DNA of 56,652 nt from Alphaproteobacteria bacterium (GTDB taxonomy: Bacteria; Pseudomonadota; Alphaproteobacteria; Micavibrionales; Micavibrionaceae). Location: contig JAJFGS010000009.1 in the NCBI GenBank assembly GCA_021775995.1, positions 1-56,652 on the forward strand. Reading direction: 5' to 3'. The position numbers and the translations under genes were made by a program. Below are positions 1 to 56,652 of the stretch, piece by piece (position 1 is the stretch's first letter; the number at the start of each line of letters is the position of its first letter). The notes under the pieces were generated by a model. That model saw only the letters and a list, made by a program, of their open reading frames with translations. It had not been told where the DNA came from and ran no database searches.

Positions 1-1140
<1,140 letters not shown>

Positions 1141-1513
1141 GATCTCAAACTCAAATCATTTTTCATTGAAATTGAAGCATCCTTGGACACTCCAATAAAT
1201 CTGAAAATGATTTAAGTAGTGCAAGGACCTGCTTGCTTTTTTGTTTTGTTCATACTTTTGTAAATAAGCCAAACCAGTAAACTGGAGGGCTCGTAAACTC
1301 AAGTAATCCCATCACGTAACTATTGTAAGTTAGTATGATACATAGAACAAACAGGTCTTTAAGTTTGCTTCAGTGATTTTGGCGAACCAAAACCCATCAG
1401 CTTTTTAAATGTGTTCAACATTATAATCATGACAAAAGTCACGACCACAAGCCCTGCTGTCTGTGTATCTCTTTTTTCTATTCACGATGTTCAAAAACCG
1501 CAACCACTAAATC

Positions 1514-1536
1514 GTCATATCCGCAAGCGGAAGGAC
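1514..1536. repeat. 23-nt hairpin repeat, copy 1
   Basis: GTCAT, then a perfect stem-loop TCCGCAAGCGGA, then AGGAC. Same length and layout as the copies at 29037, 34836 (opposite orientation) and 38756, with paired base changes in the stem. Confidence 0.7.
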
Positions 1537-1701
1537 AAAGCCCCAGACAACAAAAACGGCTGTCTAGGCCGTGGTAAAATCAAGTATAAAACCTGAAAAA
1601 TAAATCTTTAACGATGGAGGGACATTAGCCCACTTAGAACCCATTCGTCAAATATTATATCGAACCCTAGAAAACTAGGCGTTTTTAGAGGATCCCGACA
1701 T

Positions 1702-1727
1702 AAAAAAGCGCGAACTACTCCGCGCTT
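1702..1727 (-). terminator. Rho-independent terminator of the membrane protein gene
   Basis: On the minus strand a perfect 7-bp stem (AAGCGCG/CGCGCTT) is followed directly by a T run. It lies about 160 bases past the stop of the gene at 1890-3029, which reads toward it. Confidence 0.8.
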
Positions 1728-1889
1728 GTGAGAGGGGTTATATACTGAATGAATTCCCTCTGTAAACCCTTTTTTTAACTTTTTCCTAACTTTTTTCAAA
1801 AAACTTCAAAAAAGCTTAATTTCAGCGGGTTCTCTTTACAATAAACGGGGATTCTACAGTGCAATAAACATAGCCCCCACCATCAAGTA

Positions 1890-3029
1890 TTATCGAAATA
1901 AATACTTCATATCAGGGTTATCACGACGCCAAATCGCAAAATCTATAAAATAATGATGCACATTAATAAATACGATAAAAACATACATAAACATCTCAAC
2001 ACCCATTAATTCGGAATCATAAGATACAAAACTATCCAAAGAGACTGGAATTAAGTAAAAAAACAGCCCCCCCAACATAATAGCCATCCCAAAGAAGTTC
2101 CTCATGTTGCGTGCGGCGTCTTTCTGAAATTGCTCTGTTGAACCAGCTTGGTTCGTAGCTTTATCTTTTTCATACTGCATTTTCCAAACAAATAATAAGT
2201 ACTGCAAACTATGAAGAGCTGGAAAAAAGTAAATCATAACAGGATGCAGATACACTAACTTTAACCACACATAGCTCGCGCAAATATAAGCGGTAATACC
2301 ATTGATACATATTTGTTTTTCTACAATGCCTTTACGCAGTAAAATTACCGCACTCACCAAAGAAGATATGATGCAGGCCGCAACACTTGCTTTGAAAAAC
2401 AGTGGTGGAACGGCAAAGCTTTCATACGGAATACCGTATGAAAAATTCTCATAAATACCGCGATTGCTAAAACTCCAAAAGCAGATCCAACATAAATAAG
2501 CATTCCACAGTAATATTTTCTTTTGAAGATTCGTATAAAATATTTTTTGTCTGACTGATAAAATCATCAGAATACCATAGCCCTGCTTCACATAGTGCCA
2601 TCCCACAAGGAACAGCATAATATTTGTCGCATACCCCAACATCTTGTGATCTTCTTGGATAATACCAACCAATAAAAAATCAATAAGTATGAGTGGTGCA
2701 ATAAAACCTGAAATCAACAATCTAATTTTGCGTGGTATCGACGCCTCGTGATCTCTAACTTTCTTATAAAAACCCTTATATAAAAGTTGGTAGGAATGCA
2801 TGAAGTGTGGGTAATTAATAACAAACGCCAAAGCAAATGCGGCCATAGCTATTTCATGAGTGACTGTTAAATTTTTAAACAGAACCAATGGAAAAAATAA
2901 AAGCGTTATACCACCAACAAATAAAAAATCCCCAAACGGCGTTGTCATGGCATATTGTTTATCATCATTATTAATAAACAATGCAGCAGGGCTAAACTTT
3001 TCAAGAGTGTTAGATAAAACAGATATCAT
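1890..3029 (-). CDS. Polytopic membrane protein with conserved His motifs, function unknown
   Basis: 379 residues with roughly nine to ten hydrophobic segments from about residue 33 to 360. Histidines sit in conserved-looking motifs at membrane edges: NYPHFMHSY (72-80), GWHYVKQGYG (143-152), LHSLQY (272-277) and VHHYFID (357-363), followed by a WRRDNP segment. The pattern recalls uncharacterised bacterial membrane proteins with HHYFID-type endings and is loosely like membrane di-metal oxygenases, but I cannot name a family. No strong Shine-Dalgarno precedes the chosen ATG, and Met28 is an alternative start. It is transcribed alone and ends before the terminator at 1702. Confidence 0.8.
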   Translation of the reverse strand: MISVLSNTLEKFSPAALFINNDDKQYAMTTPFGDFLFVGGITLLFFPLVLFKNLTVTHEIAMAAFALAFVINYPHFMHSYQLLYKGFYKKVRDHEASIPRKIRLLISGFIAPLILIDFLLVGIIQEDHKMLGYATNIMLFLVGWHYVKQGYGILMILSVRQKIFYTNLQKKILLWNAYLCWICFWSFSNRGIYENFSYGIPYESFAVPPLFFKASVAACIISSLVSAVILLRKGIVEKQICINGITAYICASYVWLKLVYLHPVMIYFFPALHSLQYLLFVWKMQYEKDKATNQAGSTEQFQKDAARNMRNFFGMAIMLGGLFFYLIPVSLDSFVSYDSELMGVEMFMYVFIVFINVHHYFIDFAIWRRDNPDMKYLFR

Positions 3030-3082
3030 TACAAGATGGTATAATGATTTTATGTGTAAGCCAATTTAATAAAGCCCAAACA

Positions 3083-3517
3083 CTATAACAATCCAGACTC
3101 TCGAAGCTGATTCTCTAACTCTGGCTCAATCTCTTCACGTTGGTTGTTACCTAAATAAATTCCGCGATCTTTGGGAACAGCCGCCCCTTCGAAATAACGC
3201 CAGCCTTGAAAAGGTCTTTTAGGTGTAGAATAGGTTTGAATAATGTCAGGCTCCACAATAATCATACATTGAGTCCCCTTTTCGGCGGTTTCAACCATGT
3301 CAAAGCCTATAATTTTTTGACGACATTGAATTTTGTTTTTAATGACACGGTAAATTGAACCACCGTTTAAAATCTCATCGGCGCGCTTGGCTTTATAGCG
3401 CGTCCAAACAGCATTGGCAGGAACACCATGATAATCAAACACGTTGTCCTGCTGAATCTCTAGAAATTGATCCAGATCATCCACCCCAACAACAAGTTTT
3501 ATCATATTTAAAGCCAT
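3083..3517 (-). CDS. DUF1489 family protein
   Basis: 144 residues. The opening MALNMIKLVVGVDD, the middle GGSIYRVIKNKIQCRQKI and the RPFQGWRYF segment near residue 100 match the DUF1489 family of alphaproteobacteria, whose function is unknown. A clear Shine-Dalgarno TAGGAGAT lies 6 bases before the ATG. It lies just upstream of the membrane protein gene on the same strand, 53 bases apart, so the two may be co-transcribed. Confidence 0.9.
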   Translation of the reverse strand: MALNMIKLVVGVDDLDQFLEIQQDNVFDYHGVPANAVWTRYKAKRADEILNGGSIYRVIKNKIQCRQKIIGFDMVETAEKGTQCMIIVEPDIIQTYSTPKRPFQGWRYFEGAAVPKDRGIYLGNNQREEIEPELENQLRESGLL

Positions 3518-3605
3518 ATCTATCTCCTACCGCATTCCCTAAACCGACGCAACATTACCATAACAGTAAAATCCACAGCCTTAACCTATTGATACCATTT
3601 AATGA

Positions 3606-3634
3606 TTCACAGCCCTTACATACGAATGTATACT
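3606..3634 (+). promoter_or_regulatory. Candidate sigma-70 promoter for the polysaccharide exporter
   Basis: TTCACA (3606-3611), a 17-base spacer and TATACT (3629-3634). A small inverted repeat TACAT-ACGA-ATGTA overlaps the spacer and the -10. Found by eye only. Confidence 0.45.
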
Positions 3635-3665
3635 TATAGTTGAATTAATTTAAGTGGTTCAACCT

Positions 3666-6065
3666 ATGCGCTTCGCCTTATTAGCTTTCGGTTTCCTTAC
3701 CCTCCTCCCTTCATTCGTTCACGCCAATGAAACAGAATTAATCATGCCCACTACTGCCGATCCGTGGAAAGATGTTGCCTCTCATAACACAGACATCGCT
3801 CCTAAACACATATCTTTGAATGATTTGGAAGACATCATTAAACCCACTCTTCCAAAAGACATAGAATCTAAATCTAAAATAGAAATTTTATACTCATCAC
3901 GTATTGTCGATGAGCTAAAACAATATGGGTATGATTTATTTCAAAACACTCCCTCAAATCCAAAAGATAAATTTTCTATCCCAGCTGGTTCTATCCAAGA
4001 TAATTATATTTTAAGTGCGGGTGACCAACTTAATATTATCATGCGCGGTCAAACCAACAGTCGGCAAAACTATGAAATTGATAATCAAGGACTGCTCATC
4101 ATTGAAAATCTTGCCCCTATTACCGCCGCAGGACGCCGCCTAAAGGATATTAAAGAAGATTTGAACACGGCCATCACACCGCTTCACAACTCACAAATAT
4201 TTGTGTCCCTTGCCAGCGTTCGCCAAATTGGTGTTTTGGTTGTAGGACACGTCAACAAACCAGGCAGGCAGAACCTAACATCTTTTAATACGGTTTTAGA
4301 TGTACTCACTGAATCTGGCGGCGTACAAAAAACAGGCTCTTTGCGACAAATTAAATTAGTCCGTAAAGGAAAAAGTTATATCATTGACCTCTATCAACTT
4401 CTCATGGCCAGCACAACAGGATCAGATAAGCTTCTTCAAGATAGTGATCGTATTATTGTGCCCCCAATTGGTCCGACCTTAGCTATATCAGGTAGCGTTA
4501 AGCGCCCTGCTATCTATGAAATTCGCAAAGGAGAAAAGATCAGCACGCATCAAGCTCTTGGCCTTGCTGGTGGCGTCATGACTCCAGGGCAAAATCGTTA
4601 TATGAAGCTTGAATACACATCAAACGGTGAAGAAATTGTTCAGGATATCTCTACGCCTAAAAACCGTATTTTTGGCGATGGCTCAATTTTAATGGTTGCG
4701 CAAAGCAAACAAAAACGAAGCAGTTCTATAACACTCTCTGGTTCGACACGCCAACCGGGCACTCATGATTTAAAAAAATCAAAAACACTTTCAGGGCTTA
4801 TTAAGAATGAAAAAGTTTTAGGCAAAAACATTTATCCTTTAATTGGTGTGATTGAACGTCGCGATGCCGAAGAATTAACACAATCACTTATACCGTTTTC
4901 TCCTCAACAGGTTTTAAAGAAAAAATTTGATCAAAAATTATCTGAAGGTGATGCCGTTCGTTTATTTTCAATTGAACAAATCCGAAATTTAAATTCAGAC
5001 ACCCCTCTGTTACAAAAAGTTTCTACAAAAGAAACTATCATTGAAGACCCTGTCCTTATTTCTTTTCTAAAAGAACGTAGCATCTTTGTCCGTGGCGCAG
5101 TTCGCCAAGCAGGTGCTTACCCCGTCACTGACGGCACGACTTTAAAAAACATTCTGTCCGTTGCTGGTGGCATTGCTTTAGAAGGAAATGCTGAAGATAT
5201 TGAACTTGCCTCCCGTCATAATGGTCGCCGCATTGTCAATACATCCATTGAAGACCCTGCAAATATTATATTAGAGTCTGGCGACACAGTGCGTGTTAAT
5301 CAAAAATTTCATAAAATTACAACCAAAACTGTTTCAATTTCTGGTGAAGTCAATCATCCTGGAAACTATGACCTTATGGCAGGAGATACTCTTTCTGACC
5401 TTATTAATCGAGCAGGTGGGCTAACCGACCAAGCCTACCCTGATGCGGCAATCTTCAGCCGCGCCAATGAACGTAAGCGCGAAGAAATGCGCTATAAAGC
5501 ACAAGCTCAAGATTTAGAACTTAAACTTGCCGCAAGCATGCAATCATTAGACGATAATAAAAAACCAGATATGAACCAAGTCAGTGCAACACAAAGTTTA
5601 ATTGCACAATTAAAAAAAGCAGAAGCTATTGGCCGCATTACTGTTGAAGCAGATCCTGCAACATTAAGCGCAAACCCAGATCAAAATATCCTTCTTGAAA
5701 AAGGGGATAGAATTTTTATTCCTAAACGTCCGTTAACCGTGCGCGTGGCTGGTGAAGTCCTCTCCCCTGCTGCATTGCAATTTCGCACCAATAAAACGCC
5801 TCTTGATTACGTTCGCGAGGCAGGTGGCACAAGCTATTACGCAGATCAAGACCGTACCTTTGTTATCTATCCAGATGGCAGCGCACAACCTTTAAATGTT
5901 AGCAGTTGGAACCACAGTGCGGCGATGATACCGCCAGGTTCAACGATTATCGTGCCACGTGATCCCAAGCCTTTTGATTTTCTGGATACGGCAGGTCGCG
6001 TCAGCCAGATGATTGCCAATCTCGCTATCTCAGGATTATATATTGAAGCCATTGGCGATGACTAA
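3666..6065 (+). CDS. Wza-like polysaccharide export protein with multiple SLBB domains
   Basis: About 799 residues. A signal peptide (MRFALLAFGFLTLLPSFVHA) favours the ATG at 3666; a GTG at 3654 in the same frame is the alternative. The polysaccharide-export domain follows at about residues 105-190 (YILSAGDQLNIIMRG). Several SLBB-type beta-grasp repeats continue to the C-terminus, each with a G-x-V-xx-P-G-x-Y-like motif (for example SGEVNHPGNYDL). A charged helical insert lies near residues 595-660. No lipobox is visible, unlike classical Wza. It overlaps the following glycosyltransferase by 8 bases and heads the surface polysaccharide locus. Expected location is the outer membrane and periplasm. 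Confidence 0.92.
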   Translation: MRFALLAFGFLTLLPSFVHANETELIMPTTADPWKDVASHNTDIAPKHISLNDLEDIIKPTLPKDIESKSKIEILYSSRIVDELKQYGYDLFQNTPSNPKDKFSIPAGSIQDNYILSAGDQLNIIMRGQTNSRQNYEIDNQGLLIIENLAPITAAGRRLKDIKEDLNTAITPLHNSQIFVSLASVRQIGVLVVGHVNKPGRQNLTSFNTVLDVLTESGGVQKTGSLRQIKLVRKGKSYIIDLYQLLMASTTGSDKLLQDSDRIIVPPIGPTLAISGSVKRPAIYEIRKGEKISTHQALGLAGGVMTPGQNRYMKLEYTSNGEEIVQDISTPKNRIFGDGSILMVAQSKQKRSSSITLSGSTRQPGTHDLKKSKTLSGLIKNEKVLGKNIYPLIGVIERRDAEELTQSLIPFSPQQVLKKKFDQKLSEGDAVRLFSIEQIRNLNSDTPLLQKVSTKETIIEDPVLISFLKERSIFVRGAVRQAGAYPVTDGTTLKNILSVAGGIALEGNAEDIELASRHNGRRIVNTSIEDPANIILESGDTVRVNQKFHKITTKTVSISGEVNHPGNYDLMAGDTLSDLINRAGGLTDQAYPDAAIFSRANERKREEMRYKAQAQDLELKLAASMQSLDDNKKPDMNQVSATQSLIAQLKKAEAIGRITVEADPATLSANPDQNILLEKGDRIFIPKRPLTVRVAGEVLSPAALQFRTNKTPLDYVREAGGTSYYADQDRTFVIYPDGSAQPLNVSSWNHSAAMIPPGSTIIVPRDPKPFDFLDTAGRVSQMIANLAISGLYIEAIGDD

Positions 6066-6807
6066 CTTCTTGTTTTCAATTATCACCGTTACAAAAAATA
6101 ATTTATCTGGTCTTCAAAAAACAAAAGATAGTATTGAATTACAAACTTTTGAAAATTATGAATGGATTATCATTGATGGAAATTCAAATGATGGAACCAA
6201 GGATTTTCTAGAAACAACAAAATCTTATTATATAACCGAGCTTGATAGCGGCATCTATAATGCCATGAACAAAGGCATCGATCGTGCAAACGGTCAATAT
6301 TTGTTATTTTTAAATGCGGGAGATGCCTTAGAAAACAAAAATACACTTTTTGAAATACAACAACGTATTCAAAATCAAAACTATGACTTTATCTATGGCG
6401 ACTCCGTTGAGAGTAATAAAGAAAATTTATTTTTTAAACGAAGTAGGCCACATTTTAAAATCACCGATGGTATGTTTACCCATCATCAAGCCATGATTTA
6501 TAATCGAGAGATATTGAAAAACATAAAATATAATGAAGACTATAAAATAGCGGCAGATTATGATCTAACATGGCGTGTTATAGAGAAATCAACAAACTTT
6601 CTATATCTGCCCTTCCCTGTTTGTATCTTTGAAGCCGGTGGCGTGTCACAACAACAGGTTTTAAAGGGGCGCACCGAACAATTTAAAATTCGTAACGCTC
6701 ACAATGTGTCTTTATTGAAAAACAGCTTTATTTTTCTGATGCAAACTCTTGCTTATCTTTTAAGAAAAATTTTTCCGAAGCTTTATTGGTTGTTAAAAAG
6801 GCATTAA
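6058..6807 (+). CDS. Family 2 glycosyltransferase (WcaE-like)
   Basis: 249 residues from the ATG at 6058, which overlaps the exporter stop by 8 bases (coupled translation); the longer frame from 6013 lacks a family-like N-terminus. GT2 features: FSIITVTKNN at the N-terminus, IIIDGNSNDGT (nucleotide-sugar loop), GIYNAMNKGIDRANGQYLLFLNAGD with the D-containing metal motif near residue 95, and a basic amphipathic C-terminus. Probably adds a sugar to the exported polysaccharide; donor and acceptor unknown. Its last 80 bases overlap, tail to tail, the convergent glycosyltransferase gene. Confidence 0.92.
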   Translation: MTNFLFSIITVTKNNLSGLQKTKDSIELQTFENYEWIIIDGNSNDGTKDFLETTKSYYITELDSGIYNAMNKGIDRANGQYLLFLNAGDALENKNTLFEIQQRIQNQNYDFIYGDSVESNKENLFFKRSRPHFKITDGMFTHHQAMIYNREILKNIKYNEDYKIAADYDLTWRVIEKSTNFLYLPFPVCIFEAGGVSQQQVLKGRTEQFKIRNAHNVSLLKNSFIFLMQTLAYLLRKIFPKLYWLLKRH

Positions 6808-7606
6808 CCATCTTGTAATAATCACGCCGTGATAGAGCAAAATCTAACCCTGCCTTTCCATCCAAAAACCCAAGTTTATAAACATAGCTATGAAGAAAAG
6901 CGATTATACCACGGCAAGGTATCTTTCTAAAACTACGTTTTAAAAATTCACGCACAATACTATCTTCTGTTGGGTATGCATTATTTTTAATCATACCCGC
7001 TTCCCATTTGGCATAGCGTAAATGCCGTTTTTCCCAGCCCTTTTTATCTTCGTAAGCAAAATGTTTTAAAGGCTTATGTAACTGCCCTATCTTTTCGTTT
7101 TGATACTGTTTTTTTAAGATGGGTTGATAATGACCTTCTATTTCCCCCATACAAAAATGACCTAAATCTTTTACAACAGGAAATTCAATTTTATTTTTAT
7201 CAAACAAAACTAACTTATTATTTTTTAAGCCATGATGAAGTGTTTTACCTTCCCATTGATATTGACCTTGAACAAAATAACCTGCCTTCTCAAAACGAAG
7301 GCGTCTTATCTCTTCAATTAATTCTGGCGTTACCTCTTCATCAGCATCAACAAAGAAAATATAATCATATTTTGTCTTAATGTAGTCCAAACAATATTGA
7401 CGTTTCTTAGGATAGCCACCTTTCCAGCGAAAAGTTTCAACGCGTGCGCCAAGTTTGCTGGCCTTAATGATAGTATTGTCTGAACTTCCAGAATCCACCA
7501 CAATCACTTCGTCAAAACATTGTAAGGCCTTTAAACATCTCGGCAGATTCTCCGATTCATTTAATGTTGCAACGATTACACTAACTTTAATCAAAATCAC
7601 CCTCAT
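6728..7606 (-). CDS. Family 2 glycosyltransferase (WaaE/KdtX-like)
   Basis: About 292 residues. VSVIVATLNESENLPRCL, DEVIVVDSGSSDNT and the DADEE motif near residue 88 mark a GT2 enzyme like those adding glucose to LPS inner core. The start is uncertain: the ATG at 7606 lies inside the preceding gene; a TTG about 12 bases further on has GAGGG at good spacing. The gene is the last of a minus-strand run (wzy-like, GT4, wzz-like, this gene) with overlapping ends. Its 3' end overlaps the convergent glycosyltransferase by 80 bases. Confidence 0.9.
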   Translation of the reverse strand: MRVILIKVSVIVATLNESENLPRCLKALQCFDEVIVVDSGSSDNTIIKASKLGARVETFRWKGGYPKKRQYCLDYIKTKYDYIFFVDADEEVTPELIEEIRRLRFEKAGYFVQGQYQWEGKTLHHGLKNNKLVLFDKNKIEFPVVKDLGHFCMGEIEGHYQPILKKQYQNEKIGQLHKPLKHFAYEDKKGWEKRHLRYAKWEAGMIKNNAYPTEDSIVREFLKRSFRKIPCRGIIAFLHSYVYKLGFLDGKAGLDFALSRRDYYKMVNAFLTTNKASEKFFLKDKQEFASEK

Positions 7607-8411
7607 TTTTACGTGATAATGACCAGGCCAAAAACCCAAAGAAAAAACCTAAAGCACAGCTTATAAAAAATATAAGCGGTTTATTCGGCCACGTTGGTTT
7701 GGGACTAGAGCTCGCAGGTTCTACAACAATTGCTGCATAGGCTTCATCTAAATTTGCCAGCATTTTAATATGTTCTTGTTGCATCAAAAGATTGGTAATA
7801 CCTTTGCGGTGATCAGGGTTCACCGTCTTGGCTAAAGAATTCTCTAAATAATCAATCCGACTTTGTGATTGATGCCTGCGATCTCGCCTGATCATTTGAT
7901 CTGCAACAAGATGAATTTTGCGAAGTAAGGCCGTTGCAAATTCAGGGTTAGGGTGATGATAACTCATCTTTCGCAAGGGTGTTGCACCCAAAGGGTCAAC
8001 ACGCAAAGTTTTTTCCAAATAAACAGCTAACTCTTCTGATGTCTTTATATCCTTTTTTAATGTTTTATTGATACCACTTAAGACATTACTATCTTTCATT
8101 AAAATAACAGAGGCAGACGGACCACGAAGTGTATGTATAAATCGATAAAAATCAGTTGAAGCTCCCTCTTGATCTTTCGGTCGCCAAAATGGTAACGCCG
8201 CAATACGGTCATATTGAACTTTTGAAGCATAATCCCCCAAAGCATAACCATCTGCAGGGGCAACAATCATTGTGGCTTTGTATTTTGGTGTTACTGATAT
8301 AATAAAAATGAAACTTGCCGCAAGGCATAAAGAAACACCAATTAAAATGTAAACTCTTGCCTGCCAAAAACGATGTAATAACTCTTTTAGGCTTATTTCT
8401 TTCTCACTCAT
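7587..8411 (-). CDS. Wzz-like chain-length determinant protein
   Basis: 274 residues with the Wzz topology: a cytoplasmic N-terminus (KELLHRFWQARVYI), one membrane helix near 20-36, a long periplasmic domain, and a second helix near 246-264 preceded by the proline-rich ASSSPKPTWPNKP motif. No tyrosine kinase domain. The family sets the chain length of Wzy-polymerised polysaccharide in the inner membrane. The ATG overlaps the stop of the GT4 gene (ATGA), and the 3' end overlaps the next glycosyltransferase. Confidence 0.9.
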   Translation of the reverse strand: MSEKEISLKELLHRFWQARVYILIGVSLCLAASFIFIISVTPKYKATMIVAPADGYALGDYASKVQYDRIAALPFWRPKDQEGASTDFYRFIHTLRGPSASVILMKDSNVLSGINKTLKKDIKTSEELAVYLEKTLRVDPLGATPLRKMSYHHPNPEFATALLRKIHLVADQMIRRDRRHQSQSRIDYLENSLAKTVNPDHRKGITNLLMQQEHIKMLANLDEAYAAIVVEPASSSPKPTWPNKPLIFFISCALGFFFGFLAWSLSRKNEGDFD

Positions 8412-9625
8412 GTACTGTGAACTCTCTCTAATAAATCAGCCCAACTTTGCAGGGATTTGGTTGGATGATAAGTTTGAGCGGCTTGTAAAGCTCCCTCCTG
8501 CGCCGAAAACCATAAATCCCCATCATGCCTAAATTGATAAATTGCCTCTGCCAAAGCCTGTCCGTCATTTGGGGGCACGACGACGCCAGAATTATATTTT
8601 TGAATAACATTTGATATTTCACAGTTTATTGGTCCCGCAAAAATAGTCGGCCGCCCAACTGTTAGCCCTGAGTAAAATTTACAAGGAACCAACATACCTT
8701 GAGCCTCATCACGCATCGTCACAAGATGCAAATCACCGCTTTCCATGACTTGTTTTAATTTTTCAATGGGCTGGAATGGAATAAATTTTATATTCTCCAA
8801 ACCACGCCTAGAACGCTCTTTGGCTAAAATAGAATGTGCGTGCTTATCGCCAACAAAAACAAACTCAATCTCTTTGTGTTCCGATAATATTTCTGCGGCC
8901 TGAATAACATTACGCATAGGATGGGCACGCCCTATCGTCCCCGCATACAAGATTCTAAATTTTGGTGAATCGTCACGAAACATTTCTTCTGGTTTTTTAG
9001 CAATAGCACTAATTTTATCAGGTAAATTAATATAATTCCCTCCACTTGACGGAGCAATCACTTCAAAATCTGCCCAATTGGGAATAAAATTAATTTTATT
9101 TGGGGTAATTTTTTTCTTCTTTAACCTTTTGCTCATACATTCGCCAATCACAACAATACGATTACATTTGCGCAAACTACGAACCGATATTCTATCCAAA
9201 ATACTATTAATAATTGAAGGTATTTTTATTTTGAGCGATACAAATAAGTCAGGATACATATCCTGACACCAATGCACATGTTTAGATTTTTTAACGCTAG
9301 AAACAATCCTACCCAATACAACCAACATTGGTGGATCAGTCATTGTCAGCACAACATCATATTTAGGAAGCTTAAGCGCTCCTATCAACAAACGTAGCCA
9401 TATCCAGCTATATCCGAATATATTTTTAGCCGTTACTTTCGTTTGTATAATATGATGATCAATTAACTTTGAAGGACGATCATCTTTTATATTGGAAACA
9501 CTAAGAACCGTTACTCTCCACCCATTTTCAGTTAAGGCGCGCGCCAAATCTTGCAGCATACGACCCGTTGCCCCGCCCATAGGAGGATAAACACGGTTTA
9601 TCAAAAGAATAGACGGCTTACTCAT
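8408..9625 (-). CDS. Family 4 glycosyltransferase (WbuB-like)
   Basis: 405 residues. The N-terminal half begins ILLINRVYPPMGGATGRMLQDLARAL, typical of GT4 enzymes. The C-terminal half has RILYAGTIGRAHPMRNVIQAAE and a FYSGLTVGRPTIFAG...NSGVVVPPNDGQAL segment, corresponding to the donor-binding region. A retaining sugar transferase of polysaccharide assembly is expected. It shares ATGA overlaps with the genes before and after it, so all are likely one operon. Confidence 0.92.
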   Translation of the reverse strand: MSKPSILLINRVYPPMGGATGRMLQDLARALTENGWRVTVLSVSNIKDDRPSKLIDHHIIQTKVTAKNIFGYSWIWLRLLIGALKLPKYDVVLTMTDPPMLVVLGRIVSSVKKSKHVHWCQDMYPDLFVSLKIKIPSIINSILDRISVRSLRKCNRIVVIGECMSKRLKKKKITPNKINFIPNWADFEVIAPSSGGNYINLPDKISAIAKKPEEMFRDDSPKFRILYAGTIGRAHPMRNVIQAAEILSEHKEIEFVFVGDKHAHSILAKERSRRGLENIKFIPFQPIEKLKQVMESGDLHLVTMRDEAQGMLVPCKFYSGLTVGRPTIFAGPINCEISNVIQKYNSGVVVPPNDGQALAEAIYQFRHDGDLWFSAQEGALQAAQTYHPTKSLQSWADLLERVHST

Positions 9626-10860
9626 ACTTTATTAACACAGTCCTTGCTCTGGCATCTTACTTGCGCATCTATGACCAGAATTAAAGTAAGAATAAACCCA
9701 TAGTCCAACGATTTGTAAGACGCATAAAGCAATATTGGTATCATAAATGGCCATATCAAGGCATTCCCCTTTACGGGTTCAATAAAGACCAGTCGTACTG
9801 CTTTTTCAAATATAAAAAACAAATATATCAATGTTAACCCAAGACCAACAAGACCTGTTTTCAATAACATATAGGTAATAAGACTATGAGTGTAGCTAAC
9901 GTTAAGTCCACCAACAGCTGGTGAAGCAAAATGCGCACCCCACCCATGCCCAAATAATAAAGAAAATGGGCTCTCCATCGCGACCTGCCAAACCGCCAAC
10001 CATTCTTGATGGCGCATATTCAAACCAACCTGCGAGGTCTTAACGGATATGCTTTCAATTATGTCTATTAATTGGGGTGAAAAAATAAATCCTATAATAA
10101 CGATAACGACCAAAGGCCACAGCATTTTCATAGGCGATTTTATGAAACCTAAACCAAAGATAATTATTACACTCATCCCTATGGCTAAAAATGATGCCCG
10201 TTGAAAATCAACATACATGGCGGCCATTGGTAAAATAGCCATAAGCATTGATCCAATAACAATCATAAAACTTTTTATATTTAAAATATTTTTTAAATAC
10301 TGAATTACTTTATTTAGAAAATAAAGTGCACAAAATAACACAAGAGGTGAATTGGCCAGATAAAGTAATTCTTCACGTTTGCTAAAAAAAGAAAAATCTA
10401 AAAACAAAACGCGGATTGAAAAAAATATTCCTATAAACAGAACGCTTACCAGAAATAAATTATAATATTTTTTATCCCTCGAAATAAATGGTATTAAAAA
10501 TAATGGCAGGCACAAAAATATAAAGCCAACTATATCCCTTAAAATTATTGCTGTATCCTCATTATTAAGCACCCCAATTAAAACAGGGATTGAAAATCCA
10601 TACAGAAATAAAACAAGTAGGGTCAATTTCCATTTAGGTTGCTTTATTAATAAAGAAAAATTTAGAAATGATTGATACGTTCCTTTTATGCCCAAAGCCA
10701 AAAGAAATAAAATAAAAATAAAACCTTCTATAACACCTGGATTATCGGGTGTAGGGGAACTTAATACCCCATAAATGAAAAGAGCACTAATAAAGAAAAA
10801 TAATCGATAATCATTAAATATAAACTGCCCATATTTAATTAACCACACGGTAAACCTCAT
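9622..10860 (-). CDS. O-antigen polymerase/ligase-like membrane protein (Wzy-like)
   Basis: 412 residues with about eleven hydrophobic segments. The periplasmic loop near residues 290-325 contains GHGWGAHFASPAVGGLNVSYTH, a pattern of the Wzy_C/O-antigen ligase superfamily, followed by a LLKTGLVGLGL helix. Together with the Wzz- and Wza-like proteins this points to Wzy-dependent polymer assembly. It starts the minus-strand sugar operon; the coding end overlaps the GT4 start by 4 bases. No flippase (Wzx) is visible in the window. Confidence 0.85.
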   Translation of the reverse strand: MRFTVWLIKYGQFIFNDYRLFFFISALFIYGVLSSPTPDNPGVIEGFIFILFLLALGIKGTYQSFLNFSLLIKQPKWKLTLLVLFLYGFSIPVLIGVLNNEDTAIILRDIVGFIFLCLPLFLIPFISRDKKYYNLFLVSVLFIGIFFSIRVLFLDFSFFSKREELLYLANSPLVLFCALYFLNKVIQYLKNILNIKSFMIVIGSMLMAILPMAAMYVDFQRASFLAIGMSVIIIFGLGFIKSPMKMLWPLVVIVIIGFIFSPQLIDIIESISVKTSQVGLNMRHQEWLAVWQVAMESPFSLLFGHGWGAHFASPAVGGLNVSYTHSLITYMLLKTGLVGLGLTLIYLFFIFEKAVRLVFIEPVKGNALIWPFMIPILLYASYKSLDYGFILTLILVIDAQVRCQSKDCVNKV

Positions 10861-10920
10861 AAAGCATATGAATGGCTATAATAATAAAAACTTCCATGGA
10901 AGGAGCTTAACGTTAGTTAT

Positions 10921-10957
10921 AAAAAAAACAAACGGGAAATATTTTTATTCCCCGTTA
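10921..10957 (-). terminator. Rho-independent terminator
   Basis: On the minus strand AACGGGGAAT pairs with ATTTCCCGTT and is followed by TG and eight T. It ends the transcript of the gene at 10984-11556. Confidence 0.85.
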
Positions 10958-10983
10958 ATAATAAAACTAATTTGTAAAATGAA

Positions 10984-11556
10984 TTAATAGATACTATCAA
11001 AGACTCTTTCTGGCGACGTTAGGCCGTCTTTATCTCTGACATACACTCGTTTTCTTTTCTTCTTAATAACAACAGATTCAACATCTTCAGAATCTTCATC
11101 GACTTCTTCAACGCCCTTTCCTTGAAAACGGCTTGTATAACGGTTGGTCTTTTCCTCTATGCTTCCGACATTAACAACGGCTCTTTCTCTTTCCTCTGCT
11201 CTTTTCTTTTTTTTCTTTTTTGCTTCCACTGCATTTTTCTTTGCTCTTTTAACAGCTTTTGCCTGCTTATCCCGTACCTGCTGAGGCGTTAAGGACAGAG
11301 AATATCCACCTTTTTTACCACCTAAACTATATGGTCTTTGAACAGAACTTGACTTAATTCTAGCCTGCTTAGCACCACTCGTCATACTTTTAATGCTTAT
11401 GGGACCTGAACCATAAGCTGATCCTGATCTAGAATTATAAATTGTATTTTCATTATTTTTATTAGACTGCTTACTATTATAAATAGAGCTGTCTTGAGCT
11501 TGAACGGGCAAGCCAAAACAAAAAATTAATATCAAAAAACATGATAAAAAACGCAT
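10984..11556 (-). CDS. Secreted basic/low-complexity protein, unknown function
   Basis: 190 residues from the ATG at 11556, chosen because AAGGGA lies 6-7 bases upstream and a signal peptide follows at once (MRFLSCFLILIFCFGLPVQAQ). After it come two YNS-type short repeats, a Lys/Arg-rich stretch near residues 115-140 (KRAKKNAVEAKKKKKKRAEE), an acidic patch (EEVDEDSEDVESV) and another basic patch. No domain recognised. It lies next to the polysaccharide locus but has its own terminator. Confidence 0.75.
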   Translation of the reverse strand: MRFLSCFLILIFCFGLPVQAQDSSIYNSKQSNKNNENTIYNSRSGSAYGSGPISIKSMTSGAKQARIKSSSVQRPYSLGGKKGGYSLSLTPQQVRDKQAKAVKRAKKNAVEAKKKKKKRAEERERAVVNVGSIEEKTNRYTSRFQGKGVEEVDEDSEDVESVVIKKKRKRVYVRDKDGLTSPERVFDSIY

Positions 11557-11689
11557 CTTAAATCCCTTATATTTCAACCAATTATAGCATTTGTACGCAT
11601 AAAAGGAAAATTTAAGCACAAATCGAAGAAATTCCTAACAGAAACTTAACCATTTTTTAATGCTTAATAGGCATTATAAAACTGAAATT

Positions 11690-11718
11690 TTCAATTAGTC
11701 ATATAAAAAGAGTATACT
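11690..11718 (+). promoter_or_regulatory. Candidate sigma-70 promoter
   Basis: TTCAAT (11690-11695), a 17-base spacer and TATACT (11713-11718), 22 bases before the next ATG, which has AAGGAG in between. Confidence 0.5.
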
Positions 11719-11739
11719 TAATCCATAAGGAGAAAAACA

Positions 11740-12387
11740 ATGCAGGTTAACATACAAGAGCTTATCAGTGAGACAGGGATTGATGAAAAAATCTATCCTG
11801 GAAAACGCATGGTAAAACAATATATGCAGCCTGGTGAATTTAAAAGCCACTGTGTGGTTTTTGATTGGCGCACAGAACTCTTGCGGGTGGAATTGAAAGC
11901 GGGTTTATCTGGTAAATCCCTTGATCTAAAAGATCTTAAAAAATACCCAGTCAGCTACCAGGCACCAACTTTTATCGAACTTGTTGCTGAAAACGATGAT
12001 AAGGAAGAGGAAGAAGAAGGTTCAAAAGGTAAATCCGGTGGTGGTGGTAAAAAACCAGCTATGAAAAAACTAGAAGACTCTGAATTATCTTTAAGTGCCT
12101 TTGATAAAGTCACAACAGGTAAAGTTTCAGAAATGGCTGAAATCAAAAAATTTGTTGTTATGGGCAAAGAATTAGCACAAGAAGCCTATGCTCAAGCCTT
12201 CGAAAACTTTAAAACCCAACTTCACCAAGTCAAAGTTATGGCGATGGACATCATGAAAGATGTCGGAAATATGATCAAAAAGGCTACACCTGGCGGCGGT
12301 CTAGAAGCAAAAGGGGATGAAAGCGTTAAATATAAATATGATACAGAAAAGACAGCCAGCCTATTTGGTGGAATGTCGCCTGGATAA
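11740..12387 (+). CDS. Hypothetical protein with acidic/glycine linker
   Basis: 215 residues, preceded by a good ATAAGGAG site. Residues 1-80 look globular. Residues 85-110 are a low-complexity linker (DDKEEEEEGSKGKSGGGGKK). Residues 115-195 are mostly helical. No signal peptide or membrane segment, and I recognise no family. It stands alone between its own promoter candidate and a strong terminator, which supports a real single-gene unit. Confidence 0.8.
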   Translation: MQVNIQELISETGIDEKIYPGKRMVKQYMQPGEFKSHCVVFDWRTELLRVELKAGLSGKSLDLKDLKKYPVSYQAPTFIELVAENDDKEEEEEGSKGKSGGGGKKPAMKKLEDSELSLSAFDKVTTGKVSEMAEIKKFVVMGKELAQEAYAQAFENFKTQLHQVKVMAMDIMKDVGNMIKKATPGGGLEAKGDESVKYKYDTEKTASLFGGMSPG

Positions 12388-12422
12388 ACACAAAATTAAA
12401 AAAATTCTATCCTTCAATAGAT

Positions 12423-12459
12423 AAAAATCAGTGGCTTTGTAAAAAGTCACTGATTTTTT
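12423..12459 (+). terminator. Rho-independent terminator
   Basis: AAAAATCAGTG and CACTGATTTTT form an 11-bp stem around a 15-base loop and end in a T run, 36 bases past the hypothetical gene. Confidence 0.85.
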
Positions 12460-12477
12460 GTATAGTTGTTTGGCTTT

Positions 12478-12559
12478 ATTTTCTGACAAGGCGCAAGCGA
12501 CCCAAAATTTAATGGGAGTATTTTAATACTTTAGAAGTGAAGCAACGATGTCAGAAAAT
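12478..12559. repeat. Palindromic core repeat, copy A
   Basis: Perfect 11-bp outer arms (ATTTTCTGACA / TGTCAGAAAAT) enclose AGGCGCAAGCGAC, a central palindrome AGTATTTTAATACT, and GAAGCAACGA. The core matches copies at 20764, 24924, 29181, 31931 and 35719, but the arms are unique to this site. It lies before the rhomboid gene. Confidence 0.85.
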
Positions 12560-12620
12560 TAATGCAAATGACTATATAATCGTTTAAGAAGGAAGAAGTT
12601 TTATAAAGGTAAAATTCATT

Positions 12621-13346
12621 ATGAATTCAGACGATAACAAAAATGATGATAAAAACGATAATATCGTGTCCTTCAAGATACCTCGTAAAAAACAAGGTAT
12701 TGATAATGGCGACTTCAAACCTGCACCTGAACCGCTTATCAATATGCCCCCTTATACAAAATACTTATTGGGTATCTTAATAGGAATACATCTGGTTGTT
12801 ACTTTCCTGCTGACCAGTGATCAAACACAATGGATGTTTATAAATTTAGGGTTTATCCCAGGACGTTTTACAGGTGCCGCCCTGTTTGAACCCCTTTCTT
12901 TAATGACGCCCTTAACAAATATGTTTCTTCACGGTGGATGGCTTCACTTAGGAATGAATAGCATCATGTTATTAGCCTTCGGCAGTGGCATTGAAAAATG
13001 GATGGGTGGCAAAAAAATGATCGCATTTTTTATTTCTTGTGGTCTATTTGGTGTAGCCCTACATTTTGCCCTAAACTTTCATGCCATCACCCCTGTCATA
13101 GGAGCCTCAGGAGGCATAAGCGGTCTCTTCGCTGCCGCCCTTGTCATGTTAAACCAAACACGAAATGGCATGACAGGACGTTTTGGTCTTTGGCCTATCA
13201 TTATCATATGGGTTGCTATTTCTGTTATTTTTGGGTTTGTCGATACACCGCAAATAGGTGTTGGCAAAGGTGAGATTGCATGGGCCGCACATGTTGGTGG
13301 TTTTCTTGGTGGGTTTGCCGTCCTAAAATTGATGCATATATTGTAA
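12621..13346 (+). CDS. Rhomboid family intramembrane serine protease
   Basis: 241 residues: a polar N-terminus of about 45 residues and six membrane segments. HGGWLHLGMNSIMLLAFG carries the conserved H...N motif of rhomboid helix 2. GASGGISGLFAA contains the GxSG nucleophile serine (about residue 165). WAAHVGGFLGGF carries the catalytic histidine (about residue 225). It cleaves membrane protein substrates within the bilayer; the substrate is unknown. It converges with hemY with only 2 bases between them. Confidence 0.93.
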   Translation: MNSDDNKNDDKNDNIVSFKIPRKKQGIDNGDFKPAPEPLINMPPYTKYLLGILIGIHLVVTFLLTSDQTQWMFINLGFIPGRFTGAALFEPLSLMTPLTNMFLHGGWLHLGMNSIMLLAFGSGIEKWMGGKKMIAFFISCGLFGVALHFALNFHAITPVIGASGGISGLFAAALVMLNQTRNGMTGRFGLWPIIIIWVAISVIFGFVDTPQIGVGKGEIAWAAHVGGFLGGFAVLKLMHIL

Positions 13347-13348
13347 AA

Positions 13349-14722
13349 TTACGCGGCAGGATCAATTAATAAATTTGACCCATTATCTTTCAAAATAGAT
13401 AGCGTATCATCCACTATCACATGTGCTCTAGGGATATCCCAAACAATAGTGTTGAAACTATTATGCGGCACTGCAATCGCTGACCATTCTTGATAAACCA
13501 TACCTGTTTCTTTACAGGTCCAAACTTTATCAGGGATGGCACCACTCGCTTTTTCCAACACATCCTCAACTTTATCGTCATTATGTGTGATATTTTGTTC
13601 AACTATAGCACGCATATGAAATACTTGTGTTGTAGGATATAATTTTTCCGCTGCCATAAGATGAGCTTTGGCCTCCCCCCAAAACTCCAGCCCCATCGCC
13701 GCTTTAGCCGCGGCAATATGTCCCTCTACACTATTCACATTCAAATCTACTAACTTTTCAAACCATGCCAATTTTTTTGTATCCATGTTTTTGCCACTCT
13801 GCGGAGATAATCTATCCCAAATTTCTGCTAACTCAGGATGCGGATTAACCTTCCAGGCTTCTTCAATCAAGGAAGCGGCTTTTTTATGTTTTTTTGCATC
13901 AATATAATATTCTGCAAGACGCTCTACAGTCGGCACAAAAGATGGGTTTAATTTATAAGCGGCTTTTAATTCACGAAGCGCCACATTTTCATCACCATTG
14001 GTTTTATTGTAATCATGGCGCATTAAACTAATCGCTATGCGGTCACTTATAATTTGTTGTATAGGAATGACGCCTAATTTTTCTACCCGATGGCTAAGCT
14101 TTAGAACTTCTTCCCAATTATGATTTTTTATTTCCAAGGCATAAACCATTTTCAAAAGCCAACCTTGGTTTGAATGAAGCTTAAGCCCAGAGCGTGCATA
14201 TTCCAACGCCTGTTTAACATCACCCTCATCCAATGCTGACTTCATTAATCCACGGATACCTAAGAAAGCCATATCTTTATTTTCCAACAGCAATTCAAAT
14301 CGTTCTTTGGCAATATTCTCATCACCACGCAATCGTGCGGCCTGTGCCTCCAATAATAATGGTAACCCTGTTTGATCTTTTAATAATTTTGTTGTTTCTT
14401 TTGAATATTGCGTCGCTTTCGCTGCATCTCCTGCAGCAACTGCAACAAGCCCGCGTGTTAAGGACAAATAACCTACTTTGTGACGATATTCGGCACGATA
14501 CTCTCCAACAACCTTGGGTACAGAAAAAACAGCGCGTATAACCCTTAAAACATAGGCTAAAATTAAAACAAAAACTGCCAGAATTAATAAGAATACACCT
14601 GTTTGAATTTCAATATCGTAATTTAAAAAACTAAAGTTCATCCCTCCAGGTTGAGAAACCAACCAGATTGATATGCCAATAAAAATGGCAACTTTAATAA
14701 AAAACCATAATGTTTTAATCAT
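13349..14722 (-). CDS. hemY: HemY-type TPR membrane protein
   Basis: 457 residues. Two N-terminal membrane helices (about 7-24 and 40-62) are followed by the HemY_N region with VFSVPKVVGEYRAEYRHKVGYLSLTRGLVAVAAGD, then TPR-like helical repeats to the end. This is the HemX/HemY-associated tetratricopeptide protein, not protoporphyrinogen oxidase. It ends the haem block hemC-hemD-mitofilin-hemY, an order found widely in alphaproteobacteria. The molecular role is not firmly known. Confidence 0.9.
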   Translation of the reverse strand: MIKTLWFFIKVAIFIGISIWLVSQPGGMNFSFLNYDIEIQTGVFLLILAVFVLILAYVLRVIRAVFSVPKVVGEYRAEYRHKVGYLSLTRGLVAVAAGDAAKATQYSKETTKLLKDQTGLPLLLEAQAARLRGDENIAKERFELLLENKDMAFLGIRGLMKSALDEGDVKQALEYARSGLKLHSNQGWLLKMVYALEIKNHNWEEVLKLSHRVEKLGVIPIQQIISDRIAISLMRHDYNKTNGDENVALRELKAAYKLNPSFVPTVERLAEYYIDAKKHKKAASLIEEAWKVNPHPELAEIWDRLSPQSGKNMDTKKLAWFEKLVDLNVNSVEGHIAAAKAAMGLEFWGEAKAHLMAAEKLYPTTQVFHMRAIVEQNITHNDDKVEDVLEKASGAIPDKVWTCKETGMVYQEWSAIAVPHNSFNTIVWDIPRAHVIVDDTLSILKDNGSNLLIDPAA

Positions 14723-14753
14723 GGATATCTTTCAATTGACTTAAACGTTTAAT

Positions 14754-16484
14754 TTATTGGGTGTCAGAAAAACCTCTAAACCCACCAGATTTTTTCGGAA
14801 GAATAGTAACGCCAGATTCTTCATCTTTCACTATCTCTCCATTTCCTAAAAAAGGAACCACCTTTTGAATATTTTGTTTCATTTGGTCTATATCCACATC
14901 TGGAACTTCAACATTTTGTAAAGAATCTACAGAACCATCAACCTTAGATAAAATAACCTCATTCAACATCGTTTTAATCTGTTCTGCTAATAAAGTGGTT
15001 TGTGCTTGATCAATAAAAGGTTGTGCCGCCATGGCCGCTTCACCGTCCAGACTTTCCAAAGTCGTAATACTATCTTCAATTTTGCCTTCATCTATATATT
15101 CCTGCGCTTTTGCAACTGTAGCCTGCGTTTGCGTACCAGAAACCATTTCCCCATCTTTTTCAATGCGCACAATATCTCCAAACCGCGCCTTTGCTTTTTC
15201 TTTAATAGAAACATCTTCACCAATTAATGAAGAAACAACAATATCACCCGTCATTTTTTTTAATTCACTCGATAATCCAGCGGGTGTTAAAACACCTCCA
15301 TCCGCATGCCGACTTAAGCGAGACAATTTTTTCTGCAAAACAGGATTGTCGTCCCCAATAAGATTTTGCAATAAAGCAAGGTCTTCTTCAAATGGTGCTT
15401 CGCGTTCTAATGAAGTACGAAATTGTGAAAATGCTATTAGAATAGCGGCAGCTTTTAAATCCTGCCCCGACACTCCTACTAATGTTTCCCCTAAGGCACC
15501 CTCATCTTGATCCTGCACATCTGCAAGATTTTCATCAATATCATTGTCTTCGTCTTTAACTATTGACCGCAATTGATCGGCTGAATGTTCTAATTGCGTC
15601 TGCCCAGTTACTGTCTCTTCTAAACCACGAATACGCGCTATTAAACTAGCAAAGCTTCCTTCTGGTCCTGAAAGCTCTTCGAGCTTTGTTTCCAATATAG
15701 CTAGGCGTTCTGATATGGCTTGCGCCGTATCTCCCAAGGTTTCCGTTGATATTTCTTTAGCACGTTTTGAAAGCTGATCGACAGTGACTGAAATATTCCG
15801 CGCTTGGTTTTGTAGGCCATCAATTTTTTCCTGCAAATTATCAGGTAGTGAAGTTCCTAAGAATTTTTTTTTACTCTCAATTTCCACTTCTTCAACCTTG
15901 TCTTCTAAGTTCACAAGTTGTTGACTCTGCGCTTCTAAGGTATCTTGATTTTTCTTTAAATAAGGCCAGAATAAATACAGACCTACAGCTCCAGCCAATA
16001 AGATTAATCCTGTTGCTATCCATGTACTTGTTGCAACAGCTCTACGATTATTTTTTTCAATTTGAGAAACTATATTTTCATGATCAGATTTAACCGCTAC
16101 TTCTTCAATCTGAATTTTCTGTCCTGACCCCTTTTCATTGTCATTATAGTTACTTGCGGAAACAGAAGGAACAGATGCTGAAATAACATTAGATTCTTGT
16201 GGTTCAGTTTTTTTCTTCTTCGGTTTTGAAGCAGGAGAGACAGATTTTTGAGCGGCCTCCGTCTGCGTTGAAAGACCACCTTCTGCTATATCTGCAATAT
16301 CAATATTATGCGCTTCTGCCGCACTTAAAATTTGTGCCCGTCTGTTTCCTGGAATAACGTCACGCTTTTTCCAGCCCTGAACCGTTGTCACAGGGGTATC
16401 AATTTTTGCCGCCATCGGACGAATACCGCCAAAGCGTTCAATAATTTTCCCTGCATTTACCAAAGGTTGTTTCTTACTCGCCAT
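14754..16484 (-). CDS. Mitofilin/Mic60-like inner membrane protein with N-terminal HTH-like domain
   Basis: 576 residues from the ATG at 16484, which has AGGAGATC 6 bases upstream; the frame extends to 16505 without support. Residues 1-65 form an HTH-like domain (IIERFGGIRPMAAKIDTPVTTVQGWKKRDVIPGNRR). A Pro/Ser/Lys-rich linker and one membrane helix (about 152-172) follow, then a long coiled coil (about 178-290) and a helical C-terminal mitofilin-type domain. Alphaproteobacterial Mic60 relatives are known beside hemY and hemD and shape intracytoplasmic membranes, so the position supports the call. The stop is 31 bases from the hemY start. Confidence 0.85.
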   Translation of the reverse strand: MASKKQPLVNAGKIIERFGGIRPMAAKIDTPVTTVQGWKKRDVIPGNRRAQILSAAEAHNIDIADIAEGGLSTQTEAAQKSVSPASKPKKKKTEPQESNVISASVPSVSASNYNDNEKGSGQKIQIEEVAVKSDHENIVSQIEKNNRRAVATSTWIATGLILLAGAVGLYLFWPYLKKNQDTLEAQSQQLVNLEDKVEEVEIESKKKFLGTSLPDNLQEKIDGLQNQARNISVTVDQLSKRAKEISTETLGDTAQAISERLAILETKLEELSGPEGSFASLIARIRGLEETVTGQTQLEHSADQLRSIVKDEDNDIDENLADVQDQDEGALGETLVGVSGQDLKAAAILIAFSQFRTSLEREAPFEEDLALLQNLIGDDNPVLQKKLSRLSRHADGGVLTPAGLSSELKKMTGDIVVSSLIGEDVSIKEKAKARFGDIVRIEKDGEMVSGTQTQATVAKAQEYIDEGKIEDSITTLESLDGEAAMAAQPFIDQAQTTLLAEQIKTMLNEVILSKVDGSVDSLQNVEVPDVDIDQMKQNIQKVVPFLGNGEIVKDEESGVTILPKKSGGFRGFSDTQ

Positions 16485-16518
16485 AAAAGATCTCCTAAAA
16501 TCCAAAAACTTTATATAT

Positions 16519-17190
16519 TTAATCCAATAACTTTACCACGCTGTCACGGTCAGGCTGGTTTGCAACCAATATCTCCTTCCATGGCAATACGGAAACAGAC
16601 TTTATCATGGAAGACCCCAAACACAAGACCTTAGAATCCACTAACCCCTGACCTAACTTTTCATGCTCTATGATCGTTGTAAAAGCATCAGCCGTACGTG
16701 TTGAGAAAAAGACAATATGTGAAAACGCTCCGTTTCCAATCATATCTAAGGTATTTTTCGAAATTTTTTGTTTCATATCAGTATGATAAAGAATTTCTTC
16801 ATGAATATCACTTCCCGTTAAATCGCCTGATACATGCTCTCCTCTAATATATAAAAGCCGCTTTTGAGGTAAAATACCCTGCAAAGCCTTTAAATCACCC
16901 GAAGCACTTTGTACGTCTTTGAAGCCTAATTCTATCGCTAAATCTTGAGTAGCATCCCCAACTGTCCAAACAGGCAACTCTCGATTCTGAGTATCCTGAC
17001 CAAACGCGCGTACGGCATTTTTACTGGTAAAAATGAGCCCCTCATAAGTCTCTAAATCATCAATCTGCCTATCATGAAAGACAACGTCTAAAAATGGCTC
17101 ACAAATAACATCATAATTTTTTTGTTGAAGGGATGCCACCAACTCTATGGCATCTTCAATGGGGCGCGTTATCAAAATCGTCCCACGCAT
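16519..17190 (-). CDS. hemD: Uroporphyrinogen-III synthase
   Basis: 223 residues from the ATG at 17190, one base past the hemC stop. The N-terminal MRGTILITRPIEDAIELVASLQ and YEGLIFTSKNAVRAFG motifs and the FFSTRTADAFTTIIE segment near residue 160 fit HemD, a poorly conserved two-lobed family. It closes and inverts ring D of hydroxymethylbilane made by HemC. The hemC neighbourhood makes the call firm. Confidence 0.92.
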   Translation of the reverse strand: MRGTILITRPIEDAIELVASLQQKNYDVICEPFLDVVFHDRQIDDLETYEGLIFTSKNAVRAFGQDTQNRELPVWTVGDATQDLAIELGFKDVQSASGDLKALQGILPQKRLLYIRGEHVSGDLTGSDIHEEILYHTDMKQKISKNTLDMIGNGAFSHIVFFSTRTADAFTTIIEHEKLGQGLVDSKVLCLGSSMIKSVSVLPWKEILVANQPDRDSVVKLLD

Positions 17191-17191
17191 T

Positions 17192-18124
17192 TTAAGCCAA
17201 CATCCCGACTGGCACAATATTAGTTAAATCATGACCAACGCTTTGACCTATTTGCATGGCCTGCTCAACATTTTCACACTGACCCGAAAATGATTTTTTA
17301 AAAACCTCACGACCATCCAGCGCATAAACTTCAGCATGTAAATTTAATATATTTTCATTCATTTCGGCAAACGCTGCAATGGGTGTATGACAGGATCCAT
17401 CCAGTGCACCTAAAACTTCTCGTTCAGCAAACACACAAAATCCTGTCTCCACACAATGTACTTTGTTTAAAAGCTCATGAGACTTAGTATCATCAACACG
17501 TGTCTCCATACAAATAACACCTTGACCACAGGCAGGTAACATTTCTTTAGCGGCAAGAGGATGAATATTTTTATCTTTAATATCTAAACGTTCAATGCCT
17601 GCCATCGCTAAAAAAGTAGCATCAACTTGACCGCTATTTATTTTATCAAGCCGTGTCTGAACATTACCGCGAAACGGTACAATTTTTATATCGGGACGCA
17701 TGGATAAAATCATCGCACTTCGTCTTGCACTACAACTACCAACAACCGCTCCTTCTGGTAACTCAGCAATGGTTTTATATTTACTTACAAAAGCATCTAA
17801 TGGATTGTCGCGTGGCAAAACATGTTCAATTATTAACCCCTCTGGTAGAAAAGAAGCCATATCTTTTAAAGAATGAACCCCACAATCAATCAGACCCGTT
17901 AAAATCATTTCTTCGATTTCTTTAGCAAACAAACCCTTACCACCAGATTCTTCACTTAACGGCTTTTCCCCTTCGTTCTTTTTCCAATCTGCCTTACTCT
18001 TAATAGGCACAATCTCAATATCTAAATCTGGCTGTACTTTTTTTAAGGCAACACATAAAATATCGGCCTGACGCAACGCTAAAGGCGAATTTCTTGTTCC
18101 AATTTTAAAGACTTCCAAACTCAT
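17192..18124 (-). CDS. hemC: Porphobilinogen deaminase (hydroxymethylbilane synthase)
   Basis: 310 residues, usual length. IGTRNSPLALRQAD opens the protein. Arg-rich substrate-binding segments include GSCSARRSAMI and PFRGNVQTRLDKI, and LDGSCHTPIAAFAE near residue 240 holds the cysteine that carries the dipyrromethane cofactor. Polymerises four porphobilinogens in the cytoplasm for haem synthesis. It is divergent from tsaD with 53 bases between the starts and is followed by hemD. Confidence 0.97.
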   Translation of the reverse strand: MSLEVFKIGTRNSPLALRQADILCVALKKVQPDLDIEIVPIKSKADWKKNEGEKPLSEESGGKGLFAKEIEEMILTGLIDCGVHSLKDMASFLPEGLIIEHVLPRDNPLDAFVSKYKTIAELPEGAVVGSCSARRSAMILSMRPDIKIVPFRGNVQTRLDKINSGQVDATFLAMAGIERLDIKDKNIHPLAAKEMLPACGQGVICMETRVDDTKSHELLNKVHCVETGFCVFAEREVLGALDGSCHTPIAAFAEMNENILNLHAEVYALDGREVFKKSFSGQCENVEQAMQIGQSVGHDLTNIVPVGMLA

Positions 18125-18177
18125 ACCAGCGTTGTAAAACCTTTACACCGCTTTGAAAAGATGAAATATGTTGGCGC

Positions 18178-19275
18178 ATGGATAATCCTTTGAAAATTGT
18201 GATGGGCATTGAGACGTCTTGCGATGAAACAGCCGTCGCTATTGTACGTGAAGACGGCAAAATTCTATCCAATCTGGTTTTAAGCCAAATCAAAGAACAT
18301 AAAGCCTTTGGTGGTGTTGTCCCTGAAATTGCGGCCCGTGCCCATATGGACCATATCGATACGCTCATTAAGGGCGCGCTTGATGATGCACAGCTAACCT
18401 TCAGCGATCTCAATGGTGTCGCCGCTACGTCTGGTCCTGGTCTTATTGGTGGCGTTATGGTGGGCATGATGGCTGGTAAAGCCATTGCGGCTTCTCATAA
18501 CCTTCCTTTCATCGGTGTCAATCATCTTGAGGCACATGCTCTAACCGCACGTTTAACAGATAAAATTGAATTTCCTTACCTTATCTTATTGGTCAGCGGT
18601 GGTCATACTCAAATCCTCGTCGCCGAAGATGTCGACCAATATAAACGCTGGGGCACAACAATTGATGATGCCCTGGGGGAATGCTTTGATAAATCTGCAA
18701 AACTAATGGGACTTCCCTATCCTGGTGGGCCTAATTTAGAAAAAATGGCGGCCAATTGCCAAAACCCAACACAAGCCTTAGAAAAATTTCCACTACCCAC
18801 CCCTTTAAAAGGACGTGAGGGCTGTGATTTTTCCTTTTCTGGGCTAAAAACCGCCATTCGTAACCATGTCGAAAAACTCCCTGCTGGAGACCTAAACCAA
18901 GATGATATCGCTGATTTAGCCTATGCCTTTCAAATAACTGTCGGAAAAGTGATCGTAGATCGCTGTCAAAATGCCATAAGTCAGTTTTTATCCACCTACG
19001 GCAAAACGACGAAAAGCCCTACCCTCGTTGTTTGTGGCGGTGTTGCGGCTAATTTACATATACGCGAAGTGCTGGAAGACTTGACGAAAGCCTCTAATAT
19101 GGATTTTATGGCGCCACCTATGGGCTTATGCTCCGATAACGGTGCTATGATCGCATGGGTCGGTATAGAGAAGTTAAAACGAAATATGCTGGACACGCTC
19201 GATATAGCGGCAAGACCAAGATGGCCTTTAGACAAAGGCGCAGAAAAAAGACCAGGCGGCGGTGTCAAAGCATAA
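18178..19275 (+). CDS. tsaD: tRNA threonylcarbamoyladenosine transferase TsaD
   Basis: 365 residues. MGIETSCDETAVAIV, the metal-ligand motif HMDHID, GVNHLEAHALTARL, VSGGHTQIL, CGGVAANLHIRE and LCSDNGAMIAW are all present, giving the complete Kae1/TsaD ATPase fold with its metal ligands. It transfers threonylcarbamoyl to A37 of ANN-decoding tRNAs, with TsaB and TsaE. gpsA follows after 18 bases, a common pairing in alphaproteobacteria. Confidence 0.97.
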   Translation: MDNPLKIVMGIETSCDETAVAIVREDGKILSNLVLSQIKEHKAFGGVVPEIAARAHMDHIDTLIKGALDDAQLTFSDLNGVAATSGPGLIGGVMVGMMAGKAIAASHNLPFIGVNHLEAHALTARLTDKIEFPYLILLVSGGHTQILVAEDVDQYKRWGTTIDDALGECFDKSAKLMGLPYPGGPNLEKMAANCQNPTQALEKFPLPTPLKGREGCDFSFSGLKTAIRNHVEKLPAGDLNQDDIADLAYAFQITVGKVIVDRCQNAISQFLSTYGKTTKSPTLVVCGGVAANLHIREVLEDLTKASNMDFMAPPMGLCSDNGAMIAWVGIEKLKRNMLDTLDIAARPRWPLDKGAEKRPGGGVKA

Positions 19276-19293
19276 GAACCAATAGGGGTATTC

Positions 19294-20283
19294 ATGACGA
19301 AAATCGGCATAATAGGTGCGGGCGCATGGGGGACAGCTTTAGCCCAATCCATAGTAAATTCTGGACGTGATGTCACAATGTGGGCCCGTGAAGTAGAAGT
19401 TGTTGAATCAATCAACCAACAACATGAAAATTCTTTATACCTAAAAAATATTCGTCTCAACGAAATGATTAAAGCAACACATAATGTGCATGATATGGAA
19501 GGTTGTGATGTTTATCTTATCTCTACCCCAGCACAACATGTCCGCAAAACAATTGAAGAAATGAAAGAAATTCTAGCCACAAAACCTTTCATCATTTGTG
19601 CGAAAGGTATTGAAATTGAAACAGGTGACTTGCTCTCTGATGTTGCTAAACAAATTATTCCAAATGCCAATGTTGGTATTATAAGTGGTCCAACCTTTGC
19701 TGGTGAAATTGCACGGGGGCTACCTTGCGCGGTAACCCTTGCCATAGAGGACAAAGAGAGTGGTGAAGAAATTGTTGCCGCCATTGGCTCAAGAACATTA
19801 CGTACCTATTTAACAGATGATCTGTCAGGCGCACAAATTGGTGGCGCCGTTAAAAATGTAATCGCCATTGGTAGCGGCGTTATCCAAGGACGCGGCATGG
19901 GCGAAAGCGCACGTTGTGCACTTGTCACACGCGGCCTCACTGAAATGGGTCGTCTGTCAAAAGCATTAGGCGCAAAAAAAAATACATTAATGGGAATGTG
20001 TGGTGTTGGAGATTTAATTCTAACCTGTTCCAGTATGCAATCCAGAAATTTTTCATTAGGTGTTGCTCTTGGTGAAGGAAAATCATTAGAAGATATCATG
20101 GCAGAGCGTATTACCGTTTCCGAAGGTGTTCACACCGCTAAAGCCCTTCGTTTGATGGCAAAAAACAATGCAGTTGATATGCCTATTTCACGTGCTGTCT
20201 ATGAATTTCTTCACGAAGGAATTTCGCTTGATGAAATCATTGAAAAAGTTCTTGATCGCCCACTTCGTCGTGAAAGTTTATAA
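19294..20283 (+). CDS. gpsA: NAD(P)-dependent glycerol-3-phosphate dehydrogenase
   Basis: 329 residues. A Rossmann motif IGAGAWGTALAQS opens the protein. KGIE, SGPTFAGEIARGLPCAVTLA, GAVKNVIAIGSGV (catalytic Lys) and RCALVTRGLTEM complete the family signature. It reduces dihydroxyacetone phosphate to sn-glycerol-3-phosphate for phospholipid synthesis. Same strand as tsaD, likely co-transcribed. Confidence 0.97.
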   Translation: MTKIGIIGAGAWGTALAQSIVNSGRDVTMWAREVEVVESINQQHENSLYLKNIRLNEMIKATHNVHDMEGCDVYLISTPAQHVRKTIEEMKEILATKPFIICAKGIEIETGDLLSDVAKQIIPNANVGIISGPTFAGEIARGLPCAVTLAIEDKESGEEIVAAIGSRTLRTYLTDDLSGAQIGGAVKNVIAIGSGVIQGRGMGESARCALVTRGLTEMGRLSKALGAKKNTLMGMCGVGDLILTCSSMQSRNFSLGVALGEGKSLEDIMAERITVSEGVHTAKALRLMAKNNAVDMPISRAVYEFLHEGISLDEIIEKVLDRPLRRESL

Positions 20284-20339
20284 AACCACTCTTATTACTA
20301 CTTAATATTATATCGTTAAAATAACTATGGAGATTGAAC

Positions 20340-20744
20340 ATGAACTATAAAAGATTTGCCTTATGTACTTTAGCTGGTTTTATTTTTGTCTTTGCCTATG
20401 AATTTATTGTTCACGGTATTTTACTTGTACCAACTTATGAATTAACGCCCAATCTATGGCGCCCTATGGAAGAGTATGAATCTTTCATTCCCTTCATGAC
20501 GGCAATGCAAATCATCACAACAATGGTTTTATGCTACATCTATACACGACACCATGAGAATAAAGGTATTACCGAAGGTTTACGTTTTGGTGCCATGTTA
20601 GGTTTACTCTTGGGCTTAATGCAATTTGCCAGCTATGCTTGGCTGCCTATCTCAATAGGGCTTGCTTTAGCGTGGCTTGGAGTGACTTTCATTAAAACCA
20701 TTGGTCTTGGGATTATCTTTTCATTACTTTATAAAAATAAGTAA
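20340..20744 (+). CDS. Small four-helix membrane protein, unknown function
   Basis: 134 residues from the ATG at 20340, with GGAGA at suitable distance; a TTG six bases earlier is also in frame. Four hydrophobic helices (about 6-24, 48-66, 80-98, 105-128). Tyr- and Glu-rich loops between helices 1 and 2 (VPTYELTPNLWRPMEEYESF) look conserved, but I recognise no family. It is 57 bases past gpsA. Confidence 0.75.
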   Translation: MNYKRFALCTLAGFIFVFAYEFIVHGILLVPTYELTPNLWRPMEEYESFIPFMTAMQIITTMVLCYIYTRHHENKGITEGLRFGAMLGLLLGLMQFASYAWLPISIGLALAWLGVTFIKTIGLGIIFSLLYKNK

Positions 20745-20763
20745 TTCATTCTAGCCATTTTGG

Positions 20764-20857
20764 GCGTTTCGCTTTATTCTTCCTGTTAGGCATGAGGAGC
20801 GAAAGGTATACCTATACCTGAGCAACGAATAACGACACAGAAGGATAAATGGAAATG
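20764..20857. repeat. Palindromic core repeat, copy B
   Basis: Core GGCATGAGGAGCGA, central palindrome AGGTATA-CC-TATACCT and GAGCAACGAA. Imperfect outer arms run from CGTTTCGCTTTATTCTTCC on the left to GGATAAATGGAAATG on the right. The right arm contains both the AAGGA ribosome site and the start codon of the EVE protein gene. The left arm resembles that of copy G. Confidence 0.75.
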
Positions 20858-21271
20858 CTCCGAAATTATTGGCTGGTAAAAAGCGAGCCTTATAAATGGT
20901 CATGGGATGATCATGTTAAAAAGGGTGTTGAGCACTGGGACGGTGTGCGCAACTATCAAGCCAGCAATAACATGAAAGCCATGAAAATCGGTGATCAATC
21001 TTTTTTTTATCATTCTAATGAAGGTAAAGAGATTGTTGGCATCATGGAAGTTGTGAAAGAATACTACCCTGATCATACAGATCCAAAAGAGCGTTTTGGC
21101 ATGGTTGATTTTAAAGCCATCAAGCCGTTTAAAAAACCTGTTACCTTAGCAACCATAAAAGAAACTAAAAGTTTGGCAGGCATGGCGTTAGTCAAACAGA
21201 TGCGCCTTTCCGTTGGCCCCGTTTCCAAAAAAGAATGGGACATCATCCTGAAAATGGGTGAAACAAAATGA
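20855..21271 (+). CDS. EVE domain protein (PUA-like, modified-base binding)
   Basis: 138 residues from the second ATG (20855), 9 bases after AAGGA; the ATG at 20849 is only 3 bases from it. NYWLVKSEPYKWSWDDHV, GVEHWDGVRNYQASNNMKAMKIGDQSFFYHS and KEIVGIMEVVKEYYPD are the EVE family hallmarks. Relatives bind modified cytosines in nucleic acid; the cellular role in most bacteria is unclear. Its start lies in an arm of repeat copy B. It overlaps the next gene by 4 bases. Confidence 0.95.
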   Translation: MLRNYWLVKSEPYKWSWDDHVKKGVEHWDGVRNYQASNNMKAMKIGDQSFFYHSNEGKEIVGIMEVVKEYYPDHTDPKERFGMVDFKAIKPFKKPVTLATIKETKSLAGMALVKQMRLSVGPVSKKEWDIILKMGETK

Positions 21272-21900
21272 CAATAGAATCAATTTTTATTTTTACCATG
21301 TCACTCATCCTTTTATGGATTAAACCAGGACCAGGACAGGCATTAAAAATCACCCGTACTTTAAATGATGGTTTTTTGGCAGGCTTTTTTGTTGTCTTAG
21401 GAATTATTACAGGATGTTTAATCTTCTTTTTAATCGCTGTACTGGGAGCCAGTGCCATAACCAGCGTTCTAAATAACACCAGTATGCTTTTGAAATTTAT
21501 TGGCGGCGGCTATCTCATCTATTTAGGCTACAAAGGCTTTAAAAACATTGAAAAAGGTAAATTGACAGATTTAACTGACACAACACCAAACAAGAAAAAA
21601 TTTGTTGAAAATTATACGCTCGGATTCCTTTTAACCATAGCAAACCCCCTACCAATTTTTTACTTCCTCAGCATCATGCCAACACTGGTTTCTATAGAAA
21701 GTTTTTCAACAGAAAATATTATCAAGGGCATGATCATCATCATCGCTGTTGGTCTAACGGTTGATATTTTATTATTAGCGCTTGTCCATCAAGCCAAACA
21801 AGCCCTATCCAACACCGAAATTGTCAAAAAATTCAATATTATAGCAAGCGCGGGGTTTGTTTTAATTGGCCTGTATTTAATATTGTCTGCCTTTTTCTAA
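21268..21900 (+). CDS. LysE/RhtB family amino acid exporter
   Basis: 210 residues with six membrane helices. The opening helix ends in WIKPGPGQALKITRTLNDGFLAGFFVVLG, the PGP motif region of LysE transporters. A cytoplasmic loop near 85-115 and NPLPIFYFLSIMP near 130 also fit. Probably exports an amino acid or derivative across the inner membrane. The ATG overlaps the EVE stop (ATGA), so translation is likely coupled. Confidence 0.9.
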   Translation: MTIESIFIFTMSLILLWIKPGPGQALKITRTLNDGFLAGFFVVLGIITGCLIFFLIAVLGASAITSVLNNTSMLLKFIGGGYLIYLGYKGFKNIEKGKLTDLTDTTPNKKKFVENYTLGFLLTIANPLPIFYFLSIMPTLVSIESFSTENIIKGMIIIIAVGLTVDILLLALVHQAKQALSNTEIVKKFNIIASAGFVLIGLYLILSAFF

Positions 21901-21960
21901 AAAATAAAATTCTTTCATACGCATCAAAAAAGCGAACCCAATTAATTTCCATAGCCATTG

Positions 21961-21994
21961 TTGACTTTCCGTAAAATCGGGCGTATAACCCGAT
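21961..21994 (+). promoter_or_regulatory. Strong sigma-70 promoter with palindrome over the -10
   Basis: TTGACT (21961-21966), a 17-base spacer and TATAAC (21984-21989). The -10 lies within a perfect inverted repeat ATCGGG-N7-CCCGAT (21976-21994), a possible operator. The lipoprotein ATG is at 22021, with GAGGG upstream. Confidence 0.7.
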
Positions 21995-22020
21995 AGATAC
22001 CAAATAAAGAGGGTTAAATA

Positions 22021-22260
22021 ATGAACTTCACAGAACATATAAAAGAACATGCTCCTAAATATGCATTCGCGTTGGTCCTACCATTTATGGCATCTTGCGC
22101 TACAAGCGGAACAAGTGGATATAACAAAATATTTAACGATTTAGCATGTAGCACAATCACGAACCCAACCCTTAAACGTACTTGCCGTCAAACCGCAGCT
22201 GAAAAACAGCGTCAAGATAAGCAAAAAGAGCGAGAAACCCAAAAACAACAAATTAAATAA
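22021..22260 (+). CDS. Small lipoprotein, unknown function
   Basis: 79 residues. A signal sequence with lipobox (FMASC, lipidated Cys at about 25) is followed by a short Ser/Gly stretch, two further cysteines (ACSTITNPTLKRTC) and a strongly charged Gln/Lys/Arg-rich tail. It has its own promoter and terminator, so it is probably an abundant monocistronic message. Confidence 0.8.
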   Translation: MNFTEHIKEHAPKYAFALVLPFMASCATSGTSGYNKIFNDLACSTITNPTLKRTCRQTAAEKQRQDKQKERETQKQQIK

Positions 22261-22283
22261 AATTTCATAAACAAACCTCCTTT

Positions 22284-22314
22284 AAACCTCCTGCTTCACG
22301 TAAGAGGTTTTTTT
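22284..22314 (+). terminator. Terminator just upstream of acs
   Basis: AAACCTC/GAGGTTT stem followed by a T run. It ends 16 bases before the acs ATG, so it either ends the lipoprotein message or acts as an attenuator of acs. Confidence 0.85.
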
Positions 22315-22329
22315 CTTTATAGTGCCTCT

Positions 22330-24261
22330 ATGTCACATGATAAAAAAGAAAACTACCCCCTTGCCCAAAATCCGCATGTGAATGCAGAACAATATAAAAC
22401 GCTCTATGCACAATCCAGTAATGATCCTGAAAAATTTTGGGGTGATGTGGCAACACGTCTTGATTGGTTTACATTACCAACAAAAATAAAGAACACCTCA
22501 TTCGAAGGCGATGTTTCTATCAAGTGGTACGAAGATGGAATTTTAAACGCTTGTTACAATTGCGTTGACCGTCACTTACCTACCAAAGCAAATGACATTG
22601 CCCTTATTTGGGAAGGCGACAACCCAAATGATAGCTTAAAAATAACCTATGCCACATTAAAAACCGAAGTTTCAAAACTGGCCAATGCGCTTAAATCACG
22701 CGGCGTAAAAAAAGGCGACCGTGTCACTATCTATATGCCAATGGTAGCTGAAGCCGTCTACGCCATGCTCGCCTGCACCCGTATTGGCGCAATCCACAGT
22801 GTTGTCTTTGGCGGGTTTTCACCGAATGCCTTAAAAGATCGTATTCTTAATTGTGATAGCCATGTTGTTATCACCGCCGATGAAGGTGTGCGCGGTAGCA
22901 AAATTATTCCACTAAAAGCCAACACTAATGAGGCTTTGAAGTCATGCCCCGATGTTCATAGCGTTATTGTATTAAACCGTACTGGTGGAAATGTGAGTTG
23001 GGATGAAAGCCGAGATTTTTGGTGGCATGAAATTGTAACAACGCAAAGCGATGATTGCCCTTGCGAAAAAATGAACGCCGAAGATCCAATGTTTATCCTT
23101 TATACATCTGGCTCTACAGGAAAACCAAAGGGCGTTCTGCATACAACAGGCGGCTATATGGTTTATGCCTCTTACACGCATGAAATAACGTTTGATTATA
23201 AACAAGGCGAGATTTACTGGTGCACTGCCGATGTCGGATGGGTCACTGGTCATTCTTACATTGTGTATGGTCCGCTTGCCAATGGCGCCACCAGCCTTAT
23301 TTTTGAAGGTGTTCCTAATTACCCTGACTGCTCCCGATTTTGGCAAGTCGTTGACAAACATAAGGTAAATATTTTCTATACCGCCCCTACGGCTATCCGT
23401 GCGCTTATTAAAGCAGGCGATGACATGGTCAAGAAAACAGACCGAAGCTCTCTTCGTATTCTCGGCACGGTGGGTGAGCCGATTAATTCCGAAGCATGGC
23501 ATTGGTATAATGATGTTGTTGGTAATGGTAAGTGTCCTATCGTTGATACATGGTGGCAAACTGAAACTGGCGGACATCTTATCACGCCTCTTCCTGGCGC
23601 AACCTCGACCAAACCAGGGTCGGCTTGTGTCCCCTTCTTTGGCATTCAACCTGCCATTGTCGATAAAGATGGCAACCCACAAGATGGTGAAACTCAAGGC
23701 GCTTTATGCATGCTCGATAGCTGGCCGGGACAGATGCGCTCCCTCTACGGCGATCATGACCGTTTTATCCAAACTTATTTCACCACCTTCCCCGGAAAAT
23801 ATTTCACAGGTGATGGTGCGCGACGCGATGAAGATGGATATTACTGGATTACGGGACGCATGGATGATGTGATTAATGTATCTGGACATCGTTTGGGTAC
23901 AGCAGAAATTGAAAGTGCTATTGATGAACATACCCTCGTTGCCGAGGCCGCCGTCGTTGGCTTTCCTCATGACATTAAAGGTCAGGGCATATACGCTTAT
24001 GTTACTCTATGCGAGGGACATGCCCCCACAGACGATGTTAAAAATGAAATCATTGCCTTGGTCAGAAAAATTATCGGGCCCATCGCTACACCAGATATTA
24101 TCCAATGGGCACCAAACTTACCCAAAACCCGTTCAGGAAAAATTATGCGGCGTATCCTGCGCAAAATTGCGGCCAATGATATAGAAAGTCTAGGAGATAC
24201 CTCAACCCTTGCCGACCCTGCCGTGGTCGATGAGTTGGTAAAAACGGCCCAAAATTGTTAG
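22330..24261 (+). CDS. acs: Acetyl-CoA synthetase
   Basis: 643 residues, usual length. The AMP-binding P-loop is [19 protein letters not shown] (about residue 260). [49 protein letters not shown] and the C-terminal [16 protein letters not shown], with the regulatory acetylation lysine, are all intact. Activates acetate to acetyl-CoA through acetyl-AMP. No Shine-Dalgarno is seen before the ATG, and a terminator ends 16 bases upstream, so expression may depend on read-through. Confidence 0.97.
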
Positions 24262-24262
24262 G

Positions 24263-24820
24263 TTAAGCCGCCGCCCTAAAATCATATAAATTTTTATTGG
24301 GATTTTGTCCAAAAACATCAATCCGTAAAAATAAGAAAAGAGCAAGCCATTCAAAAATACGAGGTGTCTTATTTTTTTCTTTTAGGACTTCTATAATTTT
24401 TAGATAATTCATGAAATCACGCGCTTGTTTTTCTTTATCGCGTTCTAATATTCTTAATTCCATTTCTTTAATATCGTATTCACGTCGACGCATCATTGTT
24501 TGCGCCTTGGCCATCATTTTTCCTACTGCACGCAATTCAATATACCGCGTTTGCATCGCACACCAGCAACTATCTTCCATATCTATAGCCACAACTGTCA
24601 TAGCATCATCCCGACCACAGAGCGCCACTAATTCTTTCCGTTGAGCCTTAGCATCCATATATTGCTTATGAAGAGCTTCTAATGTGTCGTCCAAAAGAAT
24701 GAAGGCTTCCAACTCACTTAAAGATCTTAAGCGTTTACGCCTTTCAAAGACACCGCCGCCTGCTGGAGCTGAAGCATGCGCCATCTCATTCATAACACTG
24801 TTTAGTGATTGATTAATCAC
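24263..24820 (-). CDS. Hypothetical coiled-coil protein
   Basis: 185 residues from a GTG at 24820 with AGGGGAA 6 bases upstream. Largely helical and charged; three cysteines lie close together (LCGRDD, SCWCAM), and a long Met/Arg/Lys-rich coil spans 100-155. A short hydrophobic patch WLALFLFLRI lies near the C-terminus. I recognise no family. It converges with acs, one base apart. Confidence 0.65.
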   Translation of the reverse strand: MINQSLNSVMNEMAHASAPAGGGVFERRKRLRSLSELEAFILLDDTLEALHKQYMDAKAQRKELVALCGRDDAMTVVAIDMEDSCWCAMQTRYIELRAVGKMMAKAQTMMRRREYDIKEMELRILERDKEKQARDFMNYLKIIEVLKEKNKTPRIFEWLALFLFLRIDVFGQNPNKNLYDFRAAA

Positions 24821-24923
24821 AATATTCCCCTGAAATTTTAATTTATAGGGGCATATTATAGAAAAAGGATTACGATTTTCTTAAGATTTACGTAAAAAAT
24901 AAGGAAATGATAGAGCAAACAGA

Positions 24924-25002
24924 TTTTTCACTGGGCAAGGCACAAGGCGCGACGCCTATTTAAAATAGGTAAGCCGAAATTCAACAACGCCAGAATTGAA
25001 AT
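24924..25002. repeat. Palindromic core repeat, copy C
   Basis: Core AAGGCACAAGGCGCGACG, perfect central palindrome CCTATTT-A-AAATAGG (24955-24969), then TCAACAACG. The outer arms are weak (CTGGGC/GCCAG). It lies between the gapR 3' end and the start of the hypothetical coiled-coil gene, both on the minus strand. Confidence 0.65.
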
Positions 25003-25011
25003 ATGAAAGCT

Positions 25012-25311
25012 CTACTCCATGCCAATAGCGGACATGTAGAGAGTTAAAAGCTCATCTTCTTCTCTACGCTTTTCAATTTCCATTTTTCTAAGCTTCATCA
25101 CGCGACGCATAATTTTTACTTCAAATCCTGCTGATTTAGCTTCGGCATACACATCTTTAATATCTTCAGCCAATGCAGATTTTTCTTCTTCTAAACGTTC
25201 AACACGGTCGAAAAATGACAATAGGCGTTTGCCTGCCACACCGGCGACATCGCCTGCTTCGCCCTCTTTACCGTCAGATTTAAATTCCGAAACATTGCTT
25301 GGATTATTCAT
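25012..25311 (-). CDS. gapR: GapR family nucleoid-associated protein (DUF2312)
   Basis: 99 residues. After a polar N-terminus of about 25 residues comes the family core: RLLSFFDRVERLEEEKSALAEDIKDVYAEAKSAGFEVKIMRRVMKLRKM, ending LYMSAIGME. Caulobacter GapR binds overtwisted, AT-rich DNA ahead of replication and transcription machinery and stimulates type II topoisomerases. The N-terminus is slightly longer than usual. Confidence 0.93.
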   Translation of the reverse strand: MNNPSNVSEFKSDGKEGEAGDVAGVAGKRLLSFFDRVERLEEEKSALAEDIKDVYAEAKSAGFEVKIMRRVMKLRKMEIEKRREEDELLTLYMSAIGME

Positions 25312-25416
25312 AGATTTATGCCTTTCATAAAGATAATATTATGGAGGCAATAAAGCGTAATTATAGATTCAATACCAGAACTTTTTTCAAATTATAATGC
25401 ATAAAATCAAAAAGAA

Positions 25417-26052
25417 TTATCTTGTCACTACAATCCAATCTTCAATCTGAAGAGCGTCTGGGTCATCTCCGACCTTAGCTCTTGTAATTTGAAGGCGCAG
25501 GTTAAATTTACGATTAACAAATGTGTCTGTATCCTCAGCTGCAGTTTCCGTATTCTTTGGAAAAAAGCTAACCACAACAGGCATCTGATACAGCCATTTA
25601 TAAATATCATCAACAACACTGCCATTCAAAAACATAGGCGAGTCTTCAATATAAACACTCATATCATAATCATTAACACGAACGCTTTCTACAATCCCTG
25701 ATTCAAGAAGATAATCCTTATATTGCTTAAAACCCCTATCGGTAAAATAAGGGTTAATATTTTTCAAAACCTCACTGAAATTCTCTTTACTAAAAGACAA
25801 TGACTCCGAAGCCATCATTGTTAGTAACGTTTTCATTTCACTCTCGGATCGATGTGGTTTATCTAATTTAACAACATTCGCTGCTGTATTTTGAGCCGCA
25901 GTCTCTCTTATTTCCTGAACGAAAGGAGCATTTTCTGCAGGCGGAACAGCAATTACAGTGTAAAAGGCATAAAAAACAATTGCAAAAAAAGACAAGAAAA
26001 CAAAAAAGGGAATAAAAAGAGCGATAAATTTTTCGTACCAAAATTGAAACAT
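25417..26052 (-). CDS. DotI/IcmL-like protein (type IVB secretion family)
   Basis: 211 residues from the ATG at 26052, with GGGAG 5-6 bases upstream; the frame continues to 26064 without a ribosome site. One membrane helix near 10-38 is followed by a periplasmic domain with SFSKENFSEVLKNINPYFTDRGFKQYKDYLLESG, the IcmL/TraM signature, and later YKWLYQMPVVVSFF. In Legionella, DotI is part of the type IVB secretion core. No other dot/icm gene lies nearby, so here it may be a lone or repurposed homologue. Confidence 0.8.
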   Translation of the reverse strand: MFQFWYEKFIALFIPFFVFLSFFAIVFYAFYTVIAVPPAENAPFVQEIRETAAQNTAANVVKLDKPHRSESEMKTLLTMMASESLSFSKENFSEVLKNINPYFTDRGFKQYKDYLLESGIVESVRVNDYDMSVYIEDSPMFLNGSVVDDIYKWLYQMPVVVSFFPKNTETAAEDTDTFVNRKFNLRLQITRAKVGDDPDALQIEDWIVVTR

Positions 26053-26080
26053 GGAAACTCCCATTGTAAATAAAAGATCT

Positions 26081-26680
26081 TTAGGCTTTTTTCTTGCCTA
26101 AAATTTTACCAGCTACTTTACCAACAGCCAAGACATTATCGATTCTACGGTCTAAAAAATTCGATGCTTTTTGATGATCTGGAGATTTATCATTTAACCA
26201 AGCCAATGTTGTTGTCGTAATAACGCCTGAAAGCAATCCTCGTTTGGTATATTTATTATAATCTTTAGCCGTATCCCCGGCCCATTTCCAAATTTTATCA
26301 GATGTCGTCCAAACCATTTTGGCCGCAGCGGGTTTGTTCAATGGATTTATCCAATAACTTAAAGATAACCGAACAACTTCTTTATAAGGCTCCAACAACT
26401 CTAATCTTGTCCAAACAGCCAGACGAACACGTTCCCGCACCTTCATTGCATCTGGGTTAGTATTTTTTAACGCTTCTAGCATTTGATTATCCGTCCACGC
26501 TGAAAAATACTTTAAAAACCCTGAAATTTTATCAGGAAAAACACTGCCTACAACGTCAGAATCATAACCCACCTTCTCAGAAGCCCTCACAATAACATCC
26601 CAATTCAAACCATCAAATGGTATGTCTTTCAGAGCCTCCTGCAAGATTTTTTCTTGAATATTTTGAGTCGCTTTTGTCAT
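26081..26680 (-). CDS. COQ9 family ubiquinone biosynthesis protein
   Basis: 199 residues from the ATG at 26680; the open frame runs on to 26848 but that part overlaps the divergent ubiB-like gene and looks non-coding. ILQEALKDIPFDGLNWDVIVRASEKVGYDSDVV (TetR-like N-terminal fold), then RLELLEPYKEVVRLSLSYWINPLNK and the WKWAGDTAKDYNKYTKRGLLSGVITTTTLAWL segment, typical of COQ9. COQ9 binds lipids and presents intermediates to the hydroxylase in ubiquinone synthesis. It is divergent from a UbiB/COQ8 gene, which fits. Confidence 0.92.
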   Translation of the reverse strand: MTKATQNIQEKILQEALKDIPFDGLNWDVIVRASEKVGYDSDVVGSVFPDKISGFLKYFSAWTDNQMLEALKNTNPDAMKVRERVRLAVWTRLELLEPYKEVVRLSLSYWINPLNKPAAAKMVWTTSDKIWKWAGDTAKDYNKYTKRGLLSGVITTTTLAWLNDKSPDHQKASNFLDRRIDNVLAVGKVAGKILGKKKA

Positions 26681-26757
26681 AGGTTTGTTATGCAACAATA
26701 ATAAGTCGAAGTCAAAAAACACTGGTAATATTGTCTGTATTAAGTCACATATAAGAC

Positions 26758-28098
26758 ATGGCAAAAGATAATAGTGAAACAAGCACATTAGGTAACCGTA
26801 TCGCCCGTTATGGACGGGTTTCGACAGCTGTGGCGGGCTTGGGGGCACGCGTACTGGGAGAGCGTTATTTTGGCATTGAAATTAAACGTGGTGACCATGC
26901 CAAACAACTGACCGAAGCCCTTGGCAATCTCAAAGGGCCCCTCATGAAGGTCGGACAGATACTTTCTACCATCCCCGAAGCTCTACCACCAGAATACGCC
27001 GCTGATTTCCAAGCCCTGCAATCCAATGCCCCCCCTATGGGTTGGCCTTTCGTCCGCCGCCGCATGAAGGCAGAGCTCGGCTCTGATTGGGAGTCAAAGT
27101 TCAAAAACTTTGAAAAAGAAGCCATCGCCGCAGCCAGTCTTGGTCAAGTACATAAAGCCACCACCCATGATGAACAAAACATTGCCTGTAAACTTCAATA
27201 TCCAGATATGCAAAGCGCCATTGAAGCAGACCTCAACCAATTAAAATTAATTTTTTCTATCTACGGCAAATATGACAGCTCCATACAGACCGGTGAAATT
27301 CATACTGAACTTGCTGAACGTTTACGCGAAGAACTCGATTACAAACTTGAAGCAAAGTACGAAAAACTCTACGACTATATGCTAAAAGATGAGCCTAATG
27401 TTCATGTCCCTAAAATCATTGATGATCTTTCAACACCCCGCCTACTCTGCTCTACATGGCTAGACGGTAAGAAAATCTTAGATTTTAAAGACGCGCCGCA
27501 AGAGCAACGCAACGACATTGCCATGAACATGTTCCGTGCCTGGTATGTCCCTTTATATTATTACGGCATTATTCATGGCGACCCGCATTTAGGGAATTAT
27601 TCTGTCCGCCCTGATAATTCCATTAACCTCATGGATTTTGGGTGTGTGCGCATCTTCCCGGCGAAGTTTGTTGGGGGTGTCATTGATCTTTATAAAGCAC
27701 TCATGGAAAATGATACGCCACGCGCTGTTCATGCCTATGAAACATGGGGCTTTGAAGGACTCACAAAAGAACAAGTTGAAACCTTAAATATTTGGGCAAG
27801 ATTTTTATACGGTCCCATCATGGAAGATAAAATCCGACCCATAGGGGAAGTCACCAATGGTATTTATGGTCGCGATACAGCAAAGAAAGTTCACGAAAAA
27901 CTACGTGAAATTGGCGGCATCAAAGTTCCAAGAGAATTTGTTTTCATGGATCGTGCCGCTCTCGGCCTTGGCTCTGTCTTTTTACATTTGAAAGCTGAAA
28001 TAAATTGGTATCAGGTCTTTAACGAGCTTATCCAAGACTTTGACACCAACGCCCTCGCCCAAAGACAAAAAGAAACGTTAGATTTATTTGGGGTGTGA
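26758..28098 (+). CDS. ABC1/UbiB (COQ8-like) atypical kinase
   Basis: 446 residues. The KxGQ motif (LKGPLMKVGQILSTIPEALPPEY), the AAAS loop (AAASLGQVHKA), the nucleotide lysine in ACKLQYPDMQ, GDPHLGNYSV (catalytic loop) and MDFGCVR (metal-binding DFG) are complete. No C-terminal membrane helices like those of E. coli UbiB, so it is closer to ADCK3/COQ8. Supports ubiquinone biosynthesis. The start is 77 bases from the divergent COQ9 start. Confidence 0.93.
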   Translation: MAKDNSETSTLGNRIARYGRVSTAVAGLGARVLGERYFGIEIKRGDHAKQLTEALGNLKGPLMKVGQILSTIPEALPPEYAADFQALQSNAPPMGWPFVRRRMKAELGSDWESKFKNFEKEAIAAASLGQVHKATTHDEQNIACKLQYPDMQSAIEADLNQLKLIFSIYGKYDSSIQTGEIHTELAERLREELDYKLEAKYEKLYDYMLKDEPNVHVPKIIDDLSTPRLLCSTWLDGKKILDFKDAPQEQRNDIAMNMFRAWYVPLYYYGIIHGDPHLGNYSVRPDNSINLMDFGCVRIFPAKFVGGVIDLYKALMENDTPRAVHAYETWGFEGLTKEQVETLNIWARFLYGPIMEDKIRPIGEVTNGIYGRDTAKKVHEKLREIGGIKVPREFVFMDRAALGLGSVFLHLKAEINWYQVFNELIQDFDTNALAQRQKETLDLFGV

Positions 28099-28121
28099 AA
28101 TAATAAGTTTTAGACAGGTTA

Positions 28122-28925
28122 TCAACATGGAATATGTATAGAGGGAACAGGTGAAATTTTGTTTATCATATGTTGAAAAAAGTTTTTTATCTCCACGTTT
28201 GTAGAAAGTTCTTTATGGGTTTCTAATAGGTTAATCATTAAAAAATCTTTTGATGAACAAAAATACTTTATACATTCTTGAGGTGCGTCGCCTGACATTT
28301 TTTCATGGGCACCATATATAGATGATTGCTTGTTAAATGTTTCAGGATCAAAGGTAATAGAATCCATAGTCCAAGCAAAAGGTAAACTAAATGGAATAGG
28401 TAAATTTTGAGAAAATCTTATAAAGCAGTAACATATAATAAACTGAAAATTCTTTGTATTAAACTTAGCAATAATGGCATTATCAGATTGTTTAAGAAAA
28501 TTTTCTTCAGGGTTCCCTACAAAAATTGTAAATACTAAACCCTCCTTTTCAGGATCAAAACTCTTTAATAGTATACTATCCGTATTATCGTTTTTTACAT
28601 CATAATCTGATCCTGACAAATCAGTCGTTCTATGTGAAAATATAGGAGAAAAACCATTATTGCATTTAACTGCGTCAGTCAGAGCACATCCTGTAGAGGA
28701 TTGACCACCTTCTAATTGTAATGTTCTTTTTAAAGTAGTGTAATTAGCACTTCGAGGAGAAACATGTATTGAGTAACGATGTTCTGAAATTTTGATTTCA
28801 TTAGGCGGAATGCCCACCTGTCTTCCTGATTTAAGTCGAATATACACATCGCCTTTTGGACTTTCCTTGATAGAAAGCAAATTTCGTAGCTTGCCATTAG
28901 CAACAATATTAACTCTTTTTTTCAT
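28122..28925 (-). CDS. Hypothetical protein beside tRNA-Arg
   Basis: 267 residues, no signal peptide or obvious membrane helix. The N-terminal 60 residues (VYIRLKSGRQVGIPPNEIKISEHRYSIHVS) look like a small beta domain; Cys/Phe-rich segments follow near 165-185 and 225-235. I recognise no family. The start lies 20 bases past the 3' end of tRNA-Arg on the same strand, a position often used by integrated DNA, but no integrase or repeated tRNA end is visible. Confidence 0.7.
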   Translation of the reverse strand: MKKRVNIVANGKLRNLLSIKESPKGDVYIRLKSGRQVGIPPNEIKISEHRYSIHVSPRSANYTTLKRTLQLEGGQSSTGCALTDAVKCNNGFSPIFSHRTTDLSGSDYDVKNDNTDSILLKSFDPEKEGLVFTIFVGNPEENFLKQSDNAIIAKFNTKNFQFIICYCFIRFSQNLPIPFSLPFAWTMDSITFDPETFNKQSSIYGAHEKMSGDAPQECIKYFCSSKDFLMINLLETHKELSTNVEIKNFFQHMINKISPVPSIHIPC

Positions 28926-28945
28926 AGTGTTTAAAACTAAAATAA

Positions 28946-29022
28946 TGGCGCGCCCGAAGGGAGTCGAACCCCTGACCTCTGGTTCCGGAAACCAGCGCTC
29001 TATCCAGCTGAGCTACGGGCGC
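28946..29022 (-). tRNA. tRNA-Arg (CCG anticodon)
   Basis: 77 nt cloverleaf: acceptor GCGCCCG/CGGGCGC, D arm GCTCAGCTGGATAGAGC, anticodon stem CTGGT/ACCAG around loop TTCCGGA (CCG at positions 34-36, reads CGG), T loop TTCGACT. The 3' CCA is encoded. Confidence 0.96.
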
Positions 29023-29036
29023 ATTATAAAAAGTGC

Positions 29037-29061
29037 CCTCATGGCCGCAAACGGCAGGAGG
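29037..29061. repeat. 23-nt hairpin repeat, variant copy
   Basis: CTCATG-GCCGCAAACGGC-AGGAG: same layout as the copies at 1514 and 38756, but the stem-closing pair is G-C here and the outer GTC/GAC has become CTC/GAG, a paired change. Confidence 0.6.
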
Positions 29062-29136
29062 CATTATTAAATCATTACGTGAAAACGATTTCACGGTCGC
29101 GCGGTCGCGCTCCTTACGATTTTAAGCATTCCTCAT

Positions 29137-29163
29137 AAAAAAGCCAGCCCTATCAGGCTGACT
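29137..29163 (-). terminator. Rho-independent terminator of the CBS gene
   Basis: On the minus strand AGTCAGCC pairs with GGCTGGCT and is followed by T residues. It lies about 125 bases past the CBS stop; repeat copy D is between them, so it is part of the message. Confidence 0.8.
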
Positions 29164-29180
29164 TTCATAATTAAGTTATT

Positions 29181-29290
29181 TTGTATAAGTAAAGAGATTT
29201 TTATCAGGTCTAGGCGCAAGGAGGGAATGTATATAAAATACATGACCGACGCTGCAACAACGACATGATGAAAATGTCAAAACTTATTAA
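29181..29290. repeat. Palindromic core repeat, copy D
   Basis: Core TAGGCGCAAGGAG, central palindrome ATGTAT-N5-ATACAT, GCTGCAACAACGA. Arms of about 30 bases on each side match at roughly 21 positions by hand alignment (for example ATTTTTATCA against TGATGAAAAT). The right arm covers the stop codon of the CBS gene. Confidence 0.8.
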
Positions 29291-29727
29291 GCAGCTTTCT
29301 TCTTTTGCTGCAATTCGGCTGTAATTTGTTGTTCTGTCTGACCTACATTGGGACGGCTCGCACTTTGCGCTAAATCACCCATAGACACAATACCAACAAG
29401 ACGTTTATCACGATTTACAACGGGCAAACGACGCACCTGAATTTCGCCCAGATTGTTACAGACTTCTTCAACATCTTGGTCGTCATAACAATAATATGTT
29501 TTTGCCGTCATGATATCACGTGCCTTTACTTCCGCAGGGTTCTTACCTTCGGCAACGGCGCGAATAGTAATATCACGATCTGTGATCATACCAATCATTT
29601 TGTCATTTTCAGCCAATGGCATAAAACCACAATCCATATCGCGCATTTGTTGTGCGACTTGAGCAACTGGGCTATCAGGTGCCATGAATTTAAAATTAGG
29701 ACTCATTACATCTTTAATTTTTGTCAT
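29287..29727 (-). CDS. CBS domain pair protein
   Basis: 146 residues from the ATG at 29727, 8 bases after GGAGG. Two CBS motifs: KIKDVMSPNFKFMAPDSPVAQVAQQM...MIGMITDRDITIRAVAEG (1-65) and VKARDIMTAKTYYCYDDQDVEEVCNNL...LVGIVSMGDLAQ (70-130). It has no partner domain, so it probably binds an adenosyl nucleotide and regulates or senses. The Lys/Gln-rich tail QQKKKAA is not part of the fold. Confidence 0.93.
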   Translation of the reverse strand: MTKIKDVMSPNFKFMAPDSPVAQVAQQMRDMDCGFMPLAENDKMIGMITDRDITIRAVAEGKNPAEVKARDIMTAKTYYCYDDQDVEEVCNNLGEIQVRRLPVVNRDKRLVGIVSMGDLAQSASRPNVGQTEQQITAELQQKKKAA

Positions 29728-29809
29728 ATCAATATCCTCCAAAAAGTTCTTTTAATAAATTTATGGGGACAGACTACGCAATAACGCCTGAAAATACAAA
29801 GAAATAATA

Positions 29810-30853
29810 TTAAGGAATTTTAAATTCTGACTTGGATGGCATGCCTGTAACAGCCTTATCATAAACACCCATGACCTTATCCAAACACGGTTGTAAGACA
29901 GCTTTTCCAGATATCGAAGAGCATTGTCCATGACAAATTTGTTTTAGAAAAAACCACGTATCTTCTGGGACAGGTTCTTTACCCCTTTCTTCTGCAAGAC
30001 AATCACTAGAATAGCCAGCGCTTTCAACATTAAGATAAGACGGTGCAACATCTGCATCTTGTAACATCAATCCTACATCAACATAATCTTCATCAACCAA
30101 AATTCTTAATTTAGGATGGACCAATTCTCTTTTACCTGTTTGAACATATTGTTCTAAACTTTCTGCAGGAGAAATTGCATGAGGATCAGAAAAATCTTTT
30201 GTTACATCCGTTGCCAAGACCAGTGCCTCAATAATGGCTAAATCTTTTGGACTCGCGCCGGCTTTAGACAGAGAAGATTTTGACTCTTGAAAAGCTATGT
30301 TCTCCAAACGAAATTGATTGATAATTGAACCAGAGCTTTGATTAATACCTTTCATGACAGAAGCGAAAGTATTACCAATACTATCTTTTTTCTCCCGACT
30401 TGTTTTTAAAGCTTGGTATCCTGAATTAAAAGCATTACGCAGATGCTCATCTAATCTATATTTTGTACCATTGACACCACCATCATGACCACGATCATGT
30501 ATCAACGCAGCGGCAAACAAATTATCTAATTTACGTCCATCCATTCGCCCTTGTTTAAGCGCATGGTATCCTAATGTATAGGACATCGCAAAAACCTGAA
30601 GAAAATGTTGGTTATGATGAAACTTATTATCATTCGGTTCTGACGCTAATTTTGCCGCCGCCTGAATAATTCTTTTTCTCGGAGTGGGAAGCTGAATATC
30701 GAATATTACGTCATCAACAAACATCCCAATATCAGGAAGTGCATCTCGCCATGATATAAATCTGTCGGCAATAGCTTCCGTATCCGCCATCAAGAAAGGT
30801 TGTATGGCAGATCGGGAGTTTCTAGCAACTGTGGCATATACATGTGTACGCAT
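29810..30853 (-). CDS. HD-superfamily protein resembling class I cyclic nucleotide phosphodiesterase
   Basis: 347 residues. Metal-ligand motifs occur in class I PDE order: HHNQH (79-83), HDRGHDGGVNG (119-129, close to the HD-x-x-H-x-G-x-x-N signature), LATDVTKDF (213-221, like LATDMSKHM of PDE4) and MLQDADVAP (263-271, placing the second aspartate). The N-terminal 70 and C-terminal 60 residues are unassigned; the latter has four cysteines. cAMP or cGMP hydrolysis is inferred, not shown. It stands alone on the minus strand, with no cyclase nearby. Confidence 0.75.
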   Translation of the reverse strand: MRTHVYATVARNSRSAIQPFLMADTEAIADRFISWRDALPDIGMFVDDVIFDIQLPTPRKRIIQAAAKLASEPNDNKFHHNQHFLQVFAMSYTLGYHALKQGRMDGRKLDNLFAAALIHDRGHDGGVNGTKYRLDEHLRNAFNSGYQALKTSREKKDSIGNTFASVMKGINQSSGSIINQFRLENIAFQESKSSLSKAGASPKDLAIIEALVLATDVTKDFSDPHAISPAESLEQYVQTGKRELVHPKLRILVDEDYVDVGLMLQDADVAPSYLNVESAGYSSDCLAEERGKEPVPEDTWFFLKQICHGQCSSISGKAVLQPCLDKVMGVYDKAVTGMPSKSEFKIP

Positions 30854-30956
30854 TTAAATGACTCTCACAAAAACACCTTTTACAGACTCATAATATTAAA
30901 CATAATCACTCAATATGTCAAACAATTGTGGGTTAAAGCCGTTAATATAAGATTAA

Positions 30957-31901
30957 TTACTCAAAAGTACCCTCATCGCCCAGCCACGTAGAAAAACCGT
31001 TATTAAACAGCCAATCTTGCGCGTCTTTATCCTCTTTCAGTGTAGCCTCCCAATAAGCGAGCGCAACAATCTTGATAATATTCTCATGTTTTTCACGATG
31101 GGGGTTTTCACCCAGCTTCCCCCGCGAGCCGCTAAATACCATATGGTCACCATCTTTAATCACCAATAAATGCTGCTCAGCCTGATTTATATTTTTATAA
31201 ACATCCAATCGTTTCATGTAATCCCAATCTTCAACAGGCGAGCTGTCATCTGTCCCCGTCATGTGCAACATCGGCATGTCAATCGAACCATAAATATCCT
31301 GCGGGTTACCCGACCCAAAATGATCCATCGGACCAGGACTATATAAAATTCCTGCTTTAAATCTTTTATCACGCAGACGGCATAATTTTCCCTTCTCATC
31401 AGGGAACGTCATTCCCCCCATCACTTGTGTCGTCAACGCACCAAAAGAATGCCCAGACATTCCAATATTATGAGTATCAACGATTTGTTGAATTTTCGGA
31501 TGCGCCGCCAACCACTCTGGTAATTGATCAAGAACAAACGGTACATCATAAAAACGATTTAAACTTGCGCTTCTTTCAATTTCCATTTCACGAATAATAT
31601 CCCACGGATGACCAGGCTTGCCCTCCCATAAGCTACTATCTGTTCCCAAATGTTGGACATGGATAATCACATAGCCATAACTTGCAATAAAGCGGGATAA
31701 AAATGATGCCCCATCAACACTACCGCCCAACCCATGACTCCAAATTATAACCGGTAGGTTTTTTAAATCATCTCCGACAGGATAATAAACTTTTATTTTG
31801 ACAGGTCGATTATCACGCGAAGCATCAATAAGCTTATCGCGCTCTATCATCACCTTAAGCGGAAAGTTTTCAGGGTCAACATTCTCATGCCAAAATAACA
31901 T
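30957..31901 (-). CDS. Alpha/beta hydrolase, dienelactone hydrolase/PAF-acetylhydrolase-like
   Basis: 314 residues from the ATG at 31901, with GAGAG upstream; a GTG directly before it is an alternative. VIIWSHGLGG (oxyanion region, about residue 53), GMSGHSFGALT (nucleophile serine in GHSFG, about 150), TGTDDSSP (acid) and KDGDHMVFSG (histidine, about 260) complete the triad in order. No signal peptide. Substrate unknown; an esterase is likely. Confidence 0.85.
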   Translation of the reverse strand: MLFWHENVDPENFPLKVMIERDKLIDASRDNRPVKIKVYYPVGDDLKNLPVIIWSHGLGGSVDGASFLSRFIASYGYVIIHVQHLGTDSSLWEGKPGHPWDIIREMEIERSASLNRFYDVPFVLDQLPEWLAAHPKIQQIVDTHNIGMSGHSFGALTTQVMGGMTFPDEKGKLCRLRDKRFKAGILYSPGPMDHFGSGNPQDIYGSIDMPMLHMTGTDDSSPVEDWDYMKRLDVYKNINQAEQHLLVIKDGDHMVFSGSRGKLGENPHREKHENIIKIVALAYWEATLKEDKDAQDWLFNNGFSTWLGDEGTFE

Positions 31902-31930
31902 CACATACTCTCTCTACTCTTCGATAGAAA

Positions 31931-32031
31931 TAGTCCTTCCAATTTATTTTGTGACAAGGCGCAAGCGACGACGAGTATTTTAATACTTTAGGAGCGCAGC
32001 AACAAAGTCACAAAGGAAAGTGGAAAGACTA
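31931..32031. repeat. Palindromic core repeat, copy E
   Basis: 25-bp outer arms, 21 of 25 complementary, at 31931-31955 and 32007-32031, around AAGGCGCAAGCGACGACG, the palindrome AGTATTTTAATACT (identical to copy A) and GGAGCGCAGCAACAAA. The right arm ends exactly with the sspB stop codon. Confidence 0.88.
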
Positions 32032-32517
32032 TTTTTTACGGAAGTTATCAAGGGAAACGACTTCCCCTTTCTTAGTATCATCATCGCCACTCTCATCACT
32101 ACCACCGCCATCTGGATCATCATCAGGATCATAATCAGACTCCAGATCATCACCAAGCGGTTGAAATTGTAATGCAAAATTAACCGACGGATCAGCAAAA
32201 ATTGTAATCGCTGCTAATGGAATTTCTAATTTTTCTGGTACATTATTAAACGATAATGTGACTTGCATCCGTTCATCATCAACATCAAGATCATAAAATT
32301 GAAATTGGAGTACAATAGTCATCTCACCTGGATAACGGTCACGCAAATAATCAGGAATCTTTACACCCGGATGATCGGTCAAAAATGTAATGTAAAAATG
32401 ATGATCGCCCGGAAGGCCATCTTCCATGACTTCCTCGACAGCCTGTTTGACCACACCGCGAAGGGCATACTCGACCATTTTGTCATATCGTAAGGTATTT
32501 TCGTCTTCTTCCATCAT
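32029..32517 (-). CDS. sspB: SspB family ClpXP adaptor (alphaproteobacterial type)
   Basis: 162 residues from the ATG at 32517; an upstream TTG at 32535 is less likely. LRYDKMVEYALRGVVKQAVEEVMEDGLPGDHHFYITFLTDHPGVKIPDYLRDRYPGEMTIVLQ is the conserved substrate-binding fold. An acidic disordered linker (130-150) leads to the C-terminal GEVVSLDNFRKK, the likely ClpX-docking tail. Delivers ssrA-tagged proteins to ClpXP, linking it to the tmRNA 2.4 kb away. Its stop codon lies in an arm of repeat copy E. Confidence 0.95.
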   Translation of the reverse strand: MMEEDENTLRYDKMVEYALRGVVKQAVEEVMEDGLPGDHHFYITFLTDHPGVKIPDYLRDRYPGEMTIVLQFQFYDLDVDDERMQVTLSFNNVPEKLEIPLAAITIFADPSVNFALQFQPLGDDLESDYDPDDDPDGGGSDESGDDDTKKGEVVSLDNFRKK

Positions 32518-32655
32518 ACTCTTTATTTGTCGCAAGATTGGGAAATAAAATCAAGAAACTTCCATATTTATAGGCAGAATTGCCATTTTGATATGTAATG
32601 ATTCGCATATTCGCAACCACAAATCCATATTAAAGCACTGCAACCCATTTTCCCT

Positions 32656-32684
32656 TGTGGAAAAATGTGGAAAAATGTGGAAAA
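32656..32684. repeat. Three tandem 10-bp TGTGGAAAAA units
   Basis: TGTGGAAAA occurs three times exactly 10 bases apart, starting at 32656. Each unit fits the loose DnaA-box consensus TTWTNCACA read on the other strand. The array abuts the stop codon of the Wzy-like gene, upstream of sspB. Confidence 0.7.
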
Positions 32685-32686
32685 GC

Positions 32687-34642
32687 TTACTCCCCACCCC
32701 AAATATGACCACCTAAAGACTGATTATCCTTTTTTATTTGCGTTGCTAAACGTCTTTGGAAACTCCGCATTTTTTGTAAAGTTTCATCACGTTTTTGTGC
32801 GTCACCATTTTGCAGATAATATTCAACCAGCTTTTGATATAAATTCATTGAGTTAATGCTTGAATATTTATACTGCGCGCCCTGTTCTAAAATTTCTATT
32901 CCACGCTTTGCATCGCCAGACCGATCATAAATTTTTGCCAATGCCAACCGCGAGCCAAGATGTAGCGGATCAATCTTTAACGCCTCGCTATAATAAAATT
33001 CTGCAGGCTGTGTCTCTTTCGACAACGCATCTTGTTCACCAACATCAATAAGCTTACCCATATAATATAGAGCAGAAGAAGACCTCGGGTTAATATATCG
33101 AACGTGATTAATATAACCCAATGCAGATTTGGTTAACTCTTCTTTTTGTTCCGTGTTTAACTTATCGCCCGCTTCTTCTAACAAACTTAATGGCATACTC
33201 ACCGCTAATAAATAAGCACGATAATTTCCATTAAACCCTATCCTTTGCGCAAAAATAACATCATCAGCAAATTCTTCTAATTCCCCCGCCAACATATGGT
33301 CTCTCGCCTTATTGGTATAATGCTCTCCTGTGATATAGGCCATAAAAAGTGCGGCCATTAAAACAAATGGCAACGCAATCAACGTCATTCTTACGCCATT
33401 AGAATATTGTTCAGGAAAACCAACCGTTTTTATTTCTGATTGCAACGTTTTTTGCGTGGCATAAAACCAAACGGCCAATAAAAAACCAATCACAAATAAT
33501 ATAGAAACGTTATAAAGATTAAATGTGACATGAGTATGAATAATCGCCGCGCATAACGCAAAAAACGGTGTTAAAATCAATATCTTTTGGTGCGGTGTTA
33601 CGGCACGCTTAACCGCTTGAACCGTGCGCCCAATAACTGTGATGATGAATGCGTAAAATAACAAAGGACCCAAAACGCCTAACTCTACCCAATATTGCAG
33701 CGGATCATTATGCGCATAATAAGTTCCAAAAATATCATCACTTAAACGAAACTCAGGAAAATATAAAAAATATGTTCCAAAACCTGTGCCAAATAAACCA
33801 TGAGCTTTAATCATTGCCACACTGGCCGCCCAAAGATTAAGACGGTTATTTGTAAAACCGTTTAAATTATCACCTTGGCTATCAGAAACCACACGATAAA
33901 ATAAACTTTCACTTTCGGCAATACCTAGGCTGGTCAGAAAAAATAATGCCGAACAACAAACAGCCAATATTCCCAAACAACGAACATGCGCTACCACAAC
34001 ATCACGCATACAAAATAAGAAAACAAATAATGTCGGCACTAAAGCATATAAAGCGCCCCGACTAGCCGCAACAACGATGCCTCCAAACAATAATATGGCC
34101 AAAACTAATGCTAGATTACGGTATAGCCTTTGATTAGCTCCCAACATCAAACCAACGCTACAGAAAAAACCTAAACTAAATAAAGCCGCCAAAGAATTTG
34201 GGTTGGCGAGCGGATAATTCGCCCTCCCACCAAAATATTCACCAAAAACAAAAAACTGCGCCAATGCACTTAGGCTTAGGCCTGCATAAATCAAACCAAC
34301 AGCTTTGGCTGTATATATAAAACTGTTATCTGATCCTTTAATAACAAAAACAAAAAACGTTAGCGGCATGATACTAAACAAACAAAAGGCCATCAAACTA
34401 ACATTTAAAACATCTGACCCAATAACACTGACAAAAACCAACAGCCAAAATACAGCCATAAGTTTTAAAACCCAAGAAGATGGTATTTGCCAATCACCAT
34501 CCTTGGACAAACTTATCACTGACCAAACAAAGACCAAAATGACGGCACTGGCAAATAACTCTAATTGTAAATCATTTATAAAAAACAAACCGCATAACAA
34601 GGCGGCGATCCAGATTAAGGAAGGCGACAATTTTTGAATCAT
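32687..34642 (-). CDS. O-antigen ligase-like membrane protein with C-terminal TPR region
   Basis: 651 residues. About 12-13 membrane helices in residues 1-440, with the Wzy_C superfamily loop near 285-325 (GTGFGTYFLYFPEFRLSDDIFGTYYAHNDPLQYWVELGVLG). A periplasmic helical region with TPR-like repeats follows (about 450-640, for example AEFYYSEALKIDPLHLGSRLALAKIYDRSG). Such WaaL/PglL-like proteins transfer polysaccharide to lipid or protein; which one cannot be told here. It is far from the main polysaccharide locus. Confidence 0.87.
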   Translation of the reverse strand: MIQKLSPSLIWIAALLCGLFFINDLQLELFASAVILVFVWSVISLSKDGDWQIPSSWVLKLMAVFWLLVFVSVIGSDVLNVSLMAFCLFSIMPLTFFVFVIKGSDNSFIYTAKAVGLIYAGLSLSALAQFFVFGEYFGGRANYPLANPNSLAALFSLGFFCSVGLMLGANQRLYRNLALVLAILLFGGIVVAASRGALYALVPTLFVFLFCMRDVVVAHVRCLGILAVCCSALFFLTSLGIAESESLFYRVVSDSQGDNLNGFTNNRLNLWAASVAMIKAHGLFGTGFGTYFLYFPEFRLSDDIFGTYYAHNDPLQYWVELGVLGPLLFYAFIITVIGRTVQAVKRAVTPHQKILILTPFFALCAAIIHTHVTFNLYNVSILFVIGFLLAVWFYATQKTLQSEIKTVGFPEQYSNGVRMTLIALPFVLMAALFMAYITGEHYTNKARDHMLAGELEEFADDVIFAQRIGFNGNYRAYLLAVSMPLSLLEEAGDKLNTEQKEELTKSALGYINHVRYINPRSSSALYYMGKLIDVGEQDALSKETQPAEFYYSEALKIDPLHLGSRLALAKIYDRSGDAKRGIEILEQGAQYKYSSINSMNLYQKLVEYYLQNGDAQKRDETLQKMRSFQRRLATQIKKDNQSLGGHIWGGE

Positions 34643-34727
34643 AAAGATACTGTCGCTTGCCGTGAATCAATCGTCAACATAAAGAATAATATCACCCTGT
34701 CGTAAAACAGTATCCATTACTTCAAGC

Positions 34728-34858
34728 TGTCATTCCCTGAATTTGTAAAACAAATTCTAAGGGAATCCATTTTTTAAATTTTCTATTTCTCTAGGCATGA
34801 GGAGCGACGAAAAAATAACAAGAGAGGGAAATAGCGTCCTCGCACTTGCGCGCATGAC
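34728..34858. repeat. Nested repeat mosaic, copy F
   Basis: In order: a GTCATTCCC...GGGAATCCA hairpin with inner CAAATT pairing (about 34728-34770); arms CTATTTCTCT/AGAGAGGGAAATAG around a shortened core (AGGCATGAGGAGCGACG); then a 23-nt hairpin repeat in reverse orientation (34836-34858, GTCATG...AGGAC on the minus strand). It follows the start of the Wzy-like gene and precedes the tmRNA terminator. Confidence 0.7.
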
Positions 34859-34879
34859 GGCTTCTTATTAAAAAAAATA

Positions 34880-34915
34880 AAAAAAATGCCCGTTTTCTGT
34901 TGCTAGGTTACGGGC
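34880..34915 (-). terminator. tmRNA terminator
   Basis: On the minus strand GCCCG and CGGGC pair around an 18-base loop and are followed by A and eight T. Confidence 0.75.
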
Positions 34916-35310
34916 AACCCCACCTTCACCAGTTCAACGGCAAAGGAATTATGTAGCTGTTGCTACCGAGCCCAATTAGGCTGCGATCGCTTCGTCACTA
35001 ACGATATTATCGTTAGCGGCTACGAACTGAGAGTTGTCATTTGCAACTATCAAATTTATCCGATAACGGCGGAAAGCCGAACACCGTGCGATACCTTTAC
35101 TACGCGTGTCGATCCTGTTTCAGCCCCATTGTTTTACACGAGTTATTTCTTGAGAGACCCCAAGGCTTGCGACTGCAAGCCCGCGACATCGTTGTCGCGT
35201 AAACCAAAATGTAAAATGGTGGAGCTGCCGGGTACTGCCCCCGGGTCCACGATCGCTTATTCCGTAACCACGTTTAGCGTCATAACGGGCAAGCCCGTAC
35301 CTTCAATATA
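34888..35310 (-). ncRNA. ssrA: tmRNA, two-piece (permuted) alphaproteobacterial form
   Basis: Transcription order is acceptor piece, intervening segment, coding piece. The acceptor piece ends CAGCTCCACCA at 35217, with stem CCGGG/CCCGG around an unusual GGCAGTA T-loop. The coding piece begins GGGGCTGAAACAGGATCGAC at 35130; GGGGCTG pairs with CAGCTCC of the acceptor piece. A pseudoknot-like GC-rich stretch and a tag reading frame beginning at a GCA resume codon after GATAGTT follow. This permuted gene with a maturation cut is known in alphaproteobacteria. It rescues stalled ribosomes with SmpB. The outer ends (about 35310 and 34888) are estimates. Confidence 0.93.
34976..35044 (-). other. tmRNA tag peptide reading frame
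   Basis: 22 codons plus TAA from the GCA at 35044. The tag opens ANDNSQFVA, then repeats ANDN, and ends SDEAIAA. Alphaproteobacterial tags usually open ANDN and end AA after about 12-15 residues, so this one is long. The second ANDN is encoded by an 8-bp hairpin (CTAACGAT/ATCGTTAG, 34998-35016). Confidence 0.9.
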
Positions 35311-35434
35311 CGCCCTCACCCCTTAAAATACAACTAAAATACATAAAATATAGGAAATTATTCCTCGACTGTTCCGCTATAAAGTGCTATTCTGCTGAAT
35401 GGTTATTTTAAAGAAGCATACACCCCAACCCCAT

Positions 35435-35533
35435 CAGCATCCCACCATCCTCCAGCATCCCACCATCCTCCAGCATCCTGACGAAAGTCAGGATCCAGTA
35501 AAACCAAACTGGATCCCAAATCAAGTTTGGGAT
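35435..35533. repeat. Tandem 18-bp repeat followed by small palindromes
   Basis: Two exact copies of an 18-bp unit (CAGCATCCCACCATCCTC, 35435-35470) lead into ATCCTGAC-GAAA-GTCAGGAT (35475-35494) and ATCCCAAA-N5-TTTGGGAT (35513-35533). The second resembles dispersed intergenic hairpins of alphaproteobacteria. The open frame across this stretch is repeat-derived and not a gene. Confidence 0.75.
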
Positions 35534-35718
35534 GCCCGCCTCTGTCTTAAAATTGAAACATTACATAAAACAACGAGGATACCCCCTCCCCCCCAATTTC
35601 CAGCGAGCAAAAAGAGTAACTCTAATTCATCATTAAAATCAAAGGGTTACAAGCCAGAAAAATACCCTTATGTCCCTTATAGAGAATCGCCTATATTGAT
35701 TTTTATACGTAATAGATC

Positions 35719-35833
35719 GTCGTTCCGCTTTATTCCTACACGAGGCACAAGGAACGACGCGTATGGATTTATACGCGAGAGACGAAGTAACCTAAAGACG
35801 AAGTAACAAAGTGTAGGAATAAATGGGAATGAC
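35719..35833. repeat. Palindromic core repeat, copy G, at the thyA start
   Basis: 23-bp arms, 20 of 23 complementary (35719-35741 and 35811-35833), around GAGGCACAAGGAACGACG, palindrome GCGTAT-N6-ATACGC and GAGACGAAGTAAC; that last part is duplicated (16-base direct repeat). The right arm carries the GGGA that serves as thyA ribosome site, 4 bases before the ATG. Confidence 0.88.
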
Positions 35834-35836
35834 GAA

Positions 35837-36631
35837 ATGAAAGAATATTTGGATCTAATGCGCCATGTCATGGAAAATGGTGCCGTTAAGGAAGACCGCA
35901 CTGGCACAGGCACACGCAGTGTCTTTGGCTACCAAATGCGCTTTGATCTCTCCAAGGGTTTTCCTTGTGTCACAACCAAGAAACTCCATTTAAAATCCAT
36001 CATTCACGAACTCCTTTGGTTTTTAGATGGGGATACCAATATCAAATACCTCAATGACAACGGTGTGCGTATTTGGAATGAATGGGCGGATGAAAAGGGC
36101 GAACTAGGTCCTGTTTATGGTCATCAATGGCGAAGCTGGCCAACCCCTGACGGCAACACGATTGACCAGATTACCCATTTGGTAGACCAGATTAAAAATA
36201 ACCCAGACTCCCGCCGTCATATTATTTCGGCTTGGAATGTCAGCGAAGTCAACAAGATGGCACTGCCACCTTGCCATACATTGTTTCAGTTTTATGTGGC
36301 GGACGGCAAACTCTCTTGCCAACTTTACCAGCGCTCGGCAGATATCTTTCTCGGTGTGCCGTTTAACATTGCGTCTTACTCTCTACTGACCATGATGATG
36401 GCACAGGTTTGTGATCTTGAACTGGGGGACTTCGTGCATACTTTTGGCGATGCTCATTTATATTCTAACCATATGGATCAAGCGAAAGAGCAACTGACGC
36501 GTACCCCGAAAGCATTGCCCACCATGAACATCAACCCAGATGTGAAGTCTATCTTTGATTTCAAATTTGAAGATTTTGAACTGGTCAATTACGAAGCCGA
36601 CCCCAGCATCAAAGCCCCGATTGCGGTTTAA
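35837..36631 (+). CDS. thyA: Thymidylate synthase
   Basis: 264 residues, the E. coli length. [36 protein letters not shown] (phosphate-binding arginine), the active-site cysteine in [12 protein letters not shown] (about 146), [17 protein letters not shown] and [13 protein letters not shown] are all present. Makes dTMP from dUMP with methylenetetrahydrofolate, leaving dihydrofolate for FolA, encoded just downstream. The ribosome site lies in a long hairpin arm (copy G). Confidence 0.98.
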
Positions 36632-37027
36632 GTGACTGAGTTTAGAACAAAATACGCTGCCCTTAAAAATATACTTTCTATTCTAGTTGGTGCGTTTTGC
36701 GTATCGATTTCTTTTTTTATTATAGATTTTAGCTTTCCAACCCTAGGTGGATTTATTTTAGTATTTTTAATAGCAAGCTTTATAGGCTTTACACTTGGTT
36801 TTATGATTTATTTTATATTACCTCATCACTTAAAAATGAAAATATGGACTCCTATTATTAGTGGCTTCTTAGTAGGCTTATTAGTCAGTTTAACTACAGG
36901 GCCTATTTTTGATGGGTCATTAGACAAACCAACTTTAGTTGGTTTTTTACAATACAACCTCTTGCTTAGCGCTCTTGGTATTATTGGTGCAACCGCTTCA
37001 TGGTTGGTTTGGAAGAAAATAAGATGA
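36632..37027 (+). CDS. Four-helix membrane protein between thyA and folA
   Basis: 131 residues from a GTG that directly follows the thyA stop; the 3' end overlaps folA by 4 bases (ATGA). Four hydrophobic helices (about 12-32, 38-62, 72-90, 105-127) with a conserved-looking TTGPIFDGSLDKPTL loop. I recognise no family. The tight fit in the thyA-folA operon supports a real gene. Confidence 0.7.
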   Translation: MTEFRTKYAALKNILSILVGAFCVSISFFIIDFSFPTLGGFILVFLIASFIGFTLGFMIYFILPHHLKMKIWTPIISGFLVGLLVSLTTGPIFDGSLDKPTLVGFLQYNLLLSALGIIGATASWLVWKKIR

Positions 37028-37563
37028 CTTTTACTATATCCCTCATCGTCGCCGTCGCCGACAATAATGTCATCGGTAAAGACAATAAAATGCCGTGGCA
37101 TATTTCCGAAGACTTCAAACATTTTAAAGAAGTAACGATGGGTAAGCCCTGCATTATGGGACGGAAAACTTATGAGAGTATTTTGGAGCAGCTTGGAAAA
37201 CCATTGCCTAAACGCACATCAATTGTTGTAACAAGAAACCCCCGCCTCTCCCTTCAGGGAGAGGGCAACGGAGCTTCATCACAAAGTGATGTTAGCGCAG
37301 TGGGTGAGGGTACAATAATTGCCACCTCATTAGACGAAGCCATCGAAAAAGCGAAAGCAGAAACCAAAAGCGAGATTATGGTGATTGGTGGTTCGCAAAT
37401 TTATGCCCTTGCCTTGCCCTTAGCAGACCGCATTTATCTCACCCGCGTCCATCAAGAACCTGAAGGCGATGCTTTCTTCCCCGAGTTTGGACCTGACTGG
37501 ATTGAATCAGATATAGAACACCATGATGGCTTTAGTTTTGTAACGTTAGAGCGCAATCAATGA
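37024..37563 (+). CDS. folA: Dihydrofolate reductase with repeat-derived insertion
   Basis: 179 residues from the ATG at 37024; the upstream in-frame extension is the end of the previous gene. ISLIVAVADNNVIGKDNKMPWHISEDFKHFK (substrate loop, acidic residue in the SED motif), GKPCIMGRKTYESI, the NADPH loop MVIGGSQIYALAL and a typical C-terminus are intact. Residues about 74-96 (RLSLQGEGNG...VGEGT) have no DHFR counterpart and are encoded by a palindromic repeat, between IVVTRNP and TIIATSLDEA. Recycles the dihydrofolate made by ThyA. Confidence 0.95.
   Translation: MTFTISLIVAVADNNVIGKDNKMPWHISEDFKHFKEVTMGKPCIMGRKTYESILEQLGKPLPKRTSIVVTRNPRLSLQGEGNGASSQSDVSAVGEGTIIATSLDEAIEKAKAETKSEIMVIGGSQIYALALPLADRIYLTRVHQEPEGDAFFPEFGPDWIESDIEHHDGFSFVTLERNQ
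37244..37311. repeat. Palindromic repeat inserted in frame in folA
   Basis: Perfect stem CCTCTCCC-TTCA-GGGAGAGG (37245-37264), then CAACGGAGC, a second perfect stem CATCAC-AAA-GTGATG (37277-37291), then TTAGCGCAGTGGGTGAGGG. It is read through without a stop and adds about 23 residues. Confidence 0.8.
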
Positions 37564-37586
37564 CCGCCACTACAGGCCAACACCCC

Positions 37587-37642
37587 GCTCCATCATTGCA
37601 CGCTTTAGCTCCGTCATTGCACGCTTTATGCGTGCAATCCAG
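37587..37642. repeat. Direct repeat with hairpin after folA
   Basis: Two 21-base direct repeats (37587-37607, 37608-37628; one mismatch), the second running into a perfect 9-bp hairpin ATTGCACGC-N5-GCGTGCAAT and CCAG. Layout GTCATT...AATCCAG resembles the first hairpin of copy F. Confidence 0.7.
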
Positions 37643-37669
37643 AAAAATAGATTATACGGACTTAATAAA

Positions 37670-38701
37670 TTATTGGCCGTGTAATGACGATAATATTTTG
37701 GAAGAAATCTCCTCATACGCCAGATTGCCGCTTAATTTTCCAGCATCCGAATTCTCTCTAATCGAACTTTCAAGGGGGATAGCACCTAAATACGATACGT
37801 CACGTTTCTTAGCTTCGGTTTCAATGGTGCCACTCCCGAAGATATGGTCTTCATGACCACAATTCGAGCAAATATGCGTGCTCATATTTTCAATCAAACC
37901 CAGAATAGGAACATTGGTTTTATTGAACATCTCGATCGCTTTAACAGCATCTATCAACGCCAAATCTTGTGGTGTCGATACAATGATTGCGCCATCAACG
38001 TCGATCTTCTGCGCTATCGTCAGCTGCGCATCACCAGTTCCTGGTGGCAGATCAATCACCAGAATATCGAGTGGTTTCTCTTCACTAGCCCAATCAACAT
38101 CACGCAGCATCTGATAAATCGCCGTCTGCACCATTGGTCCACGCCAGATCATCGGCGTATTCTGGTCCACCATAAAACCGATAGACATCACTTTTAAGCC
38201 ATGTGCCTCAAACGGAATAAGCTGCTTATCCTCGGTCATATTTGGCTTCTTATAGGGCAAACCCGTTAAACGTGGGACACTGGGACCATAAATATCAGCA
38301 TCGAGCAAACCAACGCCTTTTCCACCCTTCGCCAAAGCAGCAGCAAGGTTCACCGCCACAGTGGATTTTCCAACGCCGCCCTTCCCCGAAGCCACAGCAA
38401 TAATCTTCTTAATTGGTAATTTAAGTTTTGGATTTTTACCCATACCATGCGGATCCGCTTGGGCTGGTTTTTCAGCAGTCAGAATAGCGGTCACTTTGCC
38501 AACGCCTTGCAAGCCATAAACGCTACTTTCTGCCTTCTGGCGTAAATCTTCCATTTTAGTGCCCTGCTGGTTCTTTTGAGCAGAATCAATAACAATAGAA
38601 AAAAGAACATTACCTTGCCCATCAATATGCAAACCCTGAACACGGTCTTGTGGCACAATATCCTGTAAGGCCTCATATATATTTTGTTCTTGAATCTTCA
38701 T
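37670..38701 (-). CDS. mrp: Mrp/NBP35-type iron-sulfur carrier ATPase
   Basis: 343 residues from the ATG at 38701, 6 bases after AAGGA. Residues 1-90 form a MIP18-like domain (IYEALQDIVPQDRVQGLHIDGQGNVLFS). The P-loop is VASGKGGVGKSTVAVNLAAAL (deviant Walker A, about 111-130), with LLDADIYGPSVPRL, DILVIDLPPGTGDAQLTIAQ and the cluster-binding CSNCG near residue 280. Carries or assembles Fe-S clusters in the cytoplasm. Confidence 0.96.
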   Translation of the reverse strand: MKIQEQNIYEALQDIVPQDRVQGLHIDGQGNVLFSIVIDSAQKNQQGTKMEDLRQKAESSVYGLQGVGKVTAILTAEKPAQADPHGMGKNPKLKLPIKKIIAVASGKGGVGKSTVAVNLAAALAKGGKGVGLLDADIYGPSVPRLTGLPYKKPNMTEDKQLIPFEAHGLKVMSIGFMVDQNTPMIWRGPMVQTAIYQMLRDVDWASEEKPLDILVIDLPPGTGDAQLTIAQKIDVDGAIIVSTPQDLALIDAVKAIEMFNKTNVPILGLIENMSTHICSNCGHEDHIFGSGTIETEAKKRDVSYLGAIPLESSIRENSDAGKLSGNLAYEEISSKILSSLHGQ

Positions 38702-38755
38702 CAAACATCCTTGCACTTCATGGCAAATTCATTAAGGTAACACTTATAAAAAGCC

Positions 38756-38778
38756 GTCATGCCCGCAAGCGGGAGGAC
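38756..38778. repeat. 23-nt hairpin repeat, canonical copy
   Basis: GTCATG, perfect stem CCCGC-AA-GCGGG, AGGAC, in the gap between mrp and hflK. Compare 1514 (T-A closing pair) and 34836 (reverse orientation). Confidence 0.75.
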
Positions 38779-38827
38779 GTGTACATTATTAATCATCCAA
38801 ACCATTTAAAAGCAAGGACTTCGCTTA

Positions 38828-39940
38828 ATGTCAGATAATAAAAATCCATGGGGAAATGTTAAAGGCGGTGGCGGACCACGCAAACCATCTGGTGGCGGCT
38901 CAAGAAGACCCCCTCACGGCGGCGGGAACGATCCCATTGATTTGGATAAAATGATGCGCAAAGCCAAAGATGATTTTGGTGACATGATCCCTGGTAACCT
39001 TGGCGGCGGCGCCATCGGCCTTATTGCTGGTCTTATACTTCTCGTTCTGTTCGTAACTTTATGTACCTACATTGTGAAACCTGGTGAAAATGCTGTTGTT
39101 CAGCGTTTTGGTGCATGGGAACGAACAAAAGCACAAGAAGGTTTAAGTTTTAAATTCCCTTGGCCTGTCGAAAATCTTCAAAAAGTAAATGTAAATGAAA
39201 TTCGTAAAATGAATATTGGTTTTGTTGAACGTTTTGGACGTTCAACGACCCAAGCGCAAGATATTCCTGAAGAAAGCCTCATGCTGACTTCCGATAGAAA
39301 TATCGTTGATATTGATTTAGTCATTCAATGGAATATCAAATCTGCCGAAGACTATGTCTTCAATATTAAAGACCAAGAAGCAACAATTAAAAAAGTCGCT
39401 GAGAGTGCGATCCGTGAAGAAATTGGTCAAACAAATATGTTCCCTATCATCACAACCGAACGCGATGTCGTGGCACAACAAACAAAAGAAATTATTCAAA
39501 AAAATCTGGATGAATATAATTCTGGCGTAAATATTACACAGGTTCTAATCCAGCGGGCTGAAGTTCACCCTGATGTTCAACAAGCTTTCCAAGATGTCCA
39601 AAGTGCCAAACAAGATGCAGAAGATGTACAAAACCGTGCGCGTGCCTATCGTGAAGATATTTTGCCGAAAGCTCGTGGTGCTGCCATTCAACTTATCCAA
39701 AATGCAAAAGCCTATAAAGAATCCACAGTTGCAAAATCAACAGGGGATGCGGAACGCTTTAACTCCATTTACGAATCTTATCTAACGGGACAAGATGTCA
39801 CGAAAAAACGTATCTATTTAGAAACAATGGAGAACGTTTTAACCAACGCACAAAAAATTATTATTGATAGCAACGATGGAAAAAGCGGCGTTGTGCCGTA
39901 CTTACCTCTCAATGAATTACAATCCAAAAAGAAAAATTAA
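38828..39940 (+). CDS. hflK: FtsH protease modulator HflK
   Basis: 370 residues. A Gly/Pro-rich cytoplasmic N-terminus (NPWGNVKGGGGPRKPSGGGSRRPPHGG), one membrane helix (about 60-82), then the SPFH domain beginning VKPGENAVVQRFGAW, and a helical region ending in IIDSNDGKSGVVPYLPLNEL. With HflC it forms a large ring around FtsH and regulates quality control in the inner membrane. hflC follows after 12 bases. Confidence 0.96.
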   Translation: MSDNKNPWGNVKGGGGPRKPSGGGSRRPPHGGGNDPIDLDKMMRKAKDDFGDMIPGNLGGGAIGLIAGLILLVLFVTLCTYIVKPGENAVVQRFGAWERTKAQEGLSFKFPWPVENLQKVNVNEIRKMNIGFVERFGRSTTQAQDIPEESLMLTSDRNIVDIDLVIQWNIKSAEDYVFNIKDQEATIKKVAESAIREEIGQTNMFPIITTERDVVAQQTKEIIQKNLDEYNSGVNITQVLIQRAEVHPDVQQAFQDVQSAKQDAEDVQNRARAYREDILPKARGAAIQLIQNAKAYKESTVAKSTGDAERFNSIYESYLTGQDVTKKRIYLETMENVLTNAQKIIIDSNDGKSGVVPYLPLNELQSKKKN

Positions 39941-39952
39941 GGGTTAAAAATC

Positions 39953-40969
39953 ATGACACAAAATAAAATAAACATTGTTTTTATCTCTCTTTTAATTGGG
40001 ATATTTATTCTATCGCAAGCCTTGTTCAGCGTTGACCAACGTGAACAAGCCCTTGTTCTTCAACTTGGTAATCCTGTTGGTGAACCACGCTCACCTGGAT
40101 TACATTTTAAAATCCCTTTTATCCAAGAAGTGAAACGCTTTGACGGTCGTATTTTATCTGTAGACCCAAAACCTGAACAAGTTGTTATTGCCAGCTCAAC
40201 TATCGCCCGTGAAAAATCACGTGAAGAAGCCGCCAATGAAAGAGCCGCAAAGAAAACTACGCCAGTAGAAACGTCACAAACTGATACACCGACAGAAAAC
40301 ACAACCGTTGTGGTAGAACGTCCAAAGATTGAAAATGTTAGCGGGGAACCAATCATCGTTGACAGCTTTGCTCGTTACAAAATTGTAGACCCATTACAAT
40401 TCTTAAAAACGTTGGGAACAATTACAATTGCAAACCAGCGTTTAGAAAATATTTTAAACGATGCCACTCGCGCCGTTTTAGGTAAGACATCTTTGCCTGA
40501 ATTACTCTCAGAAGAACGAACTTACGTCATGAATGATATTCGCCGCCGCGTGAATAAGAAAATCCAGCAAGATGAGCTGGGCATTGAAATCGTTGATGTC
40601 CGTATCGTTCGCGCTGACCTTACAAAAGAACTTCGTACCTCTACCGTACGACGTATGATTTCTGAACTTCAGGAACGAGCAACAGAAACGCGTGCGAAAG
40701 GTGAAGAACGAGCAAAAGAAATTAGAGCCACAGCTGAAAAAGAGCGTACCGTACTTCTGGCAAATTCTGGACGTGATGCAGAAATACTTCGCGGGGAAGG
40801 CGACAAAGAAGCCATCAAAATTTATGCCGATGCCTTTAACAAGGACAAAGAATTTTATGGTTTTATCCGTTCAATGGAAGCTTATAGCAATACGTTGGCA
40901 GACCCTGAAACACGTTTAATTCTATCACCAGACAGTGATTTCTTTAAATATTTTGAAGGTCGCCGTTAA
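39953..40969 (+). CDS. hflC: FtsH protease modulator HflC, with extra loop
   Basis: 338 residues. N-terminal membrane helix (about 8-25), SPFH domain with VDQREQALVLQLGNPVGEPRSPGLHFKIPFIQEVKRFDGR, and ELGIEIVDVRIVRADLTKEL with RMISELQERATETRAKGEERAKEIRA. A low-complexity acidic/Thr insert (EEAANERAAKKTTPVETSQ and on, about residues 90-125) interrupts the SPFH domain where E. coli HflC has a much shorter stretch. In frame with intact flanks, so probably a surface loop. Confidence 0.95.
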   Translation: MTQNKINIVFISLLIGIFILSQALFSVDQREQALVLQLGNPVGEPRSPGLHFKIPFIQEVKRFDGRILSVDPKPEQVVIASSTIAREKSREEAANERAAKKTTPVETSQTDTPTENTTVVVERPKIENVSGEPIIVDSFARYKIVDPLQFLKTLGTITIANQRLENILNDATRAVLGKTSLPELLSEERTYVMNDIRRRVNKKIQQDELGIEIVDVRIVRADLTKELRTSTVRRMISELQERATETRAKGEERAKEIRATAEKERTVLLANSGRDAEILRGEGDKEAIKIYADAFNKDKEFYGFIRSMEAYSNTLADPETRLILSPDSDFFKYFEGRR

Positions 40970-40987
40970 AGCCCCTACTTTAATAAT

Positions 40988-41188
40988 ATGGATGGTTCTC
41001 TATTATATTTAACAACTGCCTTTGCCTTAATTTTTGTCATTGAGGGTCTACTTTATGCCATTTTTCCAAGTCATATTCAAAAAATGATGGAAATGGCCAG
41101 TCAATTACCAGAAAAGAATTTTAGGTCCTTAGGCGTATTAATGCTGACCACTGGTGTCTTCATAGTTTGGATATTACAAAAACTCTAA
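40988..41188 (+). CDS. DUF2065 (YjeT-like) small membrane protein
   Basis: 66 residues with two membrane helices (7-27 and 47-64) and the LPEKNFRSLGVLMLTTGVFIVWIL ending typical of DUF2065. In many proteobacteria it sits after hflKC, as here. Function unknown. Confidence 0.85.
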   Translation: MDGSLLYLTTAFALIFVIEGLLYAIFPSHIQKMMEMASQLPEKNFRSLGVLMLTTGVFIVWILQKL

Positions 41189-41264
41189 GATATATTGACG
41201 TTCACCTCCATTATAAATAGTCTAAGACCCTAATCAAAACTGAACAAAAAAGGATACAAAACAC

Positions 41265-42782
41265 ATGCAAAGAATAAAAATGAAGAACTTATTTTTAGCC
41301 TTTACCATTGCTAGCACCGTCCTAATAACTGCTATTACAACGCTTGAAGCACGTGAAATTGTACCCGAAGTAAACGCACCAAGCTCTTTTGCAGATTTGG
41401 CAGAGCAACTTCTTCCTTCTGTTGTCAACGTATCCTCAACACAAAAAATTGAAGAAGATTCCAACCTTCCTGAAATGCCTCAATTCCCTCCTGGATCTCC
41501 TTTCGAAGATTTCTTTGAAGAATTTATGGGTAAACGAGGACAAGGTGGTGAAAATGGCGGTATGGGCAGCCCTGCCCTTCCAGCAGCTTCTTTAGGATCA
41601 GGTTTTATTATTGATGCAGAGAATGGTTACATTGTCACCAATAATCACGTTATCCGTGACGCTGAAGAAGTGCGTATCACACTACATGATGAAAGTACAA
41701 TTCCTGCAGAAATTATTGGCCGCGATGAAAAAATTGACATCGCCGTTTTAAAAGTCGATACAAAAAAACATAAACTAACAGATGTAAAATTTGGTAGTAG
41801 CGACAAAATGCGCGTTGGGGACTGGATTGTAGCCATAGGAAACCCTTTCGGTTTAGGCGGTACAGTCACATCTGGTATTATTTCTGCTCGCCAACGTGAT
41901 ATTAATTCTGGTCCCTATGATGATTATATCCAAACAGATGCCTCTATTAATCGTGGAAATTCTGGCGGCCCTTTGTTTGATATGGCAGGAAATGTTATTG
42001 GCATTAACACAGCCATCTTTTCTCCAACTGGCGGTTCTGTCGGAATTGGTTTTGCTATTCCTTCTAATCTTGCCAAGCCTGTTATTGATCAACTCATTAA
42101 ATATGGTCGTACCAAACGGGGATGGTTAGGTGTCCGTATTCAAACCGTAACAGATGAAATTGCTGAAAGTCTCGGCCTTGATAAAGCTCAAGGTGCGCTT
42201 ATCGCCAGTGTAACCGAAGATGGGCCCGCAGAAAAAGCGCGACTAAAAGCAGGCGATATTGTTCTTAAGTTCGATGGGAAAGATGTCACTGACATGCGTG
42301 CCCTTCCGCGCATTGTTGCCGAAACCCCAATTGAAAAAGAAGTAACTTTAGTCTATTGGCGCGATGGCAAAGAGCGTAAAGTCAAAGTGAATATTGGCGA
42401 GTTGGAGAAAGCGGAAGATGAAGGTTTGATCACAGCAGATGGTACTGGAAGTCAAACTGACAAAACTTTAAAAGATTTTGAAATTAGTGATGTCGATATG
42501 AACGTCGCCGCCATAAATGAAACAGCCCGTGAAAACTATAATATTCCAGATGATGTAGATGGTGTTGTTATTGTTAAAACCAACCCACGAGGTGAAGCCG
42601 CAATGAAGGGGCTTGGTTTAGGTGACGTTATTGTTGAAATAAACCAAAAACCTGTAACAGATCCAGAGGAATTAGAAAAAATTATTAGTAAAGCAAAGAA
42701 AGCCCAGAAACCTTCTGTGCTGCTTCTTGTAAATCGTGAAGGTGATGTTCGCTTTGTTGCGCTAAAGCTGGAGGATGACTAA
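41265..42782 (+). CDS. degP: Do-family periplasmic serine protease (DegP/HtrA)
   Basis: 505 residues, ribosome site AAGGAT. Signal sequence about 1-29; catalytic triad H128 (VTNNHVI), D158 (KIDIAVLKV) and S233 (GNSGGPLF), all present; a Gly/Met-rich LA-loop near 85-108; two PDZ domains (about 270-370 and 405-500). Periplasmic protease/chaperone. Follows hflKC and DUF2065, an envelope quality-control cluster. Its last 8 bases overlap miaA. Confidence 0.95.
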   Translation: MQRIKMKNLFLAFTIASTVLITAITTLEAREIVPEVNAPSSFADLAEQLLPSVVNVSSTQKIEEDSNLPEMPQFPPGSPFEDFFEEFMGKRGQGGENGGMGSPALPAASLGSGFIIDAENGYIVTNNHVIRDAEEVRITLHDESTIPAEIIGRDEKIDIAVLKVDTKKHKLTDVKFGSSDKMRVGDWIVAIGNPFGLGGTVTSGIISARQRDINSGPYDDYIQTDASINRGNSGGPLFDMAGNVIGINTAIFSPTGGSVGIGFAIPSNLAKPVIDQLIKYGRTKRGWLGVRIQTVTDEIAESLGLDKAQGALIASVTEDGPAEKARLKAGDIVLKFDGKDVTDMRALPRIVAETPIEKEVTLVYWRDGKERKVKVNIGELEKAEDEGLITADGTGSQTDKTLKDFEISDVDMNVAAINETARENYNIPDDVDGVVIVKTNPRGEAAMKGLGLGDVIVEINQKPVTDPEELEKIISKAKKAQKPSVLLLVNREGDVRFVALKLEDD

Positions 42783-43677
42783 CAAAACCATCCATATCAT
42801 TGGTGGACCAACGGCGAGTGGTAAATCAGCACACGCCATCGCTTTAGCAGAAAAACTGGACGGCGTTATTATTAATGCCGATTCAATGCAAATCTATGAT
42901 GGCCTGCCTACACTAACAGCTCAGCCTTCTGAACAAGATAAAACTATCTGCCCCCATTTGCTCTATGGTGCGCTCCACCCTAATGAAGCCTGCTCTGCTG
43001 GTAATTGGCGAGAAATGGTTGAACCGCTTATTGTCAAAACATTGGAGAAAGAAAAAACACCTATCATTGTCGGCGGATCAGGACTTTATATCCATGCTCT
43101 TACAGATGGACTATCCCCTATCCCTGATATTCCTAATAATATTCGAGAAAAAACCAACGCCAGACAACAAGAACTTGGTAATCCAGCATTTTTTGAAGAG
43201 CTTAAGCAACGCGATCCTATCATGGCATCACGTCTTCATGAAGATCATACGGCGCGACTTATACGAGCATGGGAAGTCATAGAATTCACAGGAAAAAGCT
43301 TAGCTGAGTGGCAAGAGATACCTCGCCTTAGCCCACCAGATGATTGGCAATTAGATGTAACACTCGTCATGCCTAAACGTGAAACCCTTTATGAGCGTTG
43401 TAACCAGCGCTTTATTACCATGCTTAATGGTGCCTTAGAAGAAGTAAAAGCCTTTAACAAAGCCAAAGAAAATGGGGATATTACTGAAAATTCCCTGCTG
43501 AATAATGCTCTAGGAGCAAAGCCCCTGACAGCCTACCTCAATGGCAAAATAGACAAAGAATCCGCTATTGATCAGGGTCAGAGAGACACCAGACATTATG
43601 CCAAGCGTCAAGTGACATGGTTCCGCCATCAAATAAAACCGAATAAAAATGTTGCAAAAATATCTGTCGTATCGTAA
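42775..43677 (+). CDS. miaA: tRNA dimethylallyltransferase MiaA
   Basis: 300 residues. P-loop GGPTASGKSAHAIALAE, NADSMQIYDGLPTLTAQP, GGSGLYIHALTDGLSPIPDIP, RLIRAWEVIEFTGKSLAEWQ and ALGAKPLTAYL...RDTRHYAKRQVTWFRHQ complete the family. Adds dimethylallyl to A37 of UNN-decoding tRNAs. The ATG lies within the degP 3' end and only a base or less past GGAGG, too close for a normal ribosome site, so translation is probably coupled to degP. Confidence 0.96.
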   Translation: MTNKTIHIIGGPTASGKSAHAIALAEKLDGVIINADSMQIYDGLPTLTAQPSEQDKTICPHLLYGALHPNEACSAGNWREMVEPLIVKTLEKEKTPIIVGGSGLYIHALTDGLSPIPDIPNNIREKTNARQQELGNPAFFEELKQRDPIMASRLHEDHTARLIRAWEVIEFTGKSLAEWQEIPRLSPPDDWQLDVTLVMPKRETLYERCNQRFITMLNGALEEVKAFNKAKENGDITENSLLNNALGAKPLTAYLNGKIDKESAIDQGQRDTRHYAKRQVTWFRHQIKPNKNVAKISVVS

Positions 43678-43687
43678 TTATATTCCC

Positions 43688-43756
43688 ATGTTGGAAAACT
43701 TGAACATTTTAGTCGTCGCACTCGTGGTGCTCCTTGGAGGAGCGCTGCCGGTCTGA
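43688..43756 (+). CDS. Branched-chain amino acid leader peptide
   Basis: 22 codons: 7 Leu, 5 Val and 1 Ile, with the run ILVVALVVLL in the middle, directly before an attenuator-like structure and ilvB. This is the classical architecture of ilv/ivb leader peptides, in which ribosome stalling at Leu/Val/Ile codons blocks the terminator. It lies 10 bases past the miaA stop; no strong Shine-Dalgarno is visible, so translation may be coupled to miaA. Confidence 0.88.
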   Translation: MLENLNILVVALVVLLGGALPV

Positions 43757-43816
43757 TATGGTTTAAACTGTTCAGAAATTAAGGTCAGCGCCCCGAATGA
43801 AAGTTCGGGGTTTTTT
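43757..43816 (+). promoter_or_regulatory. ilvB attenuator (antiterminator/terminator)
   Basis: GCTCC-TTGGA-GGAGC forms a hairpin at the end of the leader frame. GCGCTG (43742-43747) can instead pair with CAGCGC (near 43786-43791), which runs into the left terminator arm CCCCGAA. The terminator is CCCCGAA/TTCGGGG (43791-43810) plus six T. The two pairings compete, as expected for attenuation. Confidence 0.8.
43791..43816 (+). terminator. Intrinsic terminator of the ilv leader
   Basis: Perfect 7-bp stem CCCCGAA/TTCGGGG with a 6-base loop followed by TTTTTT, 33 bases before the ilvB ATG. Confidence 0.9.
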
Positions 43817-43849
43817 GTTTAAAAATTTAAATTTACGGAAAAAAATAAA

Positions 43850-45640
43850 ATGATAAGCGCAGTTAAAGAAAAAGCTCTTGCCGCTAAAACATCAAAAACA
43901 AAGAAAATGTCTGGTGCAGAAATGGTTATCGAAGCTTTGGTCGAGCAAGGTATTGATACAATTTTTGGGTATCCTGGCGGTGCTGTCCTTCCAATTTACG
44001 ATGCACTTTTCCAACAAAATAAAGTCAAACATATTCTTTGTCGTCATGAACAAGGTGCTGCGCATGCCGCAGAAGGTTATGCAAGGTCGACAGGTAAAAC
44101 TGGTGTTGTTTTGGTTACCAGCGGCCCCGGCGCAACAAATGCCGTTACAGGTTTAACAGATGCTTTATTGGATTCCATTCCTCTGGTTTGCATCACAGGA
44201 CAAGTGCCAACTTTTTTAATTGGTAATGACGCTTTCCAAGAAGCCGATACGACTGGTATCACGCGCCCCTGTACCAAACATAATTATCTTGTAAAAGACG
44301 TTAACGATCTATCCAATATTTTACATGAAGCCTTTCATATTTCTGGCTCTGGTCGTCCTGGTCCTGTTGTTATTGACTTACCCAAAGACGTCCAATTTGC
44401 TGAAGGTAACTATATCAATAAAGCAAATGCTATTACGCACATGTATCAACCCCAAACTGAACCCGATATGATGGCCATTGAAGAAGCGGTTCGTTTAATA
44501 GCCAATGCAAAAAAACCTATTTTTTATACTGGCGGCGGCGTCATTAATGCAGGACCAAAAGCCTCAAAAGACTTAACCGAATTTGTAAAGAAAACAGGCC
44601 ACCCCATCACCAGTACTTTAATGGGTTTAGGAGCATTCCCCGCCCATGAAGAACAATGGCTGGGAATGCTTGGTATGCACGGAACTTACGAGGCCAATTG
44701 GGCGATGCATGATTGCGATGTCATGGTTTGTATTGGCGCAAGATTTGATGACCGCATTACAGGTGATATCGCAAAATTTTCACCAAAATCTAAAAAAATC
44801 CATATTGATATTGACCCAAGCTCAATCAATAAAATTGTTAGCGTTGACCTTCCCATCGTTGCCGATGCGGGTTCTGCCATTACCGCAATGCTAAAAATTT
44901 GGAAAGATAAAAAATATAAAGTTAATCAAGATGCTCTTAATCGTTGGTGGTCAAAAATTGATGAATGGCGATCCGTAAATTGTCTATCATACAAAAACAG
45001 TGACACAATTATTAAACCACAATTTGCTTTGGAGCGTTTACGTCACCATCTATCCAAACAAAAGAAAGATGTTTTTATCACGACGGAAGTTGGACAACAT
45101 CAAATGTGGGCAGCACAGTTCTTACCTTTTGATAAGCCTAATCATTGGATGACCTCTGGCGGTTTAGGAACAATGGGCTATGGCCTTCCTGCTGCTATTG
45201 GCACACAACTTGGCAACCCTGATGGGCTTGTTATTGATGTCGCCGGTGAAGCCTCTATCTTAATGAATATCCAAGAGATGAGTACCGCCGTACAATATAA
45301 TCTACCCGTTAAAATCTTTATCTTAAACAATCAATGGATGGGTATGGTACGCCAATGGCAAGAATTGCTTCATGGTGAACGTTACTCACAAAGTTACACC
45401 GAAAGCTTGCCTGATTTTGTGAAGCTAGCAGAAGCTTATGGTGGTGTAGGCTTACGAGCCGATACACCCGATGAGTTAGACGGCGTTATCGAACAAATGT
45501 TAAAAACAGACAAAGTTACTATCGTTGATGTTCGTACTTGTCAGTCAGAAAATTGCTTCCCGATGATTCCATCAGGTAAAGCACATAATGAAATGATCCT
45601 CGCGGCAGATGCCGATAAATTTGATAAGAAACTGGTGTAA
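43850..45640 (+). CDS. ilvB: Acetolactate synthase large subunit
   Basis: 596 residues. MSGAEMVIEALVEQGIDTIFGYPGGAVLPIYDAL, the catalytic glutamate in RHEQGAAHAAEGYARSTGK, GPGATNAVTGLTDAL, and the thiamine diphosphate region AGEASILMNIQEMSTAVQYNLPVKIFILNNQWMGMVRQWQ. The usual GDG/GDA metal aspartate is a glutamate (GEAS). Catalyses the first common step to Val, Leu and Ile. The N-terminus is about 20 residues longer than the core. ilvH follows after 2 bases; regulated by the attenuator upstream. Confidence 0.96.
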   Translation: MISAVKEKALAAKTSKTKKMSGAEMVIEALVEQGIDTIFGYPGGAVLPIYDALFQQNKVKHILCRHEQGAAHAAEGYARSTGKTGVVLVTSGPGATNAVTGLTDALLDSIPLVCITGQVPTFLIGNDAFQEADTTGITRPCTKHNYLVKDVNDLSNILHEAFHISGSGRPGPVVIDLPKDVQFAEGNYINKANAITHMYQPQTEPDMMAIEEAVRLIANAKKPIFYTGGGVINAGPKASKDLTEFVKKTGHPITSTLMGLGAFPAHEEQWLGMLGMHGTYEANWAMHDCDVMVCIGARFDDRITGDIAKFSPKSKKIHIDIDPSSINKIVSVDLPIVADAGSAITAMLKIWKDKKYKVNQDALNRWWSKIDEWRSVNCLSYKNSDTIIKPQFALERLRHHLSKQKKDVFITTEVGQHQMWAAQFLPFDKPNHWMTSGGLGTMGYGLPAAIGTQLGNPDGLVIDVAGEASILMNIQEMSTAVQYNLPVKIFILNNQWMGMVRQWQELLHGERYSQSYTESLPDFVKLAEAYGGVGLRADTPDELDGVIEQMLKTDKVTIVDVRTCQSENCFPMIPSGKAHNEMILAADADKFDKKLV

Positions 45641-45642
45641 TC

Positions 45643-46200
45643 ATGGTTGTAAAAGGCAAAAAACAAAGTATTAGCGTTTATGGTGATGGCCCAGGTGATC
45701 GTGCCATTGAAAGACATACATTATCTGTCTTGGTTGATAATGAGCCTGGCGTATTGGCGCGGGTCATTGGTCTATTCTCTGGTCGCGGTTACAATATCGA
45801 AAGTTTAACCGTTGCAGAAACAAATAAAGAACTTAATCAATCCCGTATGACAATTATTGCTGTTGGCACACCCGCAGTGATTGACCAAATTAGGCATCAA
45901 TTGGAACGCCTTGTCCCTGTTCACAGAGTCAATGATTTAACAGAAGAAGGTGATCATGTCGAGCGCGAACTGGCTTTGGTTAAAGTTGTTGGTACGGACG
46001 AAAAAAGAATCGAAGCCTTACGCTCTGCCAACATTTTCCGCGCCCGTGTTGTAGATTCAACACAAGAATCCTTTGTTTTTGAAGTCACTGGATCAGCGGA
46101 TAAGGTAAATGCCTTTATTGACTTAATGATACCACTTGGTATGGTAAACGTAAGTCGTACGGGCTCCGCCGCTATATCTAGAGGCCCTGACAAAATGTAA
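45643..46200 (+). CDS. ilvH: Acetolactate synthase small (regulatory) subunit
   Basis: 185 residues. N-terminal ACT domain: RHTLSVLVDNEPGVLARVIGLFSGRGYNIESLTVAET; then RLVPVHRVNDLT and a C-terminal ALS_ss domain (RELALVKVV...RARVVDSTQESFVFEVTG). Binds valine and controls IlvB. An N-terminal extension of about 20 residues precedes the ACT domain, often seen in alphaproteobacteria. Confidence 0.96.
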   Translation: MVVKGKKQSISVYGDGPGDRAIERHTLSVLVDNEPGVLARVIGLFSGRGYNIESLTVAETNKELNQSRMTIIAVGTPAVIDQIRHQLERLVPVHRVNDLTEEGDHVERELALVKVVGTDEKRIEALRSANIFRARVVDSTQESFVFEVTGSADKVNAFIDLMIPLGMVNVSRTGSAAISRGPDKM

Positions 46201-46212
46201 GGAAAAAATAAA

Positions 46213-46632
46213 ATGCGTTTAATCCCTATTATCTTGGTTTCTTTATTGTTAAGTGGCTGTGTTACACAAGATCAAGCCGATGTAAAAATGGCCAAAGGAT
46301 GTGCTGCTGGCATCAATGCCTTATTAGAAGATCAAGGTAAGACAATTGGTGAAATTAAAACTAAAAACTATAGTAGCGAAGATGCTGAAGGTGGCCTTCA
46401 CCGCCGTGTAACTTTTGAAGCCATAGAAAAAGATGGTTGGTTAGAACTTGACAAACAATATAGCTGCCTTTTTATGCAAGAATGGGGATTGTTCAAAAGC
46501 TATCAAAGGGCAATGATTGTTCAAGTTAAAATAGACGACAATATATACGGCAAAAGAGATGGAGAAATTCTTGGATCTTTTGATGACTTCTTAAAACTCG
46601 TCAAAGTTGTCGATGGTGCCATGGCGCAATAG
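46213..46632 (+). CDS. Small lipoprotein in the ilv operon, unknown function
   Basis: 139 residues. Signal sequence with lipobox LLSGC (Cys at about 16), then a small soluble domain containing two further cysteines. Preceded by AAGGAAAA and 12 bases past ilvH, so probably co-transcribed although unrelated to amino acid synthesis. I recognise no family. Confidence 0.8.
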   Translation: MRLIPIILVSLLLSGCVTQDQADVKMAKGCAAGINALLEDQGKTIGEIKTKNYSSEDAEGGLHRRVTFEAIEKDGWLELDKQYSCLFMQEWGLFKSYQRAMIVQVKIDDNIYGKRDGEILGSFDDFLKLVKVVDGAMAQ

Positions 46633-46644
46633 TTGGGGTTGAAT

Positions 46645-46689
46645 ATGTTGCCTATATTATTGGCTCTTAGGAGATACAACATATTCTAA
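46645..46689 (+). CDS. Possible leader peptide before ilvC
   Basis: 14 codons, MLPILLALRRYNIF, with 4 Leu and 2 Ile, just after the lipoprotein gene. The frame is bracketed by a perfect 10-bp inverted repeat GAATATGTTG/CAACATATTC (46641-46650, 46676-46685). No clear terminator hairpin follows, so an attenuator role for ilvC is only a possibility. Confidence 0.3.
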   Translation: MLPILLALRRYNIF

Positions 46690-46763
46690 AACCACGATAA
46701 TAAAGCTTGATTTCCTGCTGTTTAAATGGTTTTTTATGAACAGTTTTAGATCGTTATATATAA

Positions 46764-47849
<1,086 letters not shown>

Positions 47850-47874
47850 CAATTATATTATAAAAAAAATTAAG

Positions 47875-47903
47875 ATAGCACCTTTCACAGGTGCTATTTT
47901 TTT
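47875..47903 (+). terminator. Terminator after ilvC
   Basis: Perfect 9-bp stem ATAGCACCT/AGGTGCTAT with a TTCAC loop and a T run. It touches the stop of the convergent gene and may serve both strands. Confidence 0.9.
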
Positions 47904-48399
47904 ATGCCGCTAAGTAAAACTGGCTTTCTTCAAGGATAAGGTCAGCTCTGGTATATTCGGCACTAACGCTAGTTTTATCGATTGAAAGTTCTTGCAAATT
48001 ACCCGCATCATCAAACTTTGCATTAATATCTAGTGTTTCTTCTTGATACGTCACTTGCGTAAAACTCGCCGACAACTTAGTAGACTCACCCGATATTTCA
48101 ATATCAGGTCTGTTATCATTCGCCGTAATCTGAATAGAATTGTGCGTAGATGATCGTCCGTTTAAGTAATCAAGGTAATCTTGTAATTGATCTGCTAAAA
48201 GTTTTGCGTCTTCAAATTTTTGCAAGGCCTCGGCAGAAATACCAACTTCATCAACAATTTGCTTTTCCTGATTATTAAGGAGTGATGGGGTCTCTTTTTG
48301 ACCATTCACCTGCACAGCCAATGCATTACGCTCTGATGAGGCTTGAAATTGTGTGACACTGGCCTGAACAGACCTAATGGATGCGTTTACTTCGATCAT
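47902..48399 (-). CDS. Hypothetical protein, helix plus beta-rich tail
   Basis: 165 residues, no signal peptide. Residues 1-85 are helical and Gln/Asn-rich (MIEVNASIRSVQASVTQFQAS), reminiscent of flagellin- or hook-type helices but not diagnostic. Residues 100-160 look like beta strands. I recognise no family. It converges on the ilvC terminator. Confidence 0.65.
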   Translation of the reverse strand: MIEVNASIRSVQASVTQFQASSERNALAVQVNGQKETPSLLNNQEKQIVDEVGISAEALQKFEDAKLLADQLQDYLDYLNGRSSTHNSIQITANDNRPDIEISGESTKLSASFTQVTYQEETLDINAKFDDAGNLQELSIDKTSVSAEYTRADLILEESQFYLAA

Positions 48400-48470
48400 A
48401 ATTGGTAATCCTTACCTATATCTTTAATACTAGGATCATTATAGCATATTTTTGGTTAAAATTCTCTACT

Positions 48471-48959
48471 TTAATGTAAGCGAAGACCATGTTTGTCAAA
48501 CGTACCAATTGGCAAGCATGTATGCCAATCTTCCAACATAAAAGAAGAGTTTTCAGAACGCTCTGTCATCCCATAAACAGTATCAACAGTTGTTGCTACA
48601 CGGCGTTTATCAAAACCTGATAAACGATAAAAATTTGGCCCAACAACTAAAATCGGCAAGTCAGCATGGCCAGCTTTTTGATCACGTAAAATATCTGCGG
48701 CATAAAACCCCTCAATCAAAGTCATACCATCGGTTTGCGATGTCCAATCTTCAACATACCAATCTTCATGCCCCCATTGTGGAATTTGAAGATGGCGCGC
48801 ATTTTCAAGGTAAGGGTTATATTTTTTAGCCATACGATACTGGTCATGCTTCGCACTCCAGCCGCCAAAAAAACCTTTAGTTTCAGCCTTCACAGGGCCT
48901 GAAATCACCAAATTTATGGTCAAAACTGCTAAAAATAAGACAAAAATTCTGTTTATCAT
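48471..48959 (-). CDS. Secreted protein, unknown function
   Basis: 162 residues from the ATG at 48959, with GGGAT 8 bases upstream; it opens with a signal peptide (MINRIFVLFLAVLTINLVISGPVKAE). The longer frame to 49016 has no such support. The mature part is rich in Trp, Tyr and His (WGHEDWYVEDWTSQTDG, MLEDWHTCLPIGTFDKHG). No family recognised. Divergent from the 74-residue gene. Confidence 0.75.
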   Translation of the reverse strand: MINRIFVLFLAVLTINLVISGPVKAETKGFFGGWSAKHDQYRMAKKYNPYLENARHLQIPQWGHEDWYVEDWTSQTDGMTLIEGFYAADILRDQKAGHADLPILVVGPNFYRLSGFDKRRVATTVDTVYGMTERSENSSFMLEDWHTCLPIGTFDKHGLRLH

Positions 48960-49021
48960 CAATATGATCCCAAAAATATCGTTAAAATTAGATACGCGCA
49001 AGACGATCTTAACCATTTCTA

Positions 49022-49030
49022 TGATATACT
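49022..49030 (+). promoter_or_regulatory. Extended -10 promoter element
   Basis: TGATATACT, an extended -10 (TG-N-TATACT) ending 6 bases before the ATG at 49037. Initiation at the usual distance would start the message at or next to the A of the ATG. Confidence 0.4.
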
Positions 49031-49036
49031 ATTTTT

Positions 49037-49261
49037 ATGATAAACGCCATTACATCTGCATTATCAGGTTTAACTGCAGCTACAAAGCAGGTTGAACAGA
49101 GTGCTCAAAGCATTGCTGAAAGCCCTTCAAGCGAGCAACTCACTCAAGATGTTGTCGACATAAAAGTAGCCGAAACATCTTATAAAGCGAATTTACAAGT
49201 CTTAAAGGTAGCTGATGAATTGACTCAAGAACTACTGCACACCTTTGACGAAACAGTCTAG
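49037..49261 (+). CDS. Miniature flagellar rod/hook-like protein
   Basis: 74 residues. The N-terminus AITSALSGLTAATKQVEQSAQSIAE resembles the N-terminal helix of flagellar rod/hook proteins (ALSGL...NIAN). The C-terminus DVVDIKVAETSYKANLQVLKVADELTQELL resembles their C-terminal helix (Y-x-AN-x-x-V...TADE). The large middle domain is absent. No other flagellar gene is nearby. No Shine-Dalgarno precedes the ATG, so the message may be leaderless. Confidence 0.65.
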   Translation: MINAITSALSGLTAATKQVEQSAQSIAESPSSEQLTQDVVDIKVAETSYKANLQVLKVADELTQELLHTFDETV

Positions 49262-49362
49262 AACGTACTATCACCCCAACTATCCCATATCAAGGAATTT
49301 ATAGACTTTTATTCTCCTCTCATCTAATCTTTTGCAATCATTACGTAAGCAGGAGATACACC

Positions 49363-50097
49363 ATGCCTAAAAGAAAAAAAAGCATCACAAAATCTACAAT
49401 TTCTATCTTGTTTCTTATTTTAGTTGCTGGAGGAATTTTTCTTTATCTGAACTTCAGTAATATAGCCAAAAATTTGACAGAAAAAATAGCTAGCGACGCA
49501 CTCGGGGTTAAAGTACGTATCGCTTCGTTGGATATCTTTCTACAAGACAAAGAAGTGATAGTGAATGGCCTGCGCATCGGCAATCCACCAGGCTATAAAA
49601 ATGCAAATGTCATGACAGCAGAAAAAATTACAATTGAACTCAACACGGTTTCAAAAGAATTGATAGATTTTAAAAATATCCGTGTTGATGGATCAGTAAT
49701 CAACCTAGAAGTCACAGAAAAAGGAAATAATCTTTCAGACCTTAAAAAATTAACTGAGGCTAAGCCACAAAAAGAATCTGTTGGCAGTGAACAAGTGCGG
49801 GTCATTGTTAAAAATATAACGATTGGTTCCTCTACACTAAATCCCAGTATAACATTGCTCGGCAATTCGTTGGGTAGCATTACAATTCCGCCTGTTTCCT
49901 TGTCAGGCATCGGTAAACGTCAAAACGGCGTTGTGGCAGCAGATGCCATCAAGCAAGTTCTAACTAAATATATGTCTGTCGCCGAAAGAAAGGCCGACAC
50001 TACTGGTCTCATCAACACTAATAGTAGTATTGTTGATGCTGTCGGGGGAGAAATTAAAGATTTAGGTAAAAGCATAGGCGGTTTGTTCGGTGATTAA
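49363..50097 (+). CDS. AsmA-like (DUF748-type) membrane-anchored protein
   Basis: 244 residues. One N-terminal membrane helix (about 12-30), then a periplasmic beta domain: LGVKVRIASLDIFLQDKEVIVNGLRIGNPPGYKNANVMTAEKITIELN, the opening pattern of AsmA/DUF748 proteins, which are related to lipid-transfer bridges. Much shorter than classical AsmA. Ends with a Gly/Lys amphipathic helix. Confidence 0.75.
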   Translation: MPKRKKSITKSTISILFLILVAGGIFLYLNFSNIAKNLTEKIASDALGVKVRIASLDIFLQDKEVIVNGLRIGNPPGYKNANVMTAEKITIELNTVSKELIDFKNIRVDGSVINLEVTEKGNNLSDLKKLTEAKPQKESVGSEQVRVIVKNITIGSSTLNPSITLLGNSLGSITIPPVSLSGIGKRQNGVVAADAIKQVLTKYMSVAERKADTTGLINTNSSIVDAVGGEIKDLGKSIGGLFGD

Positions 50098-50135
50098 CAT
50101 GGTGCCAAAAACCTCACTGATACGAATTTTTTCGT

Positions 50136-50492
50136 TCACGACCTATACTCGGCATTTGTTTTGGGAGTTTCTTTGACGCGCACCGCAAAGATTTCTGACC
50201 AGCGTTCTTTACACCAATCATATAGGTGCTTGGCAACCTGCTCTGCCGTTGTATTATTTTCACCTAAAACATCGTTTAAGTGACGATGATCAATTTTCTC
50301 TTTGATATAACGATCAAGCGCATCCAATTCATGGTAATCCCGAACAAACCCGTTTTTATCTAACACCTCAGATTGTAATTCAACTTCAACAACATAATTA
50401 TGCCCATGCAACCGTGAGCACGGATGATCTTCAGCAAGACCGTGCAGAATATGTGAAGCAGAAAAGTGGTATTCTTTTGAAATTATATACAT
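50136..50492 (-). CDS. queD: 6-carboxy-5,6,7,8-tetrahydropterin synthase
   Basis: 118 residues from the ATG at 50492, which overlaps the stop of the queC remnant (TAATG). Zinc histidines in YHFSASHIL and RLHGHNYVVEVEL, the catalytic cysteine in HPCSRLHGH, DHRHLND, and TAEQVAKHLYDW are present, so the enzyme looks intact. Second step toward preQ0/queuosine from GTP. Confidence 0.93.
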   Translation of the reverse strand: MYIISKEYHFSASHILHGLAEDHPCSRLHGHNYVVEVELQSEVLDKNGFVRDYHELDALDRYIKEKIDHRHLNDVLGENNTTAEQVAKHLYDWCKERWSEIFAVRVKETPKTNAEYRS

Positions 50493-50623
50493 TATGCCAC
50501 ATGCGCCTTTTCCGTTATTTTTTCCCAAAATTCATTATCTTTATATTCCGTTGGATCTTGCGCGACTTTATAGGCCAACGTAACGGAATCTAGTCCACCA
50601 GAGCAGACGACAAGTGTTTTCAT
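50492..50623 (-). pseudogene. queC: queC remnant: N-terminal PP-loop fragment only
   Basis: 43 codons plus stop, AAGGAA upstream. MKTLVVCSGGLDSVTLAYK is the PP-loop of 7-cyano-7-deazaguanine synthase QueC, normally about 220-240 residues. Here the reading frame reaches a stop after an unrelated-looking tail (FWEKITEKAHVA) and meets queD in a TAATG overlap. The rest of the enzyme, including its zinc cysteines, is missing and cannot lie downstream. It may survive as a translated uORF coupling queD translation. Confidence 0.8.
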
Positions 50624-50733
50624 TTACTATTTCCTTGTTTTCTCTATCGACCGGGTAGGATATCTTCGACCGGCCCTGATCTTCATCAGAGGAACTTTAT
50701 AACAAGGAATATGTGAGATGGCAATATCTCACA
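50624..50733 (-). promoter_or_regulatory. Structured leader upstream of queC remnant/queD
   Basis: TTCCTTGTT (50631-50639) and AACAAGGAA (50701-50709) are perfectly complementary, so on the minus-strand RNA the AAGGAA ribosome site is in a stem. Inside lie CTCTGAT/ATCAGGG and GGCCGG/CCGGTC hairpins. A further hairpin TGTGAGAT/ATCTCACA (50712-50733) lies next to it. I could not assign it to a known preQ1 riboswitch class. Confidence 0.55.
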
Positions 50734-50750
50734 CTATCTAAGAAATTAAA

Positions 50751-51221
50751 CTATTTTTTGAGCCATTTTAACAATAGATGATCGATAGAAAACTTACCCG
50801 CCCCTTTAAATAAGATTACAGCGAATAAGAACATCCAGAAATAATGTTGTGGATTCTGAATACCATATTCAGCAGGAACAAGGTATTGGATAGTAGCCGT
50901 CATGATTAAAAGACCAGCTGCCGCAAAACGTCCAAACAAACCAAAGGCCAAAAGAACAGAAAGACCAAGTTCCCCAGCCGTAGCCATAGGGGCGGCAAGA
51001 TCTGCAGAAACTCCAGGTATAGGGTGGTAATCTTGAAATGGCACAATGAATTCTTCCCAACCTTCATTCAGTAATTTTTGGAATTTTAACAAACCAGAAT
51101 TAAAAAATATTTCTGCCATATAAAGTCTAATACCTAAATCAAGCAGTGGGGATGCTAAATTAGTAGAAATACTACGCAAAGGTTCAATTTTATTATCTAT
51201 TGTCTGAATAAAAGTTTTCAT
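50751..51221 (-). CDS. DoxX family membrane protein of the bufferin operon
   Basis: 156 residues with four membrane helices. LLDLGIRLYMAEIFFNSGLLKFQ, GELGLSVLLAFGLFGRFAAAGLLIMTATIQYLV and NPQHYFWMFLFAVILFKGAGKFSIDHLL are typical of DoxX. AGGAGAG precedes the ATG, 18 bases past bufC. DoxX proteins commonly accompany DUF692/DUF2063 genes; the exact role is unclear. Confidence 0.92.
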   Translation of the reverse strand: MKTFIQTIDNKIEPLRSISTNLASPLLDLGIRLYMAEIFFNSGLLKFQKLLNEGWEEFIVPFQDYHPIPGVSADLAAPMATAGELGLSVLLAFGLFGRFAAAGLLIMTATIQYLVPAEYGIQNPQHYFWMFLFAVILFKGAGKFSIDHLLLKWLKK

Positions 51222-51239
51222 TTTTCTCTCCTTAAATAC

Positions 51240-52049
51240 TTATTGTTTATCCATTAATTGAATGTTTAAAAAAAATTTAAGATCAAATGTTTTTTGTAAA
51301 AACTCCTGAAAATTAAATTCTGGATAGGAAGGCATTACCTTCTCTAAAGACCGCTCTATTGTATTTTTATTCTGCAAGCATTGTAGCATATGAAACTCAT
51401 CATTTTTTAATGAGACAACCTGTATTTCTAAATCTGGCCTATAGACTAAAAGCTTCTCCCCACCTTTGTTAATATCAAGATTCTCTTCACGTTGCTCATT
51501 TTCAGGATCACAAAATTCACGAATAGATGTAAGTGGATAATTTGATTCTATTAAATGTACAGAAGACCTAAATATAAATTGTATCTTTGGCAATTCTTCA
51601 GGAGAGATAGACTTTAACGTTTTTTGATCTATTGCTTCATCATTCACAGCATAAAAAGCCGCATTAAAACACCAATCATAAAGAGCAACATCATATAAAT
51701 AAGGTAAATTTTCTGTTTGTTTTATTTCAGAAATAAATTTAGAAAATTCTTCTCCATATAAATTTACACAGCCTTCTCTAGGCGGGTATTTACATGCATA
51801 TAACATTGCTATGTGATGAAAGAATTCATCCCCAACTAGGGAATGAATAGTAGGGTATGTAATCTCCAGTACTTTTGCTAATTTTTTTAAAACATTATCA
51901 CGATATATATGCAAACGCACATCAAGACCAATTTCGTTGGTATCAAATAATTTTGTAAAATCTTTTATTGATAGTACGTCATCATAATCACCCAAGATCA
52001 TGTCTTTAAACTGTGATTGTATCTCATTCAGCTGCAAGAGAACCCCCAA
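51240..52049 (-). CDS. bufC: BufC-like DUF2063 protein (MNIO partner)
   Basis: 269 residues. LNEIQSQFKDMILG, VRLHIYRDNVLKKLAKVLEITYPTIHSLVGDEFFHHIAMLYACKYPPREGCVNLYGEEFSKFI is the DUF2063 N-terminal domain. The C-terminal part is shorter and more variable. It acts with the DUF692 enzyme as precursor-recognition partner in characterised bufferin systems. Its start lies inside bufB (26-base overlap), implying coupled translation. Confidence 0.9.
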   Translation of the reverse strand: MGVLLQLNEIQSQFKDMILGDYDDVLSIKDFTKLFDTNEIGLDVRLHIYRDNVLKKLAKVLEITYPTIHSLVGDEFFHHIAMLYACKYPPREGCVNLYGEEFSKFISEIKQTENLPYLYDVALYDWCFNAAFYAVNDEAIDQKTLKSISPEELPKIQFIFRSSVHLIESNYPLTSIREFCDPENEQREENLDINKGGEKLLVYRPDLEIQVVSLKNDEFHMLQCLQNKNTIERSLEKVMPSYPEFNFQEFLQKTFDLKFFLNIQLMDKQ

Positions 52050-52911
52050 GTTTTATATTCATGAGATCTCGTGCTTTATCTGCTTCTTCAAGAAGTGTAG
52101 AAAGCGGTGGTAAATCTTCATCCCATTCAATAAGAGTTGGAATTTTCCCAAAACGTTCAATCGCATACCCATACAAATCCCAAACAGGATCATGAACTCT
52201 CTTACTATGTGTATCGATTAAAATTGTTTCATTCTTATGCACTGGAAATTCAGTAAAGCCTGCTAAATGTATCTCTCCAACATATTTTTGTTCTATTGCT
52301 CCAATATACTTATAAGGATCATTCTTATGATTGTGGGCCTGAACATAGATGTTATTAATATCTAACAAAATTTTACATCCTGTCTGTTTTGCTATAGCGT
52401 TCATAAGTTCGTACTCTTCCATATCGTTATTAGTAAATGCAATGTAAGTTGAAGGATTTTCAACCAAAATCTGACGCCCTAAGAAATCCTGCGTTTTATT
52501 TATATTCTGACAGAGAATGTTTAAACTCTCTGTCGTATAAGGCATCGGTAAAAGATCATTCAAATGGGCATTACCACTTGCACTCCATGACGCATGATCG
52601 GAAAATTGAAACGGTTCAAAAATATCAATTAATTCTTTTATTTTTGCTAAATGCCCCTCATCAATGCCATCGGCGGAACCAAAAGACAAACCAACAGCAT
52701 GAAAACTAATAGGATATAACTCACGGGATTTTTCAAGATGGTAGCGGTTTGCACCACCGCCAAAATAGTTTTCTGGATGCACTTCCAAAAAACCAATTTG
52801 AGGTTTTGTTTCAACCACGCCTTCGTAATAAGCATGGCGTAACCCTATCCCCACCGGATCCACATGAAGTGAACCCGGAAGAGAAATAGGTGTTAAGTTA
52901 TTATTAGCCAT
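52024..52911 (-). CDS. bufB: BufB, DUF692 multinuclear non-haem iron oxidative enzyme
   Basis: 295 residues forming a TIM-barrel family. Metal-ligand-like motifs in order: GIGLRHAYYE, EVHPENYF, SFHAVGLSFGS, FSDHASW, VENPSTYI, LDINNIYVQAHNH, EIHLAGF, DTHSKRVHDPVW and LIEWDEDLP. MNIO enzymes modify cysteines of precursor peptides, in bufferins to thiooxazoles. Overlaps bufA1 by 8 bases and bufC by 26, so the whole operon is tightly packed. Confidence 0.95.
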   Translation of the reverse strand: MANNNLTPISLPGSLHVDPVGIGLRHAYYEGVVETKPQIGFLEVHPENYFGGGANRYHLEKSRELYPISFHAVGLSFGSADGIDEGHLAKIKELIDIFEPFQFSDHASWSASGNAHLNDLLPMPYTTESLNILCQNINKTQDFLGRQILVENPSTYIAFTNNDMEEYELMNAIAKQTGCKILLDINNIYVQAHNHKNDPYKYIGAIEQKYVGEIHLAGFTEFPVHKNETILIDTHSKRVHDPVWDLYGYAIERFGKIPTLIEWDEDLPPLSTLLEEADKARDLMNIKLGGSLAAE

Positions 52912-53209
52912 CTACTTTATCAGCAGGCACCGTAGCTTCAATTGGTGTTGTTGAACCACCAACCAATTTATCACAAAGACCTTGAGGCAAATATGTCCAT
53001 TCCTGACCAGAACCATCAACACTCGCCTGACCTTCACAAGAATGTTTACCATCCGCAGAGCCGCAACTATTTTTTCCTGCTTTTACTACGCCATAACATT
53101 TTTCTTTTTCTGCTGCATTCGCTCTGCTTGGAGCTGTAGCAGAAGCTGCCATAGTCATAACAAAGGCACTTGCAATTACTGTATTTAAAGCTTTTTTAGA
53201 CATATCCAT
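52904..53209 (-). CDS. bufA1: Bufferin precursor BufA1 (DUF2282)
   Basis: 101 residues from the ATG at 53209, 7 bases after AAGGA; the longer frame to 53272 is not supported. Signal peptide about 1-33 (VIASAFVMTMAASATAPSRANA), then EKCYGVVKAGKNSCGSADGKHSCEG and WTYLPQGLCDKLVGGS, with the four cysteines of the DUF2282 family. Bufferins are exported peptides that bind copper after modification by BufB and BufC. The first gene of the operon. Confidence 0.94.
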   Translation of the reverse strand: MDMSKKALNTVIASAFVMTMAASATAPSRANAAEKEKCYGVVKAGKNSCGSADGKHSCEGQASVDGSGQEWTYLPQGLCDKLVGGSTTPIEATVPADKVDG

Positions 53210-53255
53210 AATATTTTCCTTCAATTTTTTGAGATTAATAATAATTAAGACTAAA

Positions 53256-53281
53256 TTCGAAAATAATAACAAATTTGTTAC
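53256..53281 (-). promoter_or_regulatory. ECF-type promoter of the bufferin operon
   Basis: On the minus strand GTAACA, exactly 16 bases, then CGAA. This has one mismatch to the GTAACC-N16-CGAA motif I recall for Caulobacter SigF, which controls DUF2282/DUF692 genes under metal stress. Its -10 is about 47 bases before the bufA1 ATG. No sigma factor gene is in the window. Confidence 0.6.
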
Positions 53282-53512
53282 ATCTCCTTAATTAATACCA
53301 CCATTAACAATATTCCCTGTTTAATACCAGCGTTAACAATATGTAATATTACATATTCAAGACCTTTTGATGCTTTCATATTCGATTATTTGACTAATTT
53401 TCTAGAGAATTTCAAAAGCTTCAATATTACTCATAGTTTAAAATTATGCATAAAACTTAGTTCTTACTAAATATAATTTGAATAGCCTCTCTTATACTCA
53501 TAAAAATAATTC
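53282..53512. other. Divergent intergenic region with direct repeats and a perfect palindrome
   Basis: With 53210-53281 this makes about 300 bases without a gene between bufA1 and the MBOAT gene. A 21-bp sequence (TAATACCACCATTAACAATAT) is repeated at 53293 and 53322 with two mismatches, start to start 29 bases. It is followed by a perfect 18-bp palindrome ATATGTAATATTACATAT (53339-53356). These look like regulator sites; no clear promoter for the MBOAT gene was found. Confidence 0.6.
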
Positions 53513-54982
53513 ATGCTTTTTAATTCAATTGAATTTTTATTTTTCTTCCTCCCTATCACGCTATCTATTTTTTTAGCATTAAAAAACTTTGGGTACGGAA
53601 AATCTGCCATGGTCTTCATTGGGCTAGCGTCTCTTTTCTTCTATGGCTGGTGGGATATTCGCTACCTCGCATTACTTCTTACTTCTGTTATCTTAAATTA
53701 TTATATAGGGCGACAACTTAGTAAAAAGCATATGGCTAAGTTTTTTCTTATATTAGGCATATCTGGAAATATTATTTGTTTGGCTTGGTTTAAATATTTT
53801 AATTTCTTTTTAGATAATTTAAATTATATTTTATCTTACAACGTATCTGTAGAAGCTATTATTTTACCCCTTGGTATTTCATTTTTTACGTTTCAACAAA
53901 TAGCCTATTTAGTAGACGCTTATAAAGGAAAAACAGAAGAATCAAATTTTATTGAATATCTAGTTTTTGTTACTTTTTTTCCGCAACTTATTGCAGGCCC
54001 CATCGTGCATCACAAAACGATGATGCCACAATTTCACAACCACTCTGTGACTAATTATAATTGGACTAAATCATGCATAGGACTCCTACTTTTTTCATTT
54101 GGATTGTTTAAAAAAGTAATGATCGCAGATACGTTGGCGGGCTATGGATCACCTATTTATAGTGCTGCTGAATTAGGAAACAGCATATCCTTTATCGAAG
54201 GTTGGGCAGCCTCTTTATCTTATACACTACAACTCTATTTTGATTTTTCTGGTTATTCAGATATGGCAATAGGTTTAGGACTTTTATTTGGCATTAGAAT
54301 TCCAAATAACTTTTTTTCGCCCTACAAAGCTACCAATATCATAGATTTTTGGAAACGTTGGCATATAACACTATCAACCTTTCTAAAAGATTACCTTTAT
54401 ATTCCTTTAGGAGGTAACAGACACGGAAAATCAAGGCGTTATATTAATTTAATGATCACAATGCTCTTAGGAGGTCTATGGCATGGAGCAAACTGGACAT
54501 TTGTATTATGGGGAGCCTTACACGGTATTTATTTAATTATTAACCACGCTTGGAGAAAAGTATTTCCTAGCCTATTAAAAGGAAATGTTTTTGTTACCAT
54601 CCTAAGTTGGTTTATTACGATAATAGCCGTCGTAGTATCTTGGGTAATCTTTCGATGCGAGAATATTTCAGCCGCCTTTGAAATTCTTTCAGCCATGTTT
54701 GGAATGAATAGCCTCAGCTTTCCTAAAGATGATGGATCTATAGGAGCCCTACAATCTCTTGATGTATTTTATATTATAGCTGTCTGCACTTTACTTGTTT
54801 TATTTGCACCAAATGGCCTACAAATAATTTCTGCTGCCGAAGGCATGGACGAAAAAAAATGGCACTCTTTCACTCTTAATAAAAAATGGCTTACTGCAAC
54901 GGTTATTATTTTAAGCGTAACTTTGTATTTTATAGTTTACCACATGAACCGAATTTCTGAATTCATATATTTTCAATTTTAA
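53513..54982 (+). CDS. MBOAT family O-acyltransferase (AlgI/PatA-like)
   Basis: 489 residues with about 11-12 membrane helices. MLFNSIEFLFFFLPITLSIFL and FFYGWWDIRYLALLLTSVILNYYIGR open the AlgI type; IILPLGISFFTFQQIAYLVDAYKG, YFDFSGYSDMAIGLGLLFGIRIPNNFFSPY and GGLWHGANWTFVLWGALHG follow, the last with the conserved catalytic histidine (about 325). Moves acyl groups, usually acetyl, across the inner membrane for modification of a surface polysaccharide. The SGNH-like partner follows after 14 bases. Confidence 0.95.
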   Translation: MLFNSIEFLFFFLPITLSIFLALKNFGYGKSAMVFIGLASLFFYGWWDIRYLALLLTSVILNYYIGRQLSKKHMAKFFLILGISGNIICLAWFKYFNFFLDNLNYILSYNVSVEAIILPLGISFFTFQQIAYLVDAYKGKTEESNFIEYLVFVTFFPQLIAGPIVHHKTMMPQFHNHSVTNYNWTKSCIGLLLFSFGLFKKVMIADTLAGYGSPIYSAAELGNSISFIEGWAASLSYTLQLYFDFSGYSDMAIGLGLLFGIRIPNNFFSPYKATNIIDFWKRWHITLSTFLKDYLYIPLGGNRHGKSRRYINLMITMLLGGLWHGANWTFVLWGALHGIYLIINHAWRKVFPSLLKGNVFVTILSWFITIIAVVVSWVIFRCENISAAFEILSAMFGMNSLSFPKDDGSIGALQSLDVFYIIAVCTLLVLFAPNGLQIISAAEGMDEKKWHSFTLNKKWLTATVIILSVTLYFIVYHMNRISEFIYFQF

Positions 54983-54996
54983 GCAACATCAAACAA

Positions 54997-56076
54997 ATGA
55001 ACCCAAAGAAATTTTTTACGATCACGCTTTTAATAACGGCAATTATATTTACATTGCCGGCTACAATAGTTGTCATTTTTGATCCTTTTTTTGTCATTCA
55101 TAAAAGATATGCCGCCAAAATAGGCTTTGATAAAACTGATCGTTACCAAAATGCAGGGCTTATTAATAGCTTTCTAGCTGATCCATCTGAACACATTGAT
55201 ACAGTTATTATTGGAACATCAATGAGTCAGAATTTTCCTGTTTCAATCTTTAAAAATGAACACAACAAAAACAGTCTAAAACTTACGCTTGCGGGGGGAA
55301 GTGCTAAAGAGCTCGGAATAATAACTAAGAAAGCAATTGCTACAGGTAACGTTAAAAAAATTATATGGGAGGTTTTTACATCATACGCAGACAACAACCC
55401 TGATGCTATACACAAAGACTCTCCGCTACCTTTATTTCTGTACAATGACAGCTTCATCGATAATTGGCGCTATATCTTTAACAATAGCGTATTTGAAAAA
55501 GCCCTAAAGGTCGCACGAGGTAAAAGAAAAAAACGCAAAAACCTTGAAGATCTCTATGTTTGGGAAAATGATCAGCAATTTATTGAATTTAATAAAAAAG
55601 AAAATTTAAATAAATTACGCAAAAAAATTAAAACTAAAAAACCATTTATACCATTATCACCGCCAGATGATATACGCATAATATTTCCAAGCCTTTATAA
55701 AAATCTTATACCTATTTTAAAAGAAAATCCTGATATTGAATTTGAACTGTTTTTTCCTCCTGTATCCTATTACTCATACGCCCTACATGGTACTGAAGGT
55801 TTTTGGATACAAATGCTTATGAGAAAAAAACTTCTTGGGGAAACTGAAAATTTAAAAAATGTTCATGTATATGGATTTGATTTAATTGAAAACACGTCTA
55901 ATAACCTCACCAACTATATGGATCCTAACCATTACAAACCTGAAATTAGTAGGGATATGGCAAAACACATGTTGAAGCATCAACACCTAATGACAGCACA
56001 AAGCTGGGATACATATACACAAACTCTTATACAAAAAATAAATGTGTTTTCAAAAAATTTCTTAAATAAACATTAA
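54997..56076 (+). CDS. SGNH-like periplasmic acyltransferase partner (AlgJ/AlgX/DltD-like)
   Basis: 359 residues. N-terminal membrane anchor (about 7-28), then VIIGTSMSQNFPVSIF (serine nucleophile in GTSMS, about 76) and, near residue 308, YMDPNHYKPEI, a D-x-x-H block. Order and spacing fit SGNH hydrolase-like partners that accept acyl groups from an MBOAT protein. Middle region (170-215) is Lys-rich. Which glycan is modified is unknown. Confidence 0.8.
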   Translation: MNPKKFFTITLLITAIIFTLPATIVVIFDPFFVIHKRYAAKIGFDKTDRYQNAGLINSFLADPSEHIDTVIIGTSMSQNFPVSIFKNEHNKNSLKLTLAGGSAKELGIITKKAIATGNVKKIIWEVFTSYADNNPDAIHKDSPLPLFLYNDSFIDNWRYIFNNSVFEKALKVARGKRKKRKNLEDLYVWENDQQFIEFNKKENLNKLRKKIKTKKPFIPLSPPDDIRIIFPSLYKNLIPILKENPDIEFELFFPPVSYYSYALHGTEGFWIQMLMRKKLLGETENLKNVHVYGFDLIENTSNNLTNYMDPNHYKPEISRDMAKHMLKHQHLMTAQSWDTYTQTLIQKINVFSKNFLNKH

Positions 56077-56248
56077 CTTTTAAACTGCAGTCAAAATTCT
56101 ATCCGCACTGAAAGCAAGAATAGAAAAATATTTTCTCCCCCCCCTAAGATATTAACTATTTTGCAAGGATATAATGGTATTATAATAGGGTGGTTATCTC
56201 TTTGATTTTAAACAATAAAGTTGAAGAGAAAGAGGGGAAACCAAATAA

Positions 56249-56652
56249 ATGCCAAACTATACGTTAGAATTAGAGCTTTTAGGGGTTTATACGGCCGATA
56301 TGCCAGGATTCGAGATCTGGGCAGACGGTGTTTTGGATAGCTCTTATTCGATCTCTTCTTCAGGAACATCAATCTCGATTGTTATTGGTTATGGCGGCGC
56401 CCTTCCCACTTCTTTAGAATTTCGTTTCAATGATGCCCTGCCAGAAGGTGGCCGAACCATTGAAGTCCAAAGCGTCAAGATTAATAACCTTTACGTGAAT
56501 ACAGGCAATTACCTTTCTTCTAATACATTAATTAATGGCGGTAACGCCACCGTTGATATTGATAGTGTGAATACAGACGATAGTGATTTTATCTGGGATA
56601 GTAGCGATCCTGCCGCTTCAGAATTTACTACAGGACCTACACAAACTTTTAC
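56249..56652 (+). CDS. Start of a secreted carbohydrate-binding-like protein (partial)
   Basis: The frame is open from an ATG at 56249, with AGAGGGGA upstream, to the window end (134 residues, cut off). FEIWADGVLDSSYSISSSGTSISIVI and LEFRFNDALPEGGRTIEVQSVKINNLYVN resemble calcium-dependent xylan-binding modules (CBM60-like). No signal peptide, so type I secretion as part of a large RTX-like protein is possible but not shown. Low Cys content and the Asp/Ser/Thr-rich tail fit an extracellular protein. Confidence 0.75.
   Translation, partial: MPNYTLELELLGVYTADMPGFEIWADGVLDSSYSISSSGTSISIVIGYGGALPTSLEFRFNDALPEGGRTIEVQSVKINNLYVNTGNYLSSNTLINGGNATVDIDSVNTDDSDFIWDSSDPAASEFTTGPTQTF

Follow-up and report, generated by a model that had tools for sequence, protein, structure and literature searches.

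The window analysed here, a stretch of 56,652 nucleotides from a member of the Micavibrionaceae, carries several short palindromes with similar cores and with outer arms whose letters differ from site to site. The original prediction left two possibilities: a structured, dispersed element in which pairing is conserved, or a mobile element that duplicates the flank in inverted form when it inserts. Which of these applies, and what kind of element is it? We propose that the palindromes probably form an undescribed, non-autonomous family of the MITE/ERIC-like type that is read as a folded strand and is set apart from the Rickettsia palindromic elements (RPE) by description.

Copies in the window and their fold

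All seven copies, six full and one partial, were found where the original prediction had placed them. The covariance model R1 was built from the six full copies, so that its matches to them, all on the plus strand, hold by construction:

12458..12579, + strand: element A, full copy (R1); its left core carries an insert of 11 nt
20756..20866, + strand: element B, full copy (R1)
24907..25018, + strand: element C, full copy (R1); at its right end lies the stop codon of an ORF on the minus strand
29181..29291, + strand: element D, full copy (R1)
31926..32036, + strand: element E, top-scoring copy (R1)
31931..31956, + strand: left outer arm of E, pairs with 32007-32031
31957..31973, + strand: left core of E, class I, AGGCGCAAGCGACGACG (sequence comparison)
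31974..31987, + strand: central hairpin of E (fold)
32007..32031, + strand: right outer arm of E, pairs with 31931..31956
34780..34831, + strand: element F, shortened copy, weak R1 match (16.3 bits, E 0.12)
35712..35840, + strand: element G, full copy (R1), with a stretch of the right core duplicated

The arm of A stops 46 nt upstream of the ATG (12621) of a rhomboid gene, while the right arm of B overlaps the ATG (20849, the longest-ORF start) of an EVE-domain gene. On its right side D reaches the stop codon of a CBS-domain gene on the minus strand (29287-29742), the CTA at the right end of E (32029-32031) serves as TAG stop codon of a minus-strand SspB gene, and G ends directly 5' of the thymidylate synthase ATG (35837). 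F consists of arms and left core without the central hairpin. The 11-nt insert of A also occurs in another copy of the genome, L007.

The element is a dispersed, non-coding, imperfect palindrome of ~112 nt with terminal inverted repeats and arms of about 25-28 nt. R1 detected 29 full-length copies in the own 2.0-Mb genome (E < 1e-6; the E-values of R1 and of the model R2 are rough), of which 23 lie outside the window and are independent of the training set. The ends read TAGTC...GACTA, and among 20 near-consensus copies most have TA...TA. In an alignment of 25 copies (A4; A3-A5 and A7 were fitted to the structure), 93.9% of the cells are paired in comparison to 69.7% after shuffling and 41-51% when slid; arm cells pair in 92.3%. 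Double compensatory changes occur in 29/33 pairs of this alignment and in 30/33 pairs among 88 copies. In the latter set, G.U is far more frequent than A.C (189:24), which indicates that the written strand is the folded strand. Single-sequence folds of A, B, D, E and G were better than all 200 shuffles; C was the weakest of the six full copies (z -1.4, 20/200 shuffles equally good), and F gave z -1.1 with 34/200 equally good.

The central palindrome covaries as predicted. The core is conserved, also as predicted, but it is itself paired and covarying and not merely a constant block: columns 40-84 are A-U in 13 and G-C in 10 of 25 copies, columns 44-79 and 48-75 also pair and covary, and tandem G.A mismatches occur in two registers. 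The outer arms are self-complementary and differ in their letters, but the claim that they are unrelated between sites has to be revised. Across sites they have a near-invariant TTT/AAA block and the ends TATAGTC...GACTATA in common, and as judged from the aligned sequences they are diverged, covarying versions of one common arm, for which “locus-specific” is the less apt term. Arms whose letters are free to drift while pairing is kept would look site-specific. Within the arm, columns 19/107 form a near-fixed mismatch (paired in 5/25 copies), and columns 14/112 and 20/106 each pair in 13/25 copies, the count for 14/112 including G.U.

Distribution, empty sites and target

Element matches were found in 79/142 genomes of the own order and in 24/289 genomes sampled from the own class; the loci of relatives are the best-scoring ones, and copy numbers are lower bounds, since 13-26 candidates each were scored in more than 40 genomes. 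The alphaproteobacterial host loci span about 39% to 65% GC. On 96 other stretches (275 kb) R2 gave no unexpected match, its sole match being an already known copy, and it matched neither of two 43-nt pattern matches in viral contigs. A RplQ-based scan of named genomes, in which the best neighbours with a name were Micavibrionaceae, revealed no element in the 19 loci examined of 80, and BLAST of one copy against plasmids and of another against phages and plasmids gave no match. No Rfam family lay on an element at gathering score in the window, nor at E<=1 in 7 loci. Literature searches found no described family matching the element, RPE being compared by description and not by sequence, in agreement with the original prediction, to which no such family was known.

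R1 did not match in 8 syntenic stretches (145 kb) of 6 relatives, which cover the element region of the window completely in G005 and partly in the other five. The site of A is empty in G005; the empty site of B is not clean there, because the G005 stretch shows no DNA match to the neighbouring EVE-domain gene. The SspB stop codon is TAA in G005 compared with TAG in E. Among 15 further sites of the own genome, 12 lack the element in every relative compared (one to four per site) and three (rplQ, atpD, rpsI) are filled in one or two relatives too. None of 30 loci retrieved in a search for orthologues of G098 sites contains the element, nine of the G098 sites having been compared base by base. 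Strong covariation and mostly empty orthologous sites thus uphold the first possibility, a structured element under pairing constraint that is dispersed and mobile; no flank-derived arm was seen where filled and empty sites align best. The conditions named for refuting the original prediction did not arise, as further copies are numerous, covariation is strong and Rfam gave no match. For A, C and E, the alignment with relatives is too poor to judge the origin of the arms.

The element probably inserts into TA dinucleotides, with ends TA/GTC...GAC/TA; the TA duplication comes from one clean pair of sites, L254 (filled) and G089 (empty). An element landing in the TA of a stop codon would restore TAG, and one landing in TATG would leave the start codon intact. 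Copies near a gene boundary number 9/17 in G098, where copies are near-consensus, versus 20/28 in the own genome (G000); these counts are suggestive only, and an erosion of the right spacer with age was not adopted.

Gene edges, polarity and competing explanations

It is the 3' end of the element, not the 5' end, that abuts gene boundaries: the right gap is <=6 nt in 53/91 copies (14.0 expected) and the left gap in 5/91. A co-oriented start codon lies within -3..6 nt of the right end in 36/101 elements with a right-hand gene call, the element stands antisense at the stop codon in 17/28 right-hand minus-strand genes, and tRNA-Leu genes follow three copies. Start codons were assigned by a rule and not with a gene finder, and the test on stop codons is the one free of bias; L117 and L239 are one copy, taken once in the boundary counts. 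The neighbour genes examined are mostly unrelated housekeeping genes. A sigma-54 regulator (4 genomes) and SRP54 (3 genomes) recur across genera, pointing either to hot spots or to copies that are old and possibly useful. L129 and L245, considered as one gene hit twice, are next to two different tRNA synthetase genes, LeuS by Pfam at L129 and presumably IleS at L245; the gene at L256 we take to be murI-like.

Within the order, the orientation of the element follows the replichore. Neighbouring copies are on the same strand in 65/76 pairs among the matches listed, and the flanking GC skew is negative at 25/29 own-genome copies. Beyond the order, copies agree only weakly in strand (19/30 pairs among the matches listed).

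For the proposed family, we hypothesize that the ~112-nt palindrome would insert as a unit and fold into one long hairpin. Recognition would depend on how one strand folds, with a pair of covarying arms, G.A pairs in the internal loops and a short terminal hairpin. A trans-acting recombinase would then act on the folded strand, either ssDNA or RNA. Once inserted, sense copies in 5' leaders show better-kept pairing (3.3% broken pairs, 45 copies) than antisense copies behind stop codons (9.2%, 17 copies; Mann-Whitney 0.0016), which may reflect mRNA selection or age. Antisense copies are also more diverged in the conserved core letters (0.176 versus 0.079), so that the difference in pairing could stem from age. 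A stronger version is tentative and on balance unlikely: the element would be both selected and moved by one strand's fold with arm letters nearly free, would receive its polarity from the replication fork, and would persist where its 3' side touches a start codon, a stop codon or a tRNA end, as if the flank aided targeting or retention.

Alternatively, the element could be a cis-regulatory RNA leader, a 5' UTR hairpin beside the start codon that binds a factor or gates ribosome access, with its spread being incidental. The 36/101 copies at co-oriented start codons fit this explanation, as do the recurrent copies upstream of SRP54 and the sigma-54 regulator. Leader copies also show the stronger G.U:A.C bias (100:6 versus 35:8 in antisense copies, Fisher 0.026). 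Same-site leader copies keep their pairs, with 5 changed pairs kept and 0 broken at rplQ (G000/G005) and 7 kept and 2 broken at the sigma-54 regulator (L025/L134). However, the antisense copies at stop codons, the three copies before tRNA-Leu, the mostly unrelated neighbours and the mostly empty sites in relatives speak against a leader, which we regard as unlikely. That the hairpin is transparent between Shine-Dalgarno sequence and start codon is not supported in general, as only 6/36 start-abutting sites, versus 6/71 others, have an SD-like word among the 16 nt on the element's left side.

Four enzyme families, RVT_1, DDE_3, TnpB and Y1_Tnp, were searched as partners in 38 genomes. RVT_1 matched in 9/38, DDE_3 (IS630-type, E<=0.001) in 4/38 and Y1_Tnp in 13/38; TnpB PF07282 matched in 0/38, the same search being positive in 6/14 control genomes. 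In the own genome, RVT_1, DDE_3 and TnpB all gave no match, and a single Y1_Tnp gene is present; the element-rich genomes G013, G019, G020 and G036 lack both DDE_3 and Y1_Tnp matches. None of the four tracks the element, and reverse transcriptase, TnpB and IS630-type partners were rejected. The same applies to an IS605/TnpB omega-RNA, with PF07282 in 0/38 genomes, and to a retroelement with its own reverse transcriptase, with no RVT_1 in the own genome. An ssDNA element moved by a RAYT/IS200-type Y1 transposase, similar to REP/REPIN, would agree with the hairpin, with the strand polarity and with the Y1_Tnp match in 9/10 genomes of the genus; published REPs also lie close to gene ends, and the ends of GTAG-REPs supply TAG stops, according to PMC3733652. 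Yet four element-rich genomes are without the enzyme, REPs measure 20-40 bp and carry a GTAG or CGTC foot, and a TA duplication is probable here, making this mechanism quite unlikely.

Pairing kept by DNA repair, i.e. template-switch correction of quasi-palindromes, would yield covariation without function. Correction would, however, erase the common internal loops and would treat G.T and A.C alike; columns 19/107 pair in only 5/25 copies, and due to the 189:24 asymmetry we consider such an origin very improbable. Hardly tenable is the inverted copy of the flank, the second original possibility: although outermost pairs often extend into the flank (e.g. E and L029) and the outer right arm of C resembles the native G005 flank, at L020, L254 and L015 (L015 with small differences) the native left flank continues as far as the site of insertion, both arms being new, and the arms have a common consensus with a near-fixed mismatch (19/107) and half-paired columns (14/112, 20/106), which perfect inverted copies would not share.

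Comparison with known dispersed palindromes

It is usually sequence that defines small dispersed palindromes, and families that need only arm pairing are therefore easily missed. ERIC/IRU of enterobacteria, RUP of pneumococcus and the Correia/NEMIS elements of Neisseria are non-autonomous, shorter than 200 bp and have inverted-repeat ends, TA termini and a target duplication, as described in PMC2229807. The element resembles them in being short with inverted-repeat ends and TA at the termini. In contrast, it occurs in a different clade, its arms covary where theirs are conserved terminal repeats, it is oriented by replichore with its 3' end set against gene boundaries, and DDE_3, expected for their IS630-type mobilization, is without match in 34/38 genomes searched. 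One end of Correia elements may resemble that of the element (ACAAGGCGACGAAGC).

With RPE, which according to PMC2229807 are 105-146 bp long, alphaproteobacterial and modeled as long stem-loops, the element has in common the palindromic form, the similar length and the alphaproteobacterial hosts. By description, RPE are intergenic too but noted for in-frame insertion within genes, whereas the element is located at gene edges. REPs are dispersed extragenic hairpins near gene ends, with the downstream gene at varying distance, as described in PMC3733652. The element is longer (~112 nt), ends in TAGTC...GACTA instead of a foot, and often abuts the downstream start codon.

Pairs of filled and empty sites open fold-dependent movement, replication polarity and gene-edge targeting to test, and if leader copies are under selection, the element would also be a mobile source of 5' UTR structure. 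Integron attC sites are recognized as a folded single strand by their structure, with poorly conserved arms and strand polarity. The likeness of the element to them is one of anatomy only; unlike attC, it occurs as dispersed single copies beside ordinary chromosomal genes.

Structure and spread of the element

The original prediction placed all six full copies of the ~112-nt imperfect palindrome, and the short one, correctly. A full copy folds into a single long hairpin consisting of outer arms of ~25–28 nt, a left core, a right core and a central hairpin. The fold energies of copies A, B, D, E and G were lower than those of 200 out of 200 shuffled sequences; those of C and of the shortened copy F (34780–34831), each taken alone, were unexceptional against 200 shuffles. 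In an alignment of 25 copies, 93.9% of the cells were paired compared with 69.7% after shuffling and 41–51% after sliding, and both sides had changed in 29 of 33 pairs. The covariation score was 0.692 compared with 0.219; this alignment was fitted to a structure and is biased towards it, but the slid controls gave far lower covariation (0.11–0.16). Pairing extends into the core, where columns 40 and 84 form A-U in 13 and G-C in 10 of the 25 copies, columns 37 and 87 form G-C in all 25, and tandem G.A pairs join columns 45–47 with 76–78 in two alternative registers. Some arm positions pair less regularly: a standard pair was found at columns 19/107 in only 5 and at 20/106 in 13 of 25 copies, and columns 14/112 were paired in 13 of 25, mostly as G.U. 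Over 88 copies G.U outnumbered A.C by 189 to 24, which means that the folded strand is the strand as aligned and not its complement. No Rfam family matches the elements. Two copies of the window's own genome (L004 and L007) share one 11-nt insert, which adds a small hairpin (CCCAAAATTTAATGGG), and therefore probably have a recent common parent; another copy (L028) has a longer insert in the right core with hairpins of its own.

A covariance model built from the six window copies, as had been proposed, detected 29 full-length copies (E < 1e-6) in the window's own genome (G000; 1,996,750 bp, 15 contigs) and matches in 28 of 38 genomes, the own genome included. With a model of 25 copies, matches were obtained in 79 of 142 genomes from the order. 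In a sample of 289 genomes from the class, 24 matched, three of which are from the same family as the window. For several genomes the matches listed include a single copy. False positives of the model seem to be rare, because 96 further stretches (275 kb) gave no unexpected match and 265 of the 289 class genomes had none. One copy at a locus of 65% GC (genome G280) has a similar core and different arms. The closest named relatives of the RplQ protein encoded next to an element are from Micavibrionaceae/Micavibrio MAGs, with identities of 81% and below. Together with the tmRNA of the window, whose type is alphaproteobacterial, this makes it very probable that the genome belongs to this group. 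Micavibrio is placed in the alphaproteobacteria; the NCBI taxonomy still lists it under Bdellovibrionota.

Insertion sites and gene edges

The element was absent from 145 kb of syntenic DNA of six congeners, of which the G005 stretch spans the window's element region in full and the other five cover parts of it. Copy E adjoins the stop codon of SspB, which is TAG here, formed by the end of the element, and TAA in G005; copy G lies directly 5' of the thyA ATG and replaces the native leader end. Orthologues of 15 further sites of the own genome were located by chained neighbour peptides. Twelve lacked the element in all of the relatives fetched (one to four per site), and three were occupied in relatives, namely rplQ (G003, G005), atpD (G005) and rpsI (G004, G005).

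Nine sites of another element-bearing genome (G098) were compared with relatives, with left flanks alignable at some only, and none of the 30 relative loci fetched carried the element. At locus L254 the empty site in the nearest relative (G089) reads GAATAGA-TA-AAAGGAG and the filled site GAATAAAAA-TA-[element]-TA-GAAGGAG, a duplication of 2 bp (TA). The native left flank continues up to the insertion point at L020 and L254 and, with small differences, at L015. The suggestion that insertion makes an inverted copy of the flanking sequence thus does not hold at these three sites, where both arms arrived with the element.

The position relative to genes was analyzed for 107 distinct elements (88 model matches and 19 more from G098), 91 of which had a gene called on both sides. 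The right gap was ≤6 nt in 53 of the 91, whereas uniform placement within the gap would give 14.0 and 20,000 simulations gave at most 26; the left gap was ≤6 nt in five. Stop codons alone provide the cleanest test: right-hand minus-strand genes end −4 to 5 nt from the element in 17 of 28 cases, left-hand plus-strand genes in 4 of 65 (Fisher 4e-8). The rule, though strong, has exceptions: the start codons of 73 plus-strand genes lay at −12 to 6 nt in 44 cases, at 7 to 31 nt in 12 and further away in 17. A ribosome-binding site or stop codon cannot be the whole reason, because copies also abut tRNA genes: tRNA-Leu is directly 3' of three copies, L048 meets the 3' end of a tRNA-Gly with its right end, and the partial copy L054 adjoins a tRNA as well. 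Genes labelled by Pfam on one member each as sigma-54 regulator and SRP54 have the element in four and three genomes, respectively, in each case from more than one genus. At L256 (G098 C52:39300–40100) the element lies within the first codons of a gene, and it appears to provide the start codon, as an uninterrupted reading frame extends from an ATG inside its right arm. The spacer behind rpsD holds the element in G000 but a palindromic repeat of an unrelated kind (GTCATTGCGAG...CTCGCAATGAC) in the relative G005, as if several repeat families were drawn to gene ends.

Broken pairs made up 3.3% in leader copies (n = 45) and 9.2% in antisense copies located behind a stop codon (n = 17); the G.U:A.C ratios were 100:6 and 35:8, respectively. 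Age may explain part of this gap, because antisense copies differ more in the conserved core letters; within each of three divergence classes, all with few copies, leader copies had fewer broken pairs. Some of the copies compared at shared sites may have inserted there independently. The numbers are small.

Changed pairs between copies at shared sites
rplQ, G000/G005: 5 kept, 0 broken
rplQ, G000/G003: 14 kept, 2 broken
sigma-54 regulator, L025/L134: 7 kept, 2 broken
atpD, G000/G005: 6 kept, 6 broken or unpaired
rpsI, G000/G005: 5 kept, 6 not
rpsI, G000/G004: 11 kept, 3 not
rpsI, G005/G004: 11 kept, 8 not

Strand polarity

All six full window copies are on the plus strand, their right-hand genes being three plus and three minus. 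On contig C5 of the same genome, the 10 copies located below 425 kb all share one strand, and the 6 above 743 kb all share the other. Among the matches listed, 84 of 106 pairs of neighbouring copies lay on the same strand. By group, the figure was 65 of 76 for the order and 19 of 30 for the remainder of the class; by distance, 73 of 85 pairs up to 100 kb apart agreed, compared with 11 of 21 pairs further apart. Read along the element, the GC skew of the flanks was below zero for 25 of the 29 own copies. The same was true of 22 of the 28 convergent or divergent contexts, in which any coding bias should cancel out. The leading strand is usually G-rich; if this applies here, the element strand would be the leading-strand template, and the replication fork would meet the right-hand gene first and then the element.

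Mobilization and relation to known repeats

The window contains the following further features:
34835–34868, 38746–38779, 29026–29060 and 1513–1536: second family of short palindromic repeats (CGTCATGCCCGCAAGCGGGAGGACG type)
34885–35337, minus strand: tmRNA of the alphaproteobacterial (permuted) type, between copies F and G
25417–26064, minus strand: DotI/IcmL-like protein (type IVB secretion)

The CGTCATGCCCGCAAGCGGGAGGACG-type repeat resembles the CGTC-tagged REPs published for alphaproteobacteria. Searches for a mobilizing enzyme gave no match to RVT_1 or DDE_3 in the own genome and none to TnpB in 38 genomes including it; the own genome has one Y1_Tnp gene, whose family was not matched in four relatives rich in the element. 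The relative G010 has 22 DDE_3 matches, short IS630-type fragments of near-equal score. Several of them lie at the ends of contigs, which points to a multicopy IS interrupting the assembly. The family was not described in the literature searched on alphaproteobacterial and Rickettsia palindromes, Correia/IS630 and Micavibrio repeats, nor in that on the orientation of MITEs, the structure of ERIC and dispersed RNAs with covariation, much subscription literature lying outside the search.

According to PMC2229807, ERIC, RUP and Correia form a MITE class with TA ends and a TA duplication. The TA ends and probable TA duplication of our element would fit this class, but an IS630-type partner was not found in the own genome. 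We consider the element a TA-associated non-autonomous palindromic repeat, a kind already known, whose unusual features are arms constrained mainly to pair, the replichore polarity and the gene-edge rule.
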